Source: Gelidibacter gilvus (lineage in GTDB: Bacteria; Bacteroidota; Bacteroidia; Flavobacteriales; Flavobacteriaceae). Taken from it: 64,000 nt of DNA. Location of the stretch: NCBI RefSeq assembly GCF_004115975.1, contig NZ_SDDZ01000001.1:868001-932000 (forward strand), read 5' to 3'. A program made the position numbers and the translations under genes. The notes under the pieces were generated by a model, which was not told the origin of the DNA, did not search any database, and saw only the letters and a program-made list of their open reading frames with translations. This document shows positions 1 to 64,000 of the stretch, piece by piece (position 1 is the first letter of the stretch; every line of letters starts with the position of its first letter).

Positions 1-3000
1 ACCAACCCGAATCAGGAAAAATATGTCTATGATATTCTTTACAAAGGTACAAAAACAGCTGCGCTAGAGGAATCAGAAAAAAATAAATTCCAATTAAAAG
101 GGCGCTACAAGTCGTCAGGAGGTGAAGGAATTGCCATTGGCGCATTTAACGTGCCAAGAGGTTCTGTAAAAGTTACCGCTGGTGGACGTGTACTGGTAGA
201 AGGCGTGGACTATACCGTAAACTATCAATTGGGCCGTGTTGAAATTTTGGATCAGGCATTAAAGGCCTCCAATACACCCATCAATGTATCGGTTGAAAAT
301 AATGCGGTTTTTGGTCAACAGACCAAGCGTTTTACAGGATTGAATGTTGAACACCAATTCAGTGAAAATTTCGTGTTGGGTGGAACCTTCTTAAATCTTA
401 ACGAGCGTCCAATTACCCAAAAAGCCAATTATAATAGTGAATCCATTAATAATACCATTTTTGGATTTAATGGGAATTATTCTACAGAAGTGCCATTCTT
501 AACCCGATTGGTAAACAAATTACCAAATATTGATACCGATGTTCCTTCCAACCTTTCTGTAAGAGGGGAATTTGCTTACCTTCTTCCGGGAGCACCAAAA
601 GGCGCGAATTTTCAGGGTGAGGCCACGGCTTATGTTGATGATTTTGAAGGTTCTCAAGGAAGTATTGATTTGTTATCACCTCATTCTTGGTTTTTATCGA
701 GTCGGCCTAAAGGTTTGGGATTAACACCTAATGAGGATGACATTGGAACGCAAAACGGTTTCAATAGAGCGCACTTGAACTGGTACACCGTTGACCCTAT
801 TTTTTACAGTAATCAACGACCAAGCGGGATTACAGACAATGATGTGTCCAACTTGTACACCAGACGCGTGTTTATTGATGAAATCTTCCCAGAAAGAGAT
901 TTGGTGCAAGGACAGAATACTTACATTCCAACCTTAGATTTGGCCTATTACCCAACCGAAAGAGGACCCTATAATTTTCAGTCTCAAAATATTGATTACC
1001 CAAATACCTTAACGTCACCACAAAATAGCTGGGCGGGAATTACGCGTGCTATTACCAGCACCGATTTTGAACAGGCGAACGTTGAGTATATTGAGTTTTG
1101 GGTTCAAGATCCATTCTTGGACAACACGTCCAATCCTGGAGGAAAATTACTCCTAAATCTTGGTAATATATCAGAAGACATTATTAAGGACGGTAAAAAA
1201 CAATATGAAAACGGCCTGCCAGAAAATGGAGATATTAGCGGTTTGCAAGTCACTGATTTTGGAACCGTTGTCCCGCGTAACCAGTCATTAATTTATGCGT
1301 TTTCAAGTACGGGTCAAAATCGTGCCAATCAGGATGTAGGCTATGATGGGTTTGATGATGCTGAAGAAATCGCAAGATTCGGCTCACAATTTGGTCCTGA
1401 TCCTTCAAATGACAATTACACTTATTTCCTTCAAGCAGATGGCGATATCTTTGATCGCTATAAAAAATATAATGGCTCAGAAGGAAATTCACCAGACACA
1501 TTTTCAGATACCAACCGAGGTTCCACGACGCACCCTGATGTAGAAGATATTAACAGAGATAACACAATGAACACGATTGATAGTTATTATGAATATGAAA
1601 TTGACATCACGCGGGCAAGTTTGGACAATCCCAACAACGTCTTGATCAACGATGTAAAGACCAGAAACATCACCTTGCCTAACGGTGATAATCGCAATGT
1701 AAGATGGTACCAATTTAGAATTCCAATTGATGCCTCAACAAGAGCCATTGGTGGGATTTCTGATATCAGATCTGTACGTTTTGCAAGAATGTATCTTAAA
1801 GGATTTTCTGAAACGACCATTATGCGTTTTGCAACTTTGGATTTAGTAAGAAGTGATTGGAGACGCTATTCTCTAGATTTGGATAACAATCCGAACAATA
1901 ACAGTGCGGACGCTTCATTTAGTGTTGGTGTCGTAGGTTTACAAGAAAACGAAGGTAATTACGTTCTGCCTCCAGGAGTGGAGTTGGAGCAACGTAACAA
2001 TAACAACAATATTATCAGGGAAAACGAACAATCGTTGGTGGTTGAAGTGTGTGAACTGGAAGCTGATGATTCTCGAGGGGTTTATAAAAACATCAGCATT
2101 GACATGCGTCAGTATAAAAAACTGAAAATGTTCATGCATGCCGAAGCTTTGGAAGGAAGAACGTTAAATCCCGGTGAAATGATTGGGTTTATCAGAATGG
2201 GTAATGACTTCACCCAAAACTTCTATGAGATACAAGTGCCTTTAAACGTTGTTGCCGGAACTGCGCGAGATCAGGTATGGCCTTCTGAAAATGAAATAGA
2301 CATCACCTTGGAGATTTTACAGACCATCAAAGCCTTGGGCATTAGTGACGGTTCTTTGTCCAATCAAGACCCAACAGTTTATAACGTCACCCCATCGGGC
2401 CCTGAACTTGTGTCCTCAGGAGATAACTTTGAGGTTGGTGAAACCCGTGTTTCCATAAAAGGAAATCCTAATTTTGGAGATATTAGGGTGCTTATGGTTG
2501 GGGTCAAAAACAACACTACGGCTACCAATGTATGTGGGAAAGTATGGTTTAATGAGCTCCGTCTTTCAGATTTGGATAATGAAGGGGGTTGGGCCGCCAT
2601 ATTAAGTATGGACTCAAATATTGCCGATTTTGCAAATATCAGTGCAACAGGGAGACAAAGTACAGTGGGTTTTGGAAGTCTAGAGCAACGGCCAAATGAG
2701 CGCAGTAGAGAAGATGTGAAACAATATGATGTGGTCACCAATATGAATCTTGGTCAATTATTGCCTAAGAAGTGGGGCATACAGCTTCCGTTCAACTACG
2801 CTCAAAGTGAAGAAATGGTGACACCTAAATATGATCAGTTTTATAATGATTTAACGTTGGATTCACGACTTGAAGCCGCAAGTTCATCTGAAGAAAAAGA
2901 TCAGATCTTAGAGCAGTCGGAAGATTTTACAAAACGCAGGAGCATCAATTTTATTGGTGTCAGAAAACAACGTACTGGTGATGAAAAACCACGTTTCTAT

Positions 3001-5244
3001 GATGTGGAGAATTTGACTTTTAATTATTCTTATAATAAAGTACACCATCGCGATTTTGAAATTGAAAATGCCTTAGATCAAAATGTCAGAACCGGCGTTA
3101 ACTATGCTTATAATTTCAATCCGATAACTATTGAGCCGTTCGCTAAAAATGATTCCATCTTTAAAAACAGGTACGCTAAAATCTTGAAAGATTTTAACTT
3201 CAATCTATTGCCAAATAGTTTTACGGTCAATTCCGATATTTTGCGTCAGTTCAACAAGCAGAAGTTTAGAGAGGTAGAACTGGGCGGGAGTAATATTGGC
3301 TTGGAAGAATTGTTCCGAAGAAACTACCGATTCGATTTTCAGTACGCCATCAATTATAAGCTAACAAAATCATTGAGTTTTAATTTTACGGCAAATAACA
3401 CCAACATCGTCAGAAACTATTTTGTTGATGATATCATTAACGGCAAACAAGATCCTTCGCTTGATATATGGGATGGTTTCTTTGATTTAGGTGATCCAAA
3501 TATTCAAAATCAACAACTCCAACTCAATTATGAGATTCCATTATACAAGATTCCTACCTTTAGTTTCTTAAAAGCGACGTATTCCTATACGGGCGATTTC
3601 CAATGGCAAAAAGGATCGGATTTGAACAATAATTTGCCTTTGTTTGATGAAACTACGGGAACAACAAATAATTATAATCTCGGGAATTCCATACAGAACG
3701 CTAATACACATAATATCAATTCCACCTTAAATATGGAAACGCTTTATAAATATGTGGGATTGGTCAGAAAGGATGTTAGGAAAACCACAGCTCGAGGAGC
3801 TACGCCAGCAGGTATAGAAAGAAAAGGCGACTCGGCCACTAGGGAAAAGGTTGTAGATGAAACAAGCGTAGGTACAAAGGTGTTCAATACTTTTGTTGAT
3901 ATTGCCACCATGGTAAAGCGCTTGCAAATCAACTATAGTGAAAACAACGGGACCTTTTTACCAGGGTATTTAAGAACCCCAGGGTTCATCGGAACACTTA
4001 AGCCAACTTTTGGTTACACTTTTGGAAGTCAGAGCGATATTAGAGATATGGTGGCGAGAAATGGATGGTTGACCGTTTATCCCGATTTCAATCAGCAATA
4101 TACTGAGGTTACTAACCGTAGTTTGGATGTCTCCGCGAATATCGAAGTCATAAAAGATTTAAAAATTGATTTGATCGGTAGCAGAATGTATTCTGAAAAC
4201 ACCAATGAGAACTTTAATGCCTCAGATACCAATGGAGATGGATTGAGTGATGTTTACAATTCATTGATTACAAATTCCTTTGGTAATTTCAATATTTCCA
4301 CATCACTTATAAAAACAGCATTTAGTCCAAGTGACGAGACACAGTCTGCAGCTTTTGATGACTTTAGAGCGAATCGATTGGTAGTTGCGAGACGTTTGGC
4401 GCGCAATTTTTACGGCAATGATACGTATCCTGTAGATGCCCAAGGTTATCCAGTTGGGTTTGGAAAAAATAATCAAGCGGTGTTGTTGCCGTCATTTTTG
4501 TCGGCTTATCAAGGTTCCAATCCGGATAATGTAAGTTTGAGTGCCTTTAGGGATATTCCAATTCCTAACTGGACCTTAAAATATACCGGTTTGATGCGTT
4601 TAAAGTGGTTTAAGGACAAGTTCAAACGTTTTTCAGTAACACATGGGTACCGCTCAGGTTACACCATCAATCAATTCCGTAGCAATCTGGATTATGATGA
4701 AAACAATCCAGATGCACTTGATCAAGGAGGAAATTTTAAGAACGAGACCTTATTCAGCAACATCAACTTAGAAGAACAGTTTAGTCCGTTGATGAAATTG
4801 GATTTTGAGATGAAAAGTTCTGTAAAGATTATGGCAGAACTTAAAAAAGATAGAATCCTTTCTTTAAGTTTCGATAATAATTTATTGACAGAAATAAAAG
4901 GGAACGAATATATATTAGGATTGGGCTATCGCATTAAGAACGTAAGGATCCGATCAAAAATGGCCGGTCCTACCCAAATTATCACTGCTGATTTGAACAT
5001 GATGGCCGATATTTCAGTGCGGGACAACAAAACCATTATTAGATACCTTGACTTAGAAGATAATCAAGTGACTTCGGGGCAAACAATTTGGGGCGTGAAA
5101 TACAAAGCGGATTATGCCTTCAGTAAAAACCTCACTGGGATCTTCTATTTTGATTATACATTTTCTGAATATGCCATATCAACGGCATTCCCACAAACGA
5201 CTATCAGATCGGGGATTACCTTGCGATATAATTTCGGCAATTAA
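1..5244 (+). CDS. sprA: SprA, type IX secretion / gliding motility outer-membrane protein (5' end outside window)
   Basis: The reading frame is already open at base 1, so this is the C-terminal ~1747 residues of a protein that normally has about 2300-2400. Family knowledge: SprA is the giant outer-membrane beta-barrel translocon of the type IX secretion system and is needed for gliding. In the sequence I see long stretches of alternating polar and aromatic residues typical of beta-strands, many Asn/Asp-rich loops, a calcium-loop-like DTNGDGLSD near 4219-4250, and a terminal strand ending in RYNFGN. GTG codons such as the one at 151 are internal, not starts. The following genes (gcvH, TonB-type genes, remB-like) match the neighbourhood I associate with sprA in Flavobacterium. 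Identity is very likely; the N-terminus cannot be judged. Confidence 0.93.
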   Translation, partial: TNPNQEKYVYDILYKGTKTAALEESEKNKFQLKGRYKSSGGEGIAIGAFNVPRGSVKVTAGGRVLVEGVDYTVNYQLGRVEILDQALKASNTPINVSVENNAVFGQQTKRFTGLNVEHQFSENFVLGGTFLNLNERPITQKANYNSESINNTIFGFNGNYSTEVPFLTRLVNKLPNIDTDVPSNLSVRGEFAYLLPGAPKGANFQGEATAYVDDFEGSQGSIDLLSPHSWFLSSRPKGLGLTPNEDDIGTQNGFNRAHLNWYTVDPIFYSNQRPSGITDNDVSNLYTRRVFIDEIFPERDLVQGQNTYIPTLDLAYYPTERGPYNFQSQNIDYPNTLTSPQNSWAGITRAITSTDFEQANVEYIEFWVQDPFLDNTSNPGGKLLLNLGNISEDIIKDGKKQYENGLPENGDISGLQVTDFGTVVPRNQSLIYAFSSTGQNRANQDVGYDGFDDAEEIARFGSQFGPDPSNDNYTYFLQADGDIFDRYKKYNGSEGNSPDTFSDTNRGSTTHPDVEDINRDNTMNTIDSYYEYEIDITRASLDNPNNVLINDVKTRNITLPNGDNRNVRWYQFRIPIDASTRAIGGISDIRSVRFARMYLKGFSETTIMRFATLDLVRSDWRRYSLDLDNNPNNNSADASFSVGVVGLQENEGNYVLPPGVELEQRNNNNNIIRENEQSLVVEVCELEADDSRGVYKNISIDMRQYKKLKMFMHAEALEGRTLNPGEMIGFIRMGNDFTQNFYEIQVPLNVVAGTARDQVWPSENEIDITLEILQTIKALGISDGSLSNQDPTVYNVTPSGPELVSSGDNFEVGETRVSIKGNPNFGDIRVLMVGVKNNTTATNVCGKVWFNELRLSDLDNEGGWAAILSMDSNIADFANISATGRQSTVGFGSLEQRPNERSREDVKQYDVVTNMNLGQLLPKKWGIQLPFNYAQSEEMVTPKYDQFYNDLTLDSRLEAASSSEEKDQILEQSEDFTKRRSINFIGVRKQRTGDEKPRFYDVENLTFNYSYNKVHHRDFEIENALDQNVRTGVNYAYNFNPITIEPFAKNDSIFKNRYAKILKDFNFNLLPNSFTVNSDILRQFNKQKFREVELGGSNIGLEELFRRNYRFDFQYAINYKLTKSLSFNFTANNTNIVRNYFVDDIINGKQDPSLDIWDGFFDLGDPNIQNQQLQLNYEIPLYKIPTFSFLKATYSYTGDFQWQKGSDLNNNLPLFDETTGTTNNYNLGNSIQNANTHNINSTLNMETLYKYVGLVRKDVRKTTARGATPAGIERKGDSATREKVVDETSVGTKVFNTFVDIATMVKRLQINYSENNGTFLPGYLRTPGFIGTLKPTFGYTFGSQSDIRDMVARNGWLTVYPDFNQQYTEVTNRSLDVSANIEVIKDLKIDLIGSRMYSENTNENFNASDTNGDGLSDVYNSLITNSFGNFNISTSLIKTAFSPSDETQSAAFDDFRANRLVVARRLARNFYGNDTYPVDAQGYPVGFGKNNQAVLLPSFLSAYQGSNPDNVSLSAFRDIPIPNWTLKYTGLMRLKWFKDKFKRFSVTHGYRSGYTINQFRSNLDYDENNPDALDQGGNFKNETLFSNINLEEQFSPLMKLDFEMKSSVKIMAELKKDRILSLSFDNNLLTEIKGNEYILGLGYRIKNVRIRSKMAGPTQIITADLNMMADISVRDNKTIIRYLDLEDNQVTSGQTIWGVKYKADYAFSKNLTGIFYFDYTFSEYAISTAFPQTTIRSGITLRYNFGN

Positions 5245-5246
5245 TT

Positions 5247-5277
5247 TTGATTAAAGGATTTTAAAAAAGTACATTTG
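5247..5277 (+). promoter_or_regulatory. Bacteroidetes-type promoter for gcvH
   Basis: TTG at 5247-5249, a 20-base spacer and TACATTTG at 5270-5277 fit the Bacteroidetes consensus TTG / TAnnTTTG. It lies just after the sprA stop and about 25 bases before the gcvH ATG. Confidence 0.65.
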
Positions 5278-5301
5278 CTTCACTATAAAATTTATTATAC
5301 A

Positions 5302-5682
5302 ATGAATATACCAGCACAATTAAAGTACACAAAAGACCATGAATGGATTAGCATTGATGGTGATGTTGCAACTGTAGGAATTACAGATTTCGCTCAGGGC
5401 GAATTAGGTGATATTGTCTATGTTGAAGTTGAAACTGTAGATGAAACTTTAGAAATGGATGAGATTTTTGGCACTGTTGAAGCAGTGAAAACAGTTTCTG
5501 ATTTATTTTTGCCACTTTCAGGAGAGATTATTGAGTTCAATTCTGTTCTTGAGGATGAGCCAGAGAAAGTAAATTCAGATCCTTATGGTGAAGGTTGGAT
5601 GATAAAAATTAAGATTTCTGATCCGTCCCAAGTTGCTAATTTGCTTTCAGCTGATGCCTACAAAGAGGTGATAAGTGCCTAA
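5302..5682 (+). CDS. gcvH: Glycine cleavage system H protein
   Basis: GcvH carries the lipoyl arm that shuttles the aminomethyl group between the P, T and L proteins of the glycine cleavage complex in the cytoplasm. The 126-residue product has the expected length. The lipoylation motif is TVEAVKTVSD with Lys63 as the modified residue, and the N-terminal KYTKDHEW is diagnostic. I chose the ATG at 5302 because an upstream in-frame TTG at 5275 lies inside the predicted promoter element. The gene overlaps the following VanZ-like gene by eight bases, so the two are probably co-transcribed. P and T proteins are not in the window. Confidence 0.96.
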   Translation: MNIPAQLKYTKDHEWISIDGDVATVGITDFAQGELGDIVYVEVETVDETLEMDEIFGTVEAVKTVSDLFLPLSGEIIEFNSVLEDEPEKVNSDPYGEGWMIKIKISDPSQVANLLSADAYKEVISA

Positions 5683-6037
5683 ACAGTGGGCCTTGACCTT
5701 ATTGGTGGTTTACGCCATAGTGCTTTTGGTGTTAAGCTTGGTAAGTATTGGTGGTTTTGAACCCCTTGGTTCATCTTTTGACGATAAGATTAATCATTTT
5801 GGAGCTTACTTCTTTTTGACCCTGTTCATTTTTAATTATTTCAAGACATTAAACCTAAAAAGAGGTCTTTTATACGCCTTAATTATTGCCTCAACCTATG
5901 GGGTTATAATGGAAGTCCTTCAAAAATACTTGACCAATGAAAGAATGTTTGATGTCTATGATATGATTGCCAATGCTTTTGGTGCAATTATTGCAGTACT
6001 CTTTGTAATTTTCTATAGAAAGTTAAAGTTAAAATAA
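5675..6037 (+). CDS. VanZ-like family membrane protein
   Basis: A 120-residue protein with four predicted hydrophobic segments: an N-terminal helix, a segment after DDKINHFGAYFFLTLF, one around YALIIASTYGVIMEVLQ, and a C-terminal IANAFGAIIAVLFVIFY. The DKxxHFxAY..., YGxxxExLQ and DxxANxxGA patterns are hallmarks of the VanZ-like family (named from a teicoplanin-resistance accessory protein); the biochemical role of such small housekeeping copies is not known. The start is GTG at 5675, inside the end of gcvH, which suggests translational coupling. Linkage to gcvH and sprA is common in flavobacteria and does not itself reveal a function. Confidence 0.85.
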   Translation: MPKQWALTLLVVYAIVLLVLSLVSIGGFEPLGSSFDDKINHFGAYFFLTLFIFNYFKTLNLKRGLLYALIIASTYGVIMEVLQKYLTNERMFDVYDMIANAFGAIIAVLFVIFYRKLKLK

Positions 6038-6101
6038 ATTAATCCCTTGCTTTTTTAACAAATTATTGGTTATTTTAGCATTCCTTAAACACTCTAAGCA
6101 T

Positions 6102-6830
6102 ATGGAACCGAAAAAAAATGTAAAAGCAGACGTTGGTAGAAATAGTTCTATCTATTTTTCCGTTGGTCTGGCTTTAATGTTATTGTTGACCAATCTGGCC
6201 ATCAATTACAAAACTTACGACAAGTCGGATATTGATATCGGTATGATTAATATGGACGATGAATTGGAAGAAGAAATTCCAATTACTGAACAATTACAAC
6301 AACCGCCACCACCGCCACCACCGCCACCAGTAGCTCCAGAAGAGATTGAGATTGTGGAGGATGAGAAAGAGGTTGAGGAAACGGTCATTGAATCTTCAGA
6401 AACAAATCAGGAAGAGGAAATCGCTAAAGTAGAAGATGTTGTTGTAGTAGAGGCTCCTGAAGAGGATATTGAGGTACCATTTGCCGTCATTGAAAACGTA
6501 CCTGTGTTTCCAGGTTGTGAAAAAGAGGCTGGTAACAATGCTAAGAAACAATGTATGTCTGATAAGATTGCCCAGTTTGTGAATAAAAAATTCAATGTGG
6601 ATTTGGCTTCTGAACTAGGTCTTTCGGGAAGGCAACGTATTAATGTGATCTTTAAGATTGATAAATCTGGTAATATTACCAACATTCAAGCAAGAGCACC
6701 GCATCCTGGTTTAGAGAAAGAAGCACAACGCGTTATCGCTTTGCTTCCTAAAATGTTACCTGGAAAGCAACGTGGTAAAGCGGTAACTGTACCGTATTCT
6801 CTACCTATTCTTTTCCAAGTACAAGATTAG
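6102..6830 (+). CDS. Energy transducer TonB
   Basis: A 242-residue TonB-type protein. It has one N-terminal membrane helix (about residues 18-36), an acidic linker with a run of nine prolines, and a C-terminal TonB-C domain from PVFPGCE to the end. TonB couples the ExbBD proton-motive complex to outer-membrane receptors. The Cys pair in GCE...KKQCMSDK is shared with the next two genes. I use the ATG at 6102 because the upstream extension to 6066 lies in promoter-like sequence (TTG at 6047, TATTTTAG near 6071). Two hairpins with T-runs follow at 6853 and 6945, so this is probably a single-gene transcript. Confidence 0.88.
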   Translation: MEPKKNVKADVGRNSSIYFSVGLALMLLLTNLAINYKTYDKSDIDIGMINMDDELEEEIPITEQLQQPPPPPPPPPVAPEEIEIVEDEKEVEETVIESSETNQEEEIAKVEDVVVVEAPEEDIEVPFAVIENVPVFPGCEKEAGNNAKKQCMSDKIAQFVNKKFNVDLASELGLSGRQRINVIFKIDKSGNITNIQARAPHPGLEKEAQRVIALLPKMLPGKQRGKAVTVPYSLPILFQVQD

Positions 6831-6852
6831 AACATAAATGTTTAAAATATAG

Positions 6853-6884
6853 AACCCTGATGCGAAAGCTTCAGGGTTTCTTTT
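6853..6884 (+). terminator. Intrinsic terminator after tonB
   Basis: Perfect 8-bp stem AACCCTGA (6853-6860) / TCAGGGTT (6871-6878), then a T-rich tail. Confidence 0.8.
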
Positions 6885-6944
6885 TTGCATTGGTTTATAA
6901 TGTTCAGAATGTTATGTTAAGAAGTCTCTGAGAGAGAATTAAAA

Positions 6945-6978
6945 AATCCCGTCTAAATAAATAGGCGGGATTTTTTTT
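6945..6978 (+). terminator. Second hairpin with T-run
   Basis: AATCCCGTCT (6945-6954) pairs with AGGCGGGATT (6963-6972) with one G-T pair, flanked by A- and T-runs, so it could work on either strand. It may be a back-up terminator before the second TonB-like gene. Confidence 0.7.
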
Positions 6979-7031
6979 GGAACGCTTGTTGTGATTTTAG
7001 CATATTATTAACATTTTAAAACACACATATT

Positions 7032-7829
7032 ATGAAGAATTTAAAAAACTCAAGTGAAGCTGCTGGTCAGAGCAACGAGCGCAATGTGAAACCACACAAA
7101 CATGATGCAAATTTACGAAAGAACTCTTCGCTTTACTTTCAAGTGGGCTTGATTCTCTGTTTACTCTTTACCTATGGTCTTTTTGAAATGAATTTTGAAG
7201 CAAAGACTTATAATTCAGCAAGATTGGAATACCAGGATAAAGATGTTGAGGTGATGCCAACCAACTTTGTTTTGGAAAAGGAAGTGTTTGAAATGAAAAA
7301 GGATGTCACTGTAAATGTTCTTACCAAAGACCCGAATATTGAAGACAATGATTTTGTTGATGCTTTGCCAACTGAGCTTCTGACGGAAAGCCCAACTTTA
7401 TCCATTGATCTCGCTAAGATTGATGATATTATTGTCCATAAGGCGGAAGACGATGATGACTTGGATTTAAAGATTTTCAGCACCCTTGGTGTTGAAAAAG
7501 CACCTGTTTATCCAGGTTGTGAATCTGAAAAAAACAATGAAGGCCGCTTAAAATGTATGTCCGATAAACTATCAAGACTTATCCAAAAGAAATTTGATAA
7601 AGATATGGTTTCAGACCTTGGGCTATCAGGAATTCAAAAAATAGATGTCGTTTTTAAAATTAACAAATATGGAAATGTAACAGAAATTCAAACCCGTGCC
7701 CCACGTCCTGAATTGGAGAAGGAGGCCAAAAGAGTGGTGGAGCAAATCCCAGTAATGATTCCTGGAAAACAAAGAGAGCACCCTGTGACTGTTCAGTATG
7801 TGCTACCTATCATTTTTAAAGTAGAATAA
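7032..7829 (+). CDS. TonB C-terminal-domain protein without a proline linker
   Basis: A 265-residue protein with one membrane helix at about residues 36-54 and a C-terminal TonB-C domain (PVYPGCE, KCMSDK, GLSGIQKIDVVFKI) closely similar to that of the preceding gene. The linker is acidic but lacks the proline-rich rod that lets classical TonB span the periplasm, so whether it reaches outer-membrane receptors is uncertain. It is almost certainly a tandem duplicate of the upstream tonB, followed by divergence of the linker. It has its own terminator at 7854, and the preceding gene is also terminated, so it is probably transcribed separately. Confidence 0.85.
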   Translation: MKNLKNSSEAAGQSNERNVKPHKHDANLRKNSSLYFQVGLILCLLFTYGLFEMNFEAKTYNSARLEYQDKDVEVMPTNFVLEKEVFEMKKDVTVNVLTKDPNIEDNDFVDALPTELLTESPTLSIDLAKIDDIIVHKAEDDDDLDLKIFSTLGVEKAPVYPGCESEKNNEGRLKCMSDKLSRLIQKKFDKDMVSDLGLSGIQKIDVVFKINKYGNVTEIQTRAPRPELEKEAKRVVEQIPVMIPGKQREHPVTVQYVLPIIFKVE

Positions 7830-7853
7830 TCATATATCGCATTATACGACTTG

Positions 7854-7884
7854 AACCGCTGTTAAATTTGATAGCGGTTTTTTT
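7854..7884 (+). terminator. Intrinsic terminator
   Basis: AACCGCT (7854-7860) / AGCGGTT (7873-7879) stem followed by seven or more T. Confidence 0.8.
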
Positions 7885-7943
7885 ATGGCCTCATTTTGAA
7901 AAAAACAGTATCTTTCGTCCGGAATTAAAGCTTGTATTCATCT

Positions 7944-10055
7944 ATGAAGAACTTCTTCTTAATTGTTTTTGTCAGTTTTCAACTCAATAGTTTTGCTCAG
8001 AATATTAAAATTTACGAAAAGCCTCCTGTTTTTATAGGTTGTGAAGATCAAACGATTGAAAATTTAAAAACTTGCTTTAATAATAAGCTTAACCAGTATA
8101 TTTTCGAAAACTTTAAAGTGTCTCATGAAGTCGCTGACGACAGTTATAAGGGTAATGTGCAAGTCCTTTTTGAAGTTGACAAAGAGGGCCATGTTAGCGT
8201 CGTTTATGTTGATGCTATTTATGATGCGCTAAAGGATGAAACCAAACGGGTATTCCAATCTTTGCCAAAAATACAGCCTGGAACTTATAATGGGAAACCT
8301 ACGTTTTATCAATATTCTTTGACCATTAAAATTCCTTTGGTTGATCCCGTACTCATGATAAATGCTGATTCCGCAGAACAGGACAACCTGAAGAAGTTTG
8401 TGGATCTTAATGAGATTGTTTCCAATGAGTTTGATAGCATCACCAAGAACATCAGCAAATATCAAGGTCTGGAATATACGAGTCAGTTAAACATTCCCTT
8501 CACCCATCAATACTATTCGCGTTTTGATGCCAATATGAACGGTTTGGGAACAAACAGTCATACGGCAGCAAAACCATTTGTTTATGAGGAAGTTGCGCGA
8601 TATTATGATTTTAAGGCTGAAAAAGAGGCGCTTGTAAAAGGTTCGGACGGATGGTGGAGCAGAAAATTATGGGATGAGCATTTAGTTCAAATTCAAGGTG
8701 AGGATTATTGGTTTACCATTGATCCGGTTTTTGATTTGCAGGTGGGTAAAGATGTGGATGCCGATTTCAATACTACTTTCAACAATACCCGAGGTATAAA
8801 CATACAAGGAGGCTTGGGCAAGAAGTTCAGTTTTTCTACTTCTGTCTTTGAAAGTCAAGGAAGGTTTGCCCAATATTATAACCAATATGCCGAAAGCTTA
8901 AAAGCTTTTGGTCCTGATCCAGCCATTGTTCCGGGTAGGGGCATAGGCAAACGATTTAAGGAAGATGCCTATGATTATCCGGTTGCTGAGGCGTATTTGT
9001 CTTATTCTCCCGTAAATTTCATCAATGTTCAATTTGGCCATGGCAAGAATTTTATAGGAGATGGGTATCGCTCTTTATTCCAAAGTGATGTGGCTGCATC
9101 GCAGACCTTTCTAAAATTAAACACCAATTTCTGGAAAATTAAGTATACCAATACTTGGATGTGGCTTAGGGACGTGCGCGACGCAGTAGTTGAGGACAAA
9201 GCGTTTTTGACCAAATACATGGCCAATCATTATTTGAGCTGGAATGTATCCAAACGCCTCAATATCGGGCTTTTTGAGTCGGTAATGTGGACCGATACCA
9301 ATGGCAGAGGTTTTGATATCAATTACCTCAATCCCATCATTTTTTTCAGAGCTATTGAGTTCGAAGCTGGGCAAGGTTCAGGTAATGCAATTGTCGGTGC
9401 TTCTGCAAAGTATAAATGGAACAACAAAGTCAACTTGTATGGACAGTTTATCTTGGATGAATTTTCATTGAGTCATGTAAAAGCAGGTGATAAAAGTTGG
9501 AAAAACAAATTTGGATACCAATTGGGAGCCAAGTATTACGATGCATTTAAGGTTGATAATTTAATGTTGCAATTAGAATATAACCAAGTAAGGCCATATA
9601 CTTATTCCCATAACACCATCGTGAATAATTATGGCCATAGCAATCAACCAATGGCACATTTATGGGGTGCCAACTTTAGGGAATTTATCATTATTGGCCA
9701 TTATAATTATGAGCGATGGTTTGCTGATGCCAAATTTATATTCGGGACACGTGGTTTAGATTTTAATGATGGCACCGATAATTATAGTTATGGCGGAGAC
9801 ATTTACAGAAATTACAATGAACGGCCTTTTGATACGAATGTAAAGATTGGCCAGGGCAATAAAACCACAACTTTTAATGCCGAATTGCAAGCGGGTTATA
9901 TCATTAATCCGGTTAGTCATTTAAAAGTGTTTACGAATATCAGTTTTAGGAATTTTAACCCAGAAGCCAATACAGAAACAACTTTTAAAAACAGTACTAC
10001 TTGGTTTAATCTGGGGGTCAAAACTGATTTATTTAATTGGTACTTCGATAATTAA
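7944..10055 (+). CDS. remB: RemB-like gliding protein: TonB-C-like domain fused to a Wzi/RemB-type outer-membrane barrel
   Basis: A 703-residue secreted protein. Residues 1-19 form a signal peptide ending SFAQ. Residues ~22-135 resemble the TonB-C domain of the two preceding genes (PPVFIGCE, LKTCFNNKL, VLFEVDKEGHVS, LPKIQPG). The remainder is beta-barrel-like with aromatic-rich strands, resembling gliding protein RemB and capsule-assembly Wzi proteins (for example INVQFGHGKNFIGDGYRSL). RemB was described in Flavobacterium johnsoniae near sprA as needed for full motility, which agrees with this location. The first in-frame codon is TTG at 7932, but the ATG at 7944 starts the signal peptide directly. 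The 3' end is copied four times downstream. The remB name is inferred from domain order and context. Confidence 0.75.
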   Translation: MKNFFLIVFVSFQLNSFAQNIKIYEKPPVFIGCEDQTIENLKTCFNNKLNQYIFENFKVSHEVADDSYKGNVQVLFEVDKEGHVSVVYVDAIYDALKDETKRVFQSLPKIQPGTYNGKPTFYQYSLTIKIPLVDPVLMINADSAEQDNLKKFVDLNEIVSNEFDSITKNISKYQGLEYTSQLNIPFTHQYYSRFDANMNGLGTNSHTAAKPFVYEEVARYYDFKAEKEALVKGSDGWWSRKLWDEHLVQIQGEDYWFTIDPVFDLQVGKDVDADFNTTFNNTRGINIQGGLGKKFSFSTSVFESQGRFAQYYNQYAESLKAFGPDPAIVPGRGIGKRFKEDAYDYPVAEAYLSYSPVNFINVQFGHGKNFIGDGYRSLFQSDVAASQTFLKLNTNFWKIKYTNTWMWLRDVRDAVVEDKAFLTKYMANHYLSWNVSKRLNIGLFESVMWTDTNGRGFDINYLNPIIFFRAIEFEAGQGSGNAIVGASAKYKWNNKVNLYGQFILDEFSLSHVKAGDKSWKNKFGYQLGAKYYDAFKVDNLMLQLEYNQVRPYTYSHNTIVNNYGHSNQPMAHLWGANFREFIIIGHYNYERWFADAKFIFGTRGLDFNDGTDNYSYGGDIYRNYNERPFDTNVKIGQGNKTTTFNAELQAGYIINPVSHLKVFTNISFRNFNPEANTETTFKNSTTWFNLGVKTDLFNWYFDN

Positions 10056-10898
10056 CCCTAATTCCTGCGCAGGCAGGAATCTCCTGTACATAGGCGAAAT
10101 CTTTTTATTAATCACTTGGTATTCATTAGTTCTGTTAGTCACTTAAAGGTATTTGTGAACTTCATTCCAGAAGCCAATACAGAAACAACTTTTAAAAACA
10201 CTACTATTTGGTTTAATCTTGGGGTCAAAATTGATTTATTCAATTGGTATTTTGATAATTAGCCCTAATTCCTGCGCAGGCAGGAATCTCCTGTACATAG
10301 GCAAAATCTTTTCATTAGTTACTTGGTTTTCATTAGTTCTATTAGTCATTTAAAGGTATTTGTGGACTTTATTCCAGAAGCCAATACAGAAACAACTTTT
10401 AAAAACACTACTACTTGGTTTAATCTTGGGGTCAAAACTGATTTATTCGATTGGTACATAGATAATTAACCCTAATTCCTGCGCAGGCAGGAATCTCCTG
10501 TACATAGGTGAAATCTTTTTATTAATCACTTGGTATTCATTAGTTCTGTTAGTCATTTAAAGGTATTTGTGAACTTTATTCCAGAAGCCAATACAGAAAC
10601 AACTTTTAAAAACATTACTACTTGGTATAATCTTGGGGTCAAAACTGATTTATTCAATTGGTACTTTGATAATTAACCCTAATTCCTGCGGAGGCAGGAA
10701 TCTCCCGTACATAGGCGAAATCTTTTCATTAATTACTTATTTTTTTTAATCCTATTAGTCATTTAAAGGTTTTTGTTAACTTCATTTCAGAAGCCAATAC
10801 AGAAACAACTTTTAAAAACACTACTACTTGGTTTAATCTTGGGGTCTAAACTGATTTATTCTAACAAGCCATAATTTCTGCGAAGCCAGGAATCTCAT
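10056..10898 (+). repeat. 207-bp tandem array: four decaying copies of the remB 3' end plus an inverted repeat
   Basis: Units begin at 10056, 10263, 10470 and 10677 (spacing exactly 207), with a partial fifth inverted repeat near 10867-10898. Each unit has an inverted repeat, ATTCCTGCGCAGGCAGGAAT or a close variant, then ~40 bases, then ~125 bases matching the last coding part of remB (9910-10055) with a ~12-15 base deletion. Because 207 is 69 codons, the RemB frame is kept: units 1-3 encode the RemB C-terminus again (PEANTETTFKN...WFNLGVK), each ended by a TAA or TAG equivalent to remB's. Unit 4 is one base short and carries frame-breaking changes. The copies resemble one another more than they resemble remB. 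No separate gene is supported here. Confidence 0.95.
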
Positions 10899-11082
10899 GA
10901 GTAAAAGCTGATTCATTTTCTTGAGCCCTATTTTTTAAAGATAGAATAGGCAAAAAAATGAGGGTCATCACCATTAGGTCTTGATTATGTGGTTCGAGAT
11001 TTATAAATATTAGCGTAACACCGTGTCTCCCGTCGGCAAAAAACCAAAAACCATATTGAAATTTAATTATTCATTAATTGAA
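10899..11082. other. Intergenic remainder before cyoE
   Basis: No gene seen. A weak hairpin (CCTATT / AATAGG, about 10927-10950) lies here without a clear T-run. The sequence after it shows no open frame with codon use like the neighbours. Confidence 0.5.
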
Positions 11083-11113
11083 TTGCTCAAAACCAATTTT
11101 CAAAGTATCTTTG
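11083..11113 (+). promoter_or_regulatory. Promoter of the cytochrome oxidase assembly operon
   Basis: TTG at 11083-11085, a 20-base spacer and TATCTTTG at 11106-11113 match the Bacteroidetes consensus; the predicted leader to the TTG start at 11148 is about 30 bases. Confidence 0.7.
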
Positions 11114-11147
11114 CACTCGCATTTAAAAGCGACAAATACAACACCGA

Positions 11148-12041
11148 TTGGCAACAACAAATTCTTCTTTACCAAGGGTCTCAGTTATTTCTGATTTTAA
11201 GGAAATAACGAAAATGAGATTATCATTGAGTGTTGTGTTCTCAGCAATAGCTGGGTATTTGTTGGGTGCCACAACCATTGAGGTTAGTACTTTGATACTA
11301 TTGGCGTTTGGTGGCTATTTTATGGTTGGTGCTTCTAACATCTATAATCAAATTATTGAGCGCGATTTGGATGCACTTATGAGCCGCACCAAGAACAGGC
11401 CCATTCCTGCGGGACGCATATCGGTCAACTCGGCCCTTATAATGGCTGTCATCTTTACGATTCTTGGGATTGCCACACTTTACATCATCAATCCGCGAAC
11501 CGCCATGTATGGCGCCATATCCATATTTTTATATACCAGTGTTTATACGCCATTAAAGACAAAAACTCCATTATCTGTTTTCGCAGGTGCTATTCCAGGC
11601 GCAATTCCTTTTATGTTGGGTTGGGTTGCCGCACGAAATGCTTTCGGAATTGAACCGGGAACATTGTTCGCCATACAGTTCTTTTGGCAGTTTCCTCATT
11701 TCTGGGCTATTGGGTGGTTCTTATTTGACGATTACAAAAAAGGTGGATTTTACATGCTGCCAACTGGGAAACGGGATAAAGGCACAGCCACACAAACCAT
11801 AATGTACACCATTTGGACGGTTTTAATATCTATCATTCCTGTGTTTGGCTTCACAGGAGATTTGAAATTATCTATTGTTGCAGCCATAATAGTCTTTGCA
11901 ATAGGTTTGGGAATGATCTATTTCGCGTTGCAATTGTTTGTGAAAAGAACCGAGCTAGCGGCAAAACACCTTATCTTGGCGAGTGTGATATATATTACCC
12001 TATTACAGATTGTTTACGTTGCAGATAAATTTATAAGATAA
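11148..12041 (+). CDS. cyoE: Protoheme IX farnesyltransferase (heme O synthase)
   Basis: An inner-membrane UbiA-family prenyltransferase that farnesylates heme B to heme O for heme-copper oxidases. The 297-residue product has about nine hydrophobic segments. The first Asp-rich motif is NxxxDxxxD (YNQIIERDLDALMSRTKNRP), the second is DDYKKGGFYMLP. I keep the TTG start at 11148, because DFKEITKMRLSLSVVFS is conserved N-terminal sequence and lies partly upstream of the first ATG (11214). The gene is followed after one base by a subunit III gene, so it heads an oxidase operon. Confidence 0.95.
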   Translation: MATTNSSLPRVSVISDFKEITKMRLSLSVVFSAIAGYLLGATTIEVSTLILLAFGGYFMVGASNIYNQIIERDLDALMSRTKNRPIPAGRISVNSALIMAVIFTILGIATLYIINPRTAMYGAISIFLYTSVYTPLKTKTPLSVFAGAIPGAIPFMLGWVAARNAFGIEPGTLFAIQFFWQFPHFWAIGWFLFDDYKKGGFYMLPTGKRDKGTATQTIMYTIWTVLISIIPVFGFTGDLKLSIVAAIIVFAIGLGMIYFALQLFVKRTELAAKHLILASVIYITLLQIVYVADKFIR

Positions 12042-12042
12042 T

Positions 12043-12624
12043 ATGGATTTTACAGAAGGAACCTTTGAGGAGAAAAATAATAGGGCGAAAAAGATGATGC
12101 TTTGGTTTGGTATCGTTTCGCTCATCATGTCATTTGCGGGTTGGACCAGTGCCTTTGTTGTGAGCAGTACAAGAGAAGATTGGATTAAGGATTTTCAATT
12201 GCCAAATGCCTTCATCGTCAGTACGGTTATGGTAGTGTTGAGCAGTGTGACATTTATGTTGGCACAAAAAGCCATCAAAAGCAACCAAAGACAGTTGACA
12301 ACAACTTGGCTTATGGCGACCTTAGTGTTGGGAATTGCATTTATTACGAACCAGTTTTTGGGCTTCCAACAGATCATTGATATGGGCTATAATTTTACTG
12401 GACCTACCAGTAATGTGACCATGTCTTATATTTATTTAATTGCGATGGTGCATATTGCTCACGTGATCGTAGGACTTGTTTGTATTTTAGTCGTAATTTA
12501 TAATCATTTTAAACAGAAGTATACCGCTACGGATATGGTCGGCTTTGAACTCGCTGCCACATTTTGGCATTTTATTGATATTCTGTGGGTCTATCTCTTT
12601 TTATTTTTATATTTTGTAGGATAA
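12043..12624 (+). CDS. Cytochrome c oxidase subunit III, short form
   Basis: A 193-residue five-helix membrane protein of the heme-copper oxidase subunit III family. The C-terminal FWHFIDILWVYLFLFLYFVG is the family signature (WHFxDxxW). The protein is the length of a quinol/cytochrome oxidase subunit III lacking the first two helices of the mitochondrial form. It starts one base after the cyoE stop, so the two are co-transcribed. A second, longer subunit III follows; Bacteroidetes commonly have this pair. The catalytic subunits I and II are not in the window. Confidence 0.9.
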   Translation: MDFTEGTFEEKNNRAKKMMLWFGIVSLIMSFAGWTSAFVVSSTREDWIKDFQLPNAFIVSTVMVVLSSVTFMLAQKAIKSNQRQLTTTWLMATLVLGIAFITNQFLGFQQIIDMGYNFTGPTSNVTMSYIYLIAMVHIAHVIVGLVCILVVIYNHFKQKYTATDMVGFELAATFWHFIDILWVYLFLFLYFVG

Positions 12625-12726
12625 TTGGCGGTAAATTTTGTTACGATTTACTTACCAACTACAGTAAACATTGTTTATAGTGTTTCAAAATTCAATAAGG
12701 ATGTTTCTTTAGATGAATAAATTGAT

Positions 12727-12734
12727 TATTTTTG
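12727..12734 (+). promoter_or_regulatory. Possible -7 element before the second subunit III gene
   Basis: TATTTTTG matches TAnnTTTG perfectly 35 bases before the ATG at 12770; no clear TTG lies at the -33 position. Confidence 0.45.
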
Positions 12735-12769
12735 TGCAACTTTTTAAACTAAAAAACTAATCACTACAT

Positions 12770-13747
12770 ATGGATTCGACTGTCGTGAACACTAGTGCCG
12801 AAAACAAGCGTTGGGGCGGAGGTATAGAACCTTTAAAAGCGAGTTACGGTAAAATGATGATGTGGTTTTTCCTCACTTCAGACTCATTAACTTTTACTGG
12901 GTTCTTAGCAGCCTACGGCTTCTCAAGATTTAAATTTGCCGATTCTTGGCCAATAGCAGACGACGTATTTACGCACGTACCTTTTATTCACGGTAACTAT
13001 CCAATGATTTTCGTGGCCTTCATGACCTTCATTTTGATCATGTCTTCTGTGACGATGGTATTGGCAGTGGATGCCGGTCATCGTATGGATAAAGCCAAGG
13101 TAAGTTTATATATGTTTTTGACGGTTTTAGGAGGTTTTGTCTTCTTAAGTTCTCAAGCATACGAATGGACAACTTTTATTAAAGGTGGTTATGGCGCTGT
13201 TGGAACTCATGGTGGAAATATCATCCATTTTGTGGATGCAGATGGTGAGCGTGTGGCGTTAAAGGATTTCGCTATTGCTGAGTCTACTGAACGTACCCAA
13301 CATACAAATAAAGATGGGCTCTGGTTTTCAGGAGAAAAAGCCCTGACAAGTTTTACTTTTGAAGAAGTTCTTGCTGGATTTGAAGCAAACCCTGGAGTGT
13401 TTGTAAGAACGACATATACTGCTGAGGATGGTCATAAAACGGTTTTATCCCGTAGCGAATCACTCAAAGAATTACAAACTAAAGGAAAGAATGTTGTAGA
13501 AGGTGCCAACTTGATCCAAAACGAATACGGTCCACCTTTATTTGCAAACTATTTTTTCTTCATCACAGGTTTCCACGGATTTCACGTGTCAATCGGAGTG
13601 ATGTTGAATATTATTGTTTTCTTTAACGTCCTTATAGGAACTTACGAACGAAGAAGAAGTTACGAAATGGTCGAAAAAGTCGGATTGTATTGGCATTTCG
13701 TTGATTTGGTTTGGGTATTCGTATTTACATTCTTCTACTTAGTATAA
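12770..13747 (+). CDS. Cytochrome c oxidase subunit III with a large internal soluble insertion
   Basis: A 325-residue membrane protein with the same C-terminal family signature (YWHFVDLVWVFVFTFFYLV) and GFHGFHVSIG helix as subunit III proteins. Between the third and fourth helices it carries about 105 mostly hydrophilic residues (roughly 130-240, after SQAYEWTTFI and before LFANYFFFITGF) that are absent from the shorter neighbour. The insertion is rich in charged residues and should sit at one face of the membrane; its role is unknown to me. It precedes a subunit IV gene by 22 bases, so the two likely form an operon. Confidence 0.88.
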   Translation: MDSTVVNTSAENKRWGGGIEPLKASYGKMMMWFFLTSDSLTFTGFLAAYGFSRFKFADSWPIADDVFTHVPFIHGNYPMIFVAFMTFILIMSSVTMVLAVDAGHRMDKAKVSLYMFLTVLGGFVFLSSQAYEWTTFIKGGYGAVGTHGGNIIHFVDADGERVALKDFAIAESTERTQHTNKDGLWFSGEKALTSFTFEEVLAGFEANPGVFVRTTYTAEDGHKTVLSRSESLKELQTKGKNVVEGANLIQNEYGPPLFANYFFFITGFHGFHVSIGVMLNIIVFFNVLIGTYERRRSYEMVEKVGLYWHFVDLVWVFVFTFFYLV

Positions 13748-13769
13748 TTTTAGATAATTTATTTTGAAC

Positions 13770-14165
13770 ATGGAATCACACGCACAAGCAGAACCACATA
13801 AACTCGCAATATTTAGAGGCTATTTAAAGTTTAAGTCCAATAAACAAAAAATTTGGGGTGTATTGATCTTTTTGGCTCTAGTTACGGCTGTTGAAGTTCT
13901 TTTAGGGATATACAAACCAGAAATGTTTATGGGTCAAGTTTTGGGTATGAAGGCTCTTAACTGGATCTTTATTATTTTGACCATAGTAAAAGCGTATTAT
14001 ATTACTTGGGATTTTATGCACATGAGAGATGAAACCGCAAGTCTAAGACGTATGGTTGTGTGGACAGCAGTCTTTCTGATTTCTTATTTAATCTTTATCC
14101 TTTTACAAGAAGGAGACTACATTGAGTATGTCTTTTCAACAGGTTTTGTAAAGACCGATTTTTAA
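13770..14165 (+). CDS. Cytochrome c oxidase subunit IV (bacterial type)
   Basis: A 131-residue protein with three predicted membrane helices and the conserved AYYITWDFMHMRDE motif seen in bacterial cytochrome c oxidase subunit IV. It is a small accessory subunit thought to help assembly or stability of the oxidase. I use the ATG at 13770; the TTG six bases upstream is in frame but less likely. It follows the long subunit III closely and is followed by a strong terminator, which marks the end of the subunit operon. Confidence 0.88.
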   Translation: MESHAQAEPHKLAIFRGYLKFKSNKQKIWGVLIFLALVTAVEVLLGIYKPEMFMGQVLGMKALNWIFIILTIVKAYYITWDFMHMRDETASLRRMVVWTAVFLISYLIFILLQEGDYIEYVFSTGFVKTDF

Positions 14166-14213
14166 AGTCTCCCTTTCTAGCAGAATAGTAGGATTTAAGT
14201 GTTAAACATACAT

Positions 14214-14242
14214 AAAAAGACGGTTATATGAACCGTCTTTTT
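14214..14242 (+). terminator. Intrinsic terminator, T-run shared with a promoter element
   Basis: AAAAAGACGGTT (14214-14225) / AACCGTCTTTTT (14231-14242) with a 5-base loop. The T-run leads directly into TATTTTTG. Confidence 0.85.
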
Positions 14243-14250
14243 TATTTTTG
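14243..14250 (+). promoter_or_regulatory. Predicted -7 element fused to the preceding terminator
   Basis: TATTTTTG, a perfect TAnnTTTG, begins on the last T of the terminator stem and would start the SCO operon with a ~70-base leader. No TTG is visible at the right distance upstream. Confidence 0.45.
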
Positions 14251-14326
14251 CACTTATGTAATTCAGCGTGTATTTATTGATTAAATATGCATAATTGAAG
14301 AGTCTTAATCATGCAAATTATTTTAA

Positions 14327-15040
14327 ATGAATAAAAAACTTGTTAAACGCTATTCAGTTCTTATTGTCCTGTTTTTTCTGCCAGTAGCGTTTCTTTTGAT
14401 GCTTTATCCAGCAAAGCATAATTATATTGCGCTCGATACTATAAAGGAAAATGTTCAGGATATTACTGCAGTTAGTGATTTTGAACTTCAAGACCACATC
14501 ACCGTATTGGCTTTTTTTGGAAAAACCCCTTTAGCGAGAGCCACAGCGGCATCTAATTTGAAGGAATTGATCTATAACAAGTTCAAGGGTTTTAAAAGAT
14601 TTCAGATTGTTGCCATTATGTCTCCTGAAGCAAAATCTGATCTTCCAGCACTTAAGAAAGAAATTGAATCTCATGAAGATCTCAAATATTGGCATTTTGT
14701 TTTTTTAGAAGACGATGAGATACAGCAGATTTATGGTAGTTTAAAATCGGACTTTCCATTGGATGATAACCTTTCCTCCTCTAGAGTGTTTATTGTTGAT
14801 GCCGACCTCAACCAACGCGGTCGTTTGGATGATAGAACAGATAAGGAAAGAGAGAAAAATGCTAATGTATACGATTTGGCGTCATACGATTGTGTGGAAG
14901 TCGCTATAATAAAGAATAAAATGAGTGAAGATATACGCGTGTTGTTTACAGAATATAGAGAGAAACGCAAGGGAAATTTTAACTCTTCAACACGGCGTGC
15001 TAACGAATTAAAAGGAATTACCGATGAGCAAAAAGACTAA
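14327..15040 (+). CDS. Membrane-anchored SCO/thioredoxin-fold-like protein lacking the cysteine motif
   Basis: A 237-residue protein with an N-terminal membrane anchor (about 8-28) and a soluble domain outside the cytoplasm. Order of elements looks like a thioredoxin fold: ITVLAFFGKT where SCO has its CxxxC strand-turn, a central FKRFQIVAIMSPEA strand, and VFIVDADLNQRGRLDDR like the SCO beta-hairpin. No Cys is present at the copper-binding site, and the only Cys (in YDCVEV) is elsewhere. It overlaps the true SCO gene by 17 bases, indicating joint translation and a likely shared role in oxidase copper-site assembly. The fold assignment is my inference; otherwise it is a hypothetical protein. 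Confidence 0.65.
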   Translation: MNKKLVKRYSVLIVLFFLPVAFLLMLYPAKHNYIALDTIKENVQDITAVSDFELQDHITVLAFFGKTPLARATAASNLKELIYNKFKGFKRFQIVAIMSPEAKSDLPALKKEIESHEDLKYWHFVFLEDDEIQQIYGSLKSDFPLDDNLSSSRVFIVDADLNQRGRLDDRTDKEREKNANVYDLASYDCVEVAIIKNKMSEDIRVLFTEYREKRKGNFNSSTRRANELKGITDEQKD

Positions 15041-15782
15041 TTATTCTTATGTAGGAGTGTCGTTTATCATACTTCTGTTTGGAATTTACTTTGTTCCAAA
15101 AATTATTGACCGGATCAGTAATAAGGATGTTGTAAGGGATGAAAGTAGAAGTGAGGACATTAATCTGAATCCAAAAAAAAGACCAGGAAACCTATCCGAT
15201 TTACAATTTATTGAAATCAATGAGGTTAGAAAGAAAGTGCCTGAATTCAGTTTTACAGATCAAAATGGAAATACTGTTTCCAACAAGGATTATGAAGGAA
15301 AAGTATATGTACTTGAATTCTTTTTCACAACTTGTCCAAGCATTTGCCCAAAAATGAATGCCAATATGGTTGAAATCCAAAATGTATTTTCAAATGAAAA
15401 GGATTTCGGCATTGCATCGTTTTCCATAACGCCACATATCGACACTCCAGAAGTATTGAAAACATACGCAGATAGCAATGGGATAACAAGCCCTAATTGG
15501 CATTTGATGACTGGAGATGTTGATGAAATCTATAAATTGGCCAATGAAGGCTTCTACCTTTATACTGCCAAAGATGAAAGCGTAGATGGTGGGTTCGAGC
15601 ATTCGGGTAATTTTGCGCTCATTGATAAAAATGGTTTTATCAGATCGAGATCTGATGTTCAAGGGAGCCCAATAATCTATTATAACGGAATGATTTCAGA
15701 AGAAGAAAAAGTGGATGAAGAGGGTATGGAGCAGCAGATCACATGGTTAAAACAAGATATTGCTAAGTTGTTAAAGGAATAA
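15024..15782 (+). CDS. SCO1/SenC family copper chaperone
   Basis: SCO proteins deliver copper to the CuA centre of cytochrome c oxidase. The 252-residue product has an N-terminal membrane anchor (about 9-27), then a thioredoxin-like domain with the metal-binding CPSIC motif (Cys104 and Cys108) and the distal His193 in GGFEHSGNF. DTPEVLKTYADSNGI is also typical. It overlaps the preceding Cys-less paralogue-like gene and is joined to the next gene by TAATG, so three or four genes form one translational unit. Confidence 0.93.
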   Translation: MSKKTNYSYVGVSFIILLFGIYFVPKIIDRISNKDVVRDESRSEDINLNPKKRPGNLSDLQFIEINEVRKKVPEFSFTDQNGNTVSNKDYEGKVYVLEFFFTTCPSICPKMNANMVEIQNVFSNEKDFGIASFSITPHIDTPEVLKTYADSNGITSPNWHLMTGDVDEIYKLANEGFYLYTAKDESVDGGFEHSGNFALIDKNGFIRSRSDVQGSPIIYYNGMISEEEKVDEEGMEQQITWLKQDIAKLLKE

Positions 15783-16327
15783 TGGAAACTATCAATAGAG
15801 CAGCAGAAAAAAAATACAACAAATGGATTGTCATACTATCCATTGCCATCCCATTGATTGTAGGGGCACTGTTTGGTGTCAACTTAAGAGATCTAGGTTT
15901 TGATGTGCAACCATTGACGTTCTTGCCGCCAATTTATGCGACTATTAATGGCTTGACCTCCTTACTTTTAATTGTTGCCTTTTTGGCCATTAAAAACAAG
16001 AACATCACGCTTCATAAAACTTTGATGACTACCGCGATAGGCTGTTCAATTGTGTTTTTAATGATGTATATTGCGTATCATATGACTAGTGATTCTACAT
16101 CTTATGGAGGTGAAGGTGTCTTAAGATATGTCTATTTTTCCGTTCTCATTTCCCATATATTATTATCAATTATAATCATTCCATTTGTACTGATTACTTA
16201 TGTACGTGCCATCACCAATAATATTGAGCGCCATAAGAAGATAGCACGTATTACATTTCCAATATGGTTATATGTTGCGATTTCCGGAGTGATTGTTTAT
16301 ATTATGATTTCACCTTATTATGTCTAA
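15782..16327 (+). CDS. DUF420 family membrane protein
   Basis: A 181-residue protein with five predicted membrane helices and the DUF420 pattern: PFLPPIYATINGLTS-like first helix, LHKTLMTTA, MYIAYHMTSDSTSYGGEG, and HKKIARITFPIWLYVAISGVIVYIM. Conserved His residues in these helices suggest heme or metal contact. Related small proteins (CtaM/YozB type) support cytochrome oxidase maturation in Gram-positive bacteria, which agrees with the position between SCO and other oxidase genes. Start ATG shares a base with the SCO stop codon. Confidence 0.88.
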   Translation: METINRAAEKKYNKWIVILSIAIPLIVGALFGVNLRDLGFDVQPLTFLPPIYATINGLTSLLLIVAFLAIKNKNITLHKTLMTTAIGCSIVFLMMYIAYHMTSDSTSYGGEGVLRYVYFSVLISHILLSIIIIPFVLITYVRAITNNIERHKKIARITFPIWLYVAISGVIVYIMISPYYV

Positions 16328-16550
16328 AATGAAAGTTCGAGTCCTTTTTATTTTGTTTTCACTGTTTACCTTTTTTACCACAAATGCCCAGTGTGCCATG
16401 TGCCGTGCGGTTTTAGAAAGTGAAGATGGCCAATCTACTGCAAAAGGTGTCAATGATGGGATTGTGTATTTAATGGTCATCCCTTATGTGTTGGTCGCCG
16501 GGATGGGTCTTGTCATGTACACGAAGTTCAATAAAAAGAAAAACATATAA
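16320..16550 (+). CDS. Small exported CxxC membrane protein
   Basis: A 76-residue protein that starts inside the end of the DUF420 gene. It has a signal peptide (cleavage likely after NAQ), then CAMCRAVLESED directly at the mature N-terminus, and a C-terminal membrane helix (about 48-66) followed by a lysine tail. The CxxC next to the membrane suggests metal or thiol chemistry, plausibly part of the same oxidase-assembly operon. I do not recognise a named family. Confidence 0.75.
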   Translation: MSKMKVRVLFILFSLFTFFTTNAQCAMCRAVLESEDGQSTAKGVNDGIVYLMVIPYVLVAGMGLVMYTKFNKKKNI

Positions 16551-16681
16551 AAAATACTATTTCCTGTAACAATTGATCTCCTTTTCAGTCTTATTAGTAC
16601 ATATTCAAGATGAGTCTTAACAATTCGTTAATATAGTTCGTGCCTTGTTTTATGTAACATTGCAGAACCAACGGTCTTAAT

Positions 16682-17383
16682 ATGATACAAATTAAAGATT
16701 TACATAAATCCTACCACATGGGTGCTAATTCACTTCATGTGTTAAAAGGAATTAATTTTGACGTCAAAGAAGGTGAATTAGTTTCAATAATGGGATCTTC
16801 AGGCTCAGGTAAATCGACGCTATTGAATATTTTGGGAATGTTGGACGAAGCTGATGAAGGATCCTATACGCTTGATAATGTACCCATTAAGAATCTCAAT
16901 GAAAAGATTGCAGCAAACTACAGAAACAAATTTTTAGGTTTCATCTTTCAATCTTTCAATCTCATTAATTATAAGTCGGCTTTGGATAATGTTGCGCTGC
17001 CATTGTATTACCAAGGTGTCAACCGTAAAGAGCGTGTTGAAAAAGCAATGCATTATCTTGACAAAGTAGGATTGGCCCCATGGTCTCACCATTTACCGAA
17101 CGAATTATCCGGTGGACAAAAGCAGCGTGTGGCTATTGCCCGAGCTTTGGCAAGTGATCCAAAAGTATTGCTCGCAGATGAGCCTACAGGTGCTCTGGAT
17201 ACCAAAACCTCACATGAAGTCATGGAACTAATCCAAGGCATTAATGACGACGGAAAAACCATTTTGATAGTTACGCATGAGCATGACATTGCGAAAATGA
17301 CCAAACGTATTGTCAATTTGAAAGATGGGGTAATCATTGATGATAATTTCGTGCAACAAGTAAGAGCTACTCAGTATGTTTAA
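16682..17383 (+). CDS. ABC transporter ATP-binding protein (MacB/LolD type)
   Basis: The 233-residue ATPase energises the two permeases that follow. Walker A is GSSGSGKST at residues 38-46, the signature LSGGQKQR and Walker B VLLADEP follow, and the H-loop is in LIVTHEH. Sequence type is that of MacB/LolD exporters that act through mechanotransmission on periplasmic substrates. It overlaps the first permease by eight bases. A TAACATTG at 16655-16662 is a near-consensus -7 element 20 bases upstream of the ATG. The substrate cannot be told from sequence. Confidence 0.94.
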   Translation: MIQIKDLHKSYHMGANSLHVLKGINFDVKEGELVSIMGSSGSGKSTLLNILGMLDEADEGSYTLDNVPIKNLNEKIAANYRNKFLGFIFQSFNLINYKSALDNVALPLYYQGVNRKERVEKAMHYLDKVGLAPWSHHLPNELSGGQKQRVAIARALASDPKVLLADEPTGALDTKTSHEVMELIQGINDDGKTILIVTHEHDIAKMTKRIVNLKDGVIIDDNFVQQVRATQYV

Positions 17384-18620
17384 TATTGAACGTTGGCAGG
17401 AAATTTTTGAAAGTTTAAGTAAAAACAAGCTCCGTACCTTTTTAACTGGGTTATCTGTTGCTTCTGGTATTTTTATTTTAGTCATTCTTCTAGGTTTCAG
17501 TTCAGGAATCCAAAATGGCGTTACCTCCCAATTTGAACGAGATGCTGCCAATAGCATTTCGGTGTGGACAGGTGTCACCACCAAGGAATATAAAGGCTTA
17601 AATCCCGGACGCCGTATTCAGCTAAAAAATCAAGATTTTACTGCCATTGTTAATAAATACGATGATCACTTAGAATACAAATCGCCATTTTATACCATTT
17701 GGGGTGGCTTGGTGAATTATAAAAATGAATCTGGCAATTATAGAATTCAAGGGGTGCTACCAGACAACCAATTTATTGAAAATGCAGATATCAGCCAAGG
17801 GCGCTTTTTGAATCATTCTGATGTGATGGGTGCCAAAAAGGTGGCCGTCATCGGTAATAAAGTAAGCCAAGATTTGTTTAAGGGTGAAGATCCAATTAAC
17901 AAGGATATTTCGCTGTATGGAATTAATTTTAAGGTGATTGGCGTCTTTTACGATCCAGGAGGAGAACGGGACGAAAGTAAAGTCATGATGCCCATTACTA
18001 CAGCTCAAAAGGCCTTTAACGGTGGGAATGACATCAGGAACATGACCTATACCGTAAAAATGTCCGATAATTTTGACGACGCCGTGAAACTCTCCGAACA
18101 AATTTCTTTGGGTATTGAAAACGACCTCAAGCAAACACATATTATTGCTCCGGATGATATCAGTGCTATTAATGTAAATAATACCCTGGAAGAAGCAAGA
18201 AAAATCTATTCGTTGGTAGATACCATTAAAGCCGTGTTTTGGTTTGTGGGTATTGGTACCATCATAGCCGGAGTAGTTGGCGTGGGGAATATTATGCTCA
18301 TTATTGTTAAGGAACGCACCAAGGAAATCGGTATCCGTAAAGCTTTGGGCGCAGTTCCCATGTCTATTGTGGTGATGATTCTACAGGAATCCATTTTTGT
18401 AACCATGTTTTCTGGTCTCTTCGGACTTATTGCCGGTTTGGGACTTCTTGAAATTGTAGGACCGCTTATAGAAAGTGACTTTATAAAATATCCGCAAGTT
18501 GATTTTAACACCGCATTGACCACTGTTTTTGTATTGGTGTTTGCAGGAGCCATTGCCGGATTTATCCCAGCGTACCGCGCGGCAAAAATTAAACCTATTG
18601 TAGCACTAAGAGACGAATAA
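17376..18620 (+). CDS. MacB-like ABC transporter permease 1
   Basis: A 414-residue protein with the MacB/FtsX-type layout: one N-terminal helix (about 25-47, LSVASGIFILVILLGF), a ~230-residue periplasmic domain, and three C-terminal helices. VKERTKEIGIRKALGA is the characteristic cytoplasmic loop and AYRAAKIKPIVALRDE the typical end. With the ATPase, the adaptors and TolC downstream it should form a tripartite pump. It is paralogous to the next gene. Confidence 0.93.
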   Translation: MFNIERWQEIFESLSKNKLRTFLTGLSVASGIFILVILLGFSSGIQNGVTSQFERDAANSISVWTGVTTKEYKGLNPGRRIQLKNQDFTAIVNKYDDHLEYKSPFYTIWGGLVNYKNESGNYRIQGVLPDNQFIENADISQGRFLNHSDVMGAKKVAVIGNKVSQDLFKGEDPINKDISLYGINFKVIGVFYDPGGERDESKVMMPITTAQKAFNGGNDIRNMTYTVKMSDNFDDAVKLSEQISLGIENDLKQTHIIAPDDISAINVNNTLEEARKIYSLVDTIKAVFWFVGIGTIIAGVVGVGNIMLIIVKERTKEIGIRKALGAVPMSIVVMILQESIFVTMFSGLFGLIAGLGLLEIVGPLIESDFIKYPQVDFNTALTTVFVLVFAGAIAGFIPAYRAAKIKPIVALRDE

Positions 18621-18621
18621 T

Positions 18622-19881
18622 ATGTTTAGCAGAGACCGTTGGGACGAAATATTGGAAGCTTTAAATGCGAATAAGTTCAGAACTTTTTTGACCGCGTTTG
18701 GTGTGTTTTGGGGCATCACTATTTTGGTGCTCTTATTGGCATTGACCAACGGACTCAAAAATGGGGTGACCGCAGACTTTGGTAATTTTGCTACCAACTC
18801 CATGTTTATATGGACTCAGCAAACCTCAATGCCTTATAAAGGTTTACCAAAAGGACGACGCTTCAATTTTAAATTGAACGATGTCGCTAGTTTGAAAAAC
18901 GACTTTCCACAACTCAAATATGTATCACCTCGCAATCAATTGGGAGGCTATAGTGGCGGCAATAATGTCATTAGAGGTACAAAAACTGGAGCTTTTCAAG
19001 TCAACGGTGATTATCCGGAATTTATAAAACAACAACCCATGGATATTATTCAAGGCCGTTTTATAAGCTATTCTGATATTAATGCCAAGAGAAAGGTTTG
19101 TGTTATCGGAACAGGTGTGGTAAAAACGATGTATGATAAGGGAGAGGAAGCTTTAGGAACTTATATAAAGATCAACGGCGTCAATTTTATGGTAATTGGA
19201 ACCTTTAAAGTGAGCAATAGCCAAGGCGATAAAGAGGAAGATGCCAATACCATTTTTTTGCCTTTTACGTCTTTTGGACAGGCCTTTAATTTTGCCGATA
19301 ATGTGGGATGGTTGGCTGTAACTGCGCATGATGGTACAAATATCACAACCCTTAAACCGCAAATATTGGAAAGTTTAAAGAACCGACGCAAAGTACATCC
19401 TGAAGATGAGCGGGCCATCGGTAATTTTGATCTTTCTGAAGCTTTTGGCCGTGTCAACGGTTTGTTTTCCATTTTAACCTTTGTTGGTTATTTTGTAGGT
19501 GCGCTCGTCTTAATGTCTGGGATTATAGGTATTAGTAATATTATGCTCATCGTCGTAAAGGAACGTACTAAAGAAATTGGGGTGAGAAGAGCTTTGGGAG
19601 CCTCACCATGGACGATCAAATCACAAATTTTGCAAGAAAGTTTAATCCTGACCATTTTGTCAGGAATGGTGGGTATCTCTTTTGCTGCTGCTGTTATTTG
19701 GGGACTCAATTACGCCTTGGACATGAATGGCCCTGTTGAAAACTTTGCAAATCCGAGTGTGAGTATGTCGGTTGTTTTTATCGCACTTTTTATACTTGTG
19801 GTGTCTGGACTGTTGGCAGGATTGATTCCCGCTAATAGTGCCACTAAAATGAAACCGGTTGACGCATTAAGAATAGAATAA
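18622..19881 (+). CDS. MacB-like ABC transporter permease 2
   Basis: A 419-residue paralogue of the preceding permease, starting one base after its stop. The same signature parts are present: NKFRTFLTAFGVFWGITILVLL N-terminal helix, large periplasmic domain, VKERTKEIGVRRALGA loop, and three C-terminal helices ending in TKMKPVDALRIE. MacB normally is a homodimer with ATPase and permease fused; here two separate permeases suggest a heterodimer served by one ATPase. Three leader-like repeats follow before the adaptor gene. Confidence 0.93.
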   Translation: MFSRDRWDEILEALNANKFRTFLTAFGVFWGITILVLLLALTNGLKNGVTADFGNFATNSMFIWTQQTSMPYKGLPKGRRFNFKLNDVASLKNDFPQLKYVSPRNQLGGYSGGNNVIRGTKTGAFQVNGDYPEFIKQQPMDIIQGRFISYSDINAKRKVCVIGTGVVKTMYDKGEEALGTYIKINGVNFMVIGTFKVSNSQGDKEEDANTIFLPFTSFGQAFNFADNVGWLAVTAHDGTNITTLKPQILESLKNRRKVHPEDERAIGNFDLSEAFGRVNGLFSILTFVGYFVGALVLMSGIIGISNIMLIVVKERTKEIGVRRALGASPWTIKSQILQESLILTILSGMVGISFAAAVIWGLNYALDMNGPVENFANPSVSMSVVFIALFILVVSGLLAGLIPANSATKMKPVDALRIE

Positions 19882-19897
19882 ATACAAAAACAATCAT

Positions 19898-20167
19898 CAA
19901 ATGAACCACCTCTGTATTTTGGAGTATGTATTCCAAAGGATCTTGAAAGTGCACCATTTGACCACTAAATAACAATAATAATTACCAAATGAACCACCTC
20001 TGCAATATTGAAGTCTTTACTCCAAATTATTTTTGAGGTGCACCATTTGACCATTAAAAAAACAATAACTAACGCCAAATGAACCACCTCTGCAATATTG
20101 AAGTCTTTACTCCAAATTATTTTGAGGTGCACCATTTGACCATTAAAAAAACAATAACTAACGCCAA
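19898..20167 (+). repeat. Three ~89-bp leader-like repeats, each with a start codon and an inverted repeat
   Basis: Repeat boundaries CAAATGAA occur at 19898, 19986 and 20076, and a fourth time at 20165 as the real start of the adaptor gene (spacings 88, 90, 89). Each full copy contains AAATGAACCACCTC and, ~50 bases later, GAGGTGCACCATTT (or a variant), which can pair over 11 of 14 positions. Copies 2 and 3 are nearly identical apart from one T; copy 1 is more diverged. Each copy opens a micro-ORF beginning MNHLC: 19901-19972, 19989-20036, 20079-20171. Seen directly; function unknown. Confidence 0.93.
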
Positions 20168-20171
20168 ATGA
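20079..20171 (+). CDS. Possible 30-residue leader ORF coupled to the adaptor gene
   Basis: ATG at 20079 opens 30 codons (start MNHLCNIEVFTPNYF) and ends with TGA at 20169-20171, overlapping the adaptor ATG at 20168 as ATGA. The overlap would allow translational coupling. The neighbouring copy (19989) is cut to 15 codons by one extra T, which argues against selection on the peptide sequence itself. It may be only a by-product of the repeat. Confidence 0.25.
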   Translation: MNHLCNIEVFTPNYFEVHHLTIKKTITNAK

Positions 20172-21331
20172 AAAGAACAAAAACAGTCATTATTCTAGGA
20201 TTTATCGTTGCAGTGTTTGCAATAGCCTTAATTTATTTGTGGAGAAAAAATCAAGAAGACCCGGTAACCTACACCACGGAAATTCCGGTGATGCAAACTA
20301 TTGTGGTAAAAACAGTCGCTACAGGAAATATTGTCCCTAAAGACGAAGTGCTCATAAAATCGAATATTTCTGGGGTGATTGAAGAAGTGTTTATTGAAGC
20401 AGGTGAATACGTGAATGCAGGTGATTTGATTGCACAAATTCGCGTGATTCCTAATGTGTCATCATTAACAAGTGCTAAGAATAATATTTCTTCAAACCAA
20501 ACAGCATTGCAAACTGCAAAAATAAATTTGCAGACTCAACAAACTAATTACGACCGCCAAAAAGCATTGTTTGACAAAGGTGTGATTTCAGCAAACGATT
20601 TTGAAGGTATCAAAAACACCTATTTACAAACAAAACAGAGTGTTGAACAAGCGGAAATCAATTTGAATTCTTCACGTCAAAATTATGACATTGTCAAGAC
20701 TGGTACTACAAGTGGGTTGGGCAATATAGCTCAGACCCAAGTGAGAGCAACAGTTTCTGGGATGGTGTTGGATGTACCAGTAAAAGAAGGAAATCAGGTC
20801 ATTGAGGCCAATAATTTTAATGAAGGTACCTCCATTGCTTCTTTGGCCGATGTTAAGAAAATGATTTTTGAAGGTAAGGTTGACGAAAGTGAGGTCGGGA
20901 AAATTAAGGAAGGACTGCCGCTTGAAATCACAGTCGGTGCCATTGAAGACCAAAAGTTTGACGCGGTATTGGATTATATTGCTCCTAAAGGTGTGGCTGA
21001 AAATGGGGCGATTCAATTTGAGATTAAAGGCACTTTAAAATCTATTGACTCTACCTTTATCAGAGCGGGTTTAAGTGCGAATGCGTCTATTATCTTGGAA
21101 AGAGCGGAAAATGTTTTGGCTATTAACGAAGCTTTGGTGCAATTTGATCCTCAAACCCAGAAACCCTTTGTAGAGGTGATGGTAGGCGATCAGAAATTTG
21201 AACGTAGAGATCTTGAATTGGGGATTAGCGATGGCATCTTTGTTCAAGTCAAAAGCGGCATTAATAAATCGGATAAAATAAAGGTTTGGAATCAAGTTCA
21301 AGGCATTCCAGATTATGCTAAAAAGAAATAA
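20168..21331 (+). CDS. Efflux pump periplasmic adaptor (HlyD/MacA family) 1
   Basis: A 387-residue membrane-fusion protein. An N-terminal helix (about 7-24) anchors it; then come a lipoyl-like half-motif (KTVATGNIVPKDEVLIKSNISGVIEEV), a coiled-coil hairpin with NFDRQKALFDKGVISANDFE-type sequence (here NYDRQKALFDKGVIS), the second lipoyl half (ATVSGMVLDVPVKEGNQV), and a beta-barrel domain. Such adaptors link inner-membrane pumps to TolC. Its start codon lies in the last copy of the leader-like repeat, so its expression may depend on that structure. A second adaptor follows the TolC gene. Confidence 0.92.
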   Translation: MKRTKTVIILGFIVAVFAIALIYLWRKNQEDPVTYTTEIPVMQTIVVKTVATGNIVPKDEVLIKSNISGVIEEVFIEAGEYVNAGDLIAQIRVIPNVSSLTSAKNNISSNQTALQTAKINLQTQQTNYDRQKALFDKGVISANDFEGIKNTYLQTKQSVEQAEINLNSSRQNYDIVKTGTTSGLGNIAQTQVRATVSGMVLDVPVKEGNQVIEANNFNEGTSIASLADVKKMIFEGKVDESEVGKIKEGLPLEITVGAIEDQKFDAVLDYIAPKGVAENGAIQFEIKGTLKSIDSTFIRAGLSANASIILERAENVLAINEALVQFDPQTQKPFVEVMVGDQKFERRDLELGISDGIFVQVKSGINKSDKIKVWNQVQGIPDYAKKK

Positions 21332-21381
21332 TCCATTTTAGGTGTAACACTTTAAATAATCGGTAGACTTATATTTTAATT

Positions 21382-22824
21382 ATGAAAAAATCAATTCTTA
21401 TAGTTCTTGTGCTAATAGCAGTAACCTCTCAGGCACAAGTCAAAAAATGGACCCTCAAAGAATGTGTGGCCCATGCTTTAGAAAACAATATCTCCGTAAA
21501 ACAAAGTCTTTTGGATTTGGAGCTGACGGATATAGAAAACCTACAGGCTATTGGCAATTTTATACCACAAGTCAGTATGGGTGCAAACGTTTCAGAAAAT
21601 ACCGGTTTAGGTTTTAATCCATTGACCAACAATGCCCAGACCACAACGTTTTTATCGGCATCAGGAAGGGTGAGCGTTGGTTATACATTATTTGATGGAC
21701 TGCGAAATTTTAAAGAGGTGCAACGCGCCAAAATATCTAAAATGGCAGCTCAGTTCCGATTGACCAAAATGGAGGATGATATTTCTTTGTTTGTTGCAAA
21801 TAACTATCTGCAGGTGATTCTCAATAAGGCCAATCTTACGGTTTTGACCTCGCAGAATACCATTACTAAAGATCAATTAAAAAGAACGCAAGAGTTGGTG
21901 GATGCAGGTGTTTTACCGGAAGGTGACATTCTTGAAATTAGAGCTAATGATGCCAGTGAAAGACAAGCTATTGTCAATGCGGAAAATGCGGTTCAGGTAT
22001 CTTTGATCAGTTTGGCACAGCTTTTAATGATTAAGGATTATCAAAATTTTGATATTGAGGATGAAGGTTATGATATCGTTGATGAAGGCATCTCCAAGAA
22101 AAGTGTTTATGATGTTGTTGAAAGTGCAAAAGAAAATAGAGCTGAGATAAAAATTGCCGAGCAAAATGTCGAACTGGCTGAAAAGGATGTGCAAATTGCA
22201 AAAAGTGCTTATTACCCTACACTACAAGCTTTTTTTGGATATGACACGAGATTCTCCAATTCGGCGGCATTTATTCAGGATATTGATCCAAACAATCCGG
22301 TAATTTTACGAGAAATAGGAGTGGTGGAAGATACAGGACAAACGGTTATTGGGGAATTCCCAAACACCCTCACCCGAAAAGTCGGTGCGGATCCATTTAT
22401 CGATCAGTTATCGCAAAATGATGGTATTTCTTATGGTTTTTCTTTAAACATCCCTATTCTTAATGGCTTTTCTGTCAAAAGTAATGTCAAAAGAAATCAG
22501 ATTAATTTAGAACGCAGTAAAAATCAATTGGAACAGGCTCAGTTAGATTTAGAATCTACCGTTTATCAAGCTTATGTAGATGCCAAAGGAGCTTTTAAAT
22601 CTTATGAAGCTGCACAGTCTGCTCTAGAATCGCAAGAATTGGCTTATAATTACGCTAAAGAACGCTATGATGTAGGTTTTACCAATGCTTTTGAGTTCAG
22701 CCAATCCAAAGTGAAATTTGATAATGCCCAAATTGAGCTTAATCGCGCTAAATATGACTATATTTTCAAATTAAAGGTACTTGAGCTATATTTTGGAATT
22801 CCTGCGATGGAATTAAAATTTTAA
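21382..22824 (+). CDS. TolC family outer-membrane efflux protein
   Basis: A 480-residue exported protein with signal peptide (cleavage after SQA, about residue 18) and two repeated outer-membrane-efflux-protein halves. Typical features are the alpha-helical hairpins such as QLDLESTVYQAYVDAKGAF and NYAKERYDVGFTNAFEFSQ. It forms the outer-membrane channel of the pump. It sits between the two adaptor genes, 50 bases after the first, in the same operon as the ATPase and permeases. Confidence 0.94.
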   Translation: MKKSILIVLVLIAVTSQAQVKKWTLKECVAHALENNISVKQSLLDLELTDIENLQAIGNFIPQVSMGANVSENTGLGFNPLTNNAQTTTFLSASGRVSVGYTLFDGLRNFKEVQRAKISKMAAQFRLTKMEDDISLFVANNYLQVILNKANLTVLTSQNTITKDQLKRTQELVDAGVLPEGDILEIRANDASERQAIVNAENAVQVSLISLAQLLMIKDYQNFDIEDEGYDIVDEGISKKSVYDVVESAKENRAEIKIAEQNVELAEKDVQIAKSAYYPTLQAFFGYDTRFSNSAAFIQDIDPNNPVILREIGVVEDTGQTVIGEFPNTLTRKVGADPFIDQLSQNDGISYGFSLNIPILNGFSVKSNVKRNQINLERSKNQLEQAQLDLESTVYQAYVDAKGAFKSYEAAQSALESQELAYNYAKERYDVGFTNAFEFSQSKVKFDNAQIELNRAKYDYIFKLKVLELYFGIPAMELKF

Positions 22825-22873
22825 TTATCGATGATTTATCAATACATATAGCACAACCATTAAACTAACCGTT

Positions 22874-24175
22874 ATGAGCAAAAAAACAGTAATAATCTTA
22901 ATATCCGCAGTAGTACTCCTAATCTTAGTATTGATGTTAGGAAAAAATGCGGGTTGGTTTGGTAAATCCGGCAACTTTAAAGAGGTCGAGACTCAGAAAG
23001 TAACGCTAATGGATATTGTGGAGAAAGTTTCTGCAACTGGTAAAATTCAGCCAGAGATTGAAGTGAAAATTTCCAGTGAAGTATCTGGAGAAATAATAGA
23101 TCTTCCCTTCAAGGAAGGTCAGCAGGTCAATAAAGGTGACTTGTTGGTTAGAGTCAATCCTGACCTCATTCAATCGGCAGTAAATAGAAGTCAAGCAACC
23201 TATCAGAATATAAAAGCGGGTTTAGAACAAGCTGAAGCTTCCTTAAGAGAAGCGAAGTTAAGCTATGATCGGAACAAGCAACTTTTTGAAAAAGGTATTA
23301 TCTCAAAATCAGAATGGGACAAGGCAGTTTCTGCCTATGAAATTGCTCAGGCCACACGCCAATCGGCGTACTATAATGTTCAAAGTGCGAGCGCATCTGT
23401 AAGTGAAGCACGCGATAATTTGAACAGAACCACCATATATGCCCCTATGAGCGGTACCATTTCTAAATTGGATGTGGAATTGGGAGAACGTGTTGTGGGA
23501 ACGCAACAAATGGCAGGTACGGAAATTTTAAGGGTAGCCAATTTGAACAATATGGAAGTTGAAATTGATGTCAATGAAAATGATATTGTTAAAGTTCAGA
23601 TTGGAGATTCCACCATTGTTGAAGTGGATGCTTACTTGAAAAAGGAATTTAGAGGCGTTGTTACAGCTATTGCTAATTCCGCTGCTGGAACACTCACGGC
23701 AGATCAAGTCACCAATTTTAAGGTAAAAGTTAGAATACTTGAAGAGTCTTATCAAGACTTAATGGAAGGTAAAGGTGAAAACTTCTCTCCGTTCAGACCT
23801 GGAATGACCGCAACCGTTGATATTATTACTAAACAGCGAAAAGGTGTGGTAAGTGTTCCAATTAGTGCCATTGTGATTAAGACAGACACTTCTTCGGTTA
23901 AAAAGCTAATAGCCAAGAACGAGAATGATAGCGAAGCGGTTCTTCAAAGAGGTGGCAGCGAAGAGAAATTTGAATGTGTCTTTGTCAAAAGTAATGATGA
24001 AGCCAAATTAAGAGTTGTAAAAACTGGCATCCAAGATGACTCCAATATTGAGATTTTATCGGGATTAAAGGCAGGCGATGTGATCATCACTGGTCCTTAT
24101 AACGTCGTCTCCAAAACATTGAATCCTGGTGATAAGATAGAAGTAAAAGGTAAAGAAGGAACTGCGAAAAAATAG
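22874..24175 (+). CDS. Efflux pump periplasmic adaptor (HlyD/MacA family) 2
   Basis: A 433-residue membrane-fusion protein, longer than adaptor 1. N-terminal helix about 4-22; lipoyl halves at KISSEVSGEIIDLPFKEG and TIYAPMSGTISKLDVELGE; coiled coil including SYDRNKQLFEKGIISKSEWD; barrel and membrane-proximal domains up to a lysine-rich end. Close to MacA-type adaptors. The presence of two different adaptors around one TolC suggests a hetero-oligomeric adaptor ring or two pump configurations. It precedes tsaB by 18 bases. Confidence 0.92.
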   Translation: MSKKTVIILISAVVLLILVLMLGKNAGWFGKSGNFKEVETQKVTLMDIVEKVSATGKIQPEIEVKISSEVSGEIIDLPFKEGQQVNKGDLLVRVNPDLIQSAVNRSQATYQNIKAGLEQAEASLREAKLSYDRNKQLFEKGIISKSEWDKAVSAYEIAQATRQSAYYNVQSASASVSEARDNLNRTTIYAPMSGTISKLDVELGERVVGTQQMAGTEILRVANLNNMEVEIDVNENDIVKVQIGDSTIVEVDAYLKKEFRGVVTAIANSAAGTLTADQVTNFKVKVRILEESYQDLMEGKGENFSPFRPGMTATVDIITKQRKGVVSVPISAIVIKTDTSSVKKLIAKNENDSEAVLQRGGSEEKFECVFVKSNDEAKLRVVKTGIQDDSNIEILSGLKAGDVIITGPYNVVSKTLNPGDKIEVKGKEGTAKK

Positions 24176-24193
24176 CTCTTAAAAAGATTTAAA

Positions 24194-24865
24194 GTGTCAT
24201 ATATACTAAATATTGAAACTGCCACAACCAATTGTTCCGTCTCTCTTTCTAAAGAAGGAGAGATTTTGGTTTTAAAAGAGGATTACAACTCTAATTTTTC
24301 GCACGCGGAATCCTTGCATCTTTTTATTGATGCGGTCTTCAAAAAGGCCAATTTAAAACCTCAAGATGTTGATGCCATAGCGGTAAGTAAAGGTCCTGGT
24401 TCTTATACGGGATTGCGTATTGGAGTATCAGCAGCAAAGGGGCTCTGTTTTTCTTTGGATAAACCTTTGATTTCTGTAGATACTTTAGAGGCTCTGTCAC
24501 ATCAGGTACATATTGATTCTGGATGTATTGTGCCAATGCTTGACGCTCGTAGAATGGAAGTGTATGCGGCCGTTTACGATAAAGATCACAAACAGGTGAG
24601 AACTATTGAAGCCCAAATCTTGGATGCAGATAGTTTCAAAGAATTCTTAAAAATTGGCAAGGTTTACTTTATTGGAACCGGCGTTGAAAAAACCAAAGAA
24701 ATCATTACACATCCCAACGCAGTCTTTATTGAAAACAAGCTTCCTTCTGCAAATGAAATGGGAAAATTAGCTTTCGATAAATACAAAATAAGCGACATTG
24801 AAAATGTCGCCTATTTTGAGCCTTTTTACTTAAAGGATTTTATTGGAACTAAAGCCAAAGCTTAA
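24194..24865 (+). CDS. tsaB: tRNA threonylcarbamoyladenosine biosynthesis protein TsaB
   Basis: TsaB is the non-catalytic partner of TsaD in making t6A37 on ANN-decoding tRNAs. The 223-residue protein has the ASKHA fold pattern: ILNIETATTNCSVSL at the start, the FSHAESLH motif and SKGPGSYTGLRIGVSAAKGL. Start is GTG at 24194 (an ATG is absent near the conserved N-terminus). It probably rides on the efflux operon transcript. The gene converges with mscS and overlaps its end by four bases. Confidence 0.95.
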   Translation: MSYILNIETATTNCSVSLSKEGEILVLKEDYNSNFSHAESLHLFIDAVFKKANLKPQDVDAIAVSKGPGSYTGLRIGVSAAKGLCFSLDKPLISVDTLEALSHQVHIDSGCIVPMLDARRMEVYAAVYDKDHKQVRTIEAQILDADSFKEFLKIGKVYFIGTGVEKTKEIITHPNAVFIENKLPSANEMGKLAFDKYKISDIENVAYFEPFYLKDFIGTKAKA

Positions 24866-25674
24866 TCCTCTTTACGAATATGTACTTGATGTGGATAAGG
24901 AATTTCAATCCCAGCAGCATCTAATGCATGTTTAGTGCTTTCCATAATATCATAATAAGCACTCCAATAGTCTGAGTTTTTAACCCAAGGTCTAACGTTG
25001 AAATTCAAAGAACTGTCGGCCATTGCGCTTAGCCTAACTAGAGGTGCAGGGTCTTTCAATACTAAAGGATGTGATGTTAACTGTTCCATTAAGATGTCTC
25101 TGGTCTGTTTAATATCAGAGTCATAACCCACACCAAAAACAAAGTCTATCCTACGTAAATCCATCGCGGAATAATTCACGATATTATCATTTGACAATTT
25201 TCCGTTAGGAATAATAATTTGCTTATTGTCAGGAGAAGTCAATTTGGTTGTGAATATCTGAATTTCTCTTACAGTTCCCGCAGTGCCTTGCGCTTCTATA
25301 TAATCACCTATCTTAATAGGCTTAAAAATCATGAGCAATATTCCCCCAGCAAAATTGGCCAGTGAACCCTGTAAAGCTAATCCGACCGCTAAACCTGCAG
25401 AAGCTAGAATTGCGGCAAAAGATGTAGTTTCAATGCCTACGGTGCCTAAAATGACAATAATAAGAACAATTTTTAAAGTCCATTTTAAGATGTTAATTAG
25501 AAACTTTTTAAGGCTTACATCGTAGTTGCCTTTTTCCATTCCTTTTTCAACACCTTTCAAAAGTAGTTTAATAACCCATGACCCAATGATCCATATTAAA
25601 ATGGCCACTAAAACTTTTGGCCCAAAGTCAATTATCAGTTCATAGCCTTTGTCAATCCAATGTTGCACTTCCAT
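24862..25674 (-). CDS. Small-conductance mechanosensitive channel, MscS family
   Basis: A 270-residue MscS protein of the minimal three-helix type. The pore-lining helix is AAILASAGLAVGLALQGSLANFAGGILL-like (Gly/Ala pattern at about residues 92-118), followed by FKPIKIGDYIEAQG, the beta-domain signature and the IPNGKLSNDNIVNYS motif. These channels open under hypo-osmotic stress to release solutes. Own promoter upstream; converges with tsaB with a four-base overlap. Confidence 0.95.
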   Translation of the reverse strand: MEVQHWIDKGYELIIDFGPKVLVAILIWIIGSWVIKLLLKGVEKGMEKGNYDVSLKKFLINILKWTLKIVLIIVILGTVGIETTSFAAILASAGLAVGLALQGSLANFAGGILLMIFKPIKIGDYIEAQGTAGTVREIQIFTTKLTSPDNKQIIIPNGKLSNDNIVNYSAMDLRRIDFVFGVGYDSDIKQTRDILMEQLTSHPLVLKDPAPLVRLSAMADSSLNFNVRPWVKNSDYWSAYYDIMESTKHALDAAGIEIPYPHQVHIRKED

Positions 25675-25700
25675 AGTATCTTATATATTTTGTTAAGCTG

Positions 25701-25732
25701 CAAAGTTAAAAATTCTCCAAGGGAAAACACAA
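25701..25732 (-). promoter_or_regulatory. Promoter of mscS
   Basis: On the minus strand TTG (25732-25730), a 21-base spacer and TAACTTTG (25708-25701) fit the Bacteroidetes consensus, 26 bases before the ATG. Confidence 0.65.
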
Positions 25733-25745
25733 TGGAATGAGCCTT

Positions 25746-26102
25746 TTATGATATCATTAGAGAAGCTAATGCTAAGATTGCAGGTACGGATTGAATATAA
25801 AACAGTCTCATTTTTTTTGTAGAATAGGCGCCATAAATTCCGGCAAGGATAACGCATATTAAAAAGAAGATTGTAAAAGAGGAGGTTTTCAAAATCACTG
25901 AAAGCAGCAGACCTGCGGCCAAAAAACCGTTATAAAGACCTTGGTTGGCTGCCAATACCTTTGTGTCTTCGGCAAATGTCTTTGATTTTAACCCAAAACT
26001 TTTAATGCCTTTGGGTGTTGTCCATAAAAACATTTCTAAAATAAGGAAGTAAAAATGCTCAAGAGCAACAAAGCTGATGAGAACCATAGTCAGAACACTC
26101 AT
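25746..26102 (-). CDS. DUF1304 family membrane protein
   Basis: A 118-residue protein with four hydrophobic helices. ALEHFYFLILEMFLW near the N-terminus and ANQGLYNGFLAAGL are diagnostic for DUF1304, a family of small integral membrane proteins without known biochemical role. It lies downstream of the dodecin gene, separated by a terminator hairpin, so it is probably transcribed on its own. Confidence 0.9.
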   Translation of the reverse strand: MSVLTMVLISFVALEHFYFLILEMFLWTTPKGIKSFGLKSKTFAEDTKVLAANQGLYNGFLAAGLLLSVILKTSSFTIFFLICVILAGIYGAYSTKKMRLFYIQSVPAILALASLMIS

Positions 26103-26104
26103 AG

Positions 26105-26137
26105 ATAAAAAAAATAGCGCTTTTTATAAGCGCTATT
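26105..26137 (-). terminator. Terminator of the dodecin gene
   Basis: AATAGCGCTT (26113-26122) / AAGCGCTATT (26128-26137) followed on the minus strand by a run of T. Confidence 0.8.
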
Positions 26138-26145
26138 GTTTAATT

Positions 26146-26346
26146 TTATTGGACTTCAAATGTTATCTTTAAGTTGACCCTAAACTGTGCCAACTCATCG
26201 TTTTTAATAGTAACACTCTGGTCTTTTACATACACAGATTTAATGTTCTTAATCGTTTTTGAAGCGTGTTTTACTCCGTTTCTTGTAGCGTCTTCCCAAC
26301 TTTTATCCGAGTTAGATAATATTTCGACAACTTTTAATACTGACAT
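26146..26346 (-). CDS. Dodecin family protein
   Basis: A 66-residue protein with the dodecin fold pattern: a first strand SVLKVVEILSNSDKSWEDA, one helix with ATRNGVKHASKTIKNI, and two further strands. Dodecins form hollow 12-mers; in bacteria they bind flavins, and relatives bind CoA or calcium. Trp17 in KSWEDA corresponds to the flavin-stacking Trp of bacterial flavin dodecins. It is monocistronic, judged by its own terminator and the flanking spacing. Confidence 0.93.
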   Translation of the reverse strand: MSVLKVVEILSNSDKSWEDATRNGVKHASKTIKNIKSVYVKDQSVTIKNDELAQFRVNLKITFEVQ

Positions 26347-26408
26347 AATTATGGTTTTTAAATTAATAATTTATTTCTATTCTTAAAGATAAGAATAATA
26401 AATTAAAA

Positions 26409-27311
26409 TTAACCATTTAAAGCTTCTACAGTCAAGTCCTTATCCTTGAGCATCTCCTTAAGCATATTCTCAATGCCATTTTTTAAAGTATAGGTAGAAG
26501 AAGGGCACCCACTACAGGCACCTTGCAAAATAACGTTTACTTTTTTAGTTTTAGGATCGTAAGACTGAAACTCAATATTCCCACCATCGCTAGCAACTGC
26601 AGGTTTCACATACTCTTCAAGAATCGTTATGATTTCTTTTGAGATGTCGTCATAGTTCTCAAATTTGGCTTCTACCTGACTTTCGGTTTTTTTAAGGGCT
26701 TTAGGGGCATCTGCTAGAATAATGTCCTTGCCGCTTTCAATATAATTTCTGATAAATTCCCTCAATTCCGTAGTTATTTCACTCCAATCGGCAACATCAG
26801 ATTTAGTGACCGAGATAAAGTTCTCATCAAAAAAGACACTTCTTACAAAAGGTAAATGGAATAATTCTGTAGCTAAAGGAGAATACTTGGCATCTTCAAT
26901 AGAGACAAACTCATAAGAGGTTGCTACTAGTTTTCTATTGGCTACAAATTTTAAAACCGCTGGATTTGGAGTGCTCTCCGCATAGACTGAGCTAGGCGTT
27001 TGCTTTTTAACGGTCTCTTCGGTTACAACTGGTTTTCCATCATTGATGTACTGCTCAATCTGTTGGGCAACTTCTTCTTGGACATCTTCCCATTCCAGAA
27101 TGTCATACCGTTCTAAAGCGATAAAATTTCCTGAGATATATACCTTTTTTATAAAGGGAAGATAAAATAACTGTTGTGCCAAAGGGGAGTTCTTGGCTTC
27201 ATCAATATTACTAAATTCGAAGCTTTCGTGATTGGTCAAAAATTTATCAGCTTCAAATTTTAATATCGTAGGATTGCTGGTTTTTTGTATTGAAATAGTT
27301 GTCGTTTGCAT
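26409..27311 (-). CDS. Nfu-type iron-sulfur scaffold with duplicated Nfu-N domain
   Basis: A 300-residue protein. The C-terminal ~90 residues are a NifU/NfuA domain with the cluster-binding CSGCPSS motif. The N-terminal part contains two consecutive Nfu-N domains (about 1-95 and 108-205) which share the pattern NP-LKFxA...FxxxDAKxSPLAxxLFxLPF...FI. Most bacterial and mitochondrial Nfu proteins have one. The protein should carry [4Fe-4S] clusters to apo-targets. A TATTTTTG element lies 18 bases upstream, giving a very short leader. Confidence 0.93.
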   Translation of the reverse strand: MQTTTISIQKTSNPTILKFEADKFLTNHESFEFSNIDEAKNSPLAQQLFYLPFIKKVYISGNFIALERYDILEWEDVQEEVAQQIEQYINDGKPVVTEETVKKQTPSSVYAESTPNPAVLKFVANRKLVATSYEFVSIEDAKYSPLATELFHLPFVRSVFFDENFISVTKSDVADWSEITTELREFIRNYIESGKDIILADAPKALKKTESQVEAKFENYDDISKEIITILEEYVKPAVASDGGNIEFQSYDPKTKKVNVILQGACSGCPSSTYTLKNGIENMLKEMLKDKDLTVEALNG

Positions 27312-27328
27312 AGGTTCATTTCTTTATG

Positions 27329-27336
27329 CAAAAATA
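27329..27336 (-). promoter_or_regulatory. -7 element of the nfu gene
   Basis: Minus-strand TATTTTTG, perfect match to TAnnTTTG, 18 bases before the ATG at 27311. Confidence 0.5.
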
Positions 27337-27547
27337 AGGAATCTAAAGGGTAAACCCAGTTTTTTGAGCACGATATTAGTCCCTACAACATAATGGGATG
27401 AATCCGCTTTTAGATTGGTTTATGGGATTTAGATTGTTTTAGAATATAATGGGCTGGATCAAATTTTGACGGGCTTAATCTTTCTCTTCCATGGGATCTG
27501 TAATCCTATTAATTGGGTGTAGGTAGGGATTCAAGTGCGAAAATTTA
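27337..27547. other. Intergenic region with repeated ATGGGAT words
   Basis: No gene seen. ATGGGAT or a close variant occurs at 27393, 27422, 27449 (ATGGGCT) and 27491, and TAGGGAT at 27534, upstream of the PorP-like gene's predicted promoter. Spacing is irregular (29, 27, 42, 43). Confidence 0.4.
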
Positions 27548-27555
27548 TATATTTG
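27548..27555 (+). promoter_or_regulatory. -7 element of the PorP/SprF-like gene
   Basis: TATATTTG, perfect TAnnTTTG. No TTG at the usual distance upstream. Predicted transcript start near 27562 leaves a leader of about 125 bases. Confidence 0.5.
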
Positions 27556-27561
27556 GCAGGT

Positions 27562-27686
27562 AGAAAAAGTTGCGCAATCAAATCAACACGTTTAGTTTGT
27601 GTTGATCCATCAGGAATACTGGCTTCTCATCAAATAACTACGCCGATAAATAAAGAGCTTGAAGCCGATTTTATCTTGAAAATAAT
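27562..27686 (+). ncRNA. Predicted structured 5' leader of the PorP/SprF-like gene
   Basis: A perfect 8-bp hairpin ATCAACAC (27582-27589) / GTGTTGAT (27599-27606) is followed by a long-range pair GGCTTC (27621-27626) / GAAGCC (27661-27666) enclosing an A-rich loop with ACTACGCC. The second pair lies close to the start codon. I do not recognise an established riboswitch class. Start is inferred from the promoter. Confidence 0.4.
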
Positions 27687-28703
27687 ATGAATATGAAGTT
27701 TAAAAAGTTTTGTTTACTAGCCTTTGGATTATTATTAGCGCAGTTTAGTAAAGCACAAGAAGGATTGCCCATATATTCAGATTATTTAACAGATAATTAC
27801 TATTTGATTCACCCATCCATGGCGGGCGTTGCCAATTGTGCCAAAATAAGATTAACAGCACGTAAACAATGGTTTGGCCAGACTAATTCCCCTGCATTGC
27901 AAACCATGAGTATCAACAGCCGTATTGGAGAATCACCATCTGCTGTTGGAGCCATTGTCTATAATGATAAGAATGGCTACCACTCCCAAACGGGCGCTTA
28001 TCTTACCTATGCACACCATTTGATGTTTTCTCGGAATGAGATTGATCTTAATATGCTATCCTTCGGGTTGAGCGCAGGTGCCATTCAGTATAAATTGGAT
28101 GAAACCACATTTTTAAATGAAGGTTTTGATCCTTTGATTTCAGGAATCGAACAAAGTGCCACCAATTTTAATATCGATTTTGGATTCTCATATCACTTTA
28201 TAAATTTTTATGCTCATGCTACGGTTAAAAACGTATTGAATAACGATGGGATTAATTCCAACGCCAATGGCATCTTTAGATATGATAATTTAAGAACCTT
28301 GTTGTTCAGTGCCGGAAATGTTTTTACTAAATTCGGCAGTGAGTGGAGTTATGAGCCCTCCATAATGTTTTTATATAGAGATGGTACAAAGGAGTCTTCT
28401 ATTGATGTTAACGCAAAGGTTTATAAAGATATGGACTTCGGGAAATTATGGGGTGGCATATCTTATCGCCGAAGTTTGGATGGTGCTGAATTTGCAAATG
28501 GAACTGGTGTAAGTAGCCAGAATTTGCAATATTTTACACCTTTTTTAGGTATGGACTATAAGAACTTTGTATTTGCTTATACGTACTCTTATCAAGCAAA
28601 TTCTGTTGTTTTTAATAATGGTGGTTTTCATCAATTGACCTTGGGCTATAATTTTAATTGTAGAAAGAAGAAGTATGATTGTGCATGTCCAGCGATTAAT
28701 TAA
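27687..28703 (+). CDS. PorP/SprF family type IX secretion membrane protein
   Basis: A 338-residue exported protein. Signal peptide ends SKAQ (about residue 23). EGLPIYSDYLTDNYYLIHPSMAGVANCAKIRLTARKQW is the typical N-terminal pattern of PorP/SprF proteins, and the rest is a beta-barrel with a Cys-containing end (CRKKKYDCACP). SprF-like proteins help secretion and surface attachment of particular T9SS adhesins; the partner adhesin gene is often adjacent but is not present here. It has a long structured leader and is followed by 7-bp repeats that begin at its stop codon. Which T9SS function this copy serves is unknown. Confidence 0.9.
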   Translation: MNMKFKKFCLLAFGLLLAQFSKAQEGLPIYSDYLTDNYYLIHPSMAGVANCAKIRLTARKQWFGQTNSPALQTMSINSRIGESPSAVGAIVYNDKNGYHSQTGAYLTYAHHLMFSRNEIDLNMLSFGLSAGAIQYKLDETTFLNEGFDPLISGIEQSATNFNIDFGFSYHFINFYAHATVKNVLNNDGINSNANGIFRYDNLRTLLFSAGNVFTKFGSEWSYEPSIMFLYRDGTKESSIDVNAKVYKDMDFGKLWGGISYRRSLDGAEFANGTGVSSQNLQYFTPFLGMDYKNFVFAYTYSYQANSVVFNNGGFHQLTLGYNFNCRKKKYDCACPAIN

Positions 28704-28851
28704 GTCATCAGTCATCAGTCTTCAGTCTTCAGTCATCAGTCGGCAGTCGGCGATCTTTAGTCCTGATTAACTTCTTTGGGAAACCTTGTTTTGTATTTCT
28801 GAAACTTTTTTGGAATAGATGTTTTTCGCCAATCGTCAATCGTCAATCATT
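28703..28851 (+). repeat. 7-bp-period tract (AGTCATC and AATCGTC words)
   Basis: Seven units of AGTCATC/AGTCTTC/AGTCGGC occupy 28703-28751, starting on the last base of the porP-like stop codon, with two weaker units to 28765. A second short tract of AATCGTC units lies at 28831-28851. Confidence 0.85.
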
Positions 28852-28891
28852 ATTCCTAATCCCACCAAGCATCATCAGTTTGTAAGTCCAT

Positions 28892-30052
28892 TTAATCCCA
28901 AGAATAATTTTTCTGTTTTGCCTGTGTTTTGATGGCTTTTATCATGGCGTTTTCCAATCCGTTGTCATCTCCTTTTTGATGTTGGAGGATGTAAACCCTG
29001 CGTTTTTCATTTAAGTTTTGAACATCTCCTTGTATCTTTTTTCGTTCGTCACTTTTTTCTGCCACATAATCTTTAATTTGGGCTGTTGATTTACCTTTAA
29101 GTTCCGCCGGCAAATCGCTGTCTTTTAAATCTTCATACTTAAAGGATTTGTTTTTTTCCGCATCCACCAAATCCCAAGTGTCATTTTTATATAAATGCGA
29201 ACTTTTGCTTACCGTTCTGCTTACTGCATTGGCACTACTGTAGGTTTCGGCATTGGCATCCTGTTCTGATTGTAAGGTCATTCTTTGAGGACCTACACTG
29301 CCATAGGCCACATAGGTTTGATTTAACTTATGATTCAACTGCAATATTTTATCATCGTAAGGAGACGCTACATAAGTTGTATTATGGTTGTGATTGATGG
29401 CCATATAATCGCCATGCGCCAAATCTGCGCCATCTTTCCAGTAGCTGGAAATTCCTTGGTTATAATTGCCACAAAATATAGTGTTTACCGTCACATCTTT
29501 ACCAACGGCCAATTTGGCCGCGTCTTTATAGCTGACTTGACCTTGTGTGAAAGGTTCGTTTCCTGCAATAAAAATGAATTTGAGGTCATCTTGGTTGTTT
29601 CCCCAGTTTAATTGTTTTAAGGAGGTTTGAATGACTTGTCCGCAGTATTCATTGCCACCGTTGGTGCTTAATGAAAACAATTGTTTGGAAATCTCATCCA
29701 AATCACTGCTAAATGGCAATACCTGACGGATAAAACCTTCATCGCCATTAAGGTTGTCGTTGCCATATTCATAAAGTGCTATTTGTAGATTTGGTTTGGT
29801 ATCATCACATTTGGCATACGAGAGTTCATTGACAATTTCCCAAAGTTGGGCTTTGGCCTGATCAATCAAACCATCCATACTGTTGCTTGTGTCTAACAGT
29901 AATGCTACTTTAATAAATTGTTTGTTTGGAATATTTGTTGGTGTTTCTGCGAGTGCCAAATCAGAAGCAATTGGTTTTTGGGCGTTTCCATTGCAGGATA
30001 GAAATCCGAAGAGAAACAGGCTCAAGACTGTTGTTTTTAGAATCGTTTTCAT
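28892..30052 (-). CDS. von Willebrand factor A domain lipoprotein
   Basis: A 386-residue protein. From the ATG at 30052 the N-terminus is a lipoprotein signal peptide (KTTVLSLFLFGFLSC, lipobox FLSC), which is why I prefer it to the upstream ATG at 30079. The vWA domain starts at FIKVALLLDTSNSMDGL with the MIDAS motif DTSNS. The C-terminal ~120 residues are charged with KSFKYEDLKDSDLP and a predicted coiled coil. vWA domains bind proteins or metal; the specific role is unknown. It stands alone between convergent and divergent neighbours. Confidence 0.85.
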   Translation of the reverse strand: MKTILKTTVLSLFLFGFLSCNGNAQKPIASDLALAETPTNIPNKQFIKVALLLDTSNSMDGLIDQAKAQLWEIVNELSYAKCDDTKPNLQIALYEYGNDNLNGDEGFIRQVLPFSSDLDEISKQLFSLSTNGGNEYCGQVIQTSLKQLNWGNNQDDLKFIFIAGNEPFTQGQVSYKDAAKLAVGKDVTVNTIFCGNYNQGISSYWKDGADLAHGDYMAINHNHNTTYVASPYDDKILQLNHKLNQTYVAYGSVGPQRMTLQSEQDANAETYSSANAVSRTVSKSSHLYKNDTWDLVDAEKNKSFKYEDLKDSDLPAELKGKSTAQIKDYVAEKSDERKKIQGDVQNLNEKRRVYILQHQKGDDNGLENAMIKAIKTQAKQKNYSWD

Positions 30053-30258
30053 GGTGTTTTTGCTTTTATTTGATGCCATAAATCTATTAGCAACTTTTTT
30101 GGATAAAAAGTTAGAATGAGGGAGATAGAGCTATCAATTAGTGAATGGTCATCCCTAATTAGCGAACTGTTGTTTATTGGACGTGAAGGACTGGCAATTG
30201 TAAACAGGCGTTTCAATTAGTCAAATAAAACGCCTATTTTTATTCCGTTAAAAAATAT

Positions 30259-32424
30259 ATGCAAAAGATTCTTAAATATTTCTTGATCCTTATTCTGTGT
30301 TTTATAACGCAGCACATCCAGGCACAGGAAAATGAAAACAAACGAGAGAGTACTAGTTTTATAGTAAGAGGTTCGGTCAGGGAAAGTGATTCGTATAAGC
30401 CTATTTCAAAAGTCAATATTGAAGTCAATGGCGGTGCATACACGGTGACTAGTAATGATGGTGAATTTCGAATTCAAGTTAAAAAAGGTGATGAACTGGC
30501 CATTAGGCATAAAGATTTTGAAACCGTTTATTATACCATAACAAGTAACGAACGTATTTCTGTTGAAGTAAAACCAGCACTTCGGAAACCAACATCAGAT
30601 TTAAAATATCAGCGAAGTGTCCAGAACTTTAATTCATTTATCGACTCAGCCGTTACCTATCAAAAGAAAGATGCCGAAAAAAGCATTCAATTTATTACAG
30701 AAGCTTTGTTGCAAAGTACGTCTTCTAAAGAAAATGCCGATGCTTATGAGGTTTTAGGGGATGTATATGTGCATTGGAAACAGTACGATTTGGCAGTGTC
30801 CAATTATCGCATCAGCCTTCAAAACTCGGATTCCAATGAAGTCAATCTGAAACTGGCAGAAGCCTACAGAAACAATAAGAGCTATCAAGAAAGTATTGAC
30901 CTCTACAAAAACCTGAATATTTCCAGTTTATCCAATTGGCAATTGACAATTCTTTATGAAGGCCTTGCTGATACTTATGTGACCATAAAAGAGTATGACA
31001 AAGCAATTGAAAGTTATAAAAAGGGACTAGTTGTTGCGCAAAAACATCTGATCAAGCCAAAAATCACGGATCTTAACTCAAAAATCGCGCAGACCTATAA
31101 TATTTCCGGGAAGACAAATCAAGCGCAAGACTATTTTAAAAATGCACTCAGTTTAGCTTCTAAAGAAAACAAAACACGATCCGTTAAAGAAAAAGTGACG
31201 GTTGCCGATTTTCAAAATACCAATAGACTGTACACTGATGAGATTGAATTGCGGAAGGAAGCGCTAAAGGATATTGAGGAAATTGAGAAGGAATCCGTTA
31301 TTGATAATGAAAGTCCGCTGACCTCCCAAAAACAGAATTATAAGATTGGAAGCGCCTATTTTGCTAAAAAAGATTATGATAATGCCATTCCTTATTTGGA
31401 AAAGAGTATCAAGGAAGCCAATAAAAAGGAAGATTTAATCGTACAAAAGGATGCCACTCGTAAACTGTCTGATGTGTATTATGATGCCGGAGATTATAAG
31501 ATGGCTTTGGCTACCTATAAAGCATACACAGAAGTTGTAGATGAGCTTTACATCAAAAAAGAACAGGAACTATCTCAAGCCGCTCGATTTCATCGAAATA
31601 TTACAGAAAAGCAAAATCGCATCACCACTTTAGAAAGCGATAATAAACTTTCCGAAAGCCTTTTTCAGCTGACGACAGAGCGCAATAAACGACAGGAATT
31701 GATTATATATTCACTTGTGGGTGGTGTTTTGCTCTTGTTGATCACCGCATATTTCATGTATAAATACATCAAACAACAACGTTTCGCCAATAATCTACTG
31801 GCGCTGAAATCTTTAAGAAGTCAAATGAATCCGCATTTTATTTTTAATGCGCTGAATTCGGTCAATAGCTTTATTGCTTCCAATGATGAACGCACCGCCA
31901 ATAAATACCTATCTGATTTTTCGCAATTGATGCGTGCCGTTTTGGAGAATAGCGATGAGGATTTTATCCCATTGCGTAAAGAAATTGAACTTTTAGAACT
32001 TTACACAAAATTGGAGCATTTTCGTTTTAAGGATAAGTTTGATTATGCCATTACAATAGATGACTCCATTAATATTGACGAGTACCAGATTCCGCCAATG
32101 CTCTTGCAACCTTATGTTGAAAATGCTGTATGGCATGGATTGCGCTACAAATTAGAAAAGGGTCATTTGGATATTAGCATCCATAAAAAGAACAACACTG
32201 AAATTACGATTACCATTGCTGATGACGGGATTGGAAGACAGCAATCAAAAGTATTAAAAACAGAAAACCAGAAGAAACAAAACTCAAAAGGCATGGGCAA
32301 TATCAAAAAACGTGTTGCCATTCTGAATGAAATGAATAAAGACAAAGTCGATGTATTTGTAGATAATTTTCAAGATGCTGAAGATGTAGGGACGAAAGTA
32401 GTGGTAACCTTAAAGAAGGATTAA
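30259..32424 (+). CDS. LytS/YehU-type sensor histidine kinase with carboxypeptidase-regulatory-like and TPR domains
   Basis: A 721-residue membrane kinase. Signal peptide 1-22; a carboxypeptidase-regulatory-like beta-sandwich at about 32-105 (FIVRGSVRESDSYKPISKVNI); tetratricopeptide repeats at about 120-420; a coiled coil; one membrane helix at about 475-497; then the His-kinase (LytS) domain with phosphoacceptor His526 in MNPHFIFN and an ATPase domain with N-box ENAVWHGLR and G-box DDGIGR. The sensory half is therefore periplasmic. It pairs with the LytTR regulator 129 bases downstream. The intergenic gap is filled by two 7-bp-period tracts. Confidence 0.92.
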   Translation: MQKILKYFLILILCFITQHIQAQENENKRESTSFIVRGSVRESDSYKPISKVNIEVNGGAYTVTSNDGEFRIQVKKGDELAIRHKDFETVYYTITSNERISVEVKPALRKPTSDLKYQRSVQNFNSFIDSAVTYQKKDAEKSIQFITEALLQSTSSKENADAYEVLGDVYVHWKQYDLAVSNYRISLQNSDSNEVNLKLAEAYRNNKSYQESIDLYKNLNISSLSNWQLTILYEGLADTYVTIKEYDKAIESYKKGLVVAQKHLIKPKITDLNSKIAQTYNISGKTNQAQDYFKNALSLASKENKTRSVKEKVTVADFQNTNRLYTDEIELRKEALKDIEEIEKESVIDNESPLTSQKQNYKIGSAYFAKKDYDNAIPYLEKSIKEANKKEDLIVQKDATRKLSDVYYDAGDYKMALATYKAYTEVVDELYIKKEQELSQAARFHRNITEKQNRITTLESDNKLSESLFQLTTERNKRQELIIYSLVGGVLLLLITAYFMYKYIKQQRFANNLLALKSLRSQMNPHFIFNALNSVNSFIASNDERTANKYLSDFSQLMRAVLENSDEDFIPLRKEIELLELYTKLEHFRFKDKFDYAITIDDSINIDEYQIPPMLLQPYVENAVWHGLRYKLEKGHLDISIHKKNNTEITITIADDGIGRQQSKVLKTENQKKQNSKGMGNIKKRVAILNEMNKDKVDVFVDNFQDAEDVGTKVVVTLKKD

Positions 32425-32428
32425 ATAG

Positions 32429-32553
32429 GCTTGAAGCTCGAGGCAGGAAGCTCGAAGTCTATTGTGAATATGAATTAAATAATATAGTATAGAAACGCAA
32501 TGTGAGAAATGTTTTCCTTCTAACTTCGTGCTTCCAACTTCCAACTCATTCTT
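32429..32553 (+). repeat. Two 7-bp-period tracts between kinase and regulator
   Basis: GCTTGAA, GCTCGAG, GCAGGAA, GCTCGAA run without gap at 32429-32456. TTCTAAC, TTCGTGC, TTCCAAC, TTCCAAC run at 32518-32545 and end eight bases before the regulator's ATG. The middle part shows no repeats. Confidence 0.8.
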
Positions 32554-33288
32554 ATGAAACTAAAATCAATCATTGTAGAAGACGAACAGACCAGTAGGGA
32601 AATTCTAAAAAACTATCTCAAAAAATATTGCCCTAATGTTGCCGTTCTAGGTGAGGCTGCAAATGTTGATGAGGCTTTAGTCCTCATAAGAAATCATGAT
32701 TTGGATTTGGTGTTTTTAGATGTAGAAATGCCTTATGGCAATGCCTTTGATTTGTTGGATAAGGTAGGCGACATCAATTTTGAAACTGTATTTGTAACGG
32801 CTTATAACCATTATGCGATAGAAGCCTTAAATGCTCATGCATCGTATTATTTGATGAAACCTATTTCCATAGATGAATTGATTAAGGCTGTAGATTATGT
32901 CACGGAGATCAGAACTAAAGAAGATGCCTTACAAGATCAAGTGTTGGTTACAAAAACGAAGAATGTTGATGGCAAAATCACCATTCCAACGCAAGACGGA
33001 TTTGAGGTTTTGAATACTGCGGATATTCTCTATTGTAAAGCCGATGATAATTACACTGAGATTTATTTAAATACGAACAAGAAAAAACTCGTCAGTAAAA
33101 CCTTGAAATATTTTGAAGATGCCTTAACCGAATCCGGTTTTGCAAGGGTGCATAAATCCTATTTGGTGAACGTCAACGAGATTGTGAAATATATAAAAGG
33201 GAAGGGTGGGAGCGTTGAACTGAGCAGTGGGAAACAAATTATGGTGTCCGCGTCCAGAAAATCTGAATTATTGTCTTATTTTAAATAG
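32554..33288 (+). CDS. LytTR family response regulator
   Basis: A 244-residue regulator. Receiver domain with acidic pair Glu9/Asp10, phosphoacceptor Asp56 in DLVFLDVEMP and Lys near YYLMKPISIDEL; LytTR DNA-binding domain at about 140-244 with DILYCKADDNYTEIYL and FARVHKSYLVNVNEI. LytTR regulators bind direct repeats upstream of targets. Its partner is the kinase just upstream. No candidate operator is obvious in the window. A hexamer repeat tract starts right after the TAG stop. Confidence 0.95.
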   Translation: MKLKSIIVEDEQTSREILKNYLKKYCPNVAVLGEAANVDEALVLIRNHDLDLVFLDVEMPYGNAFDLLDKVGDINFETVFVTAYNHYAIEALNAHASYYLMKPISIDELIKAVDYVTEIRTKEDALQDQVLVTKTKNVDGKITIPTQDGFEVLNTADILYCKADDNYTEIYLNTNKKKLVSKTLKYFEDALTESGFARVHKSYLVNVNEIVKYIKGKGGSVELSSGKQIMVSASRKSELLSYFK

Positions 33289-33290
33289 TG

Positions 33291-33500
33291 GAAATTGAAT
33301 TCGAAATTGAATTCGAAATTGAACTCGAACTTGAATGTGAAACCTGAAACTTTTGAACTTGAAAATAAAAGGACAACTATCAATTCTGAGTAGGTAGGAA
33401 ATCGAAGATATAGTGAAGATCAACTCTGGTTTAAATGTCTATTTTTGTTAAATCGATTTTTGAACTTGAAACCTGAAAACCCTAAACTAGAAACTAAAAG
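33291..33500 (+). repeat. 6-bp-period and 7-bp-period tracts flanking a unique middle
   Basis: Nine hexamers of form GAAnnn (GAAATT, GAATTC, GAACTC and variants) occupy 33291-33344. CTTGAAA, CCTGAAAA, CCCTAAA, CTAGAAA, CTAAAAG occupy 33465-33500 and run straight into the ATG at 33501. Confidence 0.8.
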
Positions 33501-34019
33501 ATGCCCATTATAAAATCAGTAAACGGAAAACATCCACAAATAGCAGACGATTGCTATATCGCAGAAAATGCCACCATCGTTGGCGAGGTCATCATCGGAA
33601 CACAATGTAGTGTCTGGTTCAATGCCGTCATTAGAGGAGATGTCCATTATATTAAGATCGGAAACAAGGTCAATATCCAAGACGGTGCGATTATTCATGC
33701 TACCTATCAGAAATCACCCACCAATATTGGCAACAATGTATCTATTGGACATAATGCCATTGTTCATGGGTGCACCATTCATGATAATGTCTTGATTGGA
33801 ATGGGGAGTATTGTGATGGATGATTGTGTTGTGGAAAGCAATAGTATAATTGCTGCTGGTGCTGTAGTCACTAAAAATACCCGAGTGGAATCTGGAAGTA
33901 TATATGCTGGTGTCCCTGCAAAAAAAGTTAAGGATATTAGTGCTGAATTGATTTCTGGTGAAATCCATCGGATTGCTGATAATTATGTAACGTATTCAAG
34001 TTGGTTTGAGGAAGAATAA
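33501..34019 (+). CDS. Gamma-carbonic-anhydrase family protein (left-handed beta-helix)
   Basis: A 172-residue hexapeptide-repeat protein forming a left-handed beta-helix trimer. The three metal-binding His of gamma-carbonic anhydrases are present in AIIHATY, IGHNAIVHG. Related bacterial proteins (YrdA/PaaY/CaiE) have carbonic anhydrase, thioesterase or unknown activity, so the reaction is not certain. The gene has no close upstream partner apart from the two-component system. 7-bp-period tracts lie on both sides. Confidence 0.93.
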   Translation: MPIIKSVNGKHPQIADDCYIAENATIVGEVIIGTQCSVWFNAVIRGDVHYIKIGNKVNIQDGAIIHATYQKSPTNIGNNVSIGHNAIVHGCTIHDNVLIGMGSIVMDDCVVESNSIIAAGAVVTKNTRVESGSIYAGVPAKKVKDISAELISGEIHRIADNYVTYSSWFEEE

Positions 34020-34020
34020 A

Positions 34021-34076
34021 GGAGAAAGAATATAGAGGATAGAACCAAGAAAAAAGAACCAAGACTCAAGAAAACT
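34021..34076 (+). repeat. 7-bp-period tract, eight GA-headed units
   Basis: GGAGAAA, GAATATA, GAGGATA, GAACCAA, GAAAAAA, GAACCAA, GACTCAA, GAAAACT follow one another without gap, starting one base after the stop of the preceding gene. Confidence 0.8.
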
Positions 34077-34127
34077 TTAAGCGATTTGCTAAATTACAAG
34101 ACAATGTTAGCTCCTATCACTAAGCAT

Positions 34128-34907
34128 CTAAAACTGCAAATGTTGAACTCTGTATTTTCTCTCTAAAATATCTGTTAAGACATCAACAGTTCCGTTGGTG
34201 TAAAATTGATTATCACCCTGTGTAGATAGTGTGTTCAAAAGTTGATGTTGTTCCAATACGGTTTTGGTCTGGCGCGCAACGGCTTGCCCTGAATCGATTA
34301 TTTTAACGTGTTTGGGCAACATGTCCAATAATAATGGGATGAGGTAAGGATAGTGCGTACAGCCTAAAACTAGATAGTCAATATCTGCATCGAGCATAGG
34401 CTTCAAATAGGTGAGGAGCAATGTTTTCATTTCATCGCTATCTGTTTTCCCCTCTTCGATAAGTGTCACAATCCCTTCACCAACTTGTTCAATTACTTTG
34501 ATGCCTTTACTGTAGAGATCTGTGGTTTTATGAAACAACTCGCTGCTGAGCGTCCCTTTAGTAGCCAAAATGCCAATCGCTTTTGTTTGCGTACTTAAAG
34601 CGGCTGGTTTGATGGCCGGTTCAATGCCTATAAAGGGAATGTTATAAGAATCCCTTAAAGTGGTGATGGCGTTGGTTGTAGCGGTATTACAAGCAACAAC
34701 AATGAGTTTACAGTTTTTTTGAATCAGTAACTCTGTATTCTTAATACTCAAATCAATGATTTCTTGTTTGGTCTTATTGCCATAGGGCGCATTAAAACTA
34801 TCTGCCAAATAAATGGTATGTTCATTTGGAAGCAAGGCTTTTATTTCCTTAAAAACTGAAGTTCCTCCAATACCCGAGTCAAAGATGCCAATTGGTTGTG
34901 TGCTCAT
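34128..34907 (-). CDS. murI: Glutamate racemase
   Basis: MurI makes D-glutamate for peptidoglycan. The 259-residue protein has the expected motifs: FDSGIGGTSVFKEI, first catalytic Cys in VACNTATT and second in LGCTHYP. The ATG at 34907 is only four bases downstream of a TATTTTTG element, so the transcript may be leaderless. It is separated from the upstream ompH gene by a terminator whose T-run forms that promoter element. Envelope genes in the same orientation precede it. Confidence 0.96.
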   Translation of the reverse strand: MSTQPIGIFDSGIGGTSVFKEIKALLPNEHTIYLADSFNAPYGNKTKQEIIDLSIKNTELLIQKNCKLIVVACNTATTNAITTLRDSYNIPFIGIEPAIKPAALSTQTKAIGILATKGTLSSELFHKTTDLYSKGIKVIEQVGEGIVTLIEEGKTDSDEMKTLLLTYLKPMLDADIDYLVLGCTHYPYLIPLLLDMLPKHVKIIDSGQAVARQTKTVLEQHQLLNTLSTQGDNQFYTNGTVDVLTDILERKYRVQHLQF

Positions 34908-34911
34908 TTTA

Positions 34912-34919
34912 CAAAAATA
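34912..34919 (-). promoter_or_regulatory. -7 element of murI, made from a terminator T-run
   Basis: Minus-strand TATTTTTG directly follows the terminator stem. Start of transcription would fall on or near the murI ATG. Confidence 0.45.
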
Positions 34920-34948
34920 GGAAAGCCACTTGTTAAAAGTGGCTTTCC
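34920..34948 (-). terminator. Terminator after the OmpH operon
   Basis: Perfect 11-bp stem GGAAAGCCACT (34920-34930) / AGTGGCTTTCC (34938-34948). The minus-strand continuation is TATTTTTG. Confidence 0.8.
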
Positions 34949-34979
34949 ATATAAAATTTTGTGTTGTTCTAAAATAGTT

Positions 34980-35489
34980 TTAGAATCCTAAATCTTTTTT
35001 GACGTCTGCTATAAGGTCTTTTCCTTCAGCTAAGATCACACCTGAACCTGGAGAAGAATCCAATACATACTGAAAACCTTGAGCTTTTGCAACTTTTTGG
35101 ATAGATGCCTCAGCTTTGTCAGTAATTGGCTTTAACAAGTCAAATTCTTTCTTTTGAAGATCTTGTTGTGCTGTATTTTGGTATTCACGAATACTCTGTT
35201 GCATACCTTGTACTTCTTGAGATCTCTTAGCATTTTCTTCGTCAGTCTTACTTTCAACTTCAGCTTGGTACTGTTTCATTTTGTTTTGAAGTTCAGTCGC
35301 CATAGTTTGAATTTCAGTCTCATACGTTTTTTGCAGTTTCTCTAATTCTGCTTGAGCACTTTTCATTGCTGGCATTGCTTTAATAAGCTCTTGCGTGTTG
35401 ATATGAGCAATTTTACTTTGTGCGTTCGTGAAGCTAGTTGCTCCAATAAAAAGTAGTCCTGCAAATAAAAGGGTCTTAAAATGTTTCAT
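34980..35489 (-). CDS. OmpH/Skp family periplasmic chaperone
   Basis: A 169-residue exported protein. Signal peptide about 1-23 (ends TNAQ), then the Skp pattern KIAHINTQELIKAMPAMKSA, a long coiled-coil hairpin (about 40-125) and the C-terminal VLDSSPGSGVILAEGKDLIADVKKDL. Skp trimers hold unfolded outer-membrane proteins in the periplasm, which suits its place just after bamA. It is 46 bases downstream of a second, longer OmpH gene, so the two likely share a transcript. Confidence 0.93.
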   Translation of the reverse strand: MKHFKTLLFAGLLFIGATSFTNAQSKIAHINTQELIKAMPAMKSAQAELEKLQKTYETEIQTMATELQNKMKQYQAEVESKTDEENAKRSQEVQGMQQSIREYQNTAQQDLQKKEFDLLKPITDKAEASIQKVAKAQGFQYVLDSSPGSGVILAEGKDLIADVKKDLGF

Positions 35490-35535
35490 TTTTAAAATAG
35501 TATTACGTGTTATAATTATTAATTGTTTTTAGTTA

Positions 35536-36552
35536 TTATTTTTCTGGAACGGAATCCTTAGATTTTTTTTGAGCATCACGTTCTTCTTTCGCTTTTCTGC
35601 GATCTTCTAAAATTTTATTTCTGCGTTCGTCAAGTTCTTTTTGTCGTGCATCACGATCAGCAGCTTGTTGTTGTCTCTTTTCCTCAGCAATTTGTGCTGA
35701 TGTTTTCTTAGTACTCTCCACAGTGGTTTTGCTTTTTTCTTCAGCTTTCACTGATGTGCTGTCTTGTGGTGTGTTTTTATCTTCTCTTTCAGCCTTTGCT
35801 TTTGCTCTGTCTTCCAATATTTTTTGGCGTCTGGCATCGACATCTGCTTTTATTGAATCTCTTGTCGCTTGTTGTTCTGCTCTTCTTGCTTCAACCGCTT
35901 TTACACGTTCGGTCTGCTTTTCTTCCAAAGCTTGTTCACGAGCATCCAATTCTTTATTGATGACAGGCACAACATCCTCTTCTGCGGCCGCTCTTCGTTC
36001 TGATTTGGTTTGAGCTTGCGTACGTTTTGAAGATCTGGTGATGCTTCTCAGCACTAATTCACTAAGGTCAAAACGTTCTGCGGCAAATAACATAACCACG
36101 TCAGCAGATCTGTCAAAAATAAAATCATATTCCCTACTGCCTGCGATCTCTTGCACCGCTGCAAAAATTTGATCTTGAATAGGCTGGATCAACTGTGTTT
36201 TTTGAATCATCAAATCGCCATTTGGACCAAAACGCTTTTGTTGATAGTCCAAAATTTCCTTTTCCTCAAAGCTGATGTCTTCAAAACGCTCTTCATATAA
36301 CTCCTTGGTTAAAAGCACACGCTCATTGTTGAGTTGTGATTTTTTCTGATCCAAGGCGGCTAATCGCTGTTCTACATCAGATTTCCATTGAAGAACCTTC
36401 GTATCCAACTGTGCGGTGGCATCTTGATATTCAGGAACATTTTGTAAAATATATTCAGTATCTATATACCCAATTCTCACGCCACGCTGTGCATTTGAAG
36501 TAAAGCTCAAAAGACTTAAGACGGTCACTAAAAGAAGAACTTTGTGTTTCAT
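35536..36552 (-). CDS. OmpH/Skp family protein with long charged C-terminal tail
   Basis: A 338-residue relative of the next OmpH protein, about twice the usual length. I use the ATG at 36552, which starts a clean signal peptide (ends SNAQ). Residues ~22-180 are Skp-like (VRIGYIDTEYILQNVPEYQDA at the start, YDFIFDRSADVVMLFA near the end). The rest is a charged helix/coiled-coil tail with an internal duplication: ILEDRAKAKAERED and ILEDRRKAKEERDA. The tail may be a separate periplasmic or peptidoglycan-facing segment. It lies between bamA and the shorter OmpH gene. Confidence 0.9.
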   Translation of the reverse strand: MKHKVLLLVTVLSLLSFTSNAQRGVRIGYIDTEYILQNVPEYQDATAQLDTKVLQWKSDVEQRLAALDQKKSQLNNERVLLTKELYEERFEDISFEEKEILDYQQKRFGPNGDLMIQKTQLIQPIQDQIFAAVQEIAGSREYDFIFDRSADVVMLFAAERFDLSELVLRSITRSSKRTQAQTKSERRAAAEEDVVPVINKELDAREQALEEKQTERVKAVEARRAEQQATRDSIKADVDARRQKILEDRAKAKAEREDKNTPQDSTSVKAEEKSKTTVESTKKTSAQIAEEKRQQQAADRDARQKELDERRNKILEDRRKAKEERDAQKKSKDSVPEK

Positions 36553-36723
36553 CTGTTTATATTTTATCATTTATTGGTCACGCTATAAATTCTAAAACGA
36601 CAGATTAACTTAACGACTCTGCCTGATCAGCGTAATATTTTTCAAATTAACGAAATATATTCTAAAAAATTTTAACACTTGTACTAAATCGTCAAAGTAT
36701 CATTAGAAAATACCGTGCCAAAC

Positions 36724-39306
36724 TTAAAATTGCTGTCCAATAATAAAGTGGGTCTCCCATCCGTTTTTCTCAGATAGACCTGGCAGAGGATCAAACCCAT
36801 GACCAAAGTCAATACCTAATAATCCGAATGCAGGCATGAAAATTCTCAGACCAACTCCCGCTGAACGCTTAAGGTTAAATGGGTTATAGTCTTTAAAATT
36901 ATCAAATGAATTACCACCTTCAATGAAACCTAAAGCGAAAATTTTTGCTTGCGCTCCTAAAGTAATTGGGTAACGAAGTTCCAATGAGAATTTATTGTAA
37001 ATCGTTCCACCATCTTGTGAGGATAACGATTGGTTTGGATAACCTCTCAAGGCGATAGACTCTCTGCCGTCTAAAGAATAGTTTCCTAAACCATCACCTC
37101 CAACAAAGAAGCGCTCAAAAGGGATCACACCTCTATCGTTATTATACGCTCCAAGGAAACCTAACTCCAATCCAGATTTGATAACTAATTTGTCGTAAAC
37201 CTTAGTGTACCAATCACCTTTAAATTTAATTTTATAAAACTCTAACCACTTGTAACGTTCTTGATCAATTTCTCCCATTCGAGCATAGTCGTCAGGGTCA
37301 GATGGGTTTAATGCTGCTCTTTCATCTTTTAGGGCAGTGTAATCCACATTGTTTAGAAGTGAAAATGGAGGAGACACTTTAGCGGTTACAGAAAAACTTG
37401 AACCTCCTGTCGGATAAATAGGGTCTGTATGGGTGTTGTTTCTACTTAATCCAACGGTATAAGCTAAGTTGTTGGAGTAGCCATTACCAAAGGTAAAAAG
37501 ACCTGTGTTGTAATTCTGCAAATCGTAATGTTGGAAACTTACGGCTTGAGATAGGGTGAAATAGTCATCCGGCTGCGTCAAACGCTTTGCAAGACCAACA
37601 GTAATCCCGGTAATATTAAAACTCTTGCTCTTATCGGCATCTCTTGTTCTTGGGTTGTACAAGAATTGCATGGTATGCGACAAAGAAGTAGAGAATTGGA
37701 TTGGTCGTTGCCCGCCCATCCATGGTTCAGTAAAAGAGAAACTGTAAGTTTGATAAAAACGACTCGCTTGTAATCGCAACGCTAAACTTTGTCCATCACC
37801 AGTTGGCACTGGTTTATAGGCTTCACCTTTAAAAATATCCTTTATTGCAAAGTTGTTGAATGACAAACCTAGGGTTCCAATGAAACCGCCGCCACCGTAA
37901 CCACCTTGTAATTCAATTTGGCTGGAACCTTTTTCCACTACCGAATATTCCATATCCAGAGTACCTTCATTAGGATTGGCGTTTTTGAAATTTGGGCTCA
38001 ATTGCTGTGCATCAAAGAAACCTAATTGACCAAGCTCTCTAACCGTTCTTACTACAGCGGTTTTGCTGTAAAGCTGTCCTGGGCGTGTTCTTAATTCTCT
38101 ATAGATAACACGGTCATTTGTTTTGTCGTTACCAACAACTGTCACATTGTTGAAGTATGCTGGTTTTCCTTCAGAAATTCGGATTTCCATATCAATAACA
38201 TTACCATCTGCGCTTACTTCAACCGGATTAATGGTTGAAAACAAATAGCCAGCATCTTGGTAAAGGTTAGTGATATCCTGTGCATCGGGTCTTGAATCGT
38301 CTGCAATTCTCTTTTTAAGTTCAACACCATTATAGGTGTCGCCTTGTCTAATGCCTAACATGGCACTCAATTGTTGATCAGTAAATATGGTGTTTCCAAC
38401 AAAAGCGATTTTTCCGAAAGTGTATTTTTCACCTTCTTCAACACGGATGGCAATTGACAAAGTACCATCATTATTATTGGAAATAGAATCAGAAGTGACA
38501 CGTGCATCCCTATAGCCATTCTCCTTGTATTTATCAATAACACTTACCAAGTCTTCCTTATAATTGGCTTGTACGTATTTTGAACGTTTCAAAAAGCGCA
38601 AAAGGTTTTTTTGCTTGGTGTGCTTCATGGCTTTTCTAAGCTTCTTATCGCTCAACTTCTCATTGCCAACAAACTCAATTTCTTTGATTTTAACCTTATC
38701 ATTTTTTTCAATGTTCACTACCATGTTGACCCGACTTTTCTCTATCGAGTCCATTACAGGCGATGTGGTTACTGTGACTTTGGTATTGTAAAAGCCTTCT
38801 TTACGATATTTATTGGTAAGGTAGTTTTTTGTAGTAGTAATTAGGTTTTCAGTTACTTTGACACCTTTGTTCAGTTTATTGTCCTTTATTAAGGCGTCCT
38901 TTTTTCCTTTTTTGACACCCTTAATTTCCAGTTCGTTAAGTTCTGGTAAATCTTGAAGGCTAATTTCCAAATAGGCCTGGTCACCTTCCGTTTTGGTCAG
39001 ATAGATGTCTATATTGCTAAAGAGATTTGAACCCCATAATTTTTTAAGTGCTTCACTAATGCGCTCTCCCGGAATGGCGATGACTTCTCCCTTTCTCAAG
39101 CCGGAATAGGTAACTATAGTAGCTTCACTGAAGTTAGTGTCGCCAGTAACGATAATTTCTGCTATGGTAAATTTTTGTCCTGAATTAAATGGGCTTTCCT
39201 GTGCGGTTAAAACCAAGGAAAATAAAAGAAAAAAGGCACTGATAAAGGTATTAGAAATTGTTTTCAAAAGCGTGTTGTTAGCTGAGTTGTTCACTTGTTT
39301 TTCCAA
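36724..39306 (-). CDS. bamA: Outer membrane protein assembly factor BamA
   Basis: BamA inserts beta-barrel proteins into the outer membrane. The ~860-residue protein has a signal peptide, about five POTRA domains (roughly 50-430), and a 16-strand barrel with the conserved VRGY-like loop (here ALRGYPNQSLS) and a C-terminal strand ending FIIGQQF with terminal Phe. There is no ATG in the first part: a TTG at 39306 overlaps the uppS end by 29 bases, and a TTG at 39267 just before KTISNTFISAFF is an alternative that gives a normal signal peptide. Neighbours (uppS before, two OmpH after) are typical. Confidence 0.94.
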   Translation of the reverse strand: MEKQVNNSANNTLLKTISNTFISAFFLLFSLVLTAQESPFNSGQKFTIAEIIVTGDTNFSEATIVTYSGLRKGEVIAIPGERISEALKKLWGSNLFSNIDIYLTKTEGDQAYLEISLQDLPELNELEIKGVKKGKKDALIKDNKLNKGVKVTENLITTTKNYLTNKYRKEGFYNTKVTVTTSPVMDSIEKSRVNMVVNIEKNDKVKIKEIEFVGNEKLSDKKLRKAMKHTKQKNLLRFLKRSKYVQANYKEDLVSVIDKYKENGYRDARVTSDSISNNNDGTLSIAIRVEEGEKYTFGKIAFVGNTIFTDQQLSAMLGIRQGDTYNGVELKKRIADDSRPDAQDITNLYQDAGYLFSTINPVEVSADGNVIDMEIRISEGKPAYFNNVTVVGNDKTNDRVIYRELRTRPGQLYSKTAVVRTVRELGQLGFFDAQQLSPNFKNANPNEGTLDMEYSVVEKGSSQIELQGGYGGGGFIGTLGLSFNNFAIKDIFKGEAYKPVPTGDGQSLALRLQASRFYQTYSFSFTEPWMGGQRPIQFSTSLSHTMQFLYNPRTRDADKSKSFNITGITVGLAKRLTQPDDYFTLSQAVSFQHYDLQNYNTGLFTFGNGYSNNLAYTVGLSRNNTHTDPIYPTGGSSFSVTAKVSPPFSLLNNVDYTALKDERAALNPSDPDDYARMGEIDQERYKWLEFYKIKFKGDWYTKVYDKLVIKSGLELGFLGAYNNDRGVIPFERFFVGGDGLGNYSLDGRESIALRGYPNQSLSSQDGGTIYNKFSLELRYPITLGAQAKIFALGFIEGGNSFDNFKDYNPFNLKRSAGVGLRIFMPAFGLLGIDFGHGFDPLPGLSEKNGWETHFIIGQQF

Positions 39307-40018
39307 ATCGTCGTTCTCTGTTTTGATAGTCTATCAAAGCAGTATATAAATCATGCTTTTTAAAATCGGGCCATAAAATACTGGTGAAATATAATTCAGC
39401 ATAAGCAATTTGCCATAACAAGAAATTACTGATTCTTTGTTCTCCGCTAGTCCTGATAAGCAGGTCTACATCTGGCAAATTTTGCGTGTAAAGATGCTTA
39501 TTAATAATGGATTCGTCAATAGAATCACTTGAAATTATATTATTTTTAACTTTCTCAGATAATTTTTTAACCATATTTATGAGTTCCTCCCGCGAGCCAT
39601 AACTGAGTGCAAGGGTCAGAATCATTCTGCTATTGTTTTTGGTTTTTTCAATGACTTCTTCCAGCTCTTCTTTTGCTTTTTTAGGCAAATCATTCAGACA
39701 GCCTATCGCGTTGAGCTTAATATCATTGTCTTGCAGAGTTTTGATTTCTTTTTTCAAGGATTTGACCAAAAGTTTCATCAAGGTCTGAACTTCAATCTTT
39801 GGACGGTTCCAGTTTTCAGTTGAAAACGCATAAAGAGTCAAATGCTTAATGCCAATTTCTGCGCTGGCTTCAACTACTTCCCGTACTGATTTTGTACCGT
39901 TTTCATGACCAATCACTCGGAGGAAACCCTGTTGTTTTGCCCAGCGTCCATTGCCATCCATAATTATGGCGAGATGGTTAGGAAGTTTGTCGGTATTTAT
40001 CTGTTCTTTTAAATTCAC
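39278..40018 (-). CDS. uppS: Isoprenyl transferase (undecaprenyl diphosphate synthase)
   Basis: UppS elongates farnesyl diphosphate with isopentenyl units to the C55 lipid carrier of cell-wall and polysaccharide synthesis. The 246-residue protein has AIIMDGNGRWAKQQG with the catalytic Asp, STENWNRP, and LLIRTSGEQRISNFLLWQ, all diagnostic. It starts one base after the DUF6089 gene stop and overlaps bamA by up to 29 bases, so the three are one operon. Confidence 0.96.
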   Translation of the reverse strand: MNLKEQINTDKLPNHLAIIMDGNGRWAKQQGFLRVIGHENGTKSVREVVEASAEIGIKHLTLYAFSTENWNRPKIEVQTLMKLLVKSLKKEIKTLQDNDIKLNAIGCLNDLPKKAKEELEEVIEKTKNNSRMILTLALSYGSREELINMVKKLSEKVKNNIISSDSIDESIINKHLYTQNLPDVDLLIRTSGEQRISNFLLWQIAYAELYFTSILWPDFKKHDLYTALIDYQNRERRFGKTSEQLS

Positions 40019-40708
40019 TTAATAATCAGAATAACAAGGTTTTTGACCAAAGGTGTAAGTTAAGGTAATCCCAGAAAACACGTACCAGTCATTGCTGTTT
40101 AAATTACCAAAACTAAGTGATTCTCTTGAAGGTGCATCAGGAACACTACCATCAATTTCATCAGAAAATGTATATCTAACCCCAATTTCAGCACCGAATA
40201 TGACGCCATCAATCATTGTTGTGGTTTTAAAGCCCAATACCATGGGAATGCCGTAAGCCCAGCTTTGTAAATTCTCTGAGGTTTGAATATTGTTTTGAAA
40301 ATAGTAGTTGTTATGTCTTGCGGTTGAAATTCCTGTATATAAATAAGGTGTCATTTGATGATCAGTGCTATGAAGGTCAAAATCCAGAAATGTAAACTCC
40401 ATGCCTACAGAGAATTCTAAAATGGAGTTTTTAAAATCATAATTCCGAGCGATTCTTCTAGGATCACTGGATTTGCTGTCATTGCCTTCCAATTCTGTAT
40501 ACATGATGGATGCCCTGAACGAATGTCTTGGACTTCTGTTCCATTTTAAGAGCAATCCTACTGCTGGTTTATTTGGAGCAATGTACGTTGTAGAGCCCAC
40601 ATCACCAATAAAATTGCTTCCACCAAGGAATAAACCACCTTCGTAAATTTGAGCGTGTAAGTTCGGAACGAAACAAATACTGAAAATTATTAAAATGATA
40701 TACCTCAT
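40019..40708 (-). CDS. DUF6089 family outer-membrane beta-barrel protein
   Basis: A 229-residue exported protein. Signal peptide about 1-19 (ends LHAQ), then GGLFLGGSNFIGDVG and repeated amphipathic strands with aromatic girdles, ending YVFSGITLTYTFGQKPCYSDY. This matches the DUF6089 proteins that precede uppS-bamA across Bacteroidetes; their function is unknown but the fixed position suggests a role in outer-membrane assembly. A good promoter is directly upstream, so it heads the uppS-bamA operon. Confidence 0.88.
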   Translation of the reverse strand: MRYIILIIFSICFVPNLHAQIYEGGLFLGGSNFIGDVGSTTYIAPNKPAVGLLLKWNRSPRHSFRASIMYTELEGNDSKSSDPRRIARNYDFKNSILEFSVGMEFTFLDFDLHSTDHQMTPYLYTGISTARHNNYYFQNNIQTSENLQSWAYGIPMVLGFKTTTMIDGVIFGAEIGVRYTFSDEIDGSVPDAPSRESLSFGNLNSNDWYVFSGITLTYTFGQKPCYSDY

Positions 40709-40725
40709 AAAATTTTAAAAGTTTG

Positions 40726-40757
40726 CAAATATAATAAATAAGATTAGCCTTTAACAA
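40726..40757 (-). promoter_or_regulatory. Promoter of the DUF6089-uppS-bamA operon
   Basis: Minus-strand TTG (40757-40755), 21-base spacer, TATATTTG (40733-40726). Confidence 0.7.
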
Positions 40758-40807
40758 TTTGAACCAAATTGTATTACAGATAAACAGTATTTAAAAGGTT
40801 TTATTGT

Positions 40808-41689
40808 TTAATTGCGTTTATCCTCTCCCCAAAGCAGTTTTTTGCGTAAGGTGTCAATAAAGCTTTCACTATGGAGTTCAACCATCTTTATTTTGAAGGC
40901 TGCTTTTTTAATGGTTACGATGGTGGTATTATGTAAAGTTGCAATTCTTGAGTCTAATGAAATTAGATAAAAATCTTCACGTCCATCAACCTTTAATTGG
41001 ATCTCTGTGTCGTCAGGAATTACTAATGGCCTTGCACTTAAATTGTGAGGGGCAATAGGCGTTATAACAAAACTCGTTGCATCTGGAGAAATTACGGGAC
41101 CACCACAACTTAATGAATATCCTGTTGAACCCGTGGGGCTGGACACAATGAGGCCATCTGCCCAATATGAGGTTAAATACTCTCCATTTAAATGCGTGTT
41201 TACCGTAATCATGGAGGTGGTGTTTTTTCTGCTTACAGCTATTTCGTTGAGTGCAAAATTGAGTTGGATAAGATCTTTGTTTTCAGGATTGGTTTCAATG
41301 CTTAACAAGCTGCGTTCTGATATTTTATAATCGCCATCATAAATGCTGTCAAGGGCACTTTCAATTTGGTTATTTTGGATTGTAGCCAAAAAGCCCAAAC
41401 GCCCGGTGTTAATTCCGATAATGGGAATGGAAAGATCACTGACATAAGTTATGGCCCTTAAAATAGTACCATCGCCACCAATGCTGATGAGGAGATCAAA
41501 GGAGTTGTCAAGGGTTTGAAATGTTTCAAATTCCTTGTAATTGTTTTTAAGATCGAAATGCTTGTCAATAAGCCGATAGAATTGATTCTCAATAAAAACA
41601 TTGGCTTTCTTTTCCAACAAATAATTCAATAGGATACCTATACTTGCTTCCTTACTCTTGTAATTCTGGCTATAAATGGCAATTTTCAT
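40808..41689 (-). CDS. nadK: NAD kinase
   Basis: NadK phosphorylates NAD to NADP. The 293-residue protein has the GGDGTILRAI motif, NTGRLGFLA and the SPTGSTGYSLSCGGP loop that define the family. It starts four bases after the CBS-domain gene and is probably expressed with it. The promoter of the next operon lies in the 99-base gap after it. Confidence 0.96.
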   Translation of the reverse strand: MKIAIYSQNYKSKEASIGILLNYLLEKKANVFIENQFYRLIDKHFDLKNNYKEFETFQTLDNSFDLLISIGGDGTILRAITYVSDLSIPIIGINTGRLGFLATIQNNQIESALDSIYDGDYKISERSLLSIETNPENKDLIQLNFALNEIAVSRKNTTSMITVNTHLNGEYLTSYWADGLIVSSPTGSTGYSLSCGGPVISPDATSFVITPIAPHNLSARPLVIPDDTEIQLKVDGREDFYLISLDSRIATLHNTTIVTIKKAAFKIKMVELHSESFIDTLRKKLLWGEDKRN

Positions 41690-41693
41690 AAAG

Positions 41694-42350
41694 CTACATA
41701 TTAAGGTATTTGTTCAAATAATCTGAACGCTCCTTTAAATTTTCAATATAAGTATCTTCTTCATGACCGGAAATAATATTATAACTGTATCTTCTAAAAG
41801 TTTGTATCACCTCATTAAGTCCGGGGCTGCCAATCTTAAGCGTAATTTGAACCAGGTCACCTTCCATTTTAGAAATGAATGCTCCTAAAATTTTGGCACC
41901 ATTGGATTCTATAATCTGGCTGATTTCACTAAAGGAATAGTCTTGAATCCCTTTTTCAATGATCAAAGTGCCTCCTGGTTCTGAGAAGAACGGCGTTTCA
42001 TTAAACCGACCAATCACATCGTTGAGTTCGTAATAACCTAAATAATTGTTTTGTGCGTCCAATACAGGCATGATGTTGCAAGAGTTATGGGCAAAGATTT
42101 CCAAGACGTCCAGCCATGGCGTGTCTAATCTGACAAAAAAACCTTCCAAAGAATGACTGCACTCCATAATAGTGTCTTTCCCGTCAAAGCAATGCACGTC
42201 TGTCTCAGAAATACATCCTAAATAGACTTGGTTGTTTTCAATAGGAATGTGAGAATAGGTGAGCTCATTGAACATCAATTTAAGGTCACTCACCTTGTCA
42301 TTTATGTTAAGCGGCTTAATATCATTGATAATATATTCTCTTAATGGCAT
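41694..42350 (-). CDS. CBS-domain protein
   Basis: A 218-residue cytoplasmic protein. Residues ~12-130 form a CBS pair, with LMFNELTYSHIPIEN and HNSCNIMPVLDAQNNYLGYYE as the CBS strand patterns. The C-terminal ~75 residues look like an ACT-type regulatory domain. CBS pairs bind adenine nucleotides, so it may sense energy or NAD state next to nadK. This pair of genes divergent from pdxJ is a common Bacteroidetes arrangement. No enzymatic domain is present. Confidence 0.88.
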   Translation of the reverse strand: MPLREYIINDIKPLNINDKVSDLKLMFNELTYSHIPIENNQVYLGCISETDVHCFDGKDTIMECSHSLEGFFVRLDTPWLDVLEIFAHNSCNIMPVLDAQNNYLGYYELNDVIGRFNETPFFSEPGGTLIIEKGIQDYSFSEISQIIESNGAKILGAFISKMEGDLVQITLKIGSPGLNEVIQTFRRYSYNIISGHEEDTYIENLKERSDYLNKYLNM

Positions 42351-42411
42351 GTTCTTGATTTTGTTCCTGCAAAATAATTAAAAATAACAACAAAAAGCAG
42401 TATCTACTTTG

Positions 42412-42419
42412 TATTTTTG
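42412..42419 (+). promoter_or_regulatory. -7 element of pdxJ
   Basis: TATTTTTG, perfect TAnnTTTG, 18 bases before the ATG at 42438. This sets the start: an in-frame TTG at 42417 lies inside the element. Confidence 0.55.
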
Positions 42420-42437
42420 CCCATTAAAACAAAAGCT

Positions 42438-43151
42438 ATGACAAAGTTGAGCGTTAATATCAATAAGATTGCTACCCTTAGAAATTCAAGAGGTGGTGAT
42501 GTTCCAAATGTGGTTCAATTTGCGAGAGATGTTCAAAAGTTTGGTGCACAGGGTGTCACAATTCATCCACGACCAGATGAGAGACATATTCGCTATCAAG
42601 ATGTTTATGATTTAAAATCTGAAGTTTATACTGAATTTAACATTGAGGGTAACCCAATTCGTCAATTTATAGATATGGTGCTGGAAGTAAAGCCCACACA
42701 AGTTACTTTGGTGCCTGATGCGGAAGATGCCATTACGTCAAATGCGGGATGGGATACCATTAAGCATAAAGACTTCTTGGTAGACGTCATTAAAGAATTT
42801 AAACAGAACGGGATTCGTACTTCAATCTTTGTGGATCCATCATTAAAGCAAATTGAAGGTGCTAAAGCTACCGGAACTGATAGAATTGAACTTTATACCG
42901 AAGCCTATGCGGATGCCTATAGCTTGGGAAATAAAATGGGAATCAAACCTTATACAGACTGTGCGGTCTTGGCTAGCGCTTTGGGTCTGGGACTTAACGC
43001 AGGACATGACTTGTCTTTGGATAATATCAAATATTTCAAACAGAACATCCCTGATTTACTGGAAGTCTCCATTGGACATGCCTTAATCTCGGAGAGTTTG
43101 TATTTGGGCATTGAAAATGTCATCAATATGTATTTGAGGCAGTTGAAGTAG
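42438..43151 (+). CDS. pdxJ: Pyridoxine 5'-phosphate synthase
   Basis: PdxJ condenses 1-deoxyxylulose 5-phosphate with 3-amino-2-oxopropyl phosphate to pyridoxine 5'-phosphate. The 237-residue product begins TKLSVNINKIATLRNSRGG and has GVTIHPRPDERHI, CAVLASALGLGLNAGHDLS and the SIGHALISES phosphate-binding end of the TIM barrel. The ATG at 42438 is set by the promoter position. It is divergent from the CBS-nadK pair. A 7-bp-period tract starts straight after its stop. Confidence 0.96.
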   Translation: MTKLSVNINKIATLRNSRGGDVPNVVQFARDVQKFGAQGVTIHPRPDERHIRYQDVYDLKSEVYTEFNIEGNPIRQFIDMVLEVKPTQVTLVPDAEDAITSNAGWDTIKHKDFLVDVIKEFKQNGIRTSIFVDPSLKQIEGAKATGTDRIELYTEAYADAYSLGNKMGIKPYTDCAVLASALGLGLNAGHDLSLDNIKYFKQNIPDLLEVSIGHALISESLYLGIENVINMYLRQLK

Positions 43152-43293
43152 TGTTCAGTCTACAGTCTGCAGTAAGCAGTAAACAGTTTTCCCGCCTCCG
43201 TGAAATACTGCGGACGGGCAGGCAGTAGGCAGTCATCGGTCATCCGTCATCGGTCACAAATCAACAATCGTTAATCGTTAATCAAAAATCATC
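43152..43293 (+). repeat. Long 7-bp-period tract with an embedded inverted repeat, running into the next start codon
   Basis: TGTTCAG, TCTACAG, TCTGCAG, TAAGCAG, TAAACAG occupy 43152-43186, starting on the base after the stop. After an inverted repeat (43191-43222, CCCGCCTCCG / CGGACGGGCAGG), units CAGGCAG, TAGGCAG, TCATCGG, TCATCCG, TCATCGG, TCACAAA, TCAACAA, TCGTTAA, TCGTTAA, TCAAAAA occupy 43219-43288, and TCATC leads to the ATG at 43294. Confidence 0.85.
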
Positions 43294-44061
43294 ATGAATC
43301 TTCATTCAACTATTTTAGGCGAAGGCCAAGCATTTGTATTTCTCCATGGATTCTTGGGCATGAGCGACAATTGGAATACTCTAGGTACAAGATTCAGCGA
43401 AGATGGTTATCAGGTGCATCTTCTTGACCAACGTAATCACGGGCGCAGTTTTCATAGTGACGAATTTAACTATGAGGTGATGGTCGAAGATTTGAAACGT
43501 TATTGTGAGGAACACCAATTAAATGAGATTGTGCTTTTAGGGCATTCAATGGGTGGGAAAACCGCCATGTTGTTTGCCGTTGAGTATCCGGAAATGGTTT
43601 CTAAATTGATCATTGTTGATATTTCACCACGCTATTACCCAACCCATCATGACGCTATCCTTAAAGGTTTGTCAGCCTTAGATTTCCAAACGCTTAAAAG
43701 CAGAGGAGATGCCGATAAAGAATTAAAACATTATGTTTCTGATGTTGGTACACGACAGTTTTTGCTCAAAAATTTATATTGGAAAGAAAAAGGAAAGCTT
43801 GCATTGCGGATCAATTTAGAGGTTTTGAAAGAACAGGTCAATGAGGTAGGAGAGCCATTGCCAATGCATGTCAAGTTTGAAAAAGAAACCTTGTTTTTAC
43901 GTGGAGATCGCTCAGAATATATTTCGTCGCAAGACGAAGGCCTGATCCAATCCCATTTTCCAATGGCCAAAATTCGAACCATCTCAAATGCGGGCCATTG
44001 GTTGCATGCTGAAAATCAGGAAGATTTCTATGCAGAGGTCAAGGATTTTTTAGACCGCTAA
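43294..44061 (+). CDS. Alpha/beta-fold hydrolase (YbfF-like esterase)
   Basis: A 255-residue alpha/beta hydrolase. The oxyanion stretch is FLHGFLGMSDNW, the nucleophile is Ser in LLGHSMGGKTAM, and the catalytic His is in SNAGHWLHAE. DQRNHGRSFHS is typical of YbfF-type acyl-CoA/short-chain esterases. Substrate is not known. Its 5' untranslated region consists entirely of 7-bp-period repeat sequence. Confidence 0.92.
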   Translation: MNLHSTILGEGQAFVFLHGFLGMSDNWNTLGTRFSEDGYQVHLLDQRNHGRSFHSDEFNYEVMVEDLKRYCEEHQLNEIVLLGHSMGGKTAMLFAVEYPEMVSKLIIVDISPRYYPTHHDAILKGLSALDFQTLKSRGDADKELKHYVSDVGTRQFLLKNLYWKEKGKLALRINLEVLKEQVNEVGEPLPMHVKFEKETLFLRGDRSEYISSQDEGLIQSHFPMAKIRTISNAGHWLHAENQEDFYAEVKDFLDR

Positions 44062-44097
44062 TGAAACCTTTCTTATCTTTAATAAAAACAGAATAAA

Positions 44098-44445
44098 ATG
44101 AATTTAATCATCAAATTATTAATAACCGCAGTTGCTGTGGTTGTTCTAGCAAAAGGACTTCCTGGCGTAGAAGTTGCCGGATTTACATCGGCAGTTATCC
44201 TTGCCATTGTGCTGGCGTTTCTTGACGCCATTATAAAACCAATCTTGGTTATTTTGACCTTGCCAATTACAATTCTTACATTAGGTTTATTTCTATTGGT
44301 AATCAATGCCTGCATCATTCTATTGGCAGACAAGTTTATGGGTGGTTTTAACGTCAGTGGATTTTGGGTGGCGCTCCTGTTTAGCTTGCTATTATCGTTT
44401 TTAGAATCTGTACTTTATTCACTGTTAGATAAAGACAAAAGATAG
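44098..44445 (+). CDS. Phage-holin-superfamily-IV small membrane protein
   Basis: A 115-residue protein with four predicted membrane helices; IKLLITAVAVVVLAKGLPGVEVAGF, ILAFLDAIIKPILVILTLPITILTLG-like and ALLFSLLLSFLESVL are the family pattern (PF04020). Despite the holin name it is a chromosomal housekeeping membrane protein in many bacteria, with no lysin or other phage gene nearby. Function unknown. It follows the hydrolase by 36 bases. Confidence 0.85.
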   Translation: MNLIIKLLITAVAVVVLAKGLPGVEVAGFTSAVILAIVLAFLDAIIKPILVILTLPITILTLGLFLLVINACIILLADKFMGGFNVSGFWVALLFSLLLSFLESVLYSLLDKDKR

Positions 44446-44470
44446 TCTATAAATCAAGTGTTTAAAAACT

Positions 44471-44500
44471 TTGTTCAGATTTAAAAAATTCGTACTTTTG
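44471..44500 (+). promoter_or_regulatory. Promoter of tig
   Basis: TTG (44471-44473), 19-base spacer, TACTTTTG (44493-44500). Predicted leader to the tig ATG is about 150 bases, long for this genome; no family of RNA element recognised in it. Confidence 0.65.
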
Positions 44501-44656
44501 CATCCCGATTTTCTGCTAGTCAAACAAGCATTATACGGTCTTTTTTCAGTAAGGAATAGATGTATATGTCGGACTAATTCTGCTTTTTTAGTAGAAACTT
44601 GGCAGATTTGAAATCACAAAAAAAATAATACGCCTATTGGCTTTATTAAATATAAT

Positions 44657-45979
44657 ATGAATATTACAAGAGAAAATATTGACGCATTAAATGCTGTTGT
44701 AAAAGTAGATATCGCTAAAGAAGACTATAGCGATAAGGTCGAAAAAATTCTTGCAGATTACCGTAAATCGGCTAACATCCCTGGATTTAGAAAAGGACAT
44801 GTGCCAATGACCATGGTAAAAAAGCAATATGGAAAAGCTGTTTTGGTTGATGAGGTCAATAAGCTTTTGCAAGATGCGCTTAACAAGTATTTGACTGAAG
44901 AGAAATTGGACGTTTTAGGCAATCCTTTGCCAAAGGCCCAAGATGATTTAGACTGGGATGCTGATTCTTTTACATTTGAGTTTGAATTGGGTCTTGCACC
45001 ACAATTTGAAGTAGAGCTTAAAGGTAAAAAGCCAATTACGCATTTTAACATTGTTGCAGATGATAAAATGATTGATGGCCAAGTGGAGCATATCCGTAAG
45101 CAATATGGTAAATTGGTGTCACAGGATGCCGTTACGAAAGAATCAGAAGTTACTGGAGTTTTTGTAAATGAAGAAAAAGAAATCAATAATAAAGCGACGT
45201 TTACTTTAGATAAAATAAAAAGTAAAACCGCCGAAAAATCATTGATCGGTGCTAAAGTTGGTGATGTTGTCACTTTAAAAACCAAAGACTTGTTCAATGA
45301 TGATCATGATTTGATGAGCTTTTTGAAAGTTGCCCATGATGATGCTCATGAATTGGATGTTGACGTTACGTTTACAGTAGAAGAAGTGAACATCAGAGAA
45401 TTGGCTGATTTAGACCAAGAGTTATTTGATAAATTATTTGGCAAAGATGTGGTATCATCTGTTACTGAATTGAAAACTAAGATCAAGGAAGATTCCGAAA
45501 AACAATTTGGACAACAAGGCGATCAGAAATTCCTGAACGATGTAACTGAATACTTGGTAGAGAATACAAAATTTGACCTTCCTGCAACCTTCCTTCAAAA
45601 ATGGATGCAAACCGCTGGTGAAGATCCATTAGATGCAGATCAGGCTAAGGAAGAATATGAAAATTCTGAAAAAAGTATGCGTTACCAATTGATTGAAGGT
45701 AAATTAATTGAAAAATATAAGCTACAAGTTACTTTTGATGATTTGAAGGATTTCGCTAAAGAAATGATCAAGGTGCAAATGGCACAGTTTGGTCAAATGG
45801 ATCCTCAAGATAAAGAGTTAGAGGACATTGCAGCACGTATTTTGTCCAATAAGGATGAAGTAAGACGTTTGTCAGAGCAATTGATGAGCCAAAAGCTGTT
45901 GGAACTTTACAAGAAAGAAGCGAACCTTAAAGTTAAGGAAATTTCTTATGATGATTTTGTAAAGGAGTTTTACAGCTAA
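44657..45979 (+). CDS. tig: Trigger factor
   Basis: Trigger factor is a ribosome-bound chaperone. The 440-residue protein has the N-terminal ribosome-binding domain with the IPGFRKGHVP signature (GFRxGxxP), a degenerate peptidyl-prolyl-isomerase domain in the middle and a long helical C-terminal chaperone domain. The isomerase segment keeps little of the usual active-site sequence, as in other Bacteroidetes. It precedes clpP and clpX, the usual order tig-clpP-clpX, but a terminator separates it from clpP. Confidence 0.95.
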   Translation: MNITRENIDALNAVVKVDIAKEDYSDKVEKILADYRKSANIPGFRKGHVPMTMVKKQYGKAVLVDEVNKLLQDALNKYLTEEKLDVLGNPLPKAQDDLDWDADSFTFEFELGLAPQFEVELKGKKPITHFNIVADDKMIDGQVEHIRKQYGKLVSQDAVTKESEVTGVFVNEEKEINNKATFTLDKIKSKTAEKSLIGAKVGDVVTLKTKDLFNDDHDLMSFLKVAHDDAHELDVDVTFTVEEVNIRELADLDQELFDKLFGKDVVSSVTELKTKIKEDSEKQFGQQGDQKFLNDVTEYLVENTKFDLPATFLQKWMQTAGEDPLDADQAKEEYENSEKSMRYQLIEGKLIEKYKLQVTFDDLKDFAKEMIKVQMAQFGQMDPQDKELEDIAARILSNKDEVRRLSEQLMSQKLLELYKKEANLKVKEISYDDFVKEFYS

Positions 45980-46007
45980 TAATTATAATTAAATCGTTAT
46001 CTTTAGA

Positions 46008-46039
46008 GCGTAAAACTGTCAGGTTTTACGCTTTTTTTT
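46008..46039 (+). terminator. Terminator after tig
   Basis: Perfect 9-bp stem GCGTAAAAC (46008-46016) / GTTTTACGC (46023-46031) then eight T. Confidence 0.85.
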
Positions 46040-46110
46040 GACATTGTAATCGTCATTCAATTTTCCCAGTGATGCTGGGGTTTTACGAATTTAAGAACTA
46101 AAAAATATTT

Positions 46111-46794
46111 ATGAATTACGGAAAAGAATTTGAAAAATTCGCAATAAAAGATCAAGGTATCAGCAGTACCTATTACAATCAAATAATGAACAGTATGTAT
46201 CCTGTTGGTTTGACGCCAAATATTATTGAAGAGCGTCAAATGAATGCAGTGGCTATGGACGTGTTTTCAAGATTGATGATGGATCGCATCATTTTTATGG
46301 GGACAGCGATCAATGACCAAGTAGCGAATATTATTCAGGCGCAATTGTTGTTTTTGGAAAGTACAGATGCTGCTAAGGACATTCAAATATATATCAATTC
46401 TCCAGGTGGAAGTGTGTATGCAGGACTTGGCATCTATGATACCATGCAGCTCATCAAACCAGATGTGGCGACTATATGTACAGGAATGGCGGCCTCAATG
46501 GGTGCCGTTTTATTATGTGCTGGAGCAAAAGGGAAACGCAGTGGATTGACGCATTCTCGTGTCATGATTCACCAACCTTTGGGAGGTGCTCAAGGACAAG
46601 CTAGTGATATTGAAATCACCGCTAGAGAGATCGTGACCTTAAAAGAAGAACTTTACAAAATCATCAGTAAACATACCGGTCAAGAATATGACAAGGTGTA
46701 TGATGATAGTGATAGAGATTACTGGATGAAAGCGGAAAAAGCCAAAGAATATGGCATGATTGATGAGGTTTTATCGAGTTCAAAGAAACAATAA
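46111..46794 (+). CDS. clpP: ATP-dependent Clp protease proteolytic subunit
   Basis: ClpP is the tetradecameric serine protease of the Clp machines. The 227-residue protein has catalytic Ser in [11 protein letters not shown], His in [11 protein letters not shown] and Asp in the DSDRDYWM region. An N-terminal extension of about 30 residues precedes the core, compatible with a propeptide that is removed. It is separated from clpX by 62 bases with no terminator, so they are likely co-expressed. Confidence 0.97.
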
Positions 46795-46856
46795 TTACAG
46801 ATTTCATCAATACCGATATAGTTTGTAATTTGAAAAAATGAGGAATTAAAAGAGTT

Positions 46857-48089
46857 ATGGCAAAGGAAGATTTAGAATGTTCGTTTTGTGGTAGGAAAAA
46901 GCCAGAAACCAATTTGTTGATTGCAGGATTGGACGCGCATATATGTGATAGATGTATTGAGCAAGCCCATGGTATTGTTTTGGAAGAATCGAAACAGAGC
47001 GGCAATGCAGAATTGTCGTCAGAGTTGATGCTTAAAAAACCTATGCAGATCAAAAAGTTTCTTGATGAGTATATTATAGGTCAAGAATACACCAAAAAAG
47101 TTATGTCCGTTGCGGTTTACAACCATTACAAGCGGTTGTTGCAACCGGCAAGTAAAGATGATATTGAAATTCAGAAGAGTAATATCATCATGGTAGGACA
47201 AACCGGAACCGGGAAAACCTTAATGGCAAAAACCATCGCGAAAATGCTCAATGTGCCTTTGGCCATTGTGGACGCTACGGTATTGACAGAAGCTGGTTAT
47301 GTTGGTGAAGATGTTGAAAGTATCTTGACGCGTTTATTACAAGTTGCCGATTATAATCTAGAAAAGGCCGAAAAGGGAATCGTATTCATAGATGAAATCG
47401 ATAAGATTGCCCGTAAGAGTGATAATCCTTCAATTACCAGGGATGTTTCTGGAGAAGGTGTACAACAAGCCTTGTTGAAATTATTGGAAGGAACCACTGT
47501 AAACGTTCCACCAAAAGGAGGACGTAAGCATCCTGATCAAAAATTCATTGAAGTCAACACAGAGCATATTTTATTTATTGCTGGTGGTGCTTTTGATGGT
47601 ATTGAACGCATGATTTCAAAACGTCTTAATATGGCTGCTATTGGTTACAAGGCCGCTTCTCAGGAAGATGTGATTGATACTGATAATTTACTGCAATATA
47701 TCATCCCAAAAGATTTGAAGGATTTTGGACTCATTCCAGAAATCATCGGTCGTTTGCCGGTCTTAAGTTATATGGATCCTTTAGATGCTGAAACTTTAAG
47801 AGCTATTTTGACGCAGCCTAAAAATGCCATTATCAAGCAATACAAAAAGTTGTTTGAAATGGACGATATAAAGTTTACCATTACAGATGGTGCTTTGGAT
47901 TTTATAGTTACAAAGGCTATTGAGTACAAATTGGGAGCGAGAGGCTTGAGATCTCTATGTGAAGAGATTTTAACTGATGCTATGTTTGAATTGCCAAGTA
48001 GCAAAGAGAAAAAGCTACACGTTACCAAAGAATACGCTGAAGACAAATTGGATAAAACCACTTTGAAACGATTGAAAGCAGTTTCATAA
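46857..48089 (+). CDS. clpX: ATP-dependent Clp protease ATP-binding subunit
   Basis: ClpX is the AAA+ unfoldase that feeds ClpP. The 410-residue protein has the N-terminal C4 zinc finger ([10 protein letters not shown]...[10 protein letters not shown]), Walker A GQTGTGKT, Walker [14 protein letters not shown], and the arginine-finger/sensor regions ([13 protein letters not shown]). It directly follows clpP and ends with a strong terminator. Confidence 0.97.
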
Positions 48090-48112
48090 AGCTTTAAAAC
48101 ATATAAAAAAAC

Positions 48113-48148
48113 AAAACCACTCTTTTCAGGGTGGTTTTTATTTTTTTT
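48113..48148 (+). terminator. Terminator after clpX
   Basis: AAAACCAC (48113-48120) / GTGGTTTT (48131-48138) with a T-rich tail. Confidence 0.85.
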
Positions 48149-48384
48149 GGATTTAATAATTAATATTGCAGGAACAATGCTTTGAATATATGTTCAATAG
48201 AAATCTATTGTTTATGCACTTTGTAAGTCAGCGTTAATACACGTTTTTTGTGTTTTATTAGATGCTGTGATGTAAATATAATAGCATAATTGTAAGATAA
48301 AAATTACAATACCTGTTTTTAGATAAACCTTACTTTATTCTCGTCATAAAAACGGAAAGTGTAATATTTTCGGCTAAAATACAA
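48149..48384. other. Intergenic region between clpX and the GH3-like gene
   Basis: Convergent gap. I see a small perfect hairpin CAATAG...CTATTG near 48198 and no gene or promoter that I can support. Confidence 0.5.
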
Positions 48385-49899
48385 TTATACATTCAGCTTT
48401 AGGAGCGCATCCATATAATGACGGGTATTGGAAAGTCTTGGTACTTTATGTTGGCCGCCTAATTTATCTTGTTGTTTTAGCCAATCATAAAATAATTGTT
48501 GCCGTGCAATATTTATCTTAGGACTATTGAGCGTGATGTTGTTGTATCGTTTAGCTTCATAATCGGAGTTTAAAGATTTTAAAGCATTGTCCAATAGTTC
48601 GTTAAAGTAATTGATGTCTTCTGGAGGGGTTTTGAATTCAATGAGCCATTCATGCGCGCCTTTGTCTCTGCCGCTCATAAAAATGGGAGCAGCTGTATAA
48701 TCAACAATTTGCGAATTCGTTTTCTTGCACACTTTCTTTAAGGCGTCTTCAGCATTTTCAATGATCAATTCTTCACCAAACACATTGATATGATGTTTTG
48801 TCCGCCCGCTAACTTTAATCCGATAGGGTTCCAACGACGTAAATCTAATGGTATCTCCAATCTTATAGCGCCAAAGTCCCGCATTGGTCGTAATGACCAC
48901 AGCATAGTTTTTGTGGGTTTCAACCTCCGCTAACGGAATGATCCGTTGTTCTGGAGTGCCGTAGGCATCCATAGGAATGAATTCATAAAAAATGCCGTAA
49001 TCTAACATGAGTAGCAACTCACTGGAACTGTTCTGGTCTTGGATGGCAAAAAATCCTTCAGACGCATTATAGATTTCATAATACCGAAAATCCTTTCTTG
49101 GTAAAATTGCTTTGTACTGATCTACATAAGGTAGAAAACTCACACCCCCGTGAAAATAAACTTCCAAGTTGGGCCAAATATCAAAGATGCTTTGCTTGTT
49201 TGTGGTTTCTAAAACATTGTTCAAAAGGACTAACATCCAGGACGGAACTCCAGCAAGGCTGGTCACATTTTCGTTAATGGTTTCATTAACTATCGCCTGC
49301 ATTTTATGTTCCCAATCATTCATCAAAGATACTTTACTACTGGGAGTGCTGCTAAATTCTGCCCAGAATGGCATATTATCAATTAATATCGCTGATAAAT
49401 CACCAAAAACCGTCCCGTTTTCTTTGTAAAGCTCTTTACTGCCCCCAAGCCTTAAGCTTTTTCCGGTAAATAATTGGGAGTTTTCATTATTGTTGAGGTA
49501 CATGCACAATAAGTCCTTGCTGGCTGCATAGTGGCACTCTTCAAGAGATTCATTGCTTACGGGTATAAATTTACTTTTTGCATTAGTGGTTCCGCTCGAT
49601 TTTGCGAACCATTTAATAGGCGAGGGCCAGAAAATATTGTTTTCGCCCATTCGGGATCTTTCAATATTGGCTTGATTTTCTTCGTAAGTTGAAATTGGAA
49701 CTCTTTCGGCAAACGTTTGGTAATTTGTTATGCTTCCAAAGTCGTAGATCCTGCCAATTTCAGTGTCTTTAGCTGTCGTGAGCAAGTCCTGCAGCAATTC
49801 ATTCTGTACTTCGTTAGGGTACTTTAGAAACAATTCAATTTGATGGAATCGCTTTTTCAAAAACCAGGAAGCAATTGAATTAACTAATGGGATTGGCAT
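48385..49899 (-). CDS. GH3 auxin-responsive-promoter family acyl-adenylate-forming enzyme
   Basis: A 504-residue protein of the GH3 family, whose plant members adenylate jasmonate or auxin and conjugate them to amino acids. Features: the first nucleotide motif SSGTTNAKSKFIPVS, the FYEIYNASEGFFAIQD motif, and YRIKVSGRTKHHINVFGEEL hinge. I use the ATG at 49899 (MPIPLVNSIASWFLKKR); the upstream ORF extension is not conserved-looking. Bacteroidetes GH3 proteins have no established substrate. It is divergent from the DUF2797 gene. Confidence 0.9.
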   Translation of the reverse strand: MPIPLVNSIASWFLKKRFHQIELFLKYPNEVQNELLQDLLTTAKDTEIGRIYDFGSITNYQTFAERVPISTYEENQANIERSRMGENNIFWPSPIKWFAKSSGTTNAKSKFIPVSNESLEECHYAASKDLLCMYLNNNENSQLFTGKSLRLGGSKELYKENGTVFGDLSAILIDNMPFWAEFSSTPSSKVSLMNDWEHKMQAIVNETINENVTSLAGVPSWMLVLLNNVLETTNKQSIFDIWPNLEVYFHGGVSFLPYVDQYKAILPRKDFRYYEIYNASEGFFAIQDQNSSSELLLMLDYGIFYEFIPMDAYGTPEQRIIPLAEVETHKNYAVVITTNAGLWRYKIGDTIRFTSLEPYRIKVSGRTKHHINVFGEELIIENAEDALKKVCKKTNSQIVDYTAAPIFMSGRDKGAHEWLIEFKTPPEDINYFNELLDNALKSLNSDYEAKRYNNITLNSPKINIARQQLFYDWLKQQDKLGGQHKVPRLSNTRHYMDALLKLNV

Positions 49900-49972
49900 A
49901 TTTATAGTATCTTTAAAGACTAAAAATAACACTTTTTTTAAATTAATTCTTCTAAATAAAAATATTAAATAA

Positions 49973-50767
49973 ATGACGTACCAAGGGGTCTTGACCAAAA
50001 TGGAAACTGAGTTTTCTCATCCTATTCAATACTATCTTGTTTTTGAAAATGACTTCATCAATATGAATCAGTTATTGGATAAAACAATCACGATCCAGTT
50101 TATTGGCTACCAATGTCTCAACTGCTCGCTTAACAAGCCAATTTATAGGCAAGGGTTTTGTAAAAGTTGTTTTTTTGATATCCCACAAGCTGCAGATTGG
50201 ATTATGAAGCCAGAACTGAGTACAGCGCATTTGGATATAGAAGACCGTGATTTGGATTATGAGAAAAAGGTGCAGTTGAAACCCCATATTGTGTATTTGG
50301 CAAATTCCAGTAATGTCAAAGTTGGCGTGACCAGGAAATCACAGGTGCCAACGCGCTGGATTGACCAAGGCGCGCATGAAGCGATTGAAATTGTTGAAGT
50401 ACCCAATAGATATTTGGCGGGTATTACAGAAGTTGCCCTAAAGGATTATGTGGCCGATAAAACCAATTGGCGCACCATGTTGAAGAATGAGATTGTTGAT
50501 GAAGATCTGGTGGAATGGCGCGATCGATTAAAGCAATATATTCCTGCAGAAGTTTTAGAGTATTATATTGCCAATAATAAAGAAACGAATATTGAGTTTC
50601 CTGTTTTACAATATCCTGAGAAACCGAAAAGCCTGAATTTAGATAAAACACCAAACTATCAAGGTGTTTTAAAAGGGATCAAAGGGCAATATCTCATCTT
50701 TGAAGATCAAACGGTTTTTAATATCCGAGGCAGCGAAGGGTACGTCATTGCACTGTCAATAGCTTAG
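49973..50767 (+). CDS. DUF2797 family protein
   Basis: A 264-residue protein. An N-terminal zinc-ribbon-like Cys set (YQCLNCSLNKP and FCKSCFF) is followed by HIVYLANSSNVKVGVTRKSQVPTRWIDQGA, which resembles a GIY-YIG-like core and is typical of DUF2797. No function is known. It starts 73 bases from the divergent GH3-like gene, with which it may share a regulatory region. Confidence 0.9.
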   Translation: MTYQGVLTKMETEFSHPIQYYLVFENDFINMNQLLDKTITIQFIGYQCLNCSLNKPIYRQGFCKSCFFDIPQAADWIMKPELSTAHLDIEDRDLDYEKKVQLKPHIVYLANSSNVKVGVTRKSQVPTRWIDQGAHEAIEIVEVPNRYLAGITEVALKDYVADKTNWRTMLKNEIVDEDLVEWRDRLKQYIPAEVLEYYIANNKETNIEFPVLQYPEKPKSLNLDKTPNYQGVLKGIKGQYLIFEDQTVFNIRGSEGYVIALSIA

Positions 50768-50984
50768 TGTTTCTTATTAACATTAATTTATAACTCTAAA
50801 CTTTCCGAACACTACAACATTTTGTAATTTAAGGCTATGAAGGTCAATGCATAGAGTTGTATGGAGAGACTTATTAGCCACATTATTATCTGATTATTAA
50901 ACTTTACTGCACTTCTATTTGGTAAATAAATGTTTGTACTATGTGTGATGACTTTCTGTGCATGAAACCTTAAATACAGAACTC

Positions 50985-51203
50985 ATGAAAATTCCAGTAA
51001 TGTTCTATGTGGTCATAACCACGCTGTTGTTAGTGACTTTAACCATCATGGTAGCTATGGACATGCCTCTAAATTGGGTGTTCTATCTAACGTGTTTGGG
51101 TCAGATCCTTGTAGTTGTAATGGCTTATAAAGTGCTGCGGGATAAATACGTCACTGATAAGACTTTTGAAGATTTTTACGAAGACCATCCCATTGGAAAA
51201 TAA
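50985..51203 (+). CDS. Small two-helix membrane protein
   Basis: A 72-residue protein with two membrane helices (about 4-24 and 32-50) and a charged, acidic cytoplasmic tail ending FEDFYEDHPIGK. I use the ATG at 50985 rather than the GTG at 50958. Short proteins of this shape occur widely in flavobacteria without a known role. A bidirectional terminator follows directly. Confidence 0.65.
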   Translation: MKIPVMFYVVITTLLLVTLTIMVAMDMPLNWVFYLTCLGQILVVVMAYKVLRDKYVTDKTFEDFYEDHPIGK

Positions 51204-51240
51204 AAAATCACGTCATTATAGTAAAACGTGATTTTTTATT
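51202..51240. terminator. Bidirectional terminator
   Basis: AAAAAATCACGT (51202-51213) / ACGTGATTTTTT (51226-51237) serves the convergent genes on both sides. Confidence 0.85.
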
Positions 51241-51254
51241 TCATTCTAAAAAGA

Positions 51255-51449
51255 CTACATGTTTTCTTGATCTCTTAAATTTTGAATATAAGCTGCCTTT
51301 TGCATTTGTCTTCTCTTCCTGACAGACGGTTTAGTGAAATATTGATTTTCTCTTAAAGTCTGCATAACTTTCACATTTCTGTGTTTACGCTTATAACGCT
51401 TAATGGCGCGTTCTATATTTTCACCTTCTTTAATTTCAATTCTTAACAT
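51255..51449 (-). CDS. rpsU: 30S ribosomal protein S21
   Basis: The 64-residue basic protein has the S21 pattern: ENIERAIKRYKRK, VMQTLRENQYFTKPSVRKR. S21 sits near the 3' end of 16S rRNA and affects initiation; in Bacteroidetes it is part of the group that hides the anti-Shine-Dalgarno, which agrees with the scarcity of Shine-Dalgarno sites here. It lies 33 bases after rpoD, so the two are probably one operon, as in other phyla. Confidence 0.96.
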   Translation of the reverse strand: MLRIEIKEGENIERAIKRYKRKHRNVKVMQTLRENQYFTKPSVRKRRQMQKAAYIQNLRDQENM

Positions 51450-51482
51450 AAATAGTTTTTATAGTATATGGAATATTTAGGA

Positions 51483-52346
51483 CTATCCTAAATACGTTTT
51501 TAAAATTCTACTCTTTGACGTGTGCTTTAATCGCTTAATGCCTTTTTCTCTAATTTGACGAACACGTTCTCTGGTTAAATCAAAGGTCTTGCCAATTTCA
51601 TCTAAAGTCATCGGTGGCTGATTGCTCAATCCGAAATTCAATCGGATCACATCACTTTCTCTTTGTGATAGTGTGTTGAGCGCTCTGTCAATTTCCAAAC
51701 TTAAAGATTCAGTCATTAAAAGACGATCCGGTCTTGGAGAATCACTAGAAGAAACAACATCATATAAACTTGATGTTTCTCCTTCTCTTAAAGGCGCGTC
51801 CATGGATACATGGCGTCCTGAAATTCTCATGGACTGTTTCACATCTTTAATGGTCAAATCCAATTCCTTGGCAATTTCTTCAGCACTTGGAGGGCGTTGG
51901 TGCGCTTGCTCCAAAAACGAATAGGCCTTATTGATCTTATTGATCGAACCAATTTTGTTCAAAGGTAATCTAACTATTCGAGATTGTTCTGCTAAAGCTT
52001 GAAGAATTGCTTGTCGAATCCACCAAACTGCGTAAGAAATAAATTTAAAACCTCTGGTTTCGTCAAAACGTTTAGCAGCTTTTACCAAACCAGCATTACC
52101 TTCATTGATTAAATCGGGTAAGGTCAACCCTTGATTTTGATATTGTTTAGCGACAGATACAACAAAACGAAGGTTAGCAGTGGTAAGCTTATCCAAAGCT
52201 TCCTGATCTCCTTCTCTAATACGTTGCGCCAATTCCACCTCTTCATCTGCTGTAATCAATGGCAGTTTACTAATATCCTGAAGATATTTATCAAGGGATT
52301 TGGATTCTCTGTTTGTAACCTGCTTTGTAATTTTTAATTGCCTCAT
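51483..52346 (-). CDS. rpoD: RNA polymerase primary sigma factor RpoD
   Basis: A 287-residue sigma70 of the short Bacteroidetes primary type, without region 1.1 and without a non-conserved insertion. Region 1.2 is at about 17-50, region 2 includes [20 protein letters not shown] and [10 protein letters not shown], region 3 [15 protein letters not shown], and region 4 ends with [19 protein letters not shown]. It recognises the TTG/TAnnTTTG promoters seen throughout this window. It precedes rpsU. Confidence 0.96.
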
Positions 52347-52525
52347 GTAGTCTCTTTTGTTTTAATGAACGTTAACCCTACATTATAACTATTTAAACGA
52401 CAAAAGCAAACAAACTCACAATACTTTAACATAATTCGATAATTTTTTTTAAATTGCAGGTTGTTTTGACCTCAAATCATGGAAATTCGTCAATTTTCTG
52501 AATAAATCGATAAACTTCCATTCTT

Positions 52526-55183
52526 TTAATTCACGCTATCTTTTTTCTTCTTTTGAGTGTTAAAAATATCTTTGATGGTCTTTTTTATAGCGTCACTACC
52601 AGTCTTAGTGCTATCCTTTTTTATTGGAGCGGTTTGGGTAGTGGTAGAATCCTTTGTGGTAGGTTCTGTTTCTGGGATCTGATTTGTGTTACCGCTCATA
52701 ATGCCTCCCAAAAGATCCTTTATCTTATCTGTGCCTTTCCCAATTAATTTTTGTTTTTCAATCTCAATCAATTGTTTGGTCAAGTTGGTTATCCCACTCG
52801 TTAAGTCTGTCGAAATTTTTGGATTGGTAAATGACCCAGAAATGTTGGCGATTACCGGAATAGTGATTTTGTTGACTTCATTATCATTGATCTTTCCGAT
52901 AAGACGGTTGATGTCACTTCCCAAATATTTGGCCGGCACATTAAAAACAGCATCATACGCCATGGTTTGATCAAAACCATGAGCTCCAGAAACCGTAATG
53001 CCAATATCTTGATATCTTAAATCAAAAGGTTTGATATTTACTTTACCGTCGGCAAATTCTAAATTTACCATTAAATTATTTAGATCCAGTTTGCCGAAAT
53101 CTATAAAACTTAAGGCGCCTTCCAATTTCGATAATAATGGGCTCGCATTCTCATCGATGTCCGTAGTTAGCAATTGTGAATTTGCGGTACCGGAAATGGT
53201 ATTTAAGTTTGGAGAAAATTCCTTGTCCAGAGTTCCTGATATTTTAATACTACTGTTCAGCTTTCCTTGAAGTACTTTCGCTATTGGCGCTAAGCTTTGT
53301 AATAATTCTAAATCATTGAAAGATTTTGCGATGTTAAAATTACTGGCATCCAGATTCAAATTAAAAGATGGCGTATCGGCTTTAGTACTGACATTTCCAG
53401 AAAGAGATAGAATACCGTCAAAAATACTTGAGCTCAAACTATTGATAGTGGCTTGTTGGTCTTTTATGGTCAAAACGCCTTTTACGTTTTTCAAATTTAG
53501 GTTGTCATAAATGACGGTGTTGGCATTTGCAGTAACTGTACATTCCAAGAACTTAGGAATTTTTAAACCTTCGGTTCTCGTTGCCGCTTTTTTAGAAGTC
53601 GCTGCTGTAGTGGTCTCGGTTTCTTCACTCATAAAATCGTTCAGTGCCAAAGTGTTTGAGCTCAGGTTGAAATTTCCTTTTAAGTTCACTTTCTTGCTCA
53701 GCATAAACCCGATTAAATTGTTGATGGTTCCTGTTGCCGAAAAATCACTTCGTCCCGTCTTCGCATTAAAACTATTTAAAGTTACCGTAGAGGGGTTGAA
53801 GGTCATCTCTGCTTTTGAAATATGCAGCGGTTCGTTCATGGCATCTGAAGTAAACACCAGGTCGCTGATCGTCGCATTTCCAGACGCCTTAATTCTATCG
53901 TAAGCACTGGTTTCAATGGCGTTCATATCAAAAGCCGTATTCAATTTGGCTTTTAGAATCCCGCTCAACTCATTTTCAAGTTCTATCGGGTAGGCTTTGG
54001 TAAGGTTTGCCAGGTTCAAGGTGCCATCCACATCGGCGGTGACTTGCATATTACCAGTTAGGTTTTTAATCAAAGCTGACGATCTGAACACATCACTATC
54101 AATTTTGAAGTTCAAGGTATTGATGGCTACATATGTGTCATCGGCGTTTCCAGTATCGTTTTTGATTTCTGTATCAATCACGATGTTTTCAACGCGCTTA
54201 GGCAAATCAGGATATTTAAATGATGCATTGTCAGATTTGATGCTGATATCCAATGTTGGAATGGTAGTTTCTGTTACCTTTCCTTTTATGATGCCATGGA
54301 TCTTGAAATTTCCGGTCGTTTCAACATTATCCAAGTTTTTGGAATAGGCTTCTGGGATTACCGCTAAAAAATCTTTAAACGATGATCCGGTATTTGTGAA
54401 AGATAGATCAATATTTTGACCTTCCTCTATAAGCTGAACAAATCCATTAAATTCAATTGGCAATTGATTGATCAATGCTTTGTTTTCTTTGAAGGTGTAT
54501 TTTTGAGCGTTTAGATCCATGTCTATCAACGCATCCAGCTTGATATGGTTATTGTTCAAATAATTGGTGCTATCCATGGTCAAACTCACCTTGGCTTCCG
54601 ACTTTGTGTCAAGTTCAGAGACATCACCTGAGAAGGTGCCTTTGCCTGTATGGTTCAATTCCGTCACATAAAATTGCATGTCTCCAGGGATGTCAATATA
54701 CGTAAGCGCACTGTTTTTGATGCTGTAGTCCTTGATGTCAAAAGAAAAATTAGATGCCGTTGTGTCTTGAGGGTTCTCGCTTTCTTTTACAATATCGTAA
54801 TTGACGTTTCCAAACGCATCGGTTTTTAAGGTCAATAGTGCTTCATTGACATTGATGGAGTTGACAATAATAGCTTCATCAGCAGATTTAAATAGCTCTT
54901 TTACCGACATGGTGAAATTTATGTTTTTTGCGGTCACGAAGGTTTCATCCTTAAAAGGTTCGAAATTGGTGATGACCAAATCGCTGACCTCCACATGAGC
55001 CTGTGGAAAACTTCGGAATAAACTTAAGTTCACATCACTAAACTCAACATTGGCGTTGAGGTTTTGATTGATAAAGTTTTTGACCATGCCCTTGATCTGC
55101 GATTGGAAAACAAAAGGTAACGCAATCAATAGGACAATGATTATTAATAAGGTAATACCGGTGATTTTTAGAAATTTCTTCAT
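52526..55183 (-). CDS. AsmA-like family protein
   Basis: An 885-residue protein anchored by one N-terminal helix (about 4-24, ITGITLLIIIVLLIALPFVF). The long body of repeating beta-strands matches AsmA/TamB-type proteins, now thought to form bridges that move phospholipids between inner and outer membranes. The C-terminal ~70 residues are Thr/Lys-rich and low complexity. I use the ATG at 55183, which begins the membrane helix. It stands alone and divergent from folK. Confidence 0.9.
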   Translation of the reverse strand: MKKFLKITGITLLIIIVLLIALPFVFQSQIKGMVKNFINQNLNANVEFSDVNLSLFRSFPQAHVEVSDLVITNFEPFKDETFVTAKNINFTMSVKELFKSADEAIIVNSINVNEALLTLKTDAFGNVNYDIVKESENPQDTTASNFSFDIKDYSIKNSALTYIDIPGDMQFYVTELNHTGKGTFSGDVSELDTKSEAKVSLTMDSTNYLNNNHIKLDALIDMDLNAQKYTFKENKALINQLPIEFNGFVQLIEEGQNIDLSFTNTGSSFKDFLAVIPEAYSKNLDNVETTGNFKIHGIIKGKVTETTIPTLDISIKSDNASFKYPDLPKRVENIVIDTEIKNDTGNADDTYVAINTLNFKIDSDVFRSSALIKNLTGNMQVTADVDGTLNLANLTKAYPIELENELSGILKAKLNTAFDMNAIETSAYDRIKASGNATISDLVFTSDAMNEPLHISKAEMTFNPSTVTLNSFNAKTGRSDFSATGTINNLIGFMLSKKVNLKGNFNLSSNTLALNDFMSEETETTTAATSKKAATRTEGLKIPKFLECTVTANANTVIYDNLNLKNVKGVLTIKDQQATINSLSSSIFDGILSLSGNVSTKADTPSFNLNLDASNFNIAKSFNDLELLQSLAPIAKVLQGKLNSSIKISGTLDKEFSPNLNTISGTANSQLLTTDIDENASPLLSKLEGALSFIDFGKLDLNNLMVNLEFADGKVNIKPFDLRYQDIGITVSGAHGFDQTMAYDAVFNVPAKYLGSDINRLIGKINDNEVNKITIPVIANISGSFTNPKISTDLTSGITNLTKQLIEIEKQKLIGKGTDKIKDLLGGIMSGNTNQIPETEPTTKDSTTTQTAPIKKDSTKTGSDAIKKTIKDIFNTQKKKKDSVN

Positions 55184-55472
55184 TGAAAAATTTAGTTTTT
55201 CCTCCCACAAAGTGAAAGGCAATAGTTTAGTAAGTATATATACGCAAAGTTTATTGCAAAGGTCGGGCAAATGTTAAAGTTTAATAAAACTTTAGCAAAT
55301 TTTTAAGAGGTCAATTTTTTATATTTTTTGGGCGAGATCGTTTTTCATAAATAGGGGAATACTTACATGTAAAGATACTTTAACGAGAATGACCATCAGT
55401 ACTTTTAAATTAATTTTTTTCACCTAAAATAGCACACAAAATGATTTTGTTTTCTTTATTTTGGCATCAGAT

Positions 55473-56624
55473 ATGAATCAACCGCATAAAGTTTACATCG
55501 CACTTGGCAGCAATAAAGGCGACAGATTAAAGCATCTGCAAGATGCTATTGACCTTGTTTTTAAGCGCGTCGGAAAAATCAATATTATTTCAAGAGTCTA
55601 CAATACGCCAGCTTTGGGTTTTGAAGAAGGTGCATCAGCTGAGTATTTTTATAATGCCTGTGTTTTTGTTGACACGCATTATTCTGCCGAAGAAGTGATG
55701 ATCAAACTTTTAGACATTGAAACGGAGCTCGGTCGCACACGGCAATTGAGTGGCGTTTATGAATCCAGAACGATTGATTTGGACGTGATTTTTTTTGATG
55801 ACGATATTATCAATTCGGAACTAATTACGACACCGCATCCTCAAATGCACAAACGTAAATTTGTGTTGCAGCCTTTATATGATATCGCCCCAAAAATGAT
55901 GCATCCCAAACTTGGAACATCGGTTTTGCAGCTTTTAGAAACCTGTGAAGATCAAAGTGCAATTGAACCCATTAATATATGGCTAAAGAACCCAATGAAG
56001 GTATATGGCTTTGGAGACTTTAATTATATTGCTATTGAAGGGAATATTGGTGCAGGAAAAACAAGTTTGGCATATCAGATTTCCAACGATTTTAATGGAA
56101 AGTTGATCTTGGAGCGTTTTGCTGACAATCCGTTTTTACCGAAATTTTACGAGGAACCGCAACGCTATGCCTTTACTTTGGAAATGTCATTTCTGGCCGA
56201 TCGCTATCAGCAGATTAGTGATGATTTGTCGCAGTTGGATTTGTTCAAGGATTTTATGGTGAGTGATTATGATATTTATAAATCGTTGATTTTTTCAAAG
56301 ATAACCTTGCCCGAGGATGAATTTCGACTCTACAGAAAGCTCTTTTATTTAATGTATAAAGACATCGCCAAACCTGATTTGTATGTCTATTTGTACCAGA
56401 ACACGACGCGGCTGCAAGAGAACATCAAAAAGCGTGGTCGCGATTATGAGCAGAACATTCAAAATGACTATCTCGAAAAGATCAATACAGGTTATCTTGA
56501 ATTTTTAAAAAATCAGACGGAACTCAACGTTAAGATCATTGATATTTCAGATCGTGATTTTGTGGAGAATCGAGCCGATTATTTATGGATTTTGGATGAG
56601 ATTTGTAGAAAAACAGAAGCTTGA
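55473..56624 (+). CDS. folK: Fusion of FolK (HPPK) and a deoxynucleoside kinase
   Basis: A 383-residue bifunctional protein. Residues ~5-160 are 2-amino-4-hydroxy-6-hydroxymethyldihydropteridine pyrophosphokinase (YIALGSNKGDR, SRTIDLDVIFFDDD, PHPQMHKRKFVLQPL) for folate synthesis. Residues ~185-383 are a deoxyadenosine/deoxyguanosine-type kinase (P-loop EGNIGAGKTSL, ERFADNPFLPKFYEEP, LEMSFLADRYQQI). This fusion is known in flavobacteria. I use the ATG at 55473. The stop codon lies inside a 7-bp-period tract. Confidence 0.95.
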   Translation: MNQPHKVYIALGSNKGDRLKHLQDAIDLVFKRVGKINIISRVYNTPALGFEEGASAEYFYNACVFVDTHYSAEEVMIKLLDIETELGRTRQLSGVYESRTIDLDVIFFDDDIINSELITTPHPQMHKRKFVLQPLYDIAPKMMHPKLGTSVLQLLETCEDQSAIEPINIWLKNPMKVYGFGDFNYIAIEGNIGAGKTSLAYQISNDFNGKLILERFADNPFLPKFYEEPQRYAFTLEMSFLADRYQQISDDLSQLDLFKDFMVSDYDIYKSLIFSKITLPEDEFRLYRKLFYLMYKDIAKPDLYVYLYQNTTRLQENIKKRGRDYEQNIQNDYLEKINTGYLEFLKNQTELNVKIIDISDRDFVENRADYLWILDEICRKTEA

Positions 56625-56657
56625 AGTGGGAACCTTGTAGCACGAAGTAAAGAGAAG
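56616..56657 (+). repeat. 7-bp-period tract overlapping the folK stop codon
   Basis: GAAGCTT, GAAGTGG, GAACCTT, GTAGCAC, GAAGTAA, AGAGAAG follow without gap; the TGA stop (56622-56624) is formed by the junction of units one and two. Confidence 0.75.
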
Positions 56658-56677
56658 TCCTAAAATAATTATATAAT

Positions 56678-57019
56678 TTATTTAAAGTGATAATTCTTTT
56701 TCAAGTTGTTCCTCTTCTGAATTAATTTTTTCAATTGCTTTTTGTCTTGCCAACTCCATATATAATGTCCTATGAAGCAACAAACCGTATAGCCAAATGC
56801 GGTCATCAGGACTAAATCAAGATAGTTATAGTCGTTTATTTGGAGCGCCGATTTACTTTTAAAACCAGCAGCCGAAGTTTGATGCGTTGGTGCCCAAAAG
56901 GAAATAAAAATCCCGAAACCAATGATTTTCCAGATATTTCTAACGAAAAATCCGGTTTGGGTTCTTATGTTTTCAATTTTATATTCAGTTGCAAGAAGCG
57001 CTTTTCTTTTGTAGTCCAT
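56678..57019 (-). CDS. Hypothetical small membrane protein
   Basis: A 113-residue protein with two predicted membrane helices (about 29-45 and 68-90, LVLMTAFGYTVCCFIGHYIW) and a basic tail (KKQLKKLIQKRNNLKK). I recognise no family. It lies between the convergent folK fusion and the methyltransferase on the same strand, 29 bases after the latter, so it may be in one transcript with it. Confidence 0.6.
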   Translation of the reverse strand: MDYKRKALLATEYKIENIRTQTGFFVRNIWKIIGFGIFISFWAPTHQTSAAGFKSKSALQINDYNYLDLVLMTAFGYTVCCFIGHYIWSWQDKKQLKKLIQKRNNLKKNYHFK

Positions 57020-57048
57020 ATCAAAAATGATAGGCTGTTAAATTCACC

Positions 57049-57585
57049 TTATTTTAATGTTCTCATTTTGCAAAACACATCCCACACCACCAGACCGCAA
57101 CTCACTGAGATATTCAACGAATGTTTCGTCCCAAATTGCGGAATCTCCAAAATCAAATCACTGGCACTGACCACATTTTGCGCCACGCCTTTCACTTCAT
57201 TGCCAAATACCAGCGCATAAGTCGTATTTGGTTGAGGCGTAAAGTCGTTTAGCATCACCGATTGTTCAGCTTGTTCAATGGAAGCGATAATAACATGATC
57301 CGATTTAAGTTTTTGGATGACATCGAGGGTGTTTTCAACATATTCCCAGGCCACAGTTTCAGTACTTCCCAAAGCTGTTTTGTGAATGTCTTTGTGCGGT
57401 GGTGTTGCCGTAATGCCACACAAGTATATTTTTTCAACCAAAAAAGCGTCTGAAGTTCTAAATACGGAGCCTATATTGTTTAAGCTTCTAATATTGTCCA
57501 GAACAATAATAATCGGTGTTTTTTCTGTGCTCTTAAATTCGTCAACACTCAATCGGTCGAGTTCGCTATTTTTCAGTTTTCTCAT
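57049..57585 (-). CDS. TrmH/SpoU family RNA 2'-O-methyltransferase
   Basis: A 178-residue SPOUT-fold methyltransferase. The three motifs are present: NIGSVFRTSDAF (motif 1), LVFGNEVKGVAQ (motif 2) and HSLNISVSCGLVVWD (motif 3). Members methylate 2'-hydroxyls in tRNA or rRNA; the target is not clear from sequence. The protein has no extra RNA-binding domain, so it is of the short TrmL/TrmH-like type. Confidence 0.93.
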   Translation of the reverse strand: MRKLKNSELDRLSVDEFKSTEKTPIIIVLDNIRSLNNIGSVFRTSDAFLVEKIYLCGITATPPHKDIHKTALGSTETVAWEYVENTLDVIQKLKSDHVIIASIEQAEQSVMLNDFTPQPNTTYALVFGNEVKGVAQNVVSASDLILEIPQFGTKHSLNISVSCGLVVWDVFCKMRTLK

Positions 57586-57599
57586 TGAATATTTTTATT

Positions 57600-57700
57600 C
57601 ATTCCCGCGAAGGCGGGAATCTCTTTGCCTATTTCCAATTCCCGCGAAGGCGGGAATCTTAAAGTTTTATAAGCCTCTCAGGATTTCAAAATCTGAGAGG
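57600..57700. repeat. Inverted-repeat cluster: two REP-like elements and a 27-base near-palindrome
   Basis: ATTCCCGCGAAGGCGGGAAT occurs twice, at 57601-57620 and 57638-57657. A near-perfect palindrome from 57674 to 57700 (CCTCTCAG ... CTGAGAGG) follows. The REP-like element is the same type as the element in the 207-bp array at 10056-10898. Confidence 0.88.
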
Positions 57701-57962
57701 TTTCAATAACAAGTCAATTCAGCTGAAGGTGCAAATCTTTCAAATTTCGCCAAAATCCTGAAAATTCATTTAAATCTTCAAAAACACTCCGCGAAAACTC
57801 GGCGTATCTCTGTGGAATAACCATTCTAGAATTCATGACATTCTCTGCCGTCCATTAATTGTAAATAACTTCTGAGCACTCCGTTTTCCAAACCCTCAAA
57901 TAATAAGTACCTTAGCAGTCCTGATATTCAGGTCAAAAATACCATTTAAAAACACAACTCCA
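57701..57962. other. Intergenic region before mutS
   Basis: No gene seen. A degenerate direct repeat with period 10-11 (CTCCGCGAAAA 57787, CTCGGCGTAT 57798, CTCTGTGGAAT 57808) is the only structure. A weak promoter-like TACCTTAG lies at 57908. Confidence 0.45.
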
Positions 57963-60596
57963 TTGGCAAAAAAAGTAAAAAAGGAAACACCGTTAATGAA
58001 ACAATACAATGCTATAAAAGCAAAGTATCCTGATGCCTTATTGCTTTTTAGGGTGGGCGACTTTTATGAAACCTTTGGACAAGATGCGGTGAAAGCTTCT
58101 AAAATTTTGGACATTATTTTGACCAAACGAGGTGCTGGAAGCGACAGTGAAACGGAACTTGCAGGATTTCCGCACCACTCTATAAATACTTATTTACCAA
58201 AATTGGTCAAAGCCGGTTGCCGTGTTGCCATTTGCGACCAATTGGAGGACCCTAAGCAAGCAATAGGTATTGTAAAACGTGGGGTTACGGAATTGGTAAC
58301 GCCTGGAGTGGCTTTGAATGATGATATTTTACATTCAAAATCCAATAACTTCTTGGCCGCCGTCTGTTTTGGTGCTTCGACAAGCTCAGCAACCAATAAA
58401 CTTATTGGCGTTTCTTTTTTAGACGTGTCTACGGGCGAATTTCTGATATCCCAAGGGAATGCTGAATATGTAGATAAATTACTTCAAAATTTCAGGCCGA
58501 GTGAAGTTCTAATTTCAAAGCCAAAGCGCAATGCGTTTAAAGATACTTTTGGCACTGATTTCCATACATTTTACATGGAAGATTGGGTGTTTCAAGATGA
58601 TTATGCCACGGAGACCTTGCTCAAGCATTTTCAAACAAAATCCTTGAAAGGTTTTGGAATTGAAGAGTTATATGAAGGCATTGTGGCTTCAGGAGCCGTA
58701 TTGCACTATTTGAGTGAAACCCAACATCATAGGTTACAGCATATTACCACCATTCAGCGTATTACCAAAAATGATCACGTCTGGATGGATCGGTTCACTA
58801 TTAGAAATCTGGAGTTGTATCAATCTTACAATCAAAACGCAGTGACCTTGATTGATGTGATTGATCGGACCATTTCACCCATGGGTGGACGTTTGTTAAA
58901 ACGATGGTTGGCATTGCCGCTCATTGATCTGGATAAAATTAATCAGCGTCATGAAGTAGTACAGTTTTTCTTGGACGATGCCGTCATTCTGAAGAAAATT
59001 CAGAATCAGATCAAATATATCAATGATATTGAGCGGTTGATTTCAAAGGTTGCGACCGTTAAAATTTCTCCTAGAGAAGTCGTACAATTAAAAAATGCCT
59101 TAGAAGCCATTGTGCCCATAAAAGCACTCACGCAAAAAACCGATAATAAAGCCTTGCAACATATTGGTGATAGTTTGGAGCTATGTGAAGAGTTGCGCCA
59201 ACGCATCAAAGCCACATTGAATGAAGAGGCACCCGTAAACATATTAAAGGGGGATACCATTTCTTCTAATTTTTCTTCAGAATTGAAAGAACTGAGATCT
59301 TTATCCACTTCTGGGAAAGACTATTTGGATGCGATGTTGCAGCGTGAAAGCGAAATCACTGGCATCACGTCACTTAAAATCGCCTCCAATAACGTATATG
59401 GTTATTATATAGAAGTGCGCCACAGTCATCGGGATAAAGTGCCTGAACATTGGATCAGAAAACAAACCTTGGTTAATGCTGAGCGTTATATCACGGAAGA
59501 GTTAAAAGAATACGAAACAAAAATCCTTGGTGCGGAGGAGCGTATTTTAGCGATTGAGCAACAACTATTTTCTGAATTGGTGTTATGGATCGGTCAATTT
59601 ATTAAACCGGTCCAAAAAAACTCAGCCTTAATCGCCCAATTGGATTGTTTATGTGGATTTGCCCAATTGGCTTTTGAAAATAGATACACACGTCCAGAAA
59701 TCAACGAGACTTTCGCTTTAGATATCAAAAACGGAAGGCATCCCGTTATTGAAAAGCAATTGCCGCTCGGGGAACCTTATATTGCCAATGATGTTTATTT
59801 AGACAGGGAAAAGCAACAAATCATCATGATAACCGGACCGAACATGTCTGGTAAGTCGGCTATTTTAAGACAAACCGCTTTAATCGTTTTATTGGCACAA
59901 ATGGGAAGTTTCGTTCCCGCCGAGCATGCCATTATAGGATTGACCGATAAAATATTTACTAGGGTAGGGGCGAGTGATAATATCTCGATGGGGGAATCTA
60001 CTTTTATGGTGGAGATGAATGAAACGGCTTCTATTCTGAATAATATCTCTGAGAGAAGTTTGGTCTTGTTGGATGAAATTGGTCGTGGTACAAGTACTTA
60101 TGACGGTATTTCGATTGCATGGGCCATAAGTGAGTATTTGCACGAGCACCCAAGTAAGCCCAAAACCTTATTTGCGACGCATTACCACGAGTTGAATGAG
60201 ATGACTGAAACCTTCGTGCGGATCAAAAATTTCAACGTGTCCGTTAAAGAATTAAAAAATAATGTACTATTCTTAAGAAAGTTGGTTGAAGGCGGCAGCC
60301 AACACAGTTTTGGAATCCATGTGGCTAAAATGGCAGGAATGCCACAGCAAGTCATTCATCGTGCGAATAAAATCTTGAAGCAATTAGAAAAATCGCATAG
60401 TAGTGAAGAGTTGACCAATAAGGTGCGTACTCTTGAAAACGACATGCAATTGAGCTTTTTTAATTTAGATGATCCTTTATTAGAGCAGATTAAAGAAGAA
60501 ATTGTCAATATCGATATTGACGTTCTGACCCCAGTTGAAGCTCTTATGAAACTGAATGAAATTAAGCGTATGTTGTTGAAAAAGAAACGCGCATAA
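57963..60596 (+). CDS. mutS: DNA mismatch repair protein MutS
   Basis: MutS recognises mismatches and small loops. The 877-residue protein has the mismatch-wedge motif FYE (Phe34, Glu36 in VGDFYETFG), a connector, lever and clamp, and the ATPase with P-loop GPNMSGKS (from residue 625) and the [12 protein letters not shown] Walker-B/signature. Start is TTG at 57963 because the conserved N-terminus [16 protein letters not shown] begins immediately; there is no nearby ATG. No mutL nearby. Confidence 0.96.
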
Positions 60597-60625
60597 AAAA
60601 AACGACTTTTTTTGTTCAAAAGGCT

Positions 60626-60654
60626 TTGCAATTCTAAGAAATGTATTAAATTTG
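60626..60654 (+). promoter_or_regulatory. Promoter of the tRNA-Gly/tRNA-Leu unit
   Basis: TTG at 60626-60628, an 18-base spacer and TAAATTTG at 60647-60654. Confidence 0.65.
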
Positions 60655-60707
60655 CCCTCGCAATCCGATAGGCGTCGGACGACGTTCTTTAATTTAATTG
60701 CACTAAC

Positions 60708-60780
60708 GCGAAAATAGCTCAGTTGGTAGAGCGCCACCTTGCCAAGGTGGAGGTCGCGGGTTCGAATCCCGTTTTTCGCT
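60708..60780 (+). tRNA. tRNA-Gly (anticodon GCC)
   Basis: A 73-base cloverleaf. Acceptor GCGAAAA pairs with TTTTCGC, D-loop AGTTGGTAGA, anticodon loop TTGCCAA, T-loop GTTCGAATC. Discriminator base is T as usual for tRNA-Gly; CCA is not encoded. Confidence 0.97.
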
Positions 60781-60856
60781 CAATACCAAAAAAGCAAGAG
60801 TATGGATTCCGCAGCTGCGGGACGTTGTTTTAAAGCAATGAATACTTTGTGCATTT

Positions 60857-60940
60857 GCTCAAGTGGTGGAATCGGTAGACACGCCGGACTTAAAATCCTG
60901 TGTCCATTAGGACGTGCGGGTTCAAGTCCCGCCTTGAGTA
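60857..60940 (+). tRNA. tRNA-Leu (anticodon TAA)
   Basis: An 84-base class II tRNA with a long variable arm (TGTCCATTAGGACG). Acceptor GCTCAAG pairs with CTTGAGT (first pair G-T), anticodon loop CTTAAAA, T-loop GTTCAAGTC, discriminator A. CCA is not encoded. The anticodon stem has one mismatch (C-T). Confidence 0.95.
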
Positions 60941-60945
60941 CTAAG

Positions 60946-60977
60946 CCTTGATAATCAATAGATTATCAGGGTTTTTT
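60946..60977 (+). terminator. Terminator of the tRNA unit
   Basis: CCTTGATAATC (60946-60956) / GATTATCAGGG (60961-60971), then six T. Confidence 0.85.
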
Positions 60978-60998
60978 GTTTTATATAGGAATCAAAAA

Positions 60999-61032
60999 AA
61001 AAGACCCACCAAATTGACGGGTCTTTTTTTTA
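60999..61032. terminator. Terminator of the small lipoprotein gene
   Basis: AAAAGACCC (60999-61007) / GGGTCTTTT (61019-61027), flanked by A- and T-runs; works for the minus-strand gene and could act on either strand. Confidence 0.85.
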
Positions 61033-61045
61033 ACCTAACTCCAAA

Positions 61046-61294
61046 TTAGTTATCGTCGCCAACAACTTCTTTTGCAGCGCTATCCACAGCTTTGCCTGCT
61101 TCTTTAACTTCCTTGGCGGCATTGTCAATCGCTTTTCCGGCTTTTTCTAAGGCACCTTCTGTTTTTGCGGGAACTTTTTCAACTTCCTTTTCAATAATGA
61201 TAACTGAATCTTCTTTTTTATCTGTATCTCTACATGAAGTAAATGATAAGCCTAGCGCGAGCACCATGGCAGAACTAAATAGTAATTTTTTCAT
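61046..61294 (-). CDS. Small lipoprotein with LEA-like helical repeats
   Basis: An 82-residue lipoprotein: signal peptide with lipobox SFTSC (Cys about residue 21), a charged stretch, then imperfect 11-residue repeats (EKAGKAIDNAA, EAGKAVDSAAK) that predict an amphipathic helix like late-embryogenesis-abundant or YtxH-type proteins. Such proteins are often stress-related; function here unknown. It has its own terminator. Confidence 0.8.
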   Translation of the reverse strand: MKKLLFSSAMVLALGLSFTSCRDTDKKEDSVIIIEKEVEKVPAKTEGALEKAGKAIDNAAKEVKEAGKAVDSAAKEVVGDDN

Positions 61295-61368
61295 TATGAT
61301 TATTTTAGTGTTTATTAATAACTCGAATTTATAAAATTCTATAGCAACTCTCGAGTGATGTTGCTAGT

Positions 61369-62604
61369 CTAACTACGAAGATAGCTCATAATTTGGATCA
61401 CTGCGCCTTTGTTGTTTTTAATAAAGTCGCGATTTAAATGTCCAAGTGCTTTTCTTTCTTCAGCATTTTTAATTAATCGATCCAGCGAATCCTGAAGTTC
61501 CTCCTTGTTTTTTATGGAAATGACACCGCCATTTGCTATCATTTCAAAGGCTTCAGGGAATTTCTCGTAATTTTTTCCAATGAGTATCGGCACGCCAAAA
61601 ACCGCTGGTTCCAAGATGTTATGAAGTCCAGTTTGACCCATCCCTCCACCAACATAAGCGATATCGGCATAACTATAAATCTTGCTCAAAACACCAATAG
61701 TATCGACTATAAAAACTTCAAATTCCGAAAGGTTTTGATCGTCTTTTTTTGAAAATAGCACGGTTTTCTTATTAAGCTGCTTCGCAAATTGATCAATTTG
61801 ATTGTTCTTAATATTATGGGGTGCAATAATGAATTTCACATTATTTGATGTCCTAGAATTGATATACTCAGTAAATAAATCTTCATCCTCGGGCCAAGAA
61901 CTTCCTATGACAACACAGAGCTTTCCATCTCTGAAATCTTCAATATATGAGAGTTTATTGTCCTGCTGGAGTTGATCAGAAACCCGGTCATACCGTGTGT
62001 CTCCTGCAAGGGTGACATTATTGAAATGAGCTGAATTCAGTAAAACCATCGAGTTTTCATCTTGCACAAAAATATGTTCGAACGTACTTAAAGCATCCCG
62101 CATCATTTTACCGTAAAACTGAAAATAAGATTGTTCTTTTCTGAAAACGGCAGAAATCAGAATGGCTCTTAAGTTTCGCTTTTTCAATTCGCTGAGGTAA
62201 TTCGGCCAAATTTCATATTTCACAAAGATGGTCAGTTCCGGATTCACCAGTTTTACAAAACGCTTTGCATTTTTTTTAGTGTCCATTGGAAGATAAACCA
62301 CCACATCCGCAACGTCAGTGTTTTTACGGACTTCATAACCTGAAGGGGAGAAGAATGTCAATACGATTTTATGCTGTGGGTTTTCCGCTCTCAGTTGTTT
62401 GAAAATGGGAAGGCCTTGCTCATATTCACCAAGCGATGCACAATGGAACCAAAAGGTTTGATCATGACTTGATAGGTGTTCTTCTAAAATTTTAAATGTC
62501 TTTGAGCGGCCATCAACACCCGATTTAATTTTTTTATTAAAAAAAGCGAGAATTTTGAGAGAAAATTCGGCGATATACAGTGCTATGTTGTAGAGTGGCT
62601 TCAA
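61369..62604 (-). CDS. waaA: 3-deoxy-D-manno-octulosonic acid transferase
   Basis: WaaA adds Kdo to lipid IVA in lipopolysaccharide synthesis at the inner membrane. The 411-residue GT30 protein has FHCASLGEYEQGLPI, TFFSPSGYEV, FVKYEIWPNYL, and the C-terminal glycosyltransferase motif ADIAYVGGGMGQTGLHNILEPAVFG-like end with the conserved Glu. It is divergent from the following aminotransferase gene. Confidence 0.94.
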   Translation of the reverse strand: MKPLYNIALYIAEFSLKILAFFNKKIKSGVDGRSKTFKILEEHLSSHDQTFWFHCASLGEYEQGLPIFKQLRAENPQHKIVLTFFSPSGYEVRKNTDVADVVVYLPMDTKKNAKRFVKLVNPELTIFVKYEIWPNYLSELKKRNLRAILISAVFRKEQSYFQFYGKMMRDALSTFEHIFVQDENSMVLLNSAHFNNVTLAGDTRYDRVSDQLQQDNKLSYIEDFRDGKLCVVIGSSWPEDEDLFTEYINSRTSNNVKFIIAPHNIKNNQIDQFAKQLNKKTVLFSKKDDQNLSEFEVFIVDTIGVLSKIYSYADIAYVGGGMGQTGLHNILEPAVFGVPILIGKNYEKFPEAFEMIANGGVISIKNKEELQDSLDRLIKNAEERKALGHLNRDFIKNNKGAVIQIMSYLRS

Positions 62605-62735
62605 GAAGAATGATTTCCGCTAAAATACATTTCTTTCTATTAGGTTACTTTAAAACCACCGGGGAATTTTTGCTGTTTCATATAGATATCACGCCTATTT
62701 GTTCATTAAAAATGAAATTAAACCTTTAGGAATGA

Positions 62736-62766
62736 TTGGTATAAGCGGCACAATTTTGTAATTTCG
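62736..62766 (+). promoter_or_regulatory. Possible promoter of the DegT-epimerase operon
   Basis: TTG at 62736-62738, a 20-base spacer, and TAATTTCG at 62759-62766, one mismatch from TAnnTTTG. Confidence 0.5.
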
Positions 62767-62817
62767 TTACCTAATAAATCCACAGGGTTTTAAAGTATCA
62801 ATTCTATATATAACTAG

Positions 62818-63957
62818 ATGAAAAAAATACAAATGGTTGATCTTAAGGGTCAATATCAGAAAATTAAGGATGTTGTTGATGCGTCTATTGCAGAGGTTCT
62901 TGACACTACGGCTTATATTAATGGACCGCAAGTACATCTATTTCAGAAAAATTTAGAAAACTATCTTGATGTCAAGCACGTCATTCCTTGTGCAAACGGT
63001 ACAGACGCTTTGCAAATAGCCATGATGGGATTGGATTTAAAACCTGGAGACGAGGTTATTACTGCCGATTTTACATTTGCCGCCACGGTTGAGGTTATTG
63101 CTTTATTGCAGTTAACGCCAGTTTTGGTGGATGTGGATCCAAAGACGTTTAATATTGATGTTGAAGCTATAAAGAAAGCCATCACACCAAATACCAAAGC
63201 GATCGTTCCAGTGCATTTATTTGGACAATGCGCCAATATGGAAGCAATCATGGAAATTGCTGAAGAACACAATTTATATGTTATTGAGGATAATGCGCAG
63301 GCAATCGGAGCAACATATACCTATAGCGATGGTAGAAAAGCGAAAATTGGTACGATTGGCCACGTGGCTTCCACCTCATTTTTTCCTTCTAAAAACTTAG
63401 GATGTTACGGTGATGGCGGTGCCATTTTCACCAATGATGATGACTTGGCACATAAATTAAGAGGAATTGTGAATCATGGGATGTATGAGCGCTACCATCA
63501 TGATGTGGTGGGCGTAAATTCGCGATTGGATTCTATCCAAGCGGCTGTTTTAAACACCAAATTGGAGCATTTAAATAGTTATAATGCTGCCCGATTGAAA
63601 GCTGCGAATGCTTACGATAAAGCTTTTGAAGGCCATGAGAATATAGTAGTTCCTTTCAGGGAAGGTGCTGAAGATAATCATGTATTCCATCAATATACAC
63701 TGAAAGTAAAAGACACGAATCGTGATGCTTTGGTCAAACATTTAAATGACAACGGCATTCCTTGCGGTGTTTATTACCCCATTCCACTGCATCTCCAAAA
63801 AGCGTATAAAGATTCGAGATATAAGGAGGAAGATTTTGTCGTCACGAATCAGTTGGTGAAAGAAGTCATTTCTTTGCCTATGCATACCGAATTGGATGCG
63901 GATCAGATTGAATTCATAACATCTACAGTTATTAATTTTGTAAATTCAAATTCATAA
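62818..63957 (+). CDS. DegT/DnrJ/EryC1/StrS aminotransferase (nucleotide-sugar)
   Basis: A 379-residue PLP enzyme that aminates keto-sugars for polysaccharide or lipopolysaccharide synthesis. PLP-binding Lys192 is in FFPSKNLGCYGDGGAIFT. Other family motifs: PCANGTDALQIAMMGL, EDNAQAIGATY, NSRLDSIQAAVL. The next gene, an epimerase, starts on the base after its stop. This is the start of a sugar-modification locus continuing outside the window. The exact sugar cannot be told. Confidence 0.93.
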   Translation: MKKIQMVDLKGQYQKIKDVVDASIAEVLDTTAYINGPQVHLFQKNLENYLDVKHVIPCANGTDALQIAMMGLDLKPGDEVITADFTFAATVEVIALLQLTPVLVDVDPKTFNIDVEAIKKAITPNTKAIVPVHLFGQCANMEAIMEIAEEHNLYVIEDNAQAIGATYTYSDGRKAKIGTIGHVASTSFFPSKNLGCYGDGGAIFTNDDDLAHKLRGIVNHGMYERYHHDVVGVNSRLDSIQAAVLNTKLEHLNSYNAARLKAANAYDKAFEGHENIVVPFREGAEDNHVFHQYTLKVKDTNRDALVKHLNDNGIPCGVYYPIPLHLQKAYKDSRYKEEDFVVTNQLVKEVISLPMHTELDADQIEFITSTVINFVNSNS

Positions 63958-64000
63958 ATGAAAAAGGTTTTAGTAACAGGTGGTCTAGGTTTTATTGGTT
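63958..64000 (+). CDS. NAD-dependent epimerase/dehydratase, N-terminal fragment
   Basis: Only 14 codons lie in the window, reading MKKVLVTGGLGFIG, which is the Rossmann GxxGxxG start of the extended short-chain dehydrogenases that act on nucleotide sugars. It follows the aminotransferase with no gap. Which sugar it acts on cannot be said. Confidence 0.75.
   Translation, partial: MKKVLVTGGLGFIG

Follow-up and report, generated by a model that had tools for sequence, protein, structure and literature searches.

Intergenic DNA of the marine bacterium Gelidibacter gilvus and its relatives carries heptanucleotide repeat tracts that belong to a kind already described from cyanobacteria, Xanthomonas and Beggiatoaceae, and from a few Bacteroidetes, flavobacteria among them. 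The cyanobacterial form, known from heterocystous species, goes by the name STRR, for short tandemly repeated repetitive sequences. We consider it probable (roughly 0.6) that the Gelidibacter tracts are intergenic repeats of this STRR or long-simple-sequence-repeat kind, changing mainly by slippage in 7-nt steps and retained mostly behind genes. Mrazek 2007, as cited in PMC4679880 and PMC4692102, noted that heptamers outnumber all other unit sizes when the longer simple repeats of bacteria are counted, and there is no accepted reason for this. Gelidibacter contains many such words at once, which lets the common features of the words be asked; their sequences suggest a shared GANT core accompanied by three freer bases.

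Period-7 tracts in the 64-kb window

The window is the whole 64-kb stretch of G. gilvus DNA that was analysed. The original prediction had named eight period-7 intervals in it, and each was scored at lag 7 against 1000 dinucleotide shuffles of its own gap, taking the best of lags 5-10. Five of the eight are clear: for 28703-28765 and 43152-43288 no shuffle in 1000 was as good, and 28831-28851, 32518-32545 and 34021-34076 gave p=0.015, 0.014 and 0.005, respectively. Two are weak, namely 32429-32456 (p=0.119 at any lag 5-10, 0.025 at lag 7 alone) and 33465-33500 (p=0.141 and 0.024). The eighth, 56616-56657, lies at the level of its gap shuffles (p=0.905 at any lag 5-10, 0.316 at lag 7 alone) and was rejected as a period-7 tract. 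The features of these gaps are as follows.

28704..28751, plus strand: period-7 tract of AGTCATC/AGTCTTC/AGTCGGC units, directly 3' of the stop codon of a PorP/SprF gene (27687-28703); score 33, 0/1000 shuffles as good
28826..28863, plus strand: second period-7 tract of the same gap, CAATCGT/TAATCCC-like units; score 17
32429..32456, plus strand: weak period-7 tract of GAAGCTC-like units, behind a histidine kinase gene (30259-32424)
32518..32546, plus strand: short period-7 tract of CTTCCAA units, before a LytTR regulator gene (32554-33288); TRF 32531-32546
33463..33499, plus strand: weak period-7 tract of TGAAACC-like units, before a hexapeptide transferase gene (33501-34019); score 12
34020..34071, plus strand: period-7 tract of GAACCAA-like units, directly 3' of the hexapeptide transferase gene; score 15
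43156..43187, plus strand: period-7 tract of CAGTNNN units, behind pdxJ (42417-43151); score 17
43188..43219, no strand: GC-rich insert of inverted-repeat character, separating the two tracts of the gap behind pdxJ
43220..43291, plus strand: period-7 tract ending just 5' of the next start codon (43294); score 29

The description of the tracts as gap-free with a strict 7-bp period fits 28704-28751 and fails for 43152-43288, which consists of two tracts flanking a 32-bp insert. Within 43220..43291 the units grade from CAGTNNN through CGGTCNN to AATCNNN, and the ANTY sites of this gap are mostly spaced by multiples of 7 in G. gilvus and 7 of its 8 relatives; such spacing was absent from the gap in G. 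mesophilus. At 33291-33342 the strongest repeat has period 12, not 7.

Genome-wide excess and placement behind genes

A genome-wide lag-7 excess over shuffled sequence, whose absence the original prediction had named as refuting it, is present, and the finding survived this test. In 1.26 Mb of G. gilvus, comprising 163 kb of intergenic DNA, we counted 51 intergenic period-7 tracts at a score of at least 12; five shuffles averaged 1.8. The counts at periods 5, 6, 8, 9, 10, 11 and 12 were 0, 5, 5, 1, 3, 7 and 6 tracts (0.6-2.4 in shuffles), and the 33 tracts at period 14 are a harmonic of period 7. A lag-7 excess was also sought in coding DNA of G. gilvus, and none was found. When gaps lacking a strong tract were searched for exact doublets, those of 7 bp showed no special excess (32 vs 21.3±5.7); those of 10 bp numbered 36 against 18.0±2.6. 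These counts speak against the slippage reading given below.

The tracts are dispersed over 40 of the 751 gaps in the 1.26 Mb, with gene models taken as script-made longest open reading frames rather than annotation. By gap type they number 28/473 in tandem, 8/114 in convergent and 2/127 in divergent gaps, the divergent gaps being poorer than tandem and convergent gaps together (p=0.047). The statement that all tracts follow plus-strand genes reflects only the gene order of the window, since genome-wide they also occupy convergent gaps and positions behind minus-strand genes. Tracts do tend to begin at stop codons, as proposed: 45 of 117 stop-facing tract ends in Gelidibacter lie within 10 bp of the stop, where random placement gives 19.5. 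Relative to the gene that ends there, the core lies on the same strand in 34 tracts and on the opposite strand in 32, a count that leaves out tracts whose two strand scores are at most 3 bits apart.

Change of the tracts within and between species

Inside tracts of at least 49 bp, unit identity is 0.79 at lag 7 and has dropped to 0.64 by lag 42. Terminal copying from a single template is disfavoured because unit similarity drops in this way as distance grows. Between species, the number of units at the same site differs among Gelidibacter relatives, and the anticipated length differences of whole 7-bp units were found in some orthologous gaps; the gap with the 32429..32456 tract, for example, is 14 bp shorter in G. 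pelagius. Sister species keep tract sites while words and lengths differ. In G. pelagius the orthologous gap bears a tract for 6 of 9 gaps with a tract in our genome and for 5 of 118 others, and in G. japonicus for 3 of 5 and 2 of 47, respectively; site sharing with G. mesophilus or G. algens was not significant. The 34020..34071 site has tracts of related words in G. pelagius, G. japonicus and G. maritimus. Among indels of at least 6 bp, multiples of 7 make up 7/10 in period-7 context and 11/49 elsewhere (p=0.006, pooled across species pairs, so that one event may be counted twice). Four of these seven fall in the single gap at 43152, and without that gap the comparison becomes 3/5 vs 11/49 (p=0.10), so the indels support slippage only weakly.

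We infer slippage as the mechanism of tract change because adjacent units are most alike, sites are kept while words change, the core shows no strand bias beside stop codons, and tracts are scarce between divergent genes. Local slipped-strand duplication and deletion in 7-nt steps would make tracts grow, shrink and change words; point mutation would follow, and then re-amplification of the mutated units. The tracts would persist mostly in spacers 3' of genes, with coding sequence and promoters spared, and most of them probably have no stranded regulatory role. Plain slippage accounts for neither the number 7 nor the common core.

A shared core and its reach

The original prediction held that only the period is conserved and not the sequence. 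This is wrong for Gelidibacter, where the words of different loci have a common core, NNNGANT (ANTCNNN on the opposite strand), in a phase- and strand-free profile of 106 tracts. The log-likelihood of the ANTCNNN profile is 466, compared with 276±4 when columns are permuted within each tract, for a set that includes orthologous and same-gap tracts, unthinned; tracts of our genome alone give 253 vs 163±8. Core columns also vary less than other columns inside tracts; their constancy exceeds that of a refitted null for lags of 7, 14, 21 and 35, and at lag 28 it is within the maximum of that null.

The core was derived in Gelidibacter first and then tested elsewhere. It is above chance in tracts of Nostoc plasmids, which were themselves found through a BLAST match of a window tract. 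A stricter test dropped two 40-kb stretches around the BLAST matches and kept 20 of the 26 tracts, with the remainder of the same plasmids included; several of the 20 retained words repeat one another. BLAST of a second tract against plasmids gave no match. Seven of ten published heptamer words contain GANT (P=0.0016), or three of four when counted one per lineage (P=0.03), in a non-systematic sample drawn from four papers, with 6/10 words from Nostoc or Anabaena. Under the whole Gelidibacter profile the published words are unexceptional (permutation fractions 0.15, 0.27, 0.15 and 0.70), and only the shorter GANT core is common to them. The Gelidibacter word pattern may extend to published repeats of unrelated bacteria.

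The constancy of the core columns and the recurrence of the core in Nostoc and in published words are what would be expected if a hypothetical sequence-specific enzyme (polymerase, nuclease or recombinase) or a DNA-coating protein read GANT every 7 nt and amplified or preserved the units. When 64 spaced triplets are ranked by enrichment at distance 7, GANT also ranks 2 in our genome, 2 in other Gelidibacter, 3 in Nostoc and 7 in other Flavobacteriaceae. We nevertheless regard such machinery as unlikely, since the first rank goes to ACNG in Gelidibacter and to TCNG in Nostoc, the published word TAACTGA lacks the core, it finds no fit in 22 tracts taken without selection from other Flavobacteriaceae (z=-0.1), and the Gelidibacter core becomes GAA rather than GANT once ARTC tracts are removed. 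It is equally doubtful that the heptamer repeats of Bacteroidota, Cyanobacteria and Xanthomonas form one NNNGANT class made or kept by a putative sequence-specific process stepping 7 nt (a polymerase, a nuclease or a filament-forming protein that would read GANT) rather than by generic slippage of unrelated words. The profile fit of 30 tracts from other genera was not significant (110.6 vs 98.4±6.3, maximum 111.0). AGTCNNC was rejected as a signature of all Flavobacteriaceae: it matches 8/8 Gelidibacter genomes, with 0-9 control matches each, and 45 of 397 genomes in the wider table. It is special only within Gelidibacter, because its mirror-image control matches about as many genomes of that table (47 by hand count).

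Possible dispersal of whole pieces and a possible role in RNA

The core could alternatively reflect common ancestry, if whole pieces had been dispersed between gaps by recombination or a mobile element. An identical 26-mer stretch is indeed common to the tracts at window position 43266 and at L142:4659, and both arms of the inverted pair at L149:2009-2082 have another word in G. pelagius; for the Nostoc trnL intron, Kaasalainen 2015 inferred replacement of a whole region (PMC4476775). Dispersal would not by itself lead adjacent units to be the most alike, nor tracts of orthologous gaps to retain their site and partly their word, and we judge it quite improbable. Under slippage, the NNNGANT core is better read as a sign that amplification or retention favours certain sequences than as common descent of the tracts.

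A function of the tracts in RNA, whether by forming stem-loops at the 3' ends of transcripts or by binding proteins, is very improbable. The excess of tract ends near stops in Gelidibacter would suit such a role, as would the strong folding of some gaps (L149:2009-2082, z=-4.5; window 43152-43293, z=-3.7) and the pairing of heptamer repeats into a hairpin in the Nostoc trnL intron (PMC3488679). The even occurrence of the core on either strand beside stops disfavours a stranded role, 7 of 26 Nostoc tracts lie near stops where 5.0 are expected, which is no clear excess, and the gaps 32425-32553 (z=-1.1) and 28704-28891 (z=+0.7) fold at shuffle level. Of 22 pairs of tracts that follow one another within a Gelidibacter gap, 10 have the same orientation, 4 are inverted and 8 are unclear. 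A hairpin as the general design was therefore rejected, neighbouring-tract orientation being mixed and two of four gaps folding at shuffle level.

Relation to known heptamer repeats

The comparison with STRR in the original prediction was right, in that both are 7-bp tandem repeats, intergenic, dispersed and of several word classes, and the Nostoc plasmid tracts even carry window words (e.g., GGTCATC and AGTCATC). They differ in phylum, and in Nostoc periods 8, 9, 11 and 12 are also above shuffles. PMC4692102 and PMC2408588 cite or list heptamers of Calothrix and Anabaena. The further claim that flavobacteria have no described equivalent does not stand, as MacGregor 2015 reports TAACTGA beside other heptamer repeats in Gramella forsetii and Aequorivita sublithincola, and larger heptamer assemblages in Elizabethkingia anophelis (PMC4679880).

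The TAACTGA repeats of Beggiatoaceae, Cyanobacteria and five Bacteroidetes are intergenic heptamers like ours, differing in being a single fixed word that lies just 5' of start codons in its main host (PMC4679880). Membership of that family was rejected, TAACTGA being the majority unit of 0/106 Gelidibacter tracts. In Xanthomonas and Nostoc the heptamers are GGGANTN and GGGGA(T/C)T; as described in PMC4692102, they have GANT in the unit, are mostly intergenic, nearer to the end of the upstream gene and rare between divergent genes, and occur on both strands with some inverted pairs. They differ in their quadruplex-capable G runs (PMC4692102). GGG is present in the majority unit of only 7/106 Gelidibacter tracts (4/51 in our genome), which sets the Gelidibacter tracts apart from the G-quadruplex heptamers of Rehm 2015. 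Quadruplexes have been discussed for the Xanthomonas and Nostoc words, but the lack of G runs in most Gelidibacter units speaks against their formation as the general cause of heptamer repeats. The TDNGATT and NNTGAGT repeats in P6b of the Nostoc trnL intron differ from the Gelidibacter tracts in being held in a stem within a group I intron; they share degenerate units, the GANT core and a word class swapped at a fixed site, comparable to L149 and its counterpart in G. pelagius (PMC4476775, PMC3488679).

Genome-wide distribution of period-7 tracts

The 7-bp period proposed in the original prediction recurs in spacer DNA well beyond the window in Gelidibacter gilvus (4.63 Mb in 42 contigs). In the window and 60 other stretches (61 sequences, 1.264 Mb, with 751 gaps and 163 kb of intergenic DNA), lag-7 identity between genes is conspicuous, with echoes at lags 14 and 21, and the excess is absent from coding DNA of the same sequences. 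When tracts were defined by a score of 12 or more, intergenic DNA yielded 51 at period 7, whereas five dinucleotide shuffles averaged 1.8; the counts at periods 5, 6, 8, 9, 10, 11 and 12 were 0, 5, 5, 1, 3, 7 and 6, respectively. As for the eight window intervals proposed originally, five exceed shuffles of their own gap with any lag from 5 to 10 allowed, two do so at lag 7 only, and one never does. Other Gelidibacter sequences are alike (G. pelagius, for example, has 28 tracts in 38 kb of intergenic DNA), and the tracts form a genuine set of heptanucleotide spacer repeats that runs through the genus and belongs to a known kind. Passages of earlier papers report heptamer repeats in Xanthomonas and Nostoc (PMC4692102), in Beggiatoaceae, Cyanobacteria and five Bacteroidetes (PMC4679880), in the Nostoc trnL intron (PMC3488679, PMC4476775) and among Anabaena intergenic repeats (PMC2408588); the text of a 2025 short-tandem-repeat survey (PMC12699852) does not mention heptamers under the terms tried.

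Outside Gelidibacter we detected six tracts at three Kordia loci (none in shuffles), two at two Winogradskyella loci, one at eleven Polaribacter loci, none at three Tenacibaculum loci, and seven at 52 further loci (1.0 in shuffles). In 200 kb from each of four genomes of other genera, picked for carrying AGTCNNC sites, we counted 3, 1, 1 and 1 tracts, with shuffles giving 2.0, 0, 0 and 0.5. Tandem repetition is also seen for CTGACNN, the mirror-image control word, in 47 of 397 Flavobacteriaceae genomes by hand count (G243, G287 and G296 among them), so period-7 repeats of other words are patchily distributed across the family.

A core shared by the repeated words

The words had been taken as unrelated, the period alone being conserved. 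This view is contradicted by a circular, phase- and strand-free profile of width 7, which, fitted to 106 Gelidibacter tracts, recovers a common core A-N-T-C-N-N-N (NNNGANT on the other strand; 0.80, 0.16, 0.96, 0.74, 0.05, 0.26 and 0.22 bits per column). Its log-likelihood is 466, whereas 20 sets whose columns were permuted within each tract give 276+-4; for the G. gilvus tracts only, the corresponding values are 253 and 163+-8. The signal persists when AGTCNNCAGTC tracts are removed (92 left; 358 against 245+-6, strongest columns G-A) or ARTC tracts are removed (63 left; 276 against 173+-6, consensus GAAGTTT). GANT occurs in the majority unit of 62 of the 106 tracts, compared with 0.23 of random intergenic 7-mers. 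Core columns are also more constant along a tract than the remaining columns: at lags 7, 14, 21 and 35, though not at 28, the difference is larger than in any of 30 refitted nulls. The evidence for a shared core behind seemingly unrelated words in Gelidibacter is strong, and we regard it as a new point; we found no prior description of the tracts or the core in open-licence literature, which does not imply absence from print.

A weak BLAST hit (E 0.4) of the gap behind pdxJ (43152-43293) led to two Nostoc plasmids, whose 68 kb of intergenic DNA contain 26 period-7 tracts (0.3 in shuffles). Shuffles are likewise exceeded at periods 8, 9, 11 and 12 (5, 5, 5 and 3 tracts). With the two stretches around the BLAST hits left out, the 20 tracts kept score higher under the Gelidibacter profile than random Nostoc 7-mers (z=2.9), and their sum, 124, lies above the highest value reached by 1000 column-permuted sets (113). 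GANT is also present in 7 of 10 heptamer words or consensuses from four papers (letter permutation predicts 2.4; P=0.0016), or 3 of 4 when one word per lineage is counted (P=0.03). We regard a core extending across phyla as suggestive. Against it, 22 unselected tracts from other Flavobacteriaceae do not fit the profile (z=-0.1), the published word TAACTGA does not contain GANT, and ACNG (in Gelidibacter) and TCNG (in Nostoc) outrank GANT among triplets at distance 7. Eight tracts adjoining AGTCNNC sites in other genera also showed no fit (z=-0.3).

Position relative to genes

Neighbours of tract-bearing gaps in the window are ordinary genes (PorP/SprF, histidine kinase, LytTR response regulator, hexapeptide transferase, PdxJ and alpha/beta hydrolase); for the protein at 33501-34016, the closest named organisms in the collection that was searched are Gelidibacter species (for example G. 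pelagius, 95% identity). Tracts are less frequent in divergent gaps than in tandem and convergent gaps combined (p=0.047).

Tract-bearing gaps in G. gilvus, by gene orientation
Tandem: 28 of 473
Convergent: 8 of 114
Divergent: 2 of 127
Stretch ends: 2 of 37

Of the stop-facing tract ends in Gelidibacter, 45 of 117 lie no more than 10 bp from the stop codon, where 19.5 were expected; for start-facing ends the count at that distance from the start is 26 of 83, where 14.9 were expected. In Nostoc no clear excess was seen near stops (7 of 26, 5.0 expected) or starts (3 of 26, 3.5 expected). Among 46 genes preselected for a tract at most 10 bp from the stop, the match at lag 7 rises from 0.39 over the final 10 coding bases to 0.67 over the 10 bases that follow. 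The core has no strand preference at stops (34 same, 32 opposite); at starts the split is 23 to 12.

Evolution between species

Orthologues of G. gilvus gaps were found in G. pelagius (127), G. mesophilus (65), G. japonicus (52), G. algens (38) and four others (10-12 each). Where G. gilvus has a tract, the orthologous gap also has one in 6 of 9 cases in G. pelagius, compared with 5 of 118 other gaps, and in 3 of 5 in G. japonicus, compared with 2 of 47; sharing was not significant in G. mesophilus (1 of 5, 3 of 60) or G. algens (1 of 3, 1 of 35). At L149:2009-2082, a G. gilvus locus, an inverted AGTCNNC pair (74 bp) corresponds to an inverted AGTTATG pair (76 bp) in G. pelagius. Sites are shared between species while their words turn over, which is a further new point. 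The 32425-32553 gap is 14 bp shorter in G. pelagius, and at 33289-33500 blocks containing a GC-rich palindrome are present in G. pelagius, G. maritimus and G. japonicus and absent in G. gilvus, G. algens and G. mesophilus.

Indels of at least 6 bp are multiples of 7 in 7 of 10 cases within period-7 context, against 11 of 49 elsewhere (p=0.006), with the gap behind pdxJ supplying four of the seven (3 of 5 without it, p=0.10). The best explanation, to which we give a probability of roughly 60%, is that slippage by 7 nt would generate the repeats, which may then be tolerated in the spacers behind genes.

Other repeats

A 207-bp tandem repeat (9960-10861; 4.4 copies, 91% matches) consists of the terminal part of the 7932-10055 gene and a palindrome-like AATTCCTGCGCAGGCAGGAATCTCC, copied behind that gene. 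The 16-mer CCTGCGCAGGCAGGAA is a dispersed palindromic repeat, often in near pairs, with 21 occurrences in the genome (none for the reversed control), three of them at 10064-10493. An 89-bp unit is present in 3.1 tandem copies at a gene boundary (19898-20172). Directly behind the LytTR gene, a period-12 repeat GAAATTGAATTC (33291-33342) adjoins a weak period-7 tract, and G. algens has similar sequence at the orthologous site. In G. pelagius (locus L051), the orthologue of 28704-28891 is a 426-bp gap with about three rounds of a block comprising a heptamer tract, a TTTGTGAAACTTCGTG-like core and a heptamer tract; the exact 16-mer of that core occurs only twice in the G. gilvus genome.
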